A stretch of DNA of 35,224 nucleotides from Opitutaceae bacterium. Its GTDB lineage: Bacteria; Verrucomicrobiota; Verrucomicrobiia; Opitutales; Opitutaceae. Positions 1 through 35,224 of this stretch are shown in pieces. Made by a program: the position numbers and the translations under genes. Below the pieces are notes generated by a model, which saw nothing but the letters and a program-made list of their open reading frames with translations, ran no database searches and was not told where the DNA came from. Within the stretch, counting starts at the first letter, position 1. Each line of letters starts with the position of its first letter. The stretch is from contig SYGN01000243.1 of assembly GCA_005799525.1 (NCBI GenBank), forward strand, positions 1-35,224, read 5' to 3'.

Positions 1-165
<165 letters not shown>

Positions 166-261
166 GCAGACCTTCATTTTATTTCTAGGCGTTTATTTTA
201 CCTTCTAATTCTGTTTTGATCATTTGAATTTTTTACACTTCCTTCATAAGGAGTTAATTTT

Positions 262-376
262 CTTGGTGACCACAGGCGAGGGGTTCCACTCGTTCCCATC
301 CCGAACACGGCCGTTAAGCCCTCAGCCGCCGATGGTAGTTGGACGTTAGGTCCCGCGAGAGTAGGTCGTTGCCAAG
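262..376 (+). rRNA. rrf: 5S ribosomal RNA
   Basis: A molecule of about 115 nt starts with CTTGGTGACC and ends with GGTCGTTGCCAAG, so the two ends pair to form helix I of 5S rRNA. The internal CCATCCCGAACACGG block matches the conserved loop B/C region of bacterial 5S rRNA (usually CCATCCCGAACTCGG), and GCGAGAGTAGGTC fits the usual 3' arm. It lies about 97 bp after the 23S gene, in the normal 23S-5S order, and is followed at once by a terminator. The end positions are set by the terminal helix and may be off by one or two bases. Confidence 0.95.
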
Positions 377-381
377 TTTAT

Positions 382-419
382 AGCCCGGATCTTCAAAAAA
401 AGGTCCGGGCTTCTTTTTT
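382..419 (+). terminator. Rho-independent terminator of the rRNA operon
   Basis: AGCCCGGA (382-389) pairs with TCCGGGCT (404-411), leaving an A-rich loop, and a run of T follows (412-419). The stem, loop and U-tract lie six bases after 5S rRNA, the expected place for the end of the rRNA transcript. Confidence 0.9.
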
Positions 420-814
420 GAGCGTTAGCCGCCGCCCGCGGTTCGCCAATCCTGCGTAAGCGACCGGCTGGGATACCCTAAAGGGGATTGCTGAAGCTAC
501 ACAGTGAAGTAGCGGGATTGAAGCTGTTAGAAACGGGGGTTATCGAAGACGGAGGGAAACGGGATTGGCGCGGCGACGCGTTTGCGCCGGCTGCGGCAGT
601 GAGCAGCAGACCGCCACCCTCTCACCGCGACGGGAAACCTGCGTCCCGCCCACTTCCCTTCGCTTTGTCTACGGACCAGCTGGTGCACCGTGAGTCCAGT
701 CGGCGTTACGGGCTGCGGCTATTGATACCGGTGGGCGCTGATAGGGCGCAATGTCGCGGGAAAAATGAGGGGCCCGAGAATGGCCGCGAGGACCTTGGCG
801 GGAGTTGAAATCCG
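420..814. other. Intergenic stretch without a recognised gene
   Basis: These 395 bases lie between the rRNA terminator and the stop codon of the leftward ppk gene. A 106-codon open frame starting with TTG at 488 crosses it on the + strand, but its protein is rich in Arg, Pro and Ser, resembles no family I know, and has no convincing ribosome-binding site. I see no tRNA, tmRNA or RNase P RNA signature on either strand, and no clear terminator for ppk. GGGATTG followed by GAAGCT occurs twice (about 484-499 and 515-526), a short imperfect repeat of no known meaning. Confidence 0.5.
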
Positions 815-2923
815 CTAGGTTGATCCGACGTTCCGCGAGCGGCGGGTGGCTGCGGCCATCAGGTGCGCATGAACGGAAAATGTGCGTTCACTGCCCCGCC
901 GAGGGACCGGTAAGTGGGTTCCGTTTGGATGCAAGAGCCGGGTGTTGCTGGTGTCGCGGAGCTCATCCGTAAAAAATTCTTCGGTGACCCAGCGCCTTAG
1001 GGCCGGATCACGAATCGGAAACACCACCTCGACGCGGCGCAAGAAATTGCGCGGCATCCAATCGGCGCTGCCGGCGAGAATCACCGGTTCGCCTCGGGCG
1101 TTTTCGAAGTAAGCGGCCCGCGCGTGCTCGAGAAACCGCCCGACGAGGCTGCGCACGCGAATGTTTTCAGAGAGGCCGGGCACGCCCGGCACGAGACTGC
1201 ACGTGCCGCGGACGATCAGGTCGATCTTCACTCCGGCCTGTGAAGCGCCGTAAAGTGCGTCGATGGTGGTCTTGTCCACCAAGGAATTCATCTTGGCGAT
1301 GATGCGCGCGGGGTGGCCGGCTGCAGCGTTGCGGGTTTCGGTTGCGATCAGGGCGTTGATCCGGCGGTGCAGACTGTAGGGCGCGACGAGGAGATGGCGG
1401 AACTTTGGCGATCGGCCAAATCCGGTTAGCGTGTTAAAGAGTTGGGCGACGTCGCGGGTGATGTCGGCCCGAGCGGTGAAGTGGCTCAGGTCGGTGTAAT
1501 AGCGAGCGGTGCGGGGGTTGTAGTTGCCCGTGCCCAGCTGGGCGTAGTGGCGCATGCGTCGGCCCTCGCGGCGGACGACAAGGCACATCTTGCAGTGGGT
1601 CTTGTGCCCCACGAGGCCGTAAACGACGTGGACCCCGGCCTCCTCGAGCTGTTTGGCCCACTGGATATTGTTCGCCTCGTCGAAGCGCGCTTTCAGTTCG
1701 ACGAGCGCAGTCACCTGCTTGCCGTTTTGCGAGGCCTCGATCAGCGCACGCACCAAGGGCGAATCGCCACTCGTGCGATAGAACGTCTGTTTGATCGCAA
1801 ACACCTGCGGATCACGTGCGGCCTGCTCGACGAAATCGACCACGGGTTGAAACGAATCGTAGGGATGGTGCAGGAGGACGTCCTGCGCGCGGAGCGCCTC
1901 GAAGATCCCCGAGGGATTACGCAAAGGAGAGGCGTTGACGGGGGTAAACGAGGGGAACTTGAGGTCGGGTCGATCGAGGTCGCCGATGCTTTGGAGTCGC
2001 ATCAGGTTGATGGGACCCTTGAGCCGGAAGACATTATCAGGCGGCAGCGCGAGTTCGTGGCAGAGCGTCGCAAAGAGGGCCGCGTTAACTCCATCCTCGA
2101 TTTCGAGACGAACCGCGGCACCGCGGCGGAGGTTTCGCAGTTCCGCCTCGATTTTCACGAGGAGATTCGCGGCTTCTTCCTCGTCGATGTAGAGTTCGCT
2201 GTTGCGGGTGACCCGAAACGCGTGCGCGGCGGTCAAGCGGTAACCGGGGAACAGTTCTCCGGCGCAGAGTTTGATGATTTCGCTGAGGAAGATGATGCGC
2301 TGAGGACCGCGGCCACCAAGAGCGATGCTCACGAGGCGTGGTAAGATGCGGGGCACAGGCAAAATCGCGACCAAGTGTTCAAGCTTCGCGGTCGCCGGAT
2401 TGTCTAGCGTCACCACGATGTTCAACTCCTTGTTGCCGAGTTGGGGAAACGGATGCGACTGATCGAGCGCCAGCGGTGTCAGCACGGGATAAACCTGCTC
2501 GCGAAAATAGGCCCGCACCCAGGCCAGCTCGCGGGGCGAAAGATCTTGGGCGCTTTTAAAGTGGATCCCTTCGATTGCGAGCGCCGGTGCCAGTTGGTCT
2601 CGCCAGCAGCGGTATTGGTCCTCGATAAAAGCATCGACGGTCGCGCGGATGCGCTGGAGTTGTTGGCTTGGATTGAGCCCGTCCGGGCCGGGTTCGGTCA
2701 CGCCTGAATCCCGTTGCTGCATCAAACCGGCGACGCGGATTTGAAAAAACTCGTCGAGGTTGCTTCCGGTGATGGCGAGGTAGCGGACGCGCTCGATCAA
2801 AGGGTGACGGTCGGTTTGGGCCTGCTCGAGGACCCGGCGGTTAAACGCGAGCCAGCTCAACTCGCGGTTAAAATAAATGGGAGCGGAAAGAGCGGGAGTG
2901 GTCTTGGGCGTGCGCGAGGCCAT
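815..2923 (-). CDS. ppk: Polyphosphate kinase 1
   Basis: This 702-residue protein is a full-length PPK1, which reversibly moves the terminal phosphate of ATP onto inorganic polyphosphate. The N domain carries YFNRELSWLAFNRRVLEQ (residues 17-34) and SNLDEFFQIRVAGL (54-67), both signatures of the family. The two phospholipase-D-like C-terminal domains contain HPYDSF, FAIKQTFYRTSGDSPLV and ALVELKARFDEANNI. The histidine expected to be autophosphorylated is His443 in HKTHCKM. The second active-site histidine is His600 in FLEHARAAYFEN, followed by SADWMPRN. The ATG start is supported by conservation starting shortly after it. The gene points away from the glycan locus and towards the rRNA operon. 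No exopolyphosphatase gene is next to it. It is a housekeeping/stress gene and probably has nothing to do with the locus to its right. Confidence 0.97.
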   Translation of the reverse strand: MASRTPKTTPALSAPIYFNRELSWLAFNRRVLEQAQTDRHPLIERVRYLAITGSNLDEFFQIRVAGLMQQRDSGVTEPGPDGLNPSQQLQRIRATVDAFIEDQYRCWRDQLAPALAIEGIHFKSAQDLSPRELAWVRAYFREQVYPVLTPLALDQSHPFPQLGNKELNIVVTLDNPATAKLEHLVAILPVPRILPRLVSIALGGRGPQRIIFLSEIIKLCAGELFPGYRLTAAHAFRVTRNSELYIDEEEAANLLVKIEAELRNLRRGAAVRLEIEDGVNAALFATLCHELALPPDNVFRLKGPINLMRLQSIGDLDRPDLKFPSFTPVNASPLRNPSGIFEALRAQDVLLHHPYDSFQPVVDFVEQAARDPQVFAIKQTFYRTSGDSPLVRALIEASQNGKQVTALVELKARFDEANNIQWAKQLEEAGVHVVYGLVGHKTHCKMCLVVRREGRRMRHYAQLGTGNYNPRTARYYTDLSHFTARADITRDVAQLFNTLTGFGRSPKFRHLLVAPYSLHRRINALIATETRNAAAGHPARIIAKMNSLVDKTTIDALYGASQAGVKIDLIVRGTCSLVPGVPGLSENIRVRSLVGRFLEHARAAYFENARGEPVILAGSADWMPRNFLRRVEVVFPIRDPALRRWVTEEFFTDELRDTSNTRLLHPNGTHLPVPRRGSERTFSVHAHLMAAATRRSRNVGST

Positions 2924-3116
2924 GCGAGTTGAACCTTAAAACCGTAGGCTCGATCCCGGGCTAAACCAACTTAATCACGGTCGTCTCGCAAATGTAACAC
3001 AGCCGGATGCCCGAATCTCGGTGCGCTCGCGCCTCCCTCCGAGCCCTCGCAGCGAACGCGACAGCACCGGTGTTTTTCGAAGTGTCCACTTGCGGCCCGT
3101 ACGCGCTTCGTGCGAG

Positions 3117-4160
3117 ATGGCCGTGATGGCCCGAAGCGACCAACGTCCGGTGACGGTGCACATGATCGCGGAGCACGTTGGCGTCTCGGCGTCAGCCGTT
3201 TCGACCGTGCTCGCAGATCGCCACGAGGAGCGCCGGCTTGCCCCGGCGACGGTCGAAAAGATTCGCAAGGCGGTGCGCGACCTCGGCTACGTGCCGAACG
3301 TGGCCGCGCGCCGCCTGCGGGCGCACGATCCGGAGGTGCATCACATTGAACTCGGGATTCTGACTTCGTTCGAGGCGCCGCTGTTTCTTGTGAGCCGGGT
3401 GCTGCGGCAGGTCCAGCGGATGGCGGATGCGCGCACGGGACCGGGCCGCAATTTTTCCGTGTCGATCGCGATGTTTCATGCGGGCCGGCTGCGTGAGATG
3501 GCGGGGCTGCTCAACGCGAGTCGCTTCAATGGCGTGGTGATTACGAACACGCTGCCGGAGGACGACGCGTTTCTCGCGACAACGACGCTGCCCTATGCGG
3601 TCGTCGTGCTCGGGCGACGCTTGCCGAACTATTGCTGCGTACTCGATACGCCGGGCGAGAGCGGACGCCGCGCGGCGGAAATTCTCCTCGGGCGCGGTTG
3701 CCGTCGGCCCGTGGTGTTGACGCCGGCGCTGCTCACGCAAAGCACCGCCGAGCGCGCGGAGGCGTTTTGCACGACGGTGCGGGCCCAGACCGGCACGGAA
3801 CCGGCGCGGGTGGTGGCGGAGGGTTTTACGCCGACGCACGGGGCCGATGCGTTGCGGGCGCATCTCGGCGCGGGCCGCGGTTGCGACGGACTCTACGCGG
3901 TGACTGACGGTCTCGCGCTCGGCGCGTATCAGGCGATCAAGGATGCGGGCCGCACGATCCCCAAAGACATCGCGGTCGTCGGGGTCGGAGACCACGAGCA
4001 TGCGGATTTCTTCGATCCGCCGCTGACCTGCGTGGGGCCGTCCAACGAGACCATCGTCGAGCAAATCGTGACGCAGCTGTTTGATTTGATGAACCGCCGC
4101 CGCGTGAAACCGCGGGAGACGTTTGTGCCGCCATCGGTGGCGATGCGCGCCTCGGCCTGA
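3117..4160 (+). CDS. LacI-family transcriptional regulator
   Basis: This is a DNA-binding repressor of the LacI/GalR family, about 347 residues from the chosen start. The N-terminal helix-turn-helix is VTVHMIAEHVGVSASAVS followed by a hinge region with LGYVPNVAARRL. The rest is a periplasmic-binding-protein-like effector domain, with FNGVVITNTLP, the repeat-subunit motif SGRRAAEILLGRG, and the late IPKDIAVVGVGD and PPLTCVGPSNETI segments. The open frame extends upstream to 3021, but the extra residues are basic and not conserved, so ATG 3117 (or ATG 3126) fits the usual distance to the HTH better. Divergent from ppk. It lies 121 bp before a TonB receptor, with a perfect palindrome in that gap, so it most likely controls the receptor and perhaps the genes after it in response to a sugar. 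The ligand cannot be told from sequence. Confidence 0.93.
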   Translation: MAVMARSDQRPVTVHMIAEHVGVSASAVSTVLADRHEERRLAPATVEKIRKAVRDLGYVPNVAARRLRAHDPEVHHIELGILTSFEAPLFLVSRVLRQVQRMADARTGPGRNFSVSIAMFHAGRLREMAGLLNASRFNGVVITNTLPEDDAFLATTTLPYAVVVLGRRLPNYCCVLDTPGESGRRAAEILLGRGCRRPVVLTPALLTQSTAERAEAFCTTVRAQTGTEPARVVAEGFTPTHGADALRAHLGAGRGCDGLYAVTDGLALGAYQAIKDAGRTIPKDIAVVGVGDHEHADFFDPPLTCVGPSNETIVEQIVTQLFDLMNRRRVKPRETFVPPSVAMRASA

Positions 4161-4225
4161 GCGGTGGGCGGGCCGATTTCGGGCAGGCGGCAGAATTTTC
4201 GGAGCGACAGAATTTCGCGCTTGAA

Positions 4226-4241
4226 ACTAAATCGATTTAGT
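4226..4241. promoter_or_regulatory. Probable LacI-family operator
   Basis: ACTAAATCGATTTAGT is a perfect 16-bp palindrome with CG at its centre and A/T-rich flanks, the classic shape of a LacI/GalR-family operator. It is the only such site seen in the gap between the LacI-type gene and TBDR 1, and sits about 40 bp before the receptor's ATG. A TTGAAA (4221-4226) that could serve as a -35 element overlaps its left edge, though no good -10 at the right spacing is evident. The assignment to this regulator is inference from position. Confidence 0.7.
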
Positions 4242-4281
4242 AATTTTGGAACCTTGCAGTTTCTCAGAACACCTAAACCCC

Positions 4282-7221
4282 ATGAACCTGTCGACCCTAC
4301 GCCTTGCCGTGTCCCTCCGTCAGCTGGTGACGTTAATCCTTGCCTTCGCCTTCTGTGCCGCAGTCCGCGCGGCCGACGGCGCCACGCTCTCCGGCACGGT
4401 GAGCAACACCGCTACCGGAAATCTTCTCACGGGCGCCAAGGTCGAGATTCCGGCTTTGGGTCTGTCGACCTTGGCCGACAACACCGGCCGCTACGTGCTC
4501 GCCGGCGTGCCCGCGGGCACGCACGAGGTCGTCGTTTCCTACACGGGGCTCGATGCGGCGCGCCAGCGCGTGACCGTCTCGGGCGGCCAGCGCGCGCAGC
4601 AGAATTTCGATCTCACGTCGGGCATCTACAAGCTCGACGCGTTTCTCGTCACCGGCGAGCGCGAGGGCGCGGCCGTCGCGATCACGGCGCAGCGCAATGC
4701 GGACAACGTGAAGAACATCGTGGCGATGGATTCGTTCGGCAATCTCCCCAACATGTCCGCCGGCGAACTCGCGGTTCGTTTGCCGGGCATCGCGGGCAAC
4801 CTCGACGAGGAGGGCAACGTCACCGGTCTCACCGTGCGCGGTATGGGGCCGACGCTGAACCGCGTCACCGTCGATGGCGGGCTGCTCTCGAACGTTGGCG
4901 GCATGAACCGGCAGTTCCAGACGCATTCGCTCACAGGGGCGATGTTCGAGCAGCTCGAGGTGATCAAGGGCCACACGCCGGACAAGGGCGCCGATTCGCT
5001 CGGCGGCACGATTAATTTCAAGACGCGTTCGCCGCTCTCCATGCGGGAAAAACGCCGCGTGACCTACAGCGCCTCCGCGCGCTGGGCACCGCCACTCACG
5101 CAGCAGATCGCGCTGCGCGAGGCGCACCGCCTGCACCCGCTCGTCAACGTGAGCTACCAGGAAGTGTTCGACACGTTTGGTGGCGAGCGGAACCTCGGCG
5201 TGGCGGTCAACACGTTCTACAGCGAAAACGTCGCGGGGTATTTTCGCACGCTGCGCGATTTCGAGAACACCACGGCGCAACCCGCCTATCTCTGGGACTA
5301 CGGCACGCAGGACGCGTTCAACAGCCGCAAGCAGGCGAGCGTGAACCTCAAGGCCGACTTCCGCCTTTCTGCCGCGACCAAGCTCTCGTTCAACACCATC
5401 TACAACGACGCCAACGAGCCCTACAACCGGCTCTACGTCACGCGCGCCTTCACCAACCAGACTGCGCCCAACGCTACCACGTCCGGCGTGGTGCCCGGCT
5501 ACACGAACCGCATCACGACGGTGCGGCCCGTGGCGACCTCGGTGATCGACGTGACGGAGACGATGTTCAGTTTTTTCAACCGCACGCGGCAGTTCGATCT
5601 CGGCGTCGAGCACACTGCCAACCGCCTCGAGCTCGATGCCAACGCGGCCTACAGCACGACGCACAACAACCTCGGCGTCGGCAACGGCGGCACGCTCACC
5701 AACCGCATCACCGGCACCGGCTGGATCCTCGACCGCACGCAGTCGGATCTTTATCCGCGCTTCCTGCCGAACGGCGGGCTCGATTTCACCAATCCAGCCA
5801 ACTACCGGCCCAACGGTTTCCTCACCACACGTAACGACGACCGCGACGTCGAGATCAAGACCGTGCGCGGCAATGTGCGCTACCAGCTTCCGATCGAGGC
5901 CACGGTTTTCCTGAAGACGGGCGGCGAGTGGCGCGAGCAGTTCGCCAAGGTCCTGAGCCGCCAGCGCCGCTGGAGCTACACCGGCACGACGGCGTTGCCG
6001 GCGGACGCTTCGATTCGCACTTGGGACGCACAGAAGACGGGCCGCCAGACTCCGCAATTTGAATCCGCCTCGCTGATCAAGGGCGAGGTGCCCGTCACCC
6101 CGTCGCTCTGGAACGAGGATCTCTATTTCAAATCGCAGACGGGTTTCACCGGCACCAACGCCGTGACCGAGACCGTCACCGCCGGCTACGTGATGGCGCA
6201 GGCCAAGCTCGGCTGGACGGGATTTCTCACCGGGGTGCGGATGGAGAAAACCGAAACCGACAGTTGGGGCTGGGTCCGCGCGCGCGTGCCGAGCCCTGCC
6301 GCGCTGCAACAGTCCGATCCCGTCGGCGCGGCCACGCGCGACTACGCCGGCAATCGTCGCACCCTTCAGGGCGACTACACGAAATCGTTTCCCAGCGCGC
6401 ACCTCACGCAGGACCTCACGCCGAATCTCAAGGCGCGGCTGAGCTGGTCCACGAGCTTCGGTCGCGCGCCGATGAACAACTTCGTCCCCAACGAGACGGT
6501 CAACGAGGTGGCGCAGACCCTCACGATCAACAACCCCAGCCTGAAGCCGCAGACCGCGAAAAACTGGGACGCGACGCTCGACTACTATTTCGAGCCCGTC
6601 GGCAATCTCTCCGTCGGCTGGTTCCACAAGGAAATTAGAGACTATCTCCTGACCGGCCAGACGACGGGCGTCATCCCGTCCGGCACCGGCAACGGCTACA
6701 ACGGAGAGTATGCGAACTTCACCACGCTCACGACGCTCAACGCCGGCACCGCTTACGTGCAGGGCTGGGAGCTGAGCTACCAGCAGCAGTTCACGTTTCT
6801 CCCCGGCCTGTTGAAGGGCCTGAGTTTCGGGGCCAACTACACGCATCTCGATACGCATGGCCGCTTCACCGGCACGGCGTCGCTCGTCACGGGCCAGGTC
6901 CCGGGCTTCATCCCGAAGACCGGCAACGTGAACTTGTCGTGGCGCTACCGAGCGTTCAACGCCCGCGTGCTCGTCAACTACACCGGCGACTACAACACCG
7001 CCTTCACCGCCGCCACGCTCGGCCGCAACCTCTACCAGTTCAAACGCACGATCACCAACGTCGGCCTCGGCTATCAGCTCACGCCGCGCGTCGGCTTCAC
7101 GCTCGATGTCACCAACCTGTTCAACGAACCGATCTCCAACTACCGCGGCAGTCCCGATCAGATTCAGCGCACAGTGATCACCGGCACGACGGTGAACCTC
7201 GGGATGACGGGCCGGTTCTGA
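4282..7221 (+). CDS. TonB-dependent receptor with carboxypeptidase-regulatory-like domain (TBDR 1)
   Basis: This 979-residue outer-membrane receptor probably carries a glycan fragment across the outer membrane using TonB energy. A signal peptide (residues 1-30, ending FCAAVRA) is followed by a carboxypeptidase-regulatory-like beta-sandwich (about 35-112: LSGTVSNTATGNLLTGAKVE, DNTGRYVLAGVPAGTHEV). A TonB-box-like stretch LDAFLVTGEREG comes next, then the plug (about 130-250: ADNVKNIVAMDSFGNLP, LTVRGMGPTLNRVTVDGG, DSLGGTINFKTRS), then the 22-strand barrel, which ends in Phe (GMTGRF) as these proteins require. The ATG at 4282 is chosen because the signal peptide starts there; an in-frame TTG at 4246 would put the signal peptide inside. 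No Shine-Dalgarno sequence precedes it. No SusD partner follows. It is the first gene after the palindromic operator, with the FG-GAP protein 54 bp downstream. Its barrel resembles that of TBDR 3 more than that of TBDR 2 by eye. Substrate unknown. Confidence 0.95.
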   Translation: MNLSTLRLAVSLRQLVTLILAFAFCAAVRAADGATLSGTVSNTATGNLLTGAKVEIPALGLSTLADNTGRYVLAGVPAGTHEVVVSYTGLDAARQRVTVSGGQRAQQNFDLTSGIYKLDAFLVTGEREGAAVAITAQRNADNVKNIVAMDSFGNLPNMSAGELAVRLPGIAGNLDEEGNVTGLTVRGMGPTLNRVTVDGGLLSNVGGMNRQFQTHSLTGAMFEQLEVIKGHTPDKGADSLGGTINFKTRSPLSMREKRRVTYSASARWAPPLTQQIALREAHRLHPLVNVSYQEVFDTFGGERNLGVAVNTFYSENVAGYFRTLRDFENTTAQPAYLWDYGTQDAFNSRKQASVNLKADFRLSAATKLSFNTIYNDANEPYNRLYVTRAFTNQTAPNATTSGVVPGYTNRITTVRPVATSVIDVTETMFSFFNRTRQFDLGVEHTANRLELDANAAYSTTHNNLGVGNGGTLTNRITGTGWILDRTQSDLYPRFLPNGGLDFTNPANYRPNGFLTTRNDDRDVEIKTVRGNVRYQLPIEATVFLKTGGEWREQFAKVLSRQRRWSYTGTTALPADASIRTWDAQKTGRQTPQFESASLIKGEVPVTPSLWNEDLYFKSQTGFTGTNAVTETVTAGYVMAQAKLGWTGFLTGVRMEKTETDSWGWVRARVPSPAALQQSDPVGAATRDYAGNRRTLQGDYTKSFPSAHLTQDLTPNLKARLSWSTSFGRAPMNNFVPNETVNEVAQTLTINNPSLKPQTAKNWDATLDYYFEPVGNLSVGWFHKEIRDYLLTGQTTGVIPSGTGNGYNGEYANFTTLTTLNAGTAYVQGWELSYQQQFTFLPGLLKGLSFGANYTHLDTHGRFTGTASLVTGQVPGFIPKTGNVNLSWRYRAFNARVLVNYTGDYNTAFTAATLGRNLYQFKRTITNVGLGYQLTPRVGFTLDVTNLFNEPISNYRGSPDQIQRTVITGTTVNLGMTGRF

Positions 7222-7226
7222 AAAGT

Positions 7227-7249
7227 AGGGCGGATCTGTGACCCGCCCT
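7227..7249. repeat. REP-like palindromic element
   Basis: AGGGCGG (7227-7233) pairs with CCGCCCT (7243-7249), and the whole 23-bp unit is palindromic apart from one base pair near 7234. It lies five bases after the TBDR 1 stop codon, in the place where REP elements of other bacteria are found. No T-run follows, so it is not a standard terminator. Bases 7235-7250 are repeated, inverted and exact, at 7346-7361 inside the next gene, which argues that this is a dispersed element rather than a chance hairpin. Confidence 0.55.
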
Positions 7250-7275
7250 TGCAACTCTCGTCTCGTTTTCACTCC

Positions 7276-9342
7276 ATGAATTCCCTTCGCCTTCACCTCG
7301 CTGCGTTGCTGTTGTTCTCCCCGTTGGCCGCGTTCGCCGCCGAAAAAGGGCGGGTCACAGACCTGCTGCACCGCGCCGCCGCTCCCGCCGAAGGCACGAT
7401 GCCGCGCCTCGCCCACAACAACCCCGGCACGCTCGCCGACCTCGGCGTCGGCCTGTGGGCCTGGCCGCTGCCGATCGACTATAACAAGGATGGGCTGATG
7501 GACCTCGTCGTCGTGTGCACGGACAAACCTTACAACGGCACGTGGTTTTTCGAGAACAGCGGGCAGGTCGATGCACAGCTCAAGCTCCCGATCTTCAAGC
7601 CCGCCGTCTTCATCGGCAAATCCGCGCCTTCGGTCGGCATCTCCTACGTCACGGGCAAACCCGTCGTCACCGCGACCGCCAGCGTCAAGACCGACGCCGC
7701 CTACGACTATCGCGGCAACACCTACCCTGATTTTGTGAATTCGCAGTTCACGAAACCCCAGCAGCTCGGCGTGCCGGAGAAGATTCTCACCGAGCCCGGC
7801 AACATCCGTCAAAACCAGTGGCAGCTCGTGGACTTTGATGGCGACGGTGCGCTCGACGTCTCGGTCGGCATCGATTTTTGGGGCGACTTCGGCGCGCTCA
7901 ACGGCGGCGAGGGTGCGTTCAACGCCAAGGGCGAGTGGACCCGAGGTAAATTGCGCGGCTATGTCTATGTCATCCGCAACACCGGCACCACGGAGAAGCC
8001 GGTCTACGCCGCGCCGTTTCGCCTGCAGGCCGGCGGCAAAGACGTCGATCCCTTCGGCATGCCTTCGCCGTGCTGGGGCGACTTCGACGGTGACGGCGAC
8101 CTTGATCTGATCACCGGCGAGTTCCTCGACGGCTTCACGTTTTTCGAAAACACCGGCACGCGCACGAAACCCGTCTACGCCGCCGGCCGAGCGCTGCTGC
8201 ACGCGGGGCTTCCGCTCAAGATGGACCTTTGCATGATCACGCCCACAGCGGTGGATTTCGACGGGGACGGCGATCTCGATTTAGTCGTCGGCGATGAGGA
8301 TGGCCGCGTGGCCTTCATCGAGCACACCGGAAAAACCGTCGCGGGAATGCCGCAGTTTCTGGCGCCGCGTTATTTTCGGCAATTTGCCGCCGACGTAAAA
8401 TTCGGCGCCCTCGCCACGCCTTACGCCGTCGATTGGGACGGCGACGGCGATGAAGATCTTATCTCGGGCAACACCGCCGGTTACATCGGATTCATCGAAA
8501 ATCTCGGCGGCACCCCCGTGCGCTGGGCCGCGCCGCGCTACCTCAGTGCCGCGGGCAAACTCATCCGCGAGATGGCCGGCCCCAATGGCTCGATCCAAGG
8601 CCCGGCCGAGCCGAAGTGGGGCTACTCCATTCTCAGTGTGGCCGATTGGGACGGTGACAGTCTGCCCGACATCATGACCAACGGCATCTGGGGCAAAGTC
8701 GTTTGGTATAAAAATATCGGCACGCGCACGGCACCGCGCCTTGCCGCCGCGCAGCCCGTCGCGCTCGCGCTCCCACCGGGTGCGCCGAATCCGGCGCCGG
8801 CGTGGAATTGGTGGAAACCCACAGCCAACGAACTCGTTTCCCAGTGGCGCACCACGCCGCAGATGATCGACTGGAACGGTGACGGCCTGATGGACCTCGT
8901 GATGTCCGACGCCGAGGGCTACCTCGCATTCTACGAGCGGAAACGCGCCGCCGACGGCAAACTGGCGCTGCTCCCGCCCCGGCGGGTTTTCTGGAGCGAA
9001 GGCGCCAGTGTTTTCACGAGCAACGGCCAGCCGCAAAACAAAGAGTCCGGCCTGCTCCGTCTCAACGACGGCGTCTACGGCCGCGGCGGGCGCCGCACGT
9101 TTTGCATCGCGGATTGGGATGGCGACGGAAAGCCGGACCTCCTGCTCAACAGCGTCCCGAACGTAAATTTCTTCCGCGCCACCGGTCGCGACGCGCAAGG
9201 CCGCTGGACCTTCAAAGACGAGGGGCCGGTGAGCACGCACGTCCTCGCCGGCCACGCGACGAAGCCGACCTACTTCGCCACCATGCGCGAACTCCTCATC
9301 GGTGCCGAGGACGGCTTCATCTATCGCGTCCCGCAAAAGTAG
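7276..9342 (+). CDS. Secreted FG-GAP/VCBS-repeat beta-propeller protein
   Basis: This 688-residue protein has a signal peptide (LAALLLFSPLAAFAA, residues 8-22) and at least eight calcium-binding-type Asp loops of the FG-GAP/VCBS kind. They read DYNKDGLMDLVV (68-79), DFDGDGALDVSV, DFDGDGDLDLITG, DFDGDGDLDLVVGDE, DWDGDGDEDLISG, DWDGDSLPDIM, DWNGDGLMDLVMSD and DWDGDGKPDLLLN. Such repeats build an integrin-alpha-like propeller that binds ligands or calcium outside the cytoplasm. No catalytic motif is seen. It sits between TBDR 1 and the first sulfatase, so it may act as a surface glycan-binding protein in the role SusD plays elsewhere; this is inference. The ATG at 7276 is chosen because it directly precedes the signal peptide; the leader is C-rich without a Shine-Dalgarno sequence. 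Codons for residues 24-29 overlap an inverted copy of the REP-like element upstream. Confidence 0.88.
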   Translation: MNSLRLHLAALLLFSPLAAFAAEKGRVTDLLHRAAAPAEGTMPRLAHNNPGTLADLGVGLWAWPLPIDYNKDGLMDLVVVCTDKPYNGTWFFENSGQVDAQLKLPIFKPAVFIGKSAPSVGISYVTGKPVVTATASVKTDAAYDYRGNTYPDFVNSQFTKPQQLGVPEKILTEPGNIRQNQWQLVDFDGDGALDVSVGIDFWGDFGALNGGEGAFNAKGEWTRGKLRGYVYVIRNTGTTEKPVYAAPFRLQAGGKDVDPFGMPSPCWGDFDGDGDLDLITGEFLDGFTFFENTGTRTKPVYAAGRALLHAGLPLKMDLCMITPTAVDFDGDGDLDLVVGDEDGRVAFIEHTGKTVAGMPQFLAPRYFRQFAADVKFGALATPYAVDWDGDGDEDLISGNTAGYIGFIENLGGTPVRWAAPRYLSAAGKLIREMAGPNGSIQGPAEPKWGYSILSVADWDGDSLPDIMTNGIWGKVVWYKNIGTRTAPRLAAAQPVALALPPGAPNPAPAWNWWKPTANELVSQWRTTPQMIDWNGDGLMDLVMSDAEGYLAFYERKRAADGKLALLPPRRVFWSEGASVFTSNGQPQNKESGLLRLNDGVYGRGGRRTFCIADWDGDGKPDLLLNSVPNVNFFRATGRDAQGRWTFKDEGPVSTHVLAGHATKPTYFATMRELLIGAEDGFIYRVPQK
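7346..7361. repeat. Inverted partial copy of the REP-like element, inside a gene
   Basis: These 16 bases (AAGGGCGGGTCACAGA) are the exact reverse complement of 7235-7250, 95 bp upstream. The copy is only the first part of the palindrome and breaks off after GACC. It encodes the residues directly after the predicted signal-peptide cleavage site of the FG-GAP protein (KGRVTD), a place where extra residues would be tolerated. Confidence 0.5.
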
Positions 9343-9384
9343 CTCACCCGTTTCACCCTCCGGATCCACCCCGAGTCGCGTCTC

Positions 9385-10839
9385 ATGAGAGATCGAAACA
9401 GTGTTGCAGTGGTCGTCCTCCTGCTCGCCTCCTTGGGGAGCGCGGCGGCCGCTCGCGCACCGAACGTGCTCTTCATCGTCACCGACGATCAGGGGCCGTG
9501 GGCGTTGGGGACCTCCGGCACGGGGCAGGCGCTGACTCCCCGGCTTGATCGGCTCGCCCGGGATGGCGTCGTTTTCCGGCAGGCATTTTGTGCGAGTGCG
9601 ATCTGCAGCGCGGCGCGCGCCTCGCTCATCACCGGGAGGTTTCCCTCCGAGACCGGCGTGGTGGACTTCATCGCCGACAACGGGCGCAATGGAATGTCTC
9701 CTGCCTTGGCGACGTGGCCGGCGACCTTGCGCGACTCCGGCTTTGCGACGGCGTTGGTCGGAAAGTGGCACCTCGGCCATGCCCGGCCCGAGTATCTTCC
9801 GACCGCGCGCGGCTACGATTTCTTCTCCGGTTATCCGATCGGAGGGAAGACTTCGCAGAGCCCAAGCGTCGAGGTGGAAGGGACGTGGAAGACCTTCGCG
9901 GGCGAGTTCACGACCGATGTGCTCACCGATTTGGCCATCGGTTACCTCCGCCGCTTTCGCGACCGGCCTTTTGCCCTTTCACTCCACTACTGGGCACCGC
10001 ACGCCAACCAAGGCGTGCCGCCAGGCTTCACCGTCCCCTACGAAGACCGCACCTGGCTGCCGATGAAGGAAGAGGATCTCGCCTCGTCGCGCGACCGGCC
10101 GATCCGCGCTCCGTCGCCTGCGGCCGAGCAACTCGACACGCCGCGCTACGAGCGGATCATGCGCGAGTATCTCGCGAGCGTTCACGGCGTGGACCGCAAC
10201 GTGGGCCGTTTGCTCGACGCGCTCGACGAACTCGGTCTTGCCCGCGACACGCTGGTCGTCTTCACGTCGGATAACGGCTATCTGCTGGGCCAGCACGGCC
10301 TCTGGCACAAAGGCAGTGGCTGGTGGCTGACGAAAGACCGCAAAGACCCTGCACGCGTCCACGGCGCTACCCGCTTCAATCTCTTCGAGGAGTCGATCCG
10401 CGTCCCCATGCTCGCGCGCTGGCCGGCGCGCATCCGCCCCGGCACTGTCGTGAGCGAGCCCGTTTCCCATCTCGACTGGTTCCCAACCTTGCTGGAGGCG
10501 GCGGGGAAGGGGACCGGTTCCGTCCCGGATTTGCGTGGCCGCAGCCTGCTGCCGGCCATCGAGGGACGGCCGCTGGGGGGCGACGGCACGCTTTTCTTCC
10601 AATACGTGCACCTGCGCGGGCTGCGCACGCCGCAGTGGAAGCTCGTGCGGGATTTCAAATCGGGCCGCGACGAACTCTACCATCTGGGCAACGATCCCAA
10701 CGAGCTGACCAATCTTCTGCCGGCCCGCGACGAACCCACCGCAGCCGTTCACCGCGATCTGCTCGCGCGCCTCGAAACGCAGATGCGCGCCGTCGGAGAC
10801 CGCGGCGATATGTCCGGTGCGGCCGCCACGGAACGGTAG
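9385..10839 (+). CDS. Type I (formylglycine) sulfatase, S1 family (sulfatase A)
   Basis: This 484-residue enzyme hydrolyses a sulfate ester, probably on a glycan outside the cytoplasm. A signal peptide ends near ASLGSAAAA (residue 23). The metal-binding Asp pair is Asp34-Asp35 (IVTDDQG). The formylglycine site is Cys74 in CSAARASLITGRFP, with Ala instead of Pro at the +2 position. GKWHLGH (126-132) supplies the active-site Lys and His, and TSDNGY supplies the late Asp296-Asn297. RFNLFEESIRVPMLARWP is the conserved region after it. The C-terminal end with RTPQWKLVRDF and DELYHLGNDPNELTNLL is typical of the S1 family. ATG 9385 is the only start that keeps the signal peptide at the N-terminus. 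The gene lies 42 bp after the FG-GAP gene and 23 bp before sulfatase B. Substrate position cannot be read from sequence. Confidence 0.95.
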   Translation: MRDRNSVAVVVLLLASLGSAAAARAPNVLFIVTDDQGPWALGTSGTGQALTPRLDRLARDGVVFRQAFCASAICSAARASLITGRFPSETGVVDFIADNGRNGMSPALATWPATLRDSGFATALVGKWHLGHARPEYLPTARGYDFFSGYPIGGKTSQSPSVEVEGTWKTFAGEFTTDVLTDLAIGYLRRFRDRPFALSLHYWAPHANQGVPPGFTVPYEDRTWLPMKEEDLASSRDRPIRAPSPAAEQLDTPRYERIMREYLASVHGVDRNVGRLLDALDELGLARDTLVVFTSDNGYLLGQHGLWHKGSGWWLTKDRKDPARVHGATRFNLFEESIRVPMLARWPARIRPGTVVSEPVSHLDWFPTLLEAAGKGTGSVPDLRGRSLLPAIEGRPLGGDGTLFFQYVHLRGLRTPQWKLVRDFKSGRDELYHLGNDPNELTNLLPARDEPTAAVHRDLLARLETQMRAVGDRGDMSGAAATER

Positions 10840-10862
10840 CGTGCATGAGTTGTTTTTTCCCC

Positions 10863-12260
10863 ATGAAAATCGCTTCACTTCTGTCTTCTGCGCGATCCCT
10901 GGCCGTCGCTGCCGTCTGCGTCGCGTCGGCTGCCGCCGCCGGGTCGCGTCCGCCGAACTTCATCGTGATCATGCTGGACGATCTCGGTTACGGCGACCTC
11001 GGCTGCTACGGGAGCACGACGCTCAAGTCACCCAACATCGATCGGCTCGCGACGGAGGGACTGCGCTTCACCGATTTCTACGCGAACAGTTGCAAGTGCT
11101 CGCCGACGCGCGCCGCCCTGCTCACCGGTCGCTATCCCGAGCGCAGCGGCGTCAACACGGTGTTTACCGGCGTCACCCACACCGCCGGCATGAGCCCGCA
11201 GGCGGTGACGTTTGCGCAGCCGCTCAAGGAGGCCGGCTACGCGACGGCCGTCTACGGCAAGTGGCACGTCGGCTACGCCCTCGAGGCGAATCCCAAGCGC
11301 CACGGCTTCGACGACTTTCGCGGCCAGCTTAGCGGCGGCATCAACTACTTCACGCACATCGATGCCGGCGGCCATCACGATTGGTGGCACAACGAGAAAC
11401 GCGTGCCCGAGCGCGGCTATGCCACCCATCTGATCACGGAGCACGCGCTCCACTTTATCCGCGGCAGCAAGAACCGGCCCTTCTGCCTCTATGTGCCCTA
11501 TCCCGCGGTCCACATCCCGCACATGGGACCCGGCGATTCCGAGATCGTGCGCTACGACCAATTCTACGGGCCGATCGGAAAATACCAGGAGCTGCTCACT
11601 GCGGCCGACGACGGCGTCGGCCGGATCGTCGCGCAGTTACGCGCGGAGGGAATCGATCGCGACACGATGATCTTCTTCACTTCCGACAACGGCGCCGACA
11701 AGCCCGGGAGCAACGCGCCGCTGCGCGGCTCGAAAGGCGAGATGTTCGAGGGCGGCATCCGCGTGCCCGGCATCGCGTGGTGGCCCGGTCGCATCGCGGC
11801 GGGCCGCACGACCGCGCAGCGGGCCGCGACGATGGATTTGCTCCCGACGATGCTCGCGCTTTCCGGCCAGCCTGCGCCGACCGGCCGGGGCCGCGCGCTC
11901 GACGGCATCGATCTCTCCGCGTTGCTCCAGCGGGACCTGCCGCTGCCGAAGCGCGCCTTGTTTTTCAGTTTTCGTGAATGGCGTGCCGTCATCGACGGTC
12001 CCTGGAAACTGGTGTCGTTCGACAAGCAGTGGAACACGGACGAGCGCGGCAAGAAAGTGCAGACCTACCTGTTCAACCTCTCCGACGATCCGGAGGAGAA
12101 AAGTAACCTTGCCGACGCACGCGTCGGTGAATCGCACCGGCTCGACACGGCGTGGAAATCGTGGTGGCAGGACGTCGATGCGGAATTGCAGCCCGCGCTC
12201 AAGTGGGCGCGCCTGCGCGTGGACCCCGCCGGCAAGCTCATCGAACGGCGTCAGCCGTAG
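10863..12260 (+). CDS. Type I (formylglycine) sulfatase, S1 family (sulfatase B)
   Basis: This 465-residue secreted sulfatase has an Ala-rich signal peptide (residues 1-26), Asp39-Asp40 in IVIMLDDLGYGDLGCYGS, and formylglycine Cys79 in CSPTRAALLTGRYP, the standard CxPxR form. YGKWHVGY gives Lys133. FTSDNGADKPGSNAPLRGSK gives Asp275-Asn276 and the following Lys. EMFEGGIRVPGIAWWPGRI completes the active-site frame. The LGYGDLGCYG start and the late FEGGIRVP are typical of the arylsulfatase A/GALNS-like members of S1. An open frame runs far upstream inside sulfatase A, but the signal peptide fixes the start at 10863 (ATG 10845 is a weaker alternative). It follows sulfatase A by 23 bp and precedes TBDR 2 by 35 bp, so it is likely in one transcript with them. 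Confidence 0.95.
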   Translation: MKIASLLSSARSLAVAAVCVASAAAAGSRPPNFIVIMLDDLGYGDLGCYGSTTLKSPNIDRLATEGLRFTDFYANSCKCSPTRAALLTGRYPERSGVNTVFTGVTHTAGMSPQAVTFAQPLKEAGYATAVYGKWHVGYALEANPKRHGFDDFRGQLSGGINYFTHIDAGGHHDWWHNEKRVPERGYATHLITEHALHFIRGSKNRPFCLYVPYPAVHIPHMGPGDSEIVRYDQFYGPIGKYQELLTAADDGVGRIVAQLRAEGIDRDTMIFFTSDNGADKPGSNAPLRGSKGEMFEGGIRVPGIAWWPGRIAAGRTTAQRAATMDLLPTMLALSGQPAPTGRGRALDGIDLSALLQRDLPLPKRALFFSFREWRAVIDGPWKLVSFDKQWNTDERGKKVQTYLFNLSDDPEEKSNLADARVGESHRLDTAWKSWWQDVDAELQPALKWARLRVDPAGKLIERRQP

Positions 12261-12295
12261 GCTCCCGCGGTTTTTGCAGATTCTCGTCCTGCCCA

Positions 12296-15268
12296 ATGAA
12301 AACTCCGTTCGCATCTTCGGGCTTGGGCGGCAGGTTTCGCCGCCTCGTATCAACCGTCGGCACCGCCTGGATCTTGTTTGCAGCTCCGGAGCGGTTGCCT
12401 GCCGCCGTAGCGGACGGCGAGATCGCCGGTCGCGTCGTCAATCGCGCGACGGGTGTTTTCCTTGAGGGCGCCGAGGTCGTGCTCGTGTCCGATGCCCGGC
12501 GCGTCGCAACCGATCGGGACGGTGCGTTTCGTCTGGGCGCCGTCCCTCCCGGCCGGCAGCGAATCGAGGTCTTCTACACCGGCCTGAATCGCCAGGGCCT
12601 GGCGGTCGACGTCGCGTCCGGCGCCGTGGTGCGGGTCCTCGTCGAGATGACCTCGGACATCTATCAGCTCGCCGCCGTCACCGTGCAGGGCGAGCGCGAG
12701 GGCAACGCCGCCGCGATCACGCGGCAGCGCATCGCCGACAACGTCATGAACGTGGTCTCGATGGAGGCGATGGGCAACGTGGCCGACGGCAACATCGGCA
12801 CGTTTCTCCAGCGCCTGCCCGGCGCTGCCGGCATCCTCGCCAACGACGACGTCGCCGGCCTCGCCGTGCGTGGCACGCCGCCGTCGTGGAATTCCGTCAA
12901 CGTCGATGGCGTGCGGTCCTCCTCCGCCTACGCCGACACCGATGTCACCAATGGCCGGGCGCGTGCGGTCACGCTCGATCAAATCCCCGCGGACTTCGTC
13001 AAGGAAGTGGAGCTGATCAAGGCGCCGACGCCGGACATCTCCGCCGACTCGATCGGCGGCACCGCCAACCTCATCACCAAGTCAGCCCTCGATCTCAAGG
13101 CGCGTTCGTTCACGTTTCGCGTCGGCACGAACTACAACACCTACCGGCACCGCCAGCCCGACTGGACGCCCACAGGAACGTTCACGCTGCTCACGAAACT
13201 CGGCGGCAGCGACCGGTTCGGCCTCGGGTTCTCCGGGAGTTTCACCGAGGTGAACAATTTTCGCGACCGGGTGATGATGACGCGCAACCAGGCCGACGGG
13301 CGTAACACGCAGTTCCGCACGCTCAACGACGACTACGATCGCACCCGCGCGGGCGGCTCGCTCAAGTTCAACGTCCGGCCCCAGCCCGGCCTCGATCTCT
13401 GGGCCGGTGTGCAATACGCCTACTACTCCAGCCAGCAGAGCCGCACCGACTGGAACATCAGTGGCAACGTCAACCCGGCCGACTACGGCCGCGTGAGCCG
13501 CGCCCAGATCGAGGCGGGCACGCAGCCGCGCACCGCCGCCAATGCCGTCGCCGGCGTCGCGCCGGGCTTTACCGACACCGCCACGGAGATACTCCATGCC
13601 AACTTCACCAACATCGAGGGCCGGATCATCCGGCACTATCGCAATTGGAAATTCGACGGGGGGCTCAAATGGAAATTCGGCAGCGAGCACGAACTCAACG
13701 CGCAGACTTCCTACAGCCCCTCCGAGAACGCAGTGATCTTCGAGAACATGACCGTAAGCCGCGCGGGCGGATTCGGTTTTCTCATCGATACCTCCGCCAA
13801 CCGCCAGCGCCCGGTTGCGCGGCAACTCTACGGGCCATCCATCGATGCCGGCGCGGATCTCGGGATCTCGACGGCCAACCGCACGGTGAACAACGACCGC
13901 TACGGCGAGGAGGAGGTGTTCGACGCGCGCCTCGATTACAAGAAAAGGTGGCGGACATCGGCGTCGGCGCTCCAGTTCAAGGCCGGCGCCAGTATCCGGG
14001 AGCAGTATCACACGATCCGGGTTTACCAGCCGAACTGGAATTTCATCGGTGCCGACGGCGTCGCGGGCCTGAACCCCGCGACCGGCCGCAACGACGACAA
14101 CCTCGCGCAATACCGCTTCGCCGGGCCGGGCTACGGGTTGTTCAACAACCACTATGCCGGTCGCGACCGCTTCGATTACGCGGCGTTCTTGGCGACGTTC
14201 CGGCAGAATCCGTCGTGGTTCCGTCCGGTAGGCACCTCGGTCTCAGCCGCACCGTCCTTCAACGACATCACCGAGACCGTCACTGCCGGCTACACGATGG
14301 GGCGCGCGCAGCTCGGGAAATTCACCCTGCTCGGTGGCGTCCGTTGGGAGGAGACCGATGTGACCGCGTCGGGCACGCTGGCCGATGCGCGCAATCCCGG
14401 CACCCCGCGTGCCATACGCGAGCGTGGCTACGGAAACACGTTTCCCAGCGCCCACCTGAAATTCGAGCCGCGCAAGGGCGTGCTGCTGCGCGCGTCGTAT
14501 TCGACCGCGATCGCCCGCCCGGACTTCGACGATCTCTATCCGAACACCACTGTCAGCTACAACGACACGCTCGGCACGGGTGTCGTGCGCTCGAACGATC
14601 CCGGCGTCGGTCCGCAATTCACCCATAACTACGACCTCTCCGCGGAGTGGTATTTCGAGCCCGTCGGCGTTCTGTCGGCCGGCTGGTTTCACAAGGACAT
14701 CAACCGTTTCCTCGCGACGGATACCCGGCCCATCGACGCGGGATCGGACAACGGATTTGGCGGACTCTACGAGGGCTTCAACTGGGTCACGACGCGCAAC
14801 TTCGGCAGCGCCACGATCACGGGCTACGAATTGAACTATTCCCAGCAAATCACGGCGCTCCCGAAACCGTTCGGGGCTTCGTCGATTTTTGCCAACTACA
14901 CCCGCCTCCGGACCCGGGGCCAGTATGGCGCCGGCATCACGGAGCTCGCGCAGTTTGTGCCGAAGACGGCCAACGCCGGCGTTTCCACCCGCCTCGGCCC
15001 GCTGGAGGTGCGCATCGCGTGGAACTACAATGGCGGCTACCTGCGCACCTTCAACGCCAGCAACTTCGTGGCCCAGCGCAACAGCCCGGTGGAGATGTGG
15101 GATCTCAACCTGCAATACACGGTGGCGCGCCGCTACCGCATCTATCTCGATGCGCGCAATGTTTTCAACAAGTGGCCGTATTGGTTCACCGGCGGCGACC
15201 GCTCGCGGGTCGTCATGAGCGAGGTGTTCGGCACCCGCATCAGCTTGGGGTTCAGCGGCCGGTTTTGA
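12296..15268 (+). CDS. TonB-dependent receptor with carboxypeptidase-regulatory-like domain (TBDR 2)
   Basis: This 990-residue outer-membrane receptor has the same order as TBDR 1. A signal sequence (about residues 1-38, hydrophobic STVGTAWILFAAP) is followed by a regulatory-like sandwich (GEIAGRVVNRATGVFLEGAE, DRDGAFRLGAVPPGRQRI), a TonB-box-like LAAVTVQGEREG (125-136), and a plug (IADNVMNVVSMEAMGNV, GLAVRGTPPSWNSVNVDG, DSIGGTANLITKSALDL). The barrel ends in LGFSGRF. The plug diverges from TBDR 1 and TBDR 3 and carries an extra Ser/Asp-rich loop after VNVDG (SSSAYADTDVTNGRARA), so it probably takes a different glycan. The ATG at 12296 is set by the signal peptide; the long upstream frame overlaps sulfatase B and is not real. 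It sits between sulfatase B and the PSCyt/PSD1 gene, only 16 bp before the latter. No SusD partner. Confidence 0.94.
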   Translation: MKTPFASSGLGGRFRRLVSTVGTAWILFAAPERLPAAVADGEIAGRVVNRATGVFLEGAEVVLVSDARRVATDRDGAFRLGAVPPGRQRIEVFYTGLNRQGLAVDVASGAVVRVLVEMTSDIYQLAAVTVQGEREGNAAAITRQRIADNVMNVVSMEAMGNVADGNIGTFLQRLPGAAGILANDDVAGLAVRGTPPSWNSVNVDGVRSSSAYADTDVTNGRARAVTLDQIPADFVKEVELIKAPTPDISADSIGGTANLITKSALDLKARSFTFRVGTNYNTYRHRQPDWTPTGTFTLLTKLGGSDRFGLGFSGSFTEVNNFRDRVMMTRNQADGRNTQFRTLNDDYDRTRAGGSLKFNVRPQPGLDLWAGVQYAYYSSQQSRTDWNISGNVNPADYGRVSRAQIEAGTQPRTAANAVAGVAPGFTDTATEILHANFTNIEGRIIRHYRNWKFDGGLKWKFGSEHELNAQTSYSPSENAVIFENMTVSRAGGFGFLIDTSANRQRPVARQLYGPSIDAGADLGISTANRTVNNDRYGEEEVFDARLDYKKRWRTSASALQFKAGASIREQYHTIRVYQPNWNFIGADGVAGLNPATGRNDDNLAQYRFAGPGYGLFNNHYAGRDRFDYAAFLATFRQNPSWFRPVGTSVSAAPSFNDITETVTAGYTMGRAQLGKFTLLGGVRWEETDVTASGTLADARNPGTPRAIRERGYGNTFPSAHLKFEPRKGVLLRASYSTAIARPDFDDLYPNTTVSYNDTLGTGVVRSNDPGVGPQFTHNYDLSAEWYFEPVGVLSAGWFHKDINRFLATDTRPIDAGSDNGFGGLYEGFNWVTTRNFGSATITGYELNYSQQITALPKPFGASSIFANYTRLRTRGQYGAGITELAQFVPKTANAGVSTRLGPLEVRIAWNYNGGYLRTFNASNFVAQRNSPVEMWDLNLQYTVARRYRIYLDARNVFNKWPYWFTGGDRSRVVMSEVFGTRISLGFSGRF

Positions 15269-15284
15269 CGCGGTGCCTGCGGTC

Positions 15285-18200
15285 ATGATTTCAAGGCAAA
15301 CATCGATCTCCTGGCTGGCCCTAGCCGTGATCGCACCGGCGCTCCCCGCTTCGCCGGTCTCGTTCGACCGCGAGGTGCAGCCGATTCTCTCGGAGTTCTG
15401 TTATGCCTGCCACGGTCCCGACGCCGCGGGCCGCAAGGCGCGGCTGCGCTTGGATCTGGCCGAGTCGGCTTACGCGCTGCGCGAGGAAGGGGCGCCGATT
15501 GTGCCCCACCATCCGGAGCGGAGCGTCGCGCTCCTGCGCATCGAGTCGCCGCACGAGGACGAGGTGATGCCGCCCCCCGAGGCCCACCGCCGGCCTTCCC
15601 CGGCGCAGCGGGAAATCCTGCGCCGCTGGGTCACCGAGGGCGCGCGTTACGAGCGGCACTGGGCGTTTGAACCGCCCGAGGTCCCGCCGGTGCCGGTGAC
15701 ACGCTTTGATGCCACCGCGGTCAATGCGATCGATCGCTTCGTCTACTCCCGCCTCGAGCGCGAGGGTCTGGCTCCCGCGCCGCCGGCCGACCGCCGCGCG
15801 CTGCTGCGCCGCGTGGCGTTCGATCTGACCGGGCTGCCGCCCGAGCCGGCGGAGCTGGCGGAGTTCATCGCAGATCAATCGCCCGACGCCTACGAGAAGA
15901 TGGTCGATCGTTATCTTGCCAGCCCGCGCTACGGCGAGCGCCGCGCCTCGGGGTGGCTCGACCTCGCGCGCAGCGGCGACACCCACGGGCTGCACAACGA
16001 CAACGTCCGCACCGCGTGGCCCTACCGCGACTACGTCGTGCGGGCGTTCAACTCGAACCGTCGCTTCGACGATTTCGTCGTCGAGCAGTTGGCCGGCGAC
16101 CTCCTGCCGCCGGCCAACCTCGATCAGCTCATCGCCACCGGCTTCAACCGCGCTCATGTGACGTCGAGCGAGGGCGGGGCGCTGCCGGAGGAGTTGCAGG
16201 CCAATATCGTCAACGACCGCGTCGCCACCGTCGGCGCCGCGTTCCTCGGCCTCACGGCCGCCTGCGCCGCCTGCCACGACCACAAGTTCGATCCCCTTAC
16301 GCAGCGCGAATTCTACGAGCTAGCCGCGTTCTTCAACAACACCGAGGACGGTCCCATCGACCGCAATATCGCCGCTCCGCCGCCCTCGCTCGGCCTGCCG
16401 CCGCGCGAGCGGCGCGCGGAGTTCGACGCCGAGTTCGCCCGGCTCGCCGAGGTCGAGCGCCGCCTGCAAGCGCGCCGCGAGGCCATGCCCGGCTGGATCC
16501 GCGGGAAACTCGCGGAAAGCACCGCGCTCGATTTTCCGCGACCGGCGCGCGACGCGCTCGTGACTCACCTCCGTGCGGACCAAGGCGAGGGCACTCTGTT
16601 GCGCGACACCGCGCCGGGCGCCTTGCGAGCGACCGTGCCGATCGGCGGCAGCCCTCCGGTTTGGGGCGAGACCGTGCTGCACTGGCCTGCCTTGCGCCTC
16701 GCGGTGGCGTCGACGGTGGAGTTGCCGGAGGCCGGTGATTTTGAGGGGACGGAGGCGTTTTCGGCGGTGGGTTGGTTCATGCCGCGGCAGCTCCCGTCGT
16801 GGGGGAAGTCCGGCGCGTTCCTCGCGCGGTTCGACGATGCGGCCGGCCGCGGCTGGGATCTTTACTGGGTGCAGGGTGGTAACGAAAACAGCCAGAGCAT
16901 CTCCGCGCTCAGCTCGCTGGCGGTCCACCTTGCGCATGATGCGACCCACCGCATCGAGGTGCGCACGCCGCCGATGCTCAACCGGCTCGATGGCTGGTAT
17001 CATCTCGCCCTGGCCTACGATGGTTCGGGCCGCGCGGCGGGGGTGAGGCTTTTTGTCAACGGTCGCCCGGTCGCGGTCGAAACCGTGCTCGATTCGCTCG
17101 AGGGCCGCACCATTCGCACGCCGGTTCCGTTCCAACTCGGGCGCCGGTCGGGCGGCCAAGTGCAGGCCGAGTGCCGGTTTCAGGATATCCGGCTCTACCG
17201 CCGCGCGCTGGGCGCCGACGAGATCGCGCAAATCCACGCCGGCGCCGATCTGGCGGCGGAGATTCTCAGCTCGCGTCCGCCGGTGCAGTGGAGCGCGGAT
17301 GAAGCGCAGGTCGTGCACGGGCATGCGTTGCGCCATCGCGACGCGGAATCGCGCGCCCTGCTCGCCGAGAGGGAAATCATGCTCGCACGATTGGAAACGC
17401 TGGCGGCCGACGGCCCCCGCGCGTTGATCACGCGCGAGCGCGCCACGCGGCCGACGGCGCATGTGCTGGATCGCGGGGCGTTCAGCGCGCACAGAGAGCG
17501 CGTGGCGCCCGCCGTGCCCCGCTTCCTGCCACCGCTGCCGCCGGACGCGCCGCCCAACCGGCTCGGCTTCGCGCGCTGGCTCGTCGCGCCCGGGCATCCG
17601 CTGACCGCGCGCGTCGCGGTGAATCGGATGTGGCAGGAGATTGTTGGCGTCGGCCTCGTGGAAACCGCCGACGACTTCGGGACCGTCGGCGCGCGGCCCA
17701 CCCACCCGGAACTGCTCGATTGGCTCGCCGGCGATTTTGTCGCGAGCGGCTGGGACGTGAAGCGCTTCTACCGGCAGCTCGTGCTCTCCGCCACCTACCG
17801 GCAATCGGCGCGCGTGGCGCCGGCGCTCGCGGAGCGGGATCCGGCCAATCATCTCCTGGCGCGCGGCCCGCGGGTGCGGCTCGACGCGGAATGCGTGCGT
17901 GATGCGGCGCTCGCCGCGGCCGGGCTGCTCGTGGAGGAGCGCGAAGGCCCTCCGGTGAAAATCTACCAGGCCCCGGGCTTGTGGGAAGCGGTCGCGTTTC
18001 CCGGCAGCAACACGCAGACGCATCGCGCGGACTCGGGCGCGGCGCTGTTTCGCCGGAGCCTCTACGTTTTCTGGAAGCGCACCGCGCCGCCGCCGCTGTT
18101 GCAGACTTTCAACGCTCCCAGCCGCGACACCTGCACCGTGCGCCGCGAGCGCACCAACACGCCGCTCCAGTCGCTGGCGCTGCTCAACGCCCTCGACTTC

Positions 18201-18500
18201 ATCGAGGCGGCCCGGCACCTCGCCGCGCGCGCTTGGCGCGCCGCGCCCGAGGACGGGGCGCGCCTGGACCTCATGGCGGGCGCCGCGCTCTCCCGTCCCG
18301 TGCGCGACGCGGAGCGCGCCACCTTGCTTGAGGCGTTGCGCGCCTTCCGCTCGCGCTTCGTCGCCGACTCCGGGGCCGCGCGGGCGCAGATTGCCGTGGG
18401 ACAGAGTCCGGTTCCGGCCGATGTTCCGGCCGCCGAGCTGGCTGCGTGGACCCTGATGGCCCGGCTCTTTCTCAACCTCGACGAGGCTCTCACGAAATGA
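15285..18500 (+). CDS. PSCyt1-PSCyt2(DUF1549)-LamG-PSD1(DUF1553) protein
   Basis: This 1071-residue exported protein has the planctomycete-type cytochrome architecture. A short signal peptide (residues 1-22) leads to PSCyt1 with a c-type heme site CYACH (Cys39, Cys42, His43) and [17 protein letters not shown]. Then comes PSCyt2/DUF1549 (about 145-355: [46 protein letters not shown]) with a second CAACH (Cys327, Cys330, His331) in the usual [12 protein letters not shown] LamG/concanavalin-like module lies at about 425-655 ([24 protein letters not shown]). Last is PSD1/DUF1553 (about 735-1060: [41 protein letters not shown]). The family is known mainly from Planctomycetes and Verrucomicrobia. 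Its biochemical role is unsettled, and heme binding here is inferred from the CxxCH motifs. The start overlaps nothing and follows TBDR 2 by 16 bp. The stop overlaps the ATG of the DUF1501 gene. Confidence 0.92.
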
Positions 18501-19978
18501 AACCTCCTTTCGATCCCGATCACCTGCCCGCGGCCGCGGATCCGGCTGTGCCTGCCGGACTGCGTGCCGAATTCCTGCGCCACGAGACGCGTCGGCAATT
18601 TCTCGGGCAGCTCGGGCGCGGGCTCGGCGGGGCCGCGTTGGCCGCGCTGGCGGGCCATCCGCTGTCCGCCGCGGCGACCGTGGCACCGAAGGCCAAGCGC
18701 GCCATCTACCTGTTCATGGCGGGTGCGCCTTCCCAGCTCGACCTTTGGGATTACAAGCCCGGTCTCGGCGCCCGTTACGATCAGGATCTGCCCGAGTCTG
18801 TGCGCGGCGGCCAGGCGCTCACGAGCATGACGTCCACCCAGTCGCGCCTGCCGATCGCGCCGTCGATCTATCGCTTCAACCGGCATGGGAACTGCGGCCG
18901 CTGGGTGAGCGAGCTGCTGCCGCATACCGCGGGCCTCGTGGACGACATCAGTGTCGTGAAGAGCGTCTGGACCGAGGCCATCAACCACGACCCGGCGATC
19001 ACTTACATGCTCACGGGCAACCAAGTGGCGGGCAAGCCGAGCGTCGGCGCGTGGCTGTCCTACGGGCTCGGGCGGACAAACGAGGATCTGCCGACGTTTG
19101 TCGTCCTCACGTCGAAGTTCTCCTCCACGAGCGGTGCACAGGCGCTGTTTTCCCGGTTGTGGGCGGCGGGGATGCTGCCGGCGGAGCACGGTGGGGTCGC
19201 CTTCCGCGGCGACGGCGATCCGGTGCTTTACCTCAACGATCCCACGCGCCTCGACGCCGCCACGCGGCGTGCGCTGCTCGACGGCGTGCAGGCCCTCAAC
19301 CGCCGCACCTACGAGGAGGTTGGCGATCCCGAGACACACGCGCGGATGGCGCATTACGAGATGGCGTTTCGCATGCAGGCCAGCGTGCCCGAGCTGACCG
19401 ACCTCTCGCGCGAGACCGCGGAGACCTTCGAGCTCTACGGCCCCGAGGCGCGCACGCCGGGCACCTTTGCCTACAACTGCCTGCTGGCGCGCCGGCTGGC
19501 TGAGCGCGGCGTGCGCTTCACGCAGGTTTTCCACCGCGGGTGGGATCAGCACAAGGCGCTGCCGGCGAACCTGCCGCTCCAATGCCGCGATGTGGATCGC
19601 GGCTGCTATGCGCTCGTCACGGACCTGAAACGCCGCGGCCTGCTGGACGACACGCTGGTCGTGTGGGCCGGCGAGTTCGGCCGCACGGTCTATTCGCAAG
19701 GTGAGCTCACGCCGAAAAACTACGGCCGCGATCACCACCCGAAATGTTTCACGGTCTGGCTCGCCGGCGGCGGCGTGCGCCGCGGCATCGAATACGGCGA
19801 GACCGACGAGTTCGGCTACAACATCGCCCGCGATCCGGTGCATCTCCGCGATCTGAATGCGACGATGCTCCATCTCTTCGGCCTCGATCACGAACGGCTC
19901 TCCGTGCGTCACCAAGGCCTCGATCACCGCCTCACCGGCGTGCTCCCGGCCCGCGTCGTCCGCGAGATTCTCGCTTGA
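18497..19978 (+). CDS. DUF1501 protein with Tat-type signal
   Basis: This 493-residue member of the DUF1501 family has a structure related to the alkaline phosphatase/sulfatase fold by family knowledge; its enzymatic role is unknown. A twin-arginine-type export signal is visible at [20 protein letters not shown] (residues 31-50), preceded by about 30 hydrophilic residues. The family hallmarks are [20 protein letters not shown], the late [12 protein letters not shown] and [21 protein letters not shown]. The ATG overlaps the stop of the PSCyt/PSD1 gene (ATGA at 18497-18500), so the two are translationally coupled, which matches the well-known pairing of the families. A longer frame begins at 18446 but lies inside the upstream gene. 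Tat export together with CxxCH proteins suggests both partners work outside the cytoplasm. Confidence 0.93.
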
Positions 19979-20020
19979 AATTTTTCCCGTATCCACCGCC
20001 CAACCTCCAACCTACTCCCC

Positions 20021-21049
20021 ATGAAACCTAGTCTCGTTTATGCCGCCTTCGCCCTTTCGGCCCTGAGCGCCGCCGCCCTTGCGAATCCGATGGCGGTCCT
20101 GCGATCGGAGTTCATCTACGAAAAAGCCCCGTTCCCCCAATGCCACGCCTCGACGATCATCGAGGCCGCGCCGGGTCGCCTCGTCGCGTCTTGGTTTGGC
20201 GGCACGCGCGAGAAGCACCCTGACGTCGGCATCTGGGTCTCGCTCCACGACGGAAAAGCGTGGTCCACGCCCGTCGAGGTCGCCGACGGCGTGCGCCCCG
20301 GCCAGCCGCGCGTGCCCACGTGGAACCCCGTGCTCTTCCAGCCGCGCGGCGGCCAGCTCCAGCTCTACTACCAGGTCGGCCCGAGCCCGACCACCTGGTG
20401 GGGCGAGCTGAAGACCTCCACCGACGGCGGCCGCACGTGGAGCGCCGCGCGGCGTTTGCCCGACGGCATCTTCGGCCCGATCAAGAACAAGCCCGTGCAA
20501 CTCGCCGACGGCACGATTCTCTCGCCCACCAGCGACGAGACCGACGACAAGGCCAATCTCTGGCGCGTCTATTTCGAGCGCAGCACCGATGGCGGCGCGA
20601 CGTGGACCAAGACCCCGTTTTTCAACGACGGCCGCGAGATCGGCGCCATCCAACCGAGCATCCTCTTCCTCGGCGGTGAGAAACTCGCCGCGCTCGGCCG
20701 CAGCCGGCAGGGCAAGGTCTTTACGATCACGTCGCCCGACAACGGCCGCACGTGGGGCAAAATGGGCTTCACCTCGCTGCCCAACCCCAGCGCCGGCACC
20801 GATGCGGTCACCCTCGCCGACGGCCGCCACCTGATCGTTCACAACAACACGCCGAAGGGCCGCACACCGCTGAGTGTCGCGATCTCGCGCGACGGCGCCG
20901 AGTGGAAGCACGTCCTTGATCTCGAGACCGCACCCGGCGAATACAGCTATCCCGCTATCATCCAGGCCGCCGACGGCCGCGTGCATATAACCTACACGTG
21001 GAAGCGCGAAAAAATCCGCCACGTCATTCTGAACCCCGCGAATCTCTAA
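20021..21049 (+). CDS. Sialidase-superfamily (BNR/Asp-box) propeller protein 1
   Basis: This 342-residue secreted protein (signal peptide to ALA at residue 21) belongs to the predicted neuraminidase group with Asp boxes. STDGGRTW (133-140), STDGGATW (188-195) and SPDNGRTW (238-245) are clear, and SRDGAEWKH is a fourth. Group features are EFIYEKAPFPQCHASTI, ASWFGGTREKHPDVGIWVS, TWNPVLFQ and PGEYSYPAIIQ. The group is thought to contain exo-acting glycosidases. True sialidase activity is not proven, since no classical FRIP motif is seen and the Arg triad cannot be assigned by eye. The protein is closely related to the second propeller at 23366 (about 70 % identical by rough visual comparison). 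It lies 13 bp before the aldolase gene and 42 bp after the DUF1501 gene. Confidence 0.85.
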   Translation: MKPSLVYAAFALSALSAAALANPMAVLRSEFIYEKAPFPQCHASTIIEAAPGRLVASWFGGTREKHPDVGIWVSLHDGKAWSTPVEVADGVRPGQPRVPTWNPVLFQPRGGQLQLYYQVGPSPTTWWGELKTSTDGGRTWSAARRLPDGIFGPIKNKPVQLADGTILSPTSDETDDKANLWRVYFERSTDGGATWTKTPFFNDGREIGAIQPSILFLGGEKLAALGRSRQGKVFTITSPDNGRTWGKMGFTSLPNPSAGTDAVTLADGRHLIVHNNTPKGRTPLSVAISRDGAEWKHVLDLETAPGEYSYPAIIQAADGRVHITYTWKREKIRHVILNPANL

Positions 21050-21062
21050 ACCGTCACTCAAC

Positions 21063-21998
21063 ATGTCTTCTACCTACCGCCCCAGCGGCATCTACTCCGC
21101 CCAGTGGCTGCCCATCGAGTCCGCCGGCCGCCTCGACCGCGCCGCTCTCGCCACGCACCTGGCGTTTGAGAAAGCCGCCGGCGTCGCCGGCTTCCTCGGC
21201 CTTGGCAGCACCGGCGAGTTTCCGCACTTCTCACCGGACGAACGCAAAGTCGCGCTCGCCGCCGTCGCCGAACTTGCCGCGCCTTTGCCGGTGATCGCCA
21301 ACATCACTGACCTGCGCCCGAAGGTCGCGATTGAGCTCGGCCGTTTTGCGAAGTCGCTCGGTCTCCCGGCGGTCGGCCTGATGCCGCCGCCGTTCTTCCC
21401 CTTGTCGCAGGCCGACATCCTCGCGTTCTTCCTGCACGTCGCCGAAGCGGTTGATCTGCCGGTAATGCTCTACAATTTCCCCGAGCTCACCGGCAAACGT
21501 ATCGACCTCGCCACCGTCGCGGCCTTCGCGGACCGCGCACCGATGTGCGCCATCAAGCAGAGCGGGGGAGAATTTGCCTACCACCGCGACCTGATCGCCC
21601 TCGGCCGGGAGAAAAACTACGTTGTCATGTCCGGCGCGGATACGCGTTTGACCGAAGTTTTCGCGATGGGCGCTGCCGGCTGCACGGGCGGTCTCGTGAA
21701 CATCGTGCCCGAACTCATGGTTGATATCTATCGCTGTTCCGCCGCCGGGCGTCCGGGCGATGCGGCGATCTCGGCTGCGCGCATGATCGAGCTGGGCCGC
21801 GTGATCGACCAGCTCGCGTTTCCGCCTAATGTCGGCGCGGGCCTCGCTGCGCGCGGCTTCGCCCCGGGTGCCTCGAAGTCGATCCTCTCGTCTGAGTCGC
21901 GCGTGCTGGCCGCGAAGATCGAGTCCGAGCTGCGCGCCCTGTTTCTCCAATGGGGCCTTGCCCTCGGTCCGGTCTCGGCCGCAGCGTACGTCCGATAA
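21063..21998 (+). CDS. DapA/NanA-type aldolase (dihydrodipicolinate synthase/N-acetylneuraminate lyase family)
   Basis: This 311-residue cytoplasmic enzyme is a class I pyruvate-dependent aldolase. The signature GSTGEF (48-53) matches the pyruvate carboxylate-binding loop. Tyr137 in MLYNFPELTG is the catalytic Tyr and Lys165 in CAIKQSGG is the Schiff-base Lys. The late MGAAGCTGGLVNIVPEL matches the family's GGIS/VxN region. The family covers sialic acid lyase, KDG/KDPG-like aldolases and dihydrodipicolinate synthase; pairing with sialidase-like genes and an MFS carrier makes a lyase for sialic acid or another 2-keto-3-deoxy sugar acid more likely than lysine biosynthesis. No nanK, nanE or nagA/nagB gene is present in the window, so the sialic acid reading stays open. 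It follows propeller 1 by 13 bp, clearly in one operon. Confidence 0.9.
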   Translation: MSSTYRPSGIYSAQWLPIESAGRLDRAALATHLAFEKAAGVAGFLGLGSTGEFPHFSPDERKVALAAVAELAAPLPVIANITDLRPKVAIELGRFAKSLGLPAVGLMPPPFFPLSQADILAFFLHVAEAVDLPVMLYNFPELTGKRIDLATVAAFADRAPMCAIKQSGGEFAYHRDLIALGREKNYVVMSGADTRLTEVFAMGAAGCTGGLVNIVPELMVDIYRCSAAGRPGDAAISAARMIELGRVIDQLAFPPNVGAGLAARGFAPGASKSILSSESRVLAAKIESELRALFLQWGLALGPVSAAAYVR

Positions 21999-22037
21999 AC
22001 CACGGCCATTCTCAATAGCCTTTTCTTACTTGAGCTG

Positions 22038-22059
22038 TTAAAGCAGTCATCTGCTTCAA
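22038..22059. repeat. Inverted repeat upstream of the MFS gene
   Basis: TTAAAGCAG (22038-22046) and CTGCTTCAA (22051-22059) form nine-base arms with one mismatch around a TCAT spacer, 37 bp before the MFS start codon. The gap (97 bp) is the second largest between genes from 20021 onward. It may be an operator or a hairpin in the leader. No T-run follows, so it is not a standard terminator. Confidence 0.3.
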
Positions 22060-22095
22060 TTCGTAACCCCCTTTTTGTCCTGCCAACCTCCGTTT

Positions 22096-23349
22096 ATGCC
22101 CCTCGCCTCCAACACCACCCTGCGTTACGCTTGGTTTATTGTCGCACTGCTGTTTCCGGTCGCGCTGCTAAATTACCTCGACCGCCAGATGCTCGCGACG
22201 ATGAAGGCGTCAATGGTGGGCGATATCCCGACGATCGCTAATCGCGCCGACTGGGGCCTCATCCTCGGCTGCTTCAAGTGGACCTACGCCATTCTGAGTC
22301 CTTTTGGTGGCTACATCGCAGACCGCTTCAGCAAGCGTTATGTGATCGGTGGCAGTCTCTTCGTCTGGTCGGCCGTCACGTGGTGGACCGGTCACGTCAC
22401 AACTTTCAACGAGCTGCTCGCGGCCCGCGCGCTGATGGGCATTAGCGAGGCGTTTTACATTCCTGCCGCCCTCGCGCTCATCTCCGAGTATCACTTTGGC
22501 TCTACGCGCTCGCGCGCCGTCGGCGTTCATCAGACCGGCATCTACGTCGGCCAGATTCTCGGCGGCTTCGCGGGCTATGTCGCCGATTCGCCCGACCACG
22601 GCTGGCGTTGGATGTTCACAACCTGCGGCATGATTGGCGTCATCTACGCCATGCCGCTGATCGCCGCACTGCGTGATCCCGCACGCGCCGCGCCGACGGC
22701 CGATGACGCGGCCGCGGCCAAGACCGGCGTCGTCCGCGGGCTGCTCACCAACCGCAATTTTCTCCTGCTGGTGGCCTACTTTACGTTGCCGGCCATCGCC
22801 GGCTGGGTCGTGCGCGACTGGATGCCCGAAATCCTGCGCGAAAAATTTGCTCTCGGTCAGGGCAAGGCCGGCGTGAGCGCCATTCTCTACGTGCAACTTG
22901 CCTCGCTCGTCGGCGCCCTCATCGGTGGCACACTGGCGGATCGTTGGATGAAGACCACGAATCGCGGCCGTATCTACGCGAGTGCGATCGGCATGTCCCT
23001 CTTTCTTCCGGCGCTCTTCGGGGTGGGCAATGCCCCCACGCTCAGCCTCGCCATCGTGGGCCTCATTATTTTCGGCCTGGGGTGGGGCTTTTTCGACTGC
23101 AACAACATGCCGATCCTCTGCCAGATCGCGCGTCCCGAGTGGCGCGCCACCGGCTACGGGATCATGAACCTCGTGAGCATCAGTTGCGGCGGCTTCGGCG
23201 ATTGGGCCTTCGGGGCGCTGCGTGACCGTCACGTGCCGCTCAATCTCATCTTCGGCGCCTTCGCCGGTGTCGCGCTCTTTTCCATCTTCATCGTGCTCAT
23301 GATTCGACCTGCCAAGGAAGAGCCCATGGTCGCGACCGTCCCAAAGTAA
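22096..23349 (+). CDS. MFS transporter, anion:cation symporter-like
   Basis: This 417-residue inner-membrane carrier has about 12 hydrophobic segments. Family signs are NYLDRQMLATMKASM after the first helix, the motif A loop GGYIADRFSKRYVIGG between helices 2 and 3, RALMGISEAFYIPAALALIS, and a repeat of motif A in the second half (GGTLADRWMKTTNRGRIY). The first helix followed by DRQ is common in organic-anion and sugar-acid symporters (sialate, hexuronate, galactonate type). It lies between the aldolase and propeller 2, so it probably brings the released acidic sugar into the cell; this is inference. The ATG at 22096 is chosen because PLASNTTLRYAWFI begins the usual N-terminus; an upstream frame starting at 22075 adds seven residues (MSCQPPF). 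Substrate cannot be fixed by sequence. Confidence 0.9.
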   Translation: MPLASNTTLRYAWFIVALLFPVALLNYLDRQMLATMKASMVGDIPTIANRADWGLILGCFKWTYAILSPFGGYIADRFSKRYVIGGSLFVWSAVTWWTGHVTTFNELLAARALMGISEAFYIPAALALISEYHFGSTRSRAVGVHQTGIYVGQILGGFAGYVADSPDHGWRWMFTTCGMIGVIYAMPLIAALRDPARAAPTADDAAAAKTGVVRGLLTNRNFLLLVAYFTLPAIAGWVVRDWMPEILREKFALGQGKAGVSAILYVQLASLVGALIGGTLADRWMKTTNRGRIYASAIGMSLFLPALFGVGNAPTLSLAIVGLIIFGLGWGFFDCNNMPILCQIARPEWRATGYGIMNLVSISCGGFGDWAFGALRDRHVPLNLIFGAFAGVALFSIFIVLMIRPAKEEPMVATVPK

Positions 23350-23365
23350 CGTAAAACCACCCTCC

Positions 23366-24409
23366 ATGAAACTCCTCCCAGCTCTCGCCCTCTCCACGAG
23401 CACCGCGCTTGCTTGTATCGCCGCTTCGCCCGCGCTCCTCACTCACGAGTTCATCTACGAAAAAGCCCCCTATCCGTCCTGCCACGCTTCGACCATTGTC
23501 GAGACGACGCAGGGCGGGATGGTCGCCGCGTGGTTCGGCGGCACGGCCGAGAAAAATCCCGACGTGGGGATCTGGGTTTCGCATTACGATAAGGCGAAGA
23601 AGGCCTGGACGCCGAGTGCCGAGGTGGCCAACGGTGTACAGTCGGGTGGCAAACGCCATCCGACGTGGAATCCGGTCCTATTCCAGCCGCGGGGCAGCGT
23701 GCCGCTGATGCTCTTCTATAAAGTCGGTCCGTCGCCGCAGACTTGGTGGGGCGAACTGCGCACGAGCACCGACGGAGGCCGCACCTGGGGTGCCGCGCGC
23801 CGGCTGCCCGATGGAATTTTTGGGCCGATCAAGAACAAACCCGTGCAACTCTCCGACGGCACGATTCTCTCGCCGACGAGTGACGAGACCGACGAAAAAC
23901 CGAGCAAGTGGCGCGTGTATTTTGAGCGGAGCACCGACGGCGGCACGACGTGGGCCAAGACGCCGTTCTTCAACGACGGCATCGCCGTCGGCGCAATCCA
24001 ACCGAGCATTCTTTTTCACGATCGCATCGGCGGCGCGAAACTGCAGGCGGTCGGTCGCACCCGCCAGGGCAAAGTATTCACCATCTCGTCCGGCGATTCC
24101 GGCCAGACGTGGGGCGCGATGGCATTGCTCGACGGCCTGGCGAATCCGAATTCCGGCACCGATGCCGTCACGCTCAAGGACGGCCGCCATCTCATCGTCT
24201 ACAACCCGGTGCCGAAAGGCCGCACGCCGCTCAAGATCGCGATCTCCCGCGACGGCCGCGAGTGGAAGGATGTGGTCACGCTCGAAGATCAACCCGGCGA
24301 ATATTCCTACCCGGCGGTCATCCAGACCGCCGACGGCCTCGTTCACACGACCTACACCTGGAAGCGCCAGCGCGTCCGGCACGCGGTGATCGACCCGGCG
24401 AAACTGTGA
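23366..24409 (+). CDS. Sialidase-superfamily (BNR/Asp-box) propeller protein 2
   Basis: This 347-residue secreted protein is a close paralogue of the propeller at 20021. It has a signal peptide (LSTSTALACIAAS), EFIYEKAPYPSCHASTI, AAWFGGTAEKNPDVGIWVS, TWNPVLFQPRG, STDGGRTW, STDGGTTW, and the late PGEYSYPAVIQ. The long blocks RRLPDGIFGPIKNKPVQL and GTILSPTSDETD are nearly the same in both. Differences lie in a two-residue insert after HYD and a longer loop around FHDRIGGAKL. The two likely arose by duplication and flank the aldolase and MFS genes. It may act on a different linkage or differently decorated sugar. It follows the MFS gene by 16 bp and precedes the sigma-factor gene by 13 bp, which ties the catabolic unit to the regulatory unit. 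Confidence 0.85.
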   Translation: MKLLPALALSTSTALACIAASPALLTHEFIYEKAPYPSCHASTIVETTQGGMVAAWFGGTAEKNPDVGIWVSHYDKAKKAWTPSAEVANGVQSGGKRHPTWNPVLFQPRGSVPLMLFYKVGPSPQTWWGELRTSTDGGRTWGAARRLPDGIFGPIKNKPVQLSDGTILSPTSDETDEKPSKWRVYFERSTDGGTTWAKTPFFNDGIAVGAIQPSILFHDRIGGAKLQAVGRTRQGKVFTISSGDSGQTWGAMALLDGLANPNSGTDAVTLKDGRHLIVYNPVPKGRTPLKIAISRDGREWKDVVTLEDQPGEYSYPAVIQTADGLVHTTYTWKRQRVRHAVIDPAKL

Positions 24410-24422
24410 GGCTAGGTTCGCG

Positions 24423-24965
24423 ATGCCTTCGGGTGATGCCAACCTGAGCCGGTGGTTCGTGGAGGAGGTGCAGCCGCACGAGGCGGATCTGCGCGTCTAT
24501 CTGCGCCGGGCCTTTCCGAGTCTCATGGACATCGACGATTTGGTGCAGGAGACCTACGCGCGGGTATTTCGGGCCAAGACGGCGGGGAAAGTCGCGGAGG
24601 CGCGGCCCTATCTTTTTTCCACGGCGCGCAATGCGGCCTGCGATTTGTTTCGCCGCAGCCAAACTATTTCAATCATCGGCCTAGCTGAAATCGAAGGCCT
24701 GCCCGTGGTAGAGGATAGGCCCGGTGTCGCCGAGGCTCTCGACCATGCTCACGAACTTGCGTTGCTTCATCAGGCCATCGGCGTTCTCCCCGGGCGCTGC
24801 CGGCGGGTGCTCACGCTCTGCAAAGTCTATGGCTTGCCTCATCGCGAGGTGGCGCAGCGCCTGGGCATTTCCGAGCACACGGTCAATGCGCAGGTGGCGC
24901 TTGGCGTGTTGCGTTGCCGCAATTTTCTCCGCGCCCAGGGTTTGATGAGGGAGCGGGAGCCATGA
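24423..24965 (+). CDS. ECF-type RNA polymerase sigma factor, FecI-like
   Basis: This 180-residue sigma factor has region 2 at about residues 18-82 (LRVYLRRAFPSLMDIDDLVQ, then TYARVFRA and YLFSTARNAACDLFRR) and region 4 at about 110-165 (LLHQAIGVLPGRCRRVLTLC, HREVAQRLGISEHTVNAQVA). It has no region 1 or 3, as expected for ECF factors. Its stop codon overlaps the start of the fecR-like gene (ATGA at 24962-24965), and a TonB receptor with an STN domain follows. The three form a surface-signalling set in which substrate binding at the receptor frees the sigma factor, by knowledge of the FecI/FecR/FecA system. The likely targets are TBDR 3 and the sulfatases after it. The start is ATG 24423, 13 bp after propeller 2. 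Confidence 0.95.
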   Translation: MPSGDANLSRWFVEEVQPHEADLRVYLRRAFPSLMDIDDLVQETYARVFRAKTAGKVAEARPYLFSTARNAACDLFRRSQTISIIGLAEIEGLPVVEDRPGVAEALDHAHELALLHQAIGVLPGRCRRVLTLCKVYGLPHREVAQRLGISEHTVNAQVALGVLRCRNFLRAQGLMREREP

Positions 24966-26029
24966 TGCCATCGCCATCCGACGCCAGTGACGCAGCGCGC
25001 ATCGAGCAGGAGGCGGCGGAGTGGATCGCGCGGCACTACGCCGGGCTTTCGGCGGCGGAGCGAAGCAGGTTCCAGCATTGGCAGGCCTTGGATCCGCGTC
25101 ACGCGGCGGTGTTTGCCGAACTGGAGGCAATATGGCGGGCCCTCGATGGGGTGCGGCAGCCGCGCCAGGCGACGGGGCGCATCAATGCGGATGTTCCCGC
25201 CCCCGCAAGCGCGCGGGCCGGATGGCGTTTCGCACTGACGCTGGCAGCGGCGGTGGTGATACTCGCAAGCGCGGTGTGGTGGCGGGCTGCTCCGACCGAG
25301 CGGACGCCGTATGCTGGCGCGGTGGCGACGGCGGTCGGAGAGTTGAGAAATGTCGAACTGCCCGATGGCTCGACGGTGTTGGTGAACACGAATACGCGCA
25401 TCGAAACCGCCTATTCTGCAGCCGAGCGGCGGGTCCGGCTCGTCCACGGTGAGGCGCATTTCACGGTCGCGAAAAACCCGGCCCGTCCGTTTTACGTCGA
25501 CGCAAACGGGGTCGCGGTGCGTGCCGTGGGCACCGCGTTCAATGTCCGGCTGCGCGCCGATTCAGTGGAGGTGCTGGTGACCGAGGGTCGGGTGCGGGTG
25601 GCCGACACGGCGCGAGGGACGAGTCTGATCGCGGAAAAATCCGTGCAGGTGGGGGCAAACGACGCGCCCTTGTTGAGGGTCGGCGAGCGCGCCGTCGTTG
25701 GGGGGTCCGTCGCGCCGGGCGGGGTGCGACAGCCTGTGCCCGCCGCCGCGGTGACCGCGTCAGAGGTTGGGCGGGTGTTGGCCTGGCAGGATCGTCGGCT
25801 GGAGTTTGGTGCGGTGCCGCTTGCGGAAATCGTGGCTGAGTTCAACCGCTACAACCGGGTCCAACTGGTTGTCGAGGAGCCGGCTCTCGCCGCCGAGCGC
25901 TTCGGTGGCAGTTTTCGCGTGGATCAACCGGACACGCTGGTTCGTCTGCTGGAGAAGCGTTTTGGCGTGCGGGCTGAACGAAGCAAGGCGGAGGTGGTCC
26001 TGCGTCGCGGATCGGCGTCCGCGCCCTGA
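24962..26029 (+). CDS. FecR-like anti-sigma factor
   Basis: This 355-residue single-pass inner-membrane protein inhibits or licenses the sigma factor encoded just before it. The cytoplasmic DUF4880-type part spans about residues 10-60 (EQEAAEWIARHYAGLSAAER, FQHWQALDPRHAAVF). A transmembrane helix is at about 88-107 (WRFALTLAAAVVILASAVWW). The periplasmic FecR domain runs from about 117 to 215 (VGELRNVELPDGSTVLVNTN, RRVRLVHGEAHFTVAKNPAR, VRAVGTAFNVR). A C-terminal STN/secretin-like segment (about 277-350: LEFGAVPLAEIVAEFNRYNR, FGGSFRVDQPDTLVRLLEKR) should meet the receptor's own STN domain. ATG 24962 overlaps the sigma stop; ATG 24965 is the alternative. The rest of the longer frame upstream lies inside the sigma gene. 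Confidence 0.94.
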   Translation: MMPSPSDASDAARIEQEAAEWIARHYAGLSAAERSRFQHWQALDPRHAAVFAELEAIWRALDGVRQPRQATGRINADVPAPASARAGWRFALTLAAAVVILASAVWWRAAPTERTPYAGAVATAVGELRNVELPDGSTVLVNTNTRIETAYSAAERRVRLVHGEAHFTVAKNPARPFYVDANGVAVRAVGTAFNVRLRADSVEVLVTEGRVRVADTARGTSLIAEKSVQVGANDAPLLRVGERAVVGGSVAPGGVRQPVPAAAVTASEVGRVLAWQDRRLEFGAVPLAEIVAEFNRYNRVQLVVEEPALAAERFGGSFRVDQPDTLVRLLEKRFGVRAERSKAEVVLRRGSASAP

Positions 26030-26045
26030 CCGTGCGCGCGAAACG

Positions 26046-26059
26046 AAATTCCGGAATTT
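26046..26059. promoter_or_regulatory. Perfect palindrome upstream of TBDR 3, possible operator
   Basis: AAATTCCGGAATTT is a perfect 14-bp palindrome in the 96-bp gap between the fecR-like gene and TBDR 3, about 67 bp before the receptor's ATG. With a central CG and A/T-rich arms it resembles a LacI-family operator. The arms differ from those of the site at 4226, so it may serve another regulator. An ECF-type promoter could not be assigned nearby with confidence. Confidence 0.45.
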
Positions 26060-26125
26060 GGTCTAGTGAGAGTGCGCGGTTGACTCGTGGTAGTAGGCGC
26101 GGGCCGTAGTCGCCGCCACCCACCC

Positions 26126-29100
26126 ATGAACAAACCGGTCAAAGCATTCGCCTCTCTCCTTCGTTGGTTAAACTGCGCGTTCATGGTTGCGGTGTGCTTC
26201 AGCGGGCCGATGCGCGCCGCGGACCAGGCCAAGAAGTCGATCGAGATTCCCGCCGGAGAGGCGCTCGCCACGCTCAAGCAGTTCAGCACCCAATCGGGTG
26301 CGCAATTGCTCTATTCTGCACGTGAGGTTGAAGGCGTGCGGACGAACGCGGCGAAGGGCCAGTTTGCGCCGCGCGAGGCGCTGGAGCGCCTGCTGCAAGG
26401 CACGGCATTGGTGGCCGATCAAGATGAACGCACGGGGGCGTTGACGGTTCGCTCGGGGGCCCGTGCCGTGCCCGCGCCCATGGAGCGCTCGGGGGCGTCG
26501 GTCGGCCTTTTCGGCGGGCTGAGCGGCCAGATCAGCAGTGCGGCCACCCGAAATACCTTGGAAGGGGTCGTGATTGAGCTGCCGGGATGGCGGCGCCAGG
26601 TGCTCACCGACCGCAACGGTCGCTTCGAATTTTCCTCCGTGCCCGCCGGACCGGTCGACGTGGCGATTTCCCATCTGGGCCTGGCGACGGTCCGACGAAC
26701 CGTGACGATTGCCGGTGGCGGACGCGTCACGCTTGAAGTCGCTTTGCAGGCCGAGGATGCGATCCGGTTGGAAAAGTTTGTCGTCGCCACCGAACGCGAA
26801 GGTAACGCGGCCGCCATTACCCGGCAGCGCACGGCCGACAATGTGAAGAGCGTCGTGGCGATGGATGCGCTGGGGATACTGAGCAACGACAACGCCGGTG
26901 AATTGCTCGTGCAACTCGCGGGGATCAGCGGCGAGCCGGATGACGTGGGGAATGTGTTCAACGTGCGCATTCGCGGCATTTCGTCGGAACAGAATTCCGT
27001 GACGGTCGATGGCAACAAAATGGCCAGCTCCGGCGGCATGGCGCGCAATTTCCGTCTCGGGGCGATCAGCGGGGCTTTGTTCGATGAGGTGGAAGTGACG
27101 AAGGCGTCGACCCCGGAAATGGACGCCGACTCTTTGGGTGGTGGGGTGAATTTCAAAACGCGCAGTGCGTTGGCTTCGCGGGACCGGCGGCGCGGGACGT
27201 ATCGCCTGGGCGTGCGCTGGCTGCCGCCGTTCACGGACCAGACGGTTTACCGGCAGGACCACCGCACCGCGCCGCTGTTCAACCTTAGCTACACCCAGAT
27301 TTTCGATGTCGGCGGCGGGGAACGGAACCTCGGGGTGACGCTGACCGCGAGCGGGAGCCAGAACAACCGCGGCGCGAAAGTGACGCAGCAGGAGCGCCTC
27401 GACACGACCAGTGGGCCGAGCTACGTCCGGACCTTCGTCGCCAACGACGTCTACAATGCCGGCCGACAGGAGAGCTACGGCGTGCGTTTTGACTACAAAA
27501 TCTCCGATCGGAGCAGCGTCTATTTTACCACGAAAATAAGCGATGCCTCGCAGCGGACCCTGGCCGAACTCAAAACGACCGCGTCGGTCAACACGCCCCG
27601 CGTGCTGGCCGTGGACGCAGGCGGACAGCCGACCGGACCCGGGCAGATCTATCCGGACTTCACGGATACCGTAACGCGCGTGCGGGCGCAGCCGACGAAT
27701 TTTTTCGAGATCAACACCTTCACCCGGGCGTTTTTCGACCTGCAGCGGCTGTTCAACGTCGGCGGCCAATATCAGGCCGGATGGCTCAAGCTCGACTACG
27801 ATGGCGGGCTCACGAGCAGCAGCGTGATCCAATTCGACGGACCTTATCCGAAGAAGGCCTACCCCGGCGGCGGGCTGTTCACGATGCGGGTGACCAACCT
27901 CGGTTGGCGCTATGATGAGACGGCGTCGGTCACCGATCCGGTCTTTGTTCAGACCGAGGGCGCGAGCATTTTCGATCCGCGCAGCTACGGGACCGGGGTG
28001 CTCACGCGGCGGGACAACAAACGCTTCACCCGGATCGCCACGGCCTCGGGCGCCGCGACGGTCAATCTGCCCTGGCAATTTTTGACGCAACTCAAGGCCG
28101 GTGGCCGATACCGCGTGAACCACATCGATATCACGGGCGGCAACCGCACATTCAACTACGCGGGGCCCGACGGCATCCGCGGCGGCGCCGGGGCGGCAGA
28201 TGATCTGCCGGGGTTGATCGATCCGAGTGCCTCTCTGAACAACTCTTTTTGGCAGGCGCGCGGACGAATTCCCTTTCCGACGTTGGGTGCGTTGGTGGTG
28301 GATATGCGCGAAAATCCGCGGCGGTGGGTCGAGGATCAGTATGCGAGTGAGGCGCAGAAATATACCGGCACGAGCAGCCTGGATGAAACCCTCACGGCGG
28401 CCTTCGCCCAGTCGCGCGTGCAACTGGGGAAACTGCGCGTCCTGTCGGGCGTCCGTCTGGAGCAGGTCGACGTCGAGGCCTTTGCCTCCATCAAGGGAGT
28501 GAAGAAACCCGCGACGCCGATCACCGACCCGCGTGAACTGGCGCGTTTCGACTACAACAACCCGCGGGTCGGAACCGGTACGACGCGCTCATGGTTTCCG
28601 AGCGCCCACCTCACCTATCAGTTCACCAAAGGCCTGCAGGCCCGGGCCAGCTGGTCGAACGGTATCGGCCGGCCGCCGACGGCCAATTTGCTGCCGGTGG
28701 AAGCGGTCAACGAGGCGGCGGAGACGCTCACGATCAATAATCAGGCCATCAAGCCGCAGTTCACCAAGAATTACGACGCAACCCTGGAATACTACTTCGA
28801 GCCGGTCGGCATGGTCTCGGTCGGCTATTTCCAGAAAAACATCCGCGACTACATTGTGAGTAATGTTCTCGGACTCGTGCCGAGCGGCGCGGACAACGGC
28901 TACAACGGGGACTACGCGGGCTATACGCTGCGCAGCCAGACCAACGCCGGCGGGGCGCGTATCGACGGCTGGGAGTTTTCTTACCAGCAACAGCTCACGT
29001 TTCTACCGGGGCTCCTGCGCGGGCTGGGCGTCTTTGCGAACTATACGAGGCTCCGCACCGAGGGAAATTTCGGCGGGGCCACGGTGCGGCGTACCGGGCA

Positions 29101-29422
29101 GGTGGCCGGCTTTGTGCCGCAGTCCGGCAACGCGGGCTTCACCTACAAATACCGCCGGGTGGGCGTCCGGGTGTCGGCCAACTACACGGGCGAAAACCTC
29201 ACCGACTTTTCGACGACGGAGGCGTTGTTGCGGTATCGCGCGACGCGGACGCTGGTCAACGTGGGGACGACGTTGACCCTTCGTCCGGGCACTGAGTTCT
29301 TCTTCAATGTCGAGAATCTCTTCGATGAGCCGCAACAGTGGTATCGCTACAAGCCGAGTCGTCGGCAGGGCACCAACTTTAACGGGGTCGGCGTCTTTTT
29401 CGGTGTCGACGGGCGGTTTTGA
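26126..29422 (+). CDS. TonB-dependent transducer with STN domain (TBDR 3)
   Basis: This 1098-residue outer-membrane receptor has a signalling extension. The signal peptide covers residues 1-31 (LLRWLNCAFMVAVCFSGPMR). The STN domain at about 36-112 (SIEIPAGEALATLKQFSTQS, FAPREALERLLQGTALVA) is the part that contacts a FecR-type protein. A shortened regulatory-like sandwich follows (about 140-208: NTLEGVVIELPGWRRQVLTD, RFEFSSVPAGPVDVAI), then the TonB-box-like LEKFVVATEREG, the plug (TADNVKSVVAMDALGILSND, RIRGISSEQNSVTVDGNKM, DSLGGGVNFKTRSAL), and a barrel ending in GVDGRF. It shares EREGNAAAITRQR with TBDR 2 and much of the barrel end with TBDR 1. Only this receptor has STN, and only it follows a sigma/FecR pair. 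ATG 26126 is fixed by the signal peptide. Sulfatase C begins 26 bp later. Confidence 0.95.
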   Translation: MNKPVKAFASLLRWLNCAFMVAVCFSGPMRAADQAKKSIEIPAGEALATLKQFSTQSGAQLLYSAREVEGVRTNAAKGQFAPREALERLLQGTALVADQDERTGALTVRSGARAVPAPMERSGASVGLFGGLSGQISSAATRNTLEGVVIELPGWRRQVLTDRNGRFEFSSVPAGPVDVAISHLGLATVRRTVTIAGGGRVTLEVALQAEDAIRLEKFVVATEREGNAAAITRQRTADNVKSVVAMDALGILSNDNAGELLVQLAGISGEPDDVGNVFNVRIRGISSEQNSVTVDGNKMASSGGMARNFRLGAISGALFDEVEVTKASTPEMDADSLGGGVNFKTRSALASRDRRRGTYRLGVRWLPPFTDQTVYRQDHRTAPLFNLSYTQIFDVGGGERNLGVTLTASGSQNNRGAKVTQQERLDTTSGPSYVRTFVANDVYNAGRQESYGVRFDYKISDRSSVYFTTKISDASQRTLAELKTTASVNTPRVLAVDAGGQPTGPGQIYPDFTDTVTRVRAQPTNFFEINTFTRAFFDLQRLFNVGGQYQAGWLKLDYDGGLTSSSVIQFDGPYPKKAYPGGGLFTMRVTNLGWRYDETASVTDPVFVQTEGASIFDPRSYGTGVLTRRDNKRFTRIATASGAATVNLPWQFLTQLKAGGRYRVNHIDITGGNRTFNYAGPDGIRGGAGAADDLPGLIDPSASLNNSFWQARGRIPFPTLGALVVDMRENPRRWVEDQYASEAQKYTGTSSLDETLTAAFAQSRVQLGKLRVLSGVRLEQVDVEAFASIKGVKKPATPITDPRELARFDYNNPRVGTGTTRSWFPSAHLTYQFTKGLQARASWSNGIGRPPTANLLPVEAVNEAAETLTINNQAIKPQFTKNYDATLEYYFEPVGMVSVGYFQKNIRDYIVSNVLGLVPSGADNGYNGDYAGYTLRSQTNAGGARIDGWEFSYQQQLTFLPGLLRGLGVFANYTRLRTEGNFGGATVRRTGQVAGFVPQSGNAGFTYKYRRVGVRVSANYTGENLTDFSTTEALLRYRATRTLVNVGTTLTLRPGTEFFFNVENLFDEPQQWYRYKPSRRQGTNFNGVGVFFGVDGRF

Positions 29423-29448
29423 AATCCGATTTTAAGGTCGCCTCCGCT

Positions 29449-30828
29449 ATGCTCTGGCTCTCTGTGGTAACGATGCGCGCGCTCCGCTGGTTTTCGTCGG
29501 TTTGTTTGCCGGCCTGGGCGGCCCTGCTCGCAGCCAGTGCATGGGCTGAACCGGCTCCGCCACCCAACGTCATTCTGATCCTCGCCGACGACCTTGCGCT
29601 CGGCGACCTGGCCTCGCTCAATCACGGCCGCACCCGCACGCCGCATCTTGACCGACTCATCGCTTCGGGCGTCTGGTTCGACCGCGCCACGTCCGCTTCG
29701 GCCGTCTGCGCCCCGGCGCGGGCCGCGCTCCTGACCGGCCGCTACCCGCATCGCACGGGCGTCGTGTCGCTCACCATGCGTACGGAGCCCGAGCTGACCC
29801 GTCTGCACCGCGACGAGACCACGCTCGGCGATCTCTTCGCCGCCCGCGGCTATCGCACCGGGCTGGTCGGCAAATGGCACGTGGGCCTTGGCGACGAGTG
29901 GCACCCGCGCCGCCGGGGATTTGCCGAGGTGGCGTGCTTCGTCGGCGACGAGAACATCAAGCGCTACGACCATTTTTCCCTTGAGATCGACGGTGCGCTC
30001 CGGCGCTTCGAAGGACGCTACCTGACCGACGAACTCTCCGACCGGGCGATCGATTTCGTCCGCCGCCACCGCGCCGCGCCGTTTTTTCTGCACCTCGCGC
30101 ACTACGCCCCGCACCGTCCGCTCGGTGCGCCCGCCGACCTCGTCAAAACCTACACCGACCGCGGCTTTCCCGAAAACACGGCCACCGGCTACGCGATGGT
30201 CGAGATTCTCGACCGCGGCATCGGCGCGCTGCTTGCCACCCTCGACGAACTTGGCCTCCGCGAGCGCACGCTCGTGATCTTCGCCAGCGACAACGGCCCC
30301 GATCCGCTCGCCGGTGCGCGCTTCAACCACGATCGCCGCGGCGCGAAATACGATGTCTTCGAAGGCGGCATCCGCGTGCCGCTCGTCTTCTCGTGGCCCG
30401 GGACCCTCGCTCCCGGTCGCAGCGATTTCCCCGCGCACTTCACCGATTTGCTGCCCACGCTTGCCGACATTTGCGGCCTTGGCCGCCCCGCGCTGCCGCT
30501 CGACGGGGTGAGTTTTGCCGCGCACCTTCGCGGCGCGTCCGCGCCGCCCGCCCCGCTGCGATTTTGGCAGTGGAATCGCGCCGTGCCCAACTACACCCAC
30601 AATCTCGCCATGCGCGACGGCGACTGGAAGTTCGTCCGACCTCCCGTCACGCGCAACAAGCCCACCGGCGACTCCACCGTGTCGCCCGCGCTCTACCACC
30701 TTCCGAGCGATCCGGGCGAATCCACGGACGTCGCGGCGCACCATCCGGGTCGGGTTGCCCGCCTTCAGGCCGCCGCCGACGCTTTGACCGTGGCGGTCGA
30801 AGCCGACCGCACGCGCCGGCAAAAATAA
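29449..30828 (+). CDS. Type I (formylglycine) sulfatase, S1 family (sulfatase C)
   Basis: This 459-residue secreted sulfatase from ATG 29449 has a signal peptide ending near AASAWA (residue 33), Asp47-Asp48 in VILILADDLALGDL, and formylglycine Cys87 in CAPARAALLTGRYP. GKWHVGLGDEWHPRRRGF gives Lys142. FASDNGPDPLAG gives Asp281-Asn282. YDVFEGGIRVPLVFSWPG follows. The full frame opens at TTG 29419, which overlaps the TBDR 3 stop (TTGA); ATG 29449 has an AAGG about 12 bases upstream and is preferred, and ATG 29473 would still keep the hydrophobic core. The C-terminal DGDWKFVRP and ALYHLPSDPGESTDVA are usual for the family. It opens the three-sulfatase run behind the transducer receptor and is 20 bp before sulfatase D. 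Confidence 0.93.
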   Translation: MLWLSVVTMRALRWFSSVCLPAWAALLAASAWAEPAPPPNVILILADDLALGDLASLNHGRTRTPHLDRLIASGVWFDRATSASAVCAPARAALLTGRYPHRTGVVSLTMRTEPELTRLHRDETTLGDLFAARGYRTGLVGKWHVGLGDEWHPRRRGFAEVACFVGDENIKRYDHFSLEIDGALRRFEGRYLTDELSDRAIDFVRRHRAAPFFLHLAHYAPHRPLGAPADLVKTYTDRGFPENTATGYAMVEILDRGIGALLATLDELGLRERTLVIFASDNGPDPLAGARFNHDRRGAKYDVFEGGIRVPLVFSWPGTLAPGRSDFPAHFTDLLPTLADICGLGRPALPLDGVSFAAHLRGASAPPAPLRFWQWNRAVPNYTHNLAMRDGDWKFVRPPVTRNKPTGDSTVSPALYHLPSDPGESTDVAAHHPGRVARLQAAADALTVAVEADRTRRQK

Positions 30829-30848
30829 CCTCGGTCCTCTCCCTCTCC

Positions 30849-32300
30849 GTGTTTCGTTTCCCCCTCCCCGCGCTCCTTGGACTGGCCGTCGTTTTTGGGT
30901 CCGCCGCGCCCGCTGCCGCGCGGCCCAACGTGCTCTTGATCGCCGCCGACGATCTCCGGGCCGACCTCGGGAGCTACGGCCATCCCGAGGTGAAGACGCC
31001 GCACCTCGATGCTCTCGCGCGGCGTGGCGTCGTCTTCGAGCGCGCCTATTGCCAGCAGGCGGTCTGCAATCCCTCGCGCGCCTCCGTCCTCACCGGCCGC
31101 CGGCCCGATACGTTGCGCGTTTGGAATCTCCAGACGCATTTTCGTGAAACGCTGCCGGACGTCGTGACTCTGCCGCAGGCCTTTAAGCAAGCCGGCTACG
31201 TTAGCATTGGTCTCGGCAAACTCTTTCACAACCAGAGTGGCCCGCGGCATCCGCCGTTTCCTTTTGCTGACCCGCCTTCGTGGTCGCGCCCGCCGCGTTT
31301 TGCCGAGGGCGCTCATTGGCAGGACTGGGTGGTCCCCGGCGATGCCGCCGGCCCCAAGGCCAAGGTTGGACCCGTGCAGTGCCTCGACGTGCCTGATGAG
31401 GCTTATTTTGACGGCCAGATCGCCACCGCGGCCGTCACCGTGCTCCGCGAGTTCGCCTCGTCCCGTGAGCCGTTCTTTCTCGGCGTGGGTTTCTGGAAAC
31501 CGCACCTGCCGTTCAATGCGCCGAAGCGCTACTGGGATATCTACGACCGCGCAAGGCTCGCGCCGCCCGACCCCGCTGGCGCGCCCGTCGGCGCGCCCGC
31601 GCTCGCCGCGCACGACTGGCAGGAACTCCGCGGCTATGGCGGCGTGCCAAAGAGCGGCCCGCTCACGCCCGCCCAGACGTCCGAACTCCGCCACGGTTAT
31701 CTCGCGGCGATCAGTTTTCTGGATGCGCAGGTTGGCCGCGTCCTCGCCGAGCTGGAGCGCAGCGGTCTCGCCGCCAACACCGTCGTCGTCTTCTGGAGCG
31801 ACCACGGTTTTCACCTCGGCGAACACGACCTCTGGGCCAAGACCTCCAACTACGAGCTCGATGCCCGGGTGCCCCTGATCGTGGCCGCGCCCGGCGTCGC
31901 CCGCGCCGGCGGTCGTACCTCTGGCCTGACCGAGCTCATCGACGTCTATCCGACGCTCACGGCGCTCGCCGGGCTCGCAGCCGACCCCGCCCTCGAAGGC
32001 CGCAGCCTCGTGCCGCAGCTGCGCGATCCGGCCGGGCCCGGCAAGCCGTTCGCGCTATCGCAACATCCTCGTCCCGCCTACGGCGCACCGATGCACATGG
32101 GCTATGCGCTTCGCGAGGACCGTTTCCGGTACGTCGAATGGCGTGAACTCGCGACCGGTGCGGTGGCGGCCCGCGAACTTTACGACCACCGCACCGATCC
32201 GCGCGAAACGGTGAATTGCGCCGCCGACCCGGTGCATCGCGAGGCCATGGAAAAACTCGCCGCGCAACTCTCCATCGTGGCTCCCGCCGCCCGCCGATGA
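30849..32300 (+). CDS. Type I (formylglycine) sulfatase, iduronate-2-sulfatase-like (sulfatase D)
   Basis: This protein of about 483 residues from GTG 30849 has an early hydrophobic signal (PLPALLGLAVVFGSAAPAAA). Asp34-Asp35 lie in IAADDLRADLGSYGHPEVKT and formylglycine Cys73 lies in CNPSRASVLTGRRP. Features of the iduronate-2-sulfatase/choline-sulfatase-like branch are DDLRADLGSYGHP, DTLRVWNL, SIGLGKLFHNQSG, GFWKPHLPFNAPKRYWDIYD and WSDHGFHLGEHDLWAKTSNY (Asp318-His319). The start is the weakest point: there is no ATG in the first 30 codons, so GTG 30849 is taken because it begins the signal peptide. The gene overlaps sulfatase E by ATGA. If the iduronate-type reading is right, the enzyme may act on a 2-O-sulfated uronic or other acidic sugar, but this branch is broad and the substrate is not settled. 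Confidence 0.92.
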   Translation: MFRFPLPALLGLAVVFGSAAPAAARPNVLLIAADDLRADLGSYGHPEVKTPHLDALARRGVVFERAYCQQAVCNPSRASVLTGRRPDTLRVWNLQTHFRETLPDVVTLPQAFKQAGYVSIGLGKLFHNQSGPRHPPFPFADPPSWSRPPRFAEGAHWQDWVVPGDAAGPKAKVGPVQCLDVPDEAYFDGQIATAAVTVLREFASSREPFFLGVGFWKPHLPFNAPKRYWDIYDRARLAPPDPAGAPVGAPALAAHDWQELRGYGGVPKSGPLTPAQTSELRHGYLAAISFLDAQVGRVLAELERSGLAANTVVVFWSDHGFHLGEHDLWAKTSNYELDARVPLIVAAPGVARAGGRTSGLTELIDVYPTLTALAGLAADPALEGRSLVPQLRDPAGPGKPFALSQHPRPAYGAPMHMGYALREDRFRYVEWRELATGAVAARELYDHRTDPRETVNCAADPVHREAMEKLAAQLSIVAPAARR

Positions 32301-33778
32301 GCGCGGCTGGCCTTCGCCTCCTCCGGCGGCTGCCCGGGCTGATCATCGCCTGGCTCGGGCTCGCCGCGTGGCCGCTCTCCGCCGCCACGGGCGCGGCACG
32401 GCTGAACATCGTCTTTATCCTCGCCGACGATCTCGGCTGGCGCGACCTGCGCTGCACCGGCCATGAAATTCATGACACACCGCACCTCGACCGCCTTGGT
32501 CGCGACGGCATGCGTTTGACGCAGGGTTACGCCGCAGCGCCGATCTGCTCTGCTTCGCGCGCCGCACTGCTCACGGGCCGTTCGCCGGTGCGGCTCGGTT
32601 TTGAGTTTGTCACGAAATTGCCGACGGCCAAACGCCCGGCCGGCCATGCTCTCGTCGGCCCGCCGTATCCGCTCAACCTGCCGCTGGCCGAAGTGACGCT
32701 CGGCGAAGTCCTCGGTGGCGCAGGCTACGCGACGGGCTACTTCGGCAAGTGGCACGTAGGCGAGCACACCGGCGGCTACCTGGGCTGGTCGGCCACGCAC
32801 GGCCCGCTGCAACAAGGCTACGCCGAGGGCGACCCGGATTTTGGCAACCACACCTACGCCTACCGTGAGCGTCCTGCTTTGAAGACCGAGCTGCTGGCCG
32901 CGGGCGATTACGGACGGGACACACTCACCGAAAAAGCGATCGCGTTCCTGCGCACGCGACGCGATCGCCCGTTTTTTCTGCACGTGGCGCACTACTTCGT
33001 GCACGATCCGATCCACAGCCGCGCGGCGTGGCTCATCGAAAAATACCGCGCCCGCTATCCCACTGGTACCGATCCGCGCCGCCTCGAATATGCCGCGATG
33101 GTCGAAACCCTCGACCACTACGTCGGCCAACTGCTCCGCACTCTCGACGAACTCGGGCTGCGGGAAAACACGCTCGTAGTTTTCACTTCGGACAACGGCG
33201 GCCATCCCGAATACGCGGCGAACGGTCCGCTCCGCGGCAGCAAGTGGAACCTCCATGAAGCTGGCTTGCGCGTTCCGTGGCTGGTGCGCTGGCCCTCCCA
33301 TATCCGGGCGGGTGCGACGAGCGACGCGCCCTTCATCGGGACCGACCTTTTGCCCACGCTCGCGGCCGCCTCCGGGGCGCTACTGCCGGGCCGCGTCGCG
33401 CTCGACGGTCGCAACGTCCTTCCGCTCTGGCGTGGCGCGGTGCCGACTGCCGCCGAACGGGAGCGGCCGCTCGTCTGGCACTTTCCTTACTATCATCCGG
33501 AAACTGGCTATGCCGACGCTTTGCCGAACATTGGCGTCTCCGATTTCGCCGTGAGCCAAACTCGCCCGCAATCCGCGCTGCGTGTTGGTGACTGGAAGCT
33601 CGTTCACTTCTACGATGGAGACCGCGACGAGCTTTACCATCTCGCCGCCGATCCCGGTGAACAGCGTGATCTCGCCGCCCGCGAACCGCTCCGTGCGAAG
33701 GTGCTCAGGCACCGACTCGACTCGGAGCTCCACGCGATGAACGCGCGTTTCCCGGTGGCCGCGGCGAGATTGCCCTGA
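32297..33778 (+). CDS. Type I (formylglycine) sulfatase, S1 family (sulfatase E)
   Basis: This 493-residue sulfatase has a signal peptide of about 30 residues (GLIIAWLGLAAWPLSAA). Asp44-Asp45 lie in IVFILADDLGWRDLRCTG. Formylglycine Cys84 lies in CSASRAALLTGRSP, the CxAxR form seen also in sulfatase A. Lys151 lies in FGKWHVGEHTGGY, and TSDNGGHPEYAANGPLRGSK carries Asp299-Asn300. FFLHVAHYFVHDPIHSR and HEAGLRVPWLVRWP are typical of the family. ATG 32297 overlaps the stop of sulfatase D (ATGA), so the two are probably coupled in translation. The C-terminal DWKLVHFYDGDRDELYHLAA is standard. It ends 48 bp before the DUF3748 gene. Confidence 0.94.
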   Translation: MSAAGLRLLRRLPGLIIAWLGLAAWPLSAATGAARLNIVFILADDLGWRDLRCTGHEIHDTPHLDRLGRDGMRLTQGYAAAPICSASRAALLTGRSPVRLGFEFVTKLPTAKRPAGHALVGPPYPLNLPLAEVTLGEVLGGAGYATGYFGKWHVGEHTGGYLGWSATHGPLQQGYAEGDPDFGNHTYAYRERPALKTELLAAGDYGRDTLTEKAIAFLRTRRDRPFFLHVAHYFVHDPIHSRAAWLIEKYRARYPTGTDPRRLEYAAMVETLDHYVGQLLRTLDELGLRENTLVVFTSDNGGHPEYAANGPLRGSKWNLHEAGLRVPWLVRWPSHIRAGATSDAPFIGTDLLPTLAAASGALLPGRVALDGRNVLPLWRGAVPTAAERERPLVWHFPYYHPETGYADALPNIGVSDFAVSQTRPQSALRVGDWKLVHFYDGDRDELYHLAADPGEQRDLAAREPLRAKVLRHRLDSELHAMNARFPVAAARLP

Positions 33779-33826
33779 GTCTATTCCACTGTGTTTTTCA
33801 CGCGCCTTGCTACGATGGTCCACACC

Positions 33827-35170
33827 ATGAAGACACTCGGAATGATCGGCCTGACGTCCCTCGCGTTGGCGCAGGAACGCCAGCTCACGCATGCGCCGTA
33901 CGGCCATGTGTTGACGAATGTGAACGTGTGGTCGCCCGACAGTCGCTGGATCGTCTACGATGTTCGCACAGTTGATAGCGTGTTCGACGGCACGCGAATC
34001 GAGCAGGTCGAGGTGGCTACGGGAGAAGTGCAGACGCTCTACGAAACGAAGAACGGCACCGCGTGCGGTGTCGTCACGTATCATCCGCGGGAACCGAAAA
34101 TCGTGTTCGTTCACGGCCCGGAGCATCCGACGTCCGAGTGGAGCTACGGGATGACGCGCCGACGCGGGGTGCTCGTGGAGGTGGGGCGGCCCGGTGTGGC
34201 GCGGTCGCTCGACGCGATGAACTATGCGCCCCCGTTCACCCCGGGCGCGCTGCGTGGAGGATCGCACGTGCACGTGTTCAGTCCCGACGGCGCGTGGGTG
34301 AGCAATACCTACGAAGACGACGTGCTCGCTTGCCTCGGCGCGGCGACGGGCGAGGGGAGCGATCGCGATTTCAATCAGCGCAACATCGCCGTTTCCGTGC
34401 CCGGGCCAGCCGAGAGCGGTGTCCGCGTGGTGCGCAGCCACCCGCGCAATCACGACGGCGAATTGTTTTCGGTCGTTGTCACGCGCACGGTGAACCGGCC
34501 AAAGCCGGGCTCGGATGAAATCAGCCGCGCGTTTGAAGAGGGCTGGGTGGGCGGTGTCTCGGCCGAGGGTCGTCGCCAGCTCGTGTTTTTGGGCAACGTG
34601 ACCGCGCGCGATGGGCGCGAGCACGCGGAGGTGTTTATCGTCGAGCTGCCCGCGGACCTCACGCGCGGGGGTGCGGCTCCGCTCGAGGGAACGGCGAGGC
34701 GTCGGCCCGCGCCCCCGGCAGGCGTCGGGCAGCGGCGTCTCACGTTTACTGAAGAGCGGAAATTTCGCGGGGTGGCCGCGACGCCGCGGCACTGGCTGCG
34801 CGCGTCGCCCGACGGTTCGCAAATCGCGTTTCTAAAGATGGACGATGCGGCGGTGGTGCAGCTTTGGCTTGTCCCTCCGCGAGGCGGTGCGCTGCAGCAG
34901 ATTACGCGCAATCCATCCGGAATCGCCTCGGCGTTTACGTGGAGCCCCGATGGGCGCGCGATCGCGCATGTCATGGACGGCGGCGTGTGCGTGACCGACG
35001 TGGCGAGCGGCGCGACGCGGCGATTGACGCCGGCCAACGCGGCGCCGGCGCTACCGTTCGCCTGCGTATTTTCGCCGGACGGGCGGCACATTGCCTTCAT
35101 GCGGAGTGTGGCGAATGGCGGTGGAGTCTTCACGCAAATCTTCGCTGTCGCGGTGGCTTCGCGCGAGTGA
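33827..35170 (+). CDS. DUF3748 TolB-like propeller protein
   Basis: This 447-residue protein from ATG 33827 has a short signal peptide (MKTLGMIGLTSLALA). It resembles the DUF3748 family (E. coli YidR-like): QLTHAPYGHVLTNVNVWSPD, SRWIVYDVRTVDSVFDGTRI and FSPDGAWVSNTYEDD near the start, and TolB-like propeller blades late in the chain (SPDGSQIAFLKMDD, FTWSPDGRAIAHV, VFSPDGRHIAFM). No catalytic site can be named. From memory, E. coli yidR also lies close to a sulfatase gene (yidJ) and its putative maturase (yidF), which fits its place here at the end of a sulfatase run; its role in sulfoglycan use is unproven. Starts at GTG 33791 or ATG 33815 would put residues before the signal peptide and are less likely. 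The remaining 54 bases of the window show no complete gene. Confidence 0.82.
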   Translation: MKTLGMIGLTSLALAQERQLTHAPYGHVLTNVNVWSPDSRWIVYDVRTVDSVFDGTRIEQVEVATGEVQTLYETKNGTACGVVTYHPREPKIVFVHGPEHPTSEWSYGMTRRRGVLVEVGRPGVARSLDAMNYAPPFTPGALRGGSHVHVFSPDGAWVSNTYEDDVLACLGAATGEGSDRDFNQRNIAVSVPGPAESGVRVVRSHPRNHDGELFSVVVTRTVNRPKPGSDEISRAFEEGWVGGVSAEGRRQLVFLGNVTARDGREHAEVFIVELPADLTRGGAAPLEGTARRRPAPPAGVGQRRLTFTEERKFRGVAATPRHWLRASPDGSQIAFLKMDDAAVVQLWLVPPRGGALQQITRNPSGIASAFTWSPDGRAIAHVMDGGVCVTDVASGATRRLTPANAAPALPFACVFSPDGRHIAFMRSVANGGGVFTQIFAVAVASRE

Positions 35171-35224
35171 GCTCAATCGCCCGAAAGATTCAGACTGTGA
35201 TTTGCCTGGTAGCCGCGAGCGCCA

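What the first reader, a model, noticed from the sequence alone, without database searches (positions are those of the whole stretch)
3117..35170. A 32-kb same-direction locus that combines sulfatases, sialidase-like propellers, three SusD-less TonB receptors and PSCyt/DUF1501 proteins
Seen: 18 genes in a row on one strand with gaps mostly under 60 bp and three ATGA overlaps. They encode five exported sulfatases, three TBDRs, a FG-GAP protein, two sialidase-superfamily proteins, an aldolase, an MFS carrier and two regulatory modules. Known: each family is linked with glycan breakdown or uptake except PSCyt/PSD1 and DUF1501. Inference: this is a polysaccharide-utilisation locus of an unusual type for a sulfated glycan with a terminal acidic sugar. 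The lack of any SusD, endo-acting glycoside hydrolase or polysaccharide lyase in the window suggests that it works on short or already trimmed chains, or that other enzymes lie elsewhere.
Basis: partly seen in the sequence, partly recalled or inferred. Interest (0 to 1): 0.75.

Follow-up and report, generated by a model that had tools for sequence, protein, structure and literature searches.

The report
Sugar-acid feeding locus with sulfatase cassettes
A bacterium whose nearest relatives come largely from lakes carries a long run of genes for eating a complex sugar coat; its conserved heart looks built to clip off and burn an unusual acidic sugar (my best guess is Kdo, not sialic acid), and the eye-catching sulfatases are add-ons that close relatives can lack.

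Summary
The window is a whole contig, so the right end is open. The order recurs in a same-genus genome, split over two contigs. "Sulfated-glycan PUL" is half right. Near ppk1, two same-genus genomes have just LacI-TBDR-FG-GAP-aldolase-MFS-BNR-DUF3748, without sulfatase, PSCyt, DUF1501 or sigma/FecR. So the core is a sugar-acid module; two cassettes (9385-21049, 24423-33778) carry the rest. The BNR proteins have a sialidase fold but an altered active site (Glu to Gln). NanE is absent in 12 of 12 genomes, so N-acetylneuraminate is unlikely. DUF3748 is 46% identical to E. coli YidR (galacturonate/gluconate phenotype). In relatives the aldolase lies near a ribulokinase/pentulose kinase (7 of 29 genomes) and sometimes a fucose-isomerase-like gene, predicting a pentose product, hence an 8-carbon keto-deoxy acid such as Kdo. 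A uronate/aldonate is the main rival. Sulfatase-PSCyt neighbourhoods and SusCD-less loci of Verrucomicrobiota are in print.

The parts
3117..4160 (+). LacI-family regulator (core)
   Evidence: PF00356/PF13377; 93% in G008 (L033), 80% in G002 (L035)
4282..7221 (+). TonB-dependent receptor 1, no STN hit (core)
   Evidence: PF00593/PF07715, TIGR01782 377 bits vs cut-off 310
7276..9342 (+). FG-GAP repeat protein with signal-like start (core); next to TBDR1, aldolase or BNR in relatives
   Evidence: PF13517; 51-82% identity to 16 homologues; no sequence hit in PDB; AF2 pLDDT 83, only weak fold matches, some to PVL/PLL-type lectins
9385..10839 (+). Sulfatase 1 (cassette 1)
   Evidence: PF00884; motif CSAAR
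10845..12260 (+). Sulfatase 2 (cassette 1)
   Evidence: PF00884; motif CSPTR; nearest solved: exo-4S-kappa-carrageenan sulfatase 6prm, E 8e-63
12296..15268 (+). TonB-dependent receptor 2, no STN hit (cassette 1)
   Evidence: PF00593, TIGR01782 386.5 bits
15285..18500 (+). PSCyt1-PSCyt2-Laminin_G_3-PSD1 protein (cassette 1)
   Evidence: PF07635, PF07583, PF13385, PF07587
18497..19978 (+). DUF1501 protein (cassette 1)
   Evidence: PF07394 E 4.5e-148; ATGA overlap
20021..21049 (+). BNR_2 sialidase-like protein a (cassette 1 here; before the aldolase in several relatives)
   Evidence: PF13088 E 1.6e-87; 69% identical to copy b
21063..21998 (+). DHDPS-family aldolase, NAL/YagE-like, no signal-like start (core)
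   Evidence: PF00701; Lys165 and Tyr137 kept, no Arg in YNFPELTG; best solved relative YagE 3n2x
22075..23349 (+). MFS carrier, nearest subfamily D-galactonate type, below cut-off (core; an SSF symporter stands in the cluster instead in some relatives)
   Evidence: PF07690; TIGR00893 121 bits vs cut-off 395
23366..24409 (+). BNR_2 sialidase-fold protein b (core)
   Evidence: PF13088; AF2 pLDDT 90.6, top PDB fold 1eur sialidase TMq 0.78
24423..24965 (+). ECF-type sigma factor (cassette 2)
   Evidence: PF04542/PF08281
24962..26029 (+). FecR-type anti-sigma protein (cassette 2)
   Evidence: PF04773, DUF4880; ATGA overlap
26126..29422 (+). TonB-dependent receptor 3 with STN signalling domain (cassette 2)
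   Evidence: PF07660, PF00593; TIGR01782 321.7 bits
29449..30828 (+). Sulfatase 3 (cassette 2)
   Evidence: PF00884; nearest solved 6prm E 2e-60; motif CAPAR
30849..32300 (+). Sulfatase 4 (cassette 2)
   Evidence: PF00884; nearest solved 6hhm E 7e-96, then iduronate-2-sulfatases; motif CNPSR
32297..33778 (+). Sulfatase 5 (cassette 2; its best match is also the only sulfatase in L038, L057 and L076)
   Evidence: PF00884; motif CSASR; ATGA overlap
33815..35170 (+). DUF3748 protein, YidR homologue (core)
   Evidence: PF12566 E 1.2e-47; 46% identity over 413 columns to E. coli YidR
815..2923 (-). Polyphosphate kinase ppk1: left flank; directly beside LacI in L033, about 2 kb from it in L035
   Evidence: PF17941/PF02503/PF13090/PF13089; positions

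Best explanation
This is a SusD-less, TonB-dependent carbohydrate-utilisation locus. Its conserved core handles a terminal sugar acid; lineage-specific cassettes adapt it to sulfated polymers. Proposed working order: TBDR1 (with the FG-GAP protein as likely glycan binder) imports an oligosaccharide; the periplasmic sialidase-fold BNR protein removes a terminal 2-keto-3-deoxy sugar acid; the MFS (or SSF) carrier imports it; the DHDPS-family aldolase splits it into pyruvate and an aldose. In some relatives the aldolase sits with a ribulokinase/pentulose kinase and a fucose-isomerase-like gene, which points to a pentose, so to an eight-carbon acid, most likely Kdo (pyruvate + D-arabinose, then D-ribulose, then D-ribulose 5-phosphate). 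DUF3748/YidR helps in sugar-acid use in an unknown way. Shown: gene content, order, core versus cassettes, fold, changed residue, linkage of aldolase with kinase in relatives, absence of NanE and SusD. Inferred: cell location, order of steps, keto-deoxy acid, Kdo. The Kdo step alone I put at about 0.35-0.4; core versus cassettes at about 0.9.
For: Core only, near ppk1, in two same-genus genomes (L033 = G008:C149, whose contig ends just after DUF3748; L035 = G002:C72, with flanks on both sides) and in L073. Aldolase and BNR co-occur: 27 of 29 aldolase-bearing versus 17 of 86 other genomes; 25 of 29 if the weak or partial BNR hits of G062 and G067 are dropped. In a clustering of ORFs around BNR in 80 named loci the aldolase family is the commonest partner (19 of 80) and it tops a Pfam tally of neighbours in the nearer set (11 of 93); two aldolase subfamilies (65-92% and 27-31% identity to the window's) occupy the place. 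FGGY kinases within 13 kb of the aldolase: 9 of 29 genomes, 0.79 expected. Seven of these are ribulokinase or TIGR01315 pentulose-kinase types (5 tested, all over cut-off; G014 and G062 by 68 and 71% identity); G010's is rhamnulokinase-like below cut-off and G058's was not tested. In G007 a ribulokinase lies between aldolase and MFS (L036). Isomerase in 27 of 29 aldolase-bearing versus 36 of 86 other genomes, and in the same stretch in L057, L181, L177 (about 14 kb off), L084 and L091. Kdo aldolase yields D-arabinose and pyruvate (PMC4412817, passage); an E. coli NAL with eight point changes is an L-KDO aldolase (PMC4016182, passage), so the fold can take eight-carbon acids; AraB phosphorylates D-ribulose, and a D-ribulokinase for D-arabinose use sits in a fucose locus (PMC12307932, passages); Kdo hydrolase is a listed GH33 activity (PMC9120202, passage). 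NanE 0 of 12 genomes. YidR 46%; a yidR deletion grows poorly on gluconate and galacturonate (PMC5293155, passage).
Against: The window itself has no kinase or isomerase gene; its genome has the isomerase elsewhere (C94) and no kinase like the L057 one at E 1e-150, only 3 FGGY_C hits in all. That kinase is not associated with the aldolase genome-wide (7 of 29 versus 12 of 86, P 0.25). The 13-kb and 5-kb limits were set after seeing the distances, and related genomes are not independent. Of 40 BNR stretches fetched, 23 show no aldolase; of 80 named loci 57 show none; in the farther neighbour set DHDPS is only 2 of 88. Kinase and isomerase could serve L-arabinose or another sugar of the same polymer. 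The aldolase's best solved relative is YagE, annotated as 2-dehydro-3-deoxygluconate aldolase, and YidR's phenotype is on galacturonate/gluconate, which favour the uronate rival; UxaC and KduI are in 12 of 12 genomes. The BNR site lacks the Glu that GH33 needs, so it may not be a hydrolase at all. No activity has been measured; the export of D3748 and the role of FG-GAP are guesses.
Confidence: 0.45

Rival explanations
1. Uronate/aldonate locus: the BNR proteins release a uronic acid (as hydrolase or lyase), the carrier is a hexuronate/galactonate-type MFS, and the aldolase cleaves a 2-keto-3-deoxy-hexonate (KDG/KDGal) to pyruvate and glyceraldehyde; kinase and isomerase genes serve other sugars of the polymer.
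For: YidR homologue with galacturonate/gluconate phenotype, next to dgo genes in E. coli; aldolase nearest YagE among solved structures; MFS nearest TIGR00893 D-galactonate type, below cut-off; UxaC and KduI in 12 of 12 genomes; sulfatase 4 nearest 6hhm and then iduronate-2-sulfatases.
Against: No dehydratase, uronate isomerase or reductase among the window's scanned ORFs; in the other loci many ORFs were not scanned, so this is not excluded there. UxaC and KduI were only shown to be present in the genomes, not linked to the locus. It does not explain a ribulokinase between aldolase and MFS in G007 or the kinase linkage.
Confidence: 0.3
2. Ordinary sulfated-glycan PUL: one unit evolved for a sulfated, acid-capped glycan, with the sulfatases as essential steps.
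For: Tight same-strand packing; same full order in G005, split over C161 and C165; FGE-family genes present in 4 of 4 genomes searched; sulfatase-PSCyt neighbourhoods known in the phylum.
Against: Core-only versions near ppk1 in G008 and G002, and 16 of 25 laid-out loci without a sulfatase on the core strand. The G005 contigs both end inside the aldolase gene and a third contig (C293) also ends there, so the join is not proven.
Confidence: 0.15
3. Classical sialic acid (N-acetylneuraminate) locus: sialidases, sialate carrier, N-acetylneuraminate lyase.
For: Sialidase fold; aldolase has GSTGE and Lys/Tyr positions like NanA; some similarity of the MFS to sialate carriers.
Against: NanE (PF04131) 0 of 12 genomes, 9 of them at least 90% complete, while 8 of 14 controls ring. 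The other epimerase route (PF07221; its use is recalled) is over cut-off in 3 of 12 and not found in G000, G005, G006, G007, G008. No NanK/NagA/NagB-type hit in the window. NanA Glu192 and Ser208 not kept (residue roles recalled). Catalytic Glu replaced by Gln in all 29 aligned sequences.
Confidence: 0.03
4. The gene set is a chance or assembly-made row of unrelated operons.
For: MAG contig, 343 contigs.
Against: Core neighbours recur in many separate assemblies, among them a one-contig genome (G071) and a named isolate record (L091, Verrucomicrobium sp. BvORR106). Among the loci examined the two cassettes occur together only in the window and, on two contigs, in G005, with part in G006.
Confidence: 0.02

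Closest known systems
TonB-dependent carbohydrate-utilisation (CUT) loci of freshwater Verrucomicrobia (PMC5615132; search listing and passages seen)
   Same: TBDR genes clustered with inner-membrane carriers and sugar enzymes; sulfatase genes near PSCyt genes
   Different: Here no recognised glycoside hydrolase; the core is BNR_2 + aldolase + YidR homologue, not pectin/xylan/fucose GHs; the terms sialidase and neuraminidase do not occur in that paper's main text
Sulfatase-rich PUL-like clusters of marine Verrucomicrobiota (PMC8857213; search listing and passages seen)
   Same: Many sulfatases, no SusCD, putative sugar carriers
   Different: The passages describe clusters around GH29 fucosidases and rhamnosidases; none here
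nan sialic-acid genes (E. coli nanT-nanA-nanR)
   Same: Acid-sugar carrier + DHDPS-family aldolase; here with a sialidase-fold protein
   Different: No NanE; altered residues in both aldolase and BNR
E. coli yidR-dgo region
   Same: DUF3748 beside sugar-acid genes; MFS related to DgoT (25% over 306 columns)
   Different: E. coli has dehydratase, kinase and phospho-aldolase there; no BNR, no TBDR
GH33 sialidase superfamily, incl. Kdo hydrolase activity
   Same: Sialidase fold; Tyr and one Arg aligned with NanB
   Different: Glu to Gln; Asp to Glu only by a very weak alignment; first Arg probably His by spacing; a second invariant Arg (R286) is not paired with R619 by the alignment

Membership tests
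Sus-type PUL (Bacteroidota) | SusC/SusD pair | tested here: not met
   PF07980 in 0 of 11 genomes, Bacteroides control positive; other SusD Pfam families not searched genome-wide
TonB-dependent CUT locus | TBDR clustered with inner-membrane carrier, sugar enzymes and regulator | tested here: met
TonB-dependent CUT locus | Induction by the glycan | not testable with these tools
   no expression data
FecI/FecR/FecA-type surface signalling | ECF sigma, FecR-like protein, receptor with STN domain in a row | tested here: met
   24423-29422
N-acetylneuraminate catabolism (nan) | NanE epimerase in the genome | tested here: not met
   0 of 12 genomes; alternative epimerase family over cut-off in 3 of 12, not in the window's genome
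GH33 sialidase | Sialidase fold | tested here: met
   AF2 pLDDT 90.6; 1eur TMq 0.78
GH33 sialidase | Catalytic Glu that pairs with the nucleophile Tyr | tested here: not met
   Q212, invariant in 29 sequences, aligns with NanB E541; Y315 with Y653 and R231 with R557 (NanB residue roles recalled)
GH33 sialidase | Three-arginine carboxylate clamp | tested here: inconclusive
   R231 pairs with R557; R286 is invariant but not paired with R619; first Arg position seems to be H40, by spacing only
DapA (4-hydroxy-tetrahydrodipicolinate synthase) | Over the TIGR00674 cut-off; carboxylate-binding Arg (role recalled) | tested here: not met
   115.9 vs 206.15 bits; YNFPELTG where E. coli DapA has YNVPSRTG
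YidR (DUF3748) | Full-length similarity | tested here: met
   46% over 413 columns
Kdo catabolic pathway | Aldolase linked with ribulokinase and isomerase | tested here: inconclusive
   met in some relatives: ribulokinase/pentulose kinase within 13 kb in 7 of 29 genomes; not met in the window; no genome-wide association of that kinase
Kdo catabolic pathway | Kdo glycoside cleavage and Kdo aldolase activity | not testable with these tools
   needs purified proteins

The most novel reading that the evidence does not exclude
The BNR_2 proteins are founders of an unrecognised, widespread family (580 relatives confirmed in a capped scan, with record titles from Verrucomicrobiota, Planctomycetota, Acidobacteriota and Cytophagales) of exo-acting enzymes that free Kdo or a close eight-carbon relative from bacterial, plant or algal glycans by a sialidase fold with an altered (Gln, probably His) active site. 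With the aldolase, isomerase and ribulokinase they form a dedicated route for eating Kdo, onto which lake Opitutae have bolted sulfatase cassettes.
Probability: 0.27. Interest if true: 0.75.

Novelty: new variant of a known kind. Interest (0 to 1): 0.5.

Why it matters
Kdo is in most Gram-negative outer membranes and in some plant and algal walls (general knowledge), yet I found no paper in the held open-licence library on a catabolic operon for it (3 papers; passages of two seen, listing only of the third; none on this. Listings showed none either). If the reading is right, lake bacteria have a dedicated way to recycle this sugar, and a large family that looks like sialidases in environmental genomes does something else. 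Even if the sugar is a uronate, the core-versus-cassette picture shows which genes of a sulfatase-rich locus are the constant part and gives a small, testable set (seven genes in G008).

Tried and rejected
Sialic acid: rejected on epimerase absence and residues. DapA-type lysine synthesis: below cut-off, different residues. Promoter/terminator scans gave no clear excess of promoter-like sites (2 against 1.3, 0 against 1.5) and only a slight excess of terminator-like ones (18 against 12.8, 17 against 12.9), so no operon borders could be set. FG-GAP: no PDB sequence hit; weak fold matches only, TMq 0.40 or less in the 50 rows shown, some to fungal and Photorhabdus lectins, nothing useful in the viral library; role left open. 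Sulfatase substrates: nearest solved relatives named for sulfatases 2, 3 and 4; 1 and 5 not searched in the PDB; no S1 subfamily assigned. Isomerase: no PDB hit, and no NCBIfam hit for the two members scanned or the one. Paper searches for the BNR/aldolase pair gave none or nothing on point in the listings. Genome-wide kinase association tested and not found.

Rows left out: of the 69 BNR places I fetched 40 stretches, which cover 42 of the 44 best rows (the other two are the window's own). Of 247 neighbour ORFs listed I passed 181, leaving out mostly short ones and the Opitutae loci L076-L078. In one search only 59 of 80 BNR ORFs fell into the main BNR cluster, probably because crude ORF starts upset the length test, so its counts are likely lower bounds.


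Full report
What is there. The window is one whole contig (G000:C206, 35,224 bp) of a 4.7-Mb, 84%-complete MAG. Left of the locus lies ppk1 on the minus strand (815-2923). From 3117 to 35170 nineteen genes run on the plus strand: LacI, TBDR1, FG-GAP, sulfatases 1 and 2, TBDR2, PSCyt1/2-LamininG3-PSD1, DUF1501, BNR_2 a, DHDPS-family aldolase, MFS, BNR_2 b, ECF sigma, FecR, STN-TBDR3, sulfatases 3, 4, 5, DUF3748. Fifteen of 18 gaps are under 60 bp and three are ATGA overlaps. All five sulfatases have a Cys-type formylglycine motif, and FGE-family genes exist in the genome. No GH/PL family was hit among the 20 scanned window ORFs; SusD was found in 0 of 11 genomes. The closest named relatives are Opitutae MAGs, some with Baikal or Lac Pavin in their titles.

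Core and cassettes. I compared window proteins by tblastn with 40 stretches of related genomes, with 80 named loci and with 17 further stretches, and laid 25 loci out in register. In the same-genus genomes G008 (L033, ppk1 directly beside LacI) and G002 (L035, ppk1 about 2 kb from LacI) the locus is only LacI, TBDR1, FG-GAP, aldolase, MFS, BNR b, DUF3748; the G008 contig ends there, G002 goes on with a BD-FAE esterase gene. The MAG locus L073 repeats this without LacI in the stretch. In the window two blocks are added: between FG-GAP and aldolase (9385-21049: sulfatases 1, 2, TBDR2, PSCyt, DUF1501, BNR a) and between BNR b and DUF3748 (24423-33778: sigma, FecR, TBDR3, sulfatases 3-5). G005 has both blocks in the same order on C161 and C165, but both contigs end inside the aldolase gene and a third contig (C293, L190) ends there too, so the join is likely, not proven. 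G006 has sulfatases 3-5 without sigma/FecR/TBDR3 (L032). Of the 25 loci, 9 have a sulfatase on the core strand and 16 have none; stretches differ in length, many are cut by contig ends, and five of the rows come from two genomes.

The BNR family. The two window copies are 69% identical, so this is not a recent tandem copy. The AF2 model of copy b (pLDDT 90.6) matches sialidases best (1eur, TMq 0.78, 18% identity). Profile alignment to pneumococcal NanB puts R231 on R557, Y315 on the nucleophile Y653, and Q212 on the catalytic E541; it does not pair R286 with R619. A very weak pairwise alignment (0.1 bits) puts E62 on D270 of the GGT motif; H40 falls where the first arginine should be, by spacing only (roles of NanB residues recalled). 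H40, E62, Q212, R231, R286 and Y315 are invariant in all 29 aligned sequences. So the site is conserved, not decayed, and differs from GH33. The capped public scan confirmed 580 relatives.

Who goes with it. In a clustering of ORFs around BNR in 80 named loci, the DHDPS family is the commonest partner (19 of 80; 15 within 4 kb), then FG-GAP (11), MFS (10), sulfatase (10), DUF3748 (6). A Pfam tally of neighbours gives DHDPS first in the nearer set (11 of 93) and weakly in the farther set (2 of 88, sulfatase 6 of 88): the partnership fades with distance. By tblastn 17 of 40 fetched stretches and 23 of 80 named loci hold an aldolase, in the 80 of two subfamilies (8 at 65-92%, 15 at 27-31% identity); 23 and 57 hold none. 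Across 115 genomes (window's included) the aldolase ortholog is in 29, BNR in 44, both in 27; two of the 27 BNR hits (G062, G067) are distant or partial. The carrier is MFS in some loci and an SSF symporter in others.

What the aldolase makes. It is not DapA (below cut-off, no Arg in the motif) and differs from NanA at the Glu192 and Ser208 positions. NanE is absent in 12 of 12 genomes; the other epimerase family is over cut-off in 3 of 12 and not in the window's genome. In L057 (G071) the core continues into an FGGY kinase (TIGR01315, 673 bits, cut-off 409) and a gene whose L091 homologue matches PF02952 fucose isomerase. Similar kinases lie within 13 kb of the aldolase in G014, G026, G053, G062 and G067. 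In G007, same genus, a ribulokinase (PRK04123, 629 bits, cut-off 428) sits between aldolase and MFS; its longest ORF starts 14 bp before the aldolase stop, but the family match begins at residue 22, so overlap of the real genes is open. Counting all FGGY genes, 9 of 29 genomes have one within 13 kb against 0.79 expected; within 5 kb 6 against 0.32 (limits set after seeing the data, genomes related). Of the 9, G010's is rhamnulokinase-like below cut-off and G058's was not tested. The isomerase is in 27 of 29 aldolase genomes and 36 of 86 others; the L057-type kinase itself shows no genome-wide association (7 of 29, 12 of 86, P 0.25). A pentulose kinase after a pyruvate aldolase suggests a pentose product, so an eight-carbon acid. 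Kdo aldolase gives D-arabinose and pyruvate (PMC4412817, passage); an E. coli NAL with eight point changes is an L-KDO aldolase (PMC4016182, passage); D-arabinose use through a D-ribulokinase in a fucose locus, and AraB acting on D-ribulose, are documented (PMC12307932, passages). That TIGR01315 enzymes are D-ribulokinases is recalled; the paper (Singh 2017) is not held.

The counter-signal. DUF3748 is 46% identical to E. coli YidR, which lies next to the dgo genes; a yidR deletion grows poorly on gluconate and galacturonate, and a passage on YidK and YidR together lists Kdo among the most changed metabolites, without saying clearly for which mutant (PMC5293155, passages). The aldolase's nearest solved relative is YagE, annotated as 2-dehydro-3-deoxygluconate aldolase. 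UxaC and KduI are in 12 of 12 genomes. So a uronate or aldonate is the strongest rival.

Known or new. Sulfatase genes near PSCyt genes and TBDR-based loci are described for freshwater Verrucomicrobia (PMC5615132, passages), the absence of SusCD for marine ones (PMC8857213, passages). What I did not find in the held library is a catabolic operon for Kdo or any paper on the BNR-aldolase pair. I file the locus as a new variant of a known kind; the possible new enzyme family and pathway carry the interest.

Noticed in passing
L031 (G000:C232, 4945 bp): A second MFS-BNR b pair (89% and 87%) elsewhere in the same genome, followed by unrelated ORFs (their names by eye only).
   Followed up: partly
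L036 (G007:C472) 1745-3391: Ribulokinase gene between aldolase and MFS inside the core of a same-genus genome.
   Followed up: yes
L190 (G005:C293): A second, different version of the locus in G005: FG-GAP, TBDR, two sulfatases, a second propeller-like family and aldolase.
   Followed up: no
L091 11552-12760, L039 14447-15667: Another BNR_2 protein next to the core; the L091 member also matches PF24067 (BT_1020-like N-terminal propeller), 28.0 bits against a cut-off of 27; a possible link to RG-II enzymes (recalled).
   Followed up: partly
L145 6715-9915: A GH78-type rhamnosidase directly before the BNR gene; its cluster occurs in 4 of 80 loci, all on the same strand as BNR. Rhamnose caps Kdo in RG-II (recalled).
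   Followed up: no
L035 5417-6325, also L073 and L038: A BD-FAE esterase gene follows DUF3748; predicted next gene beyond the window's right end.
   Followed up: partly
L062 6490-7227 and L183: RraA-like gene next to FG-GAP in two core loci.
   Followed up: no
window 7276-9342: The FG-GAP protein is strongly conserved (51-82% to 16 homologues) for a supposed binding protein, and may be an enzyme.
   Followed up: partly
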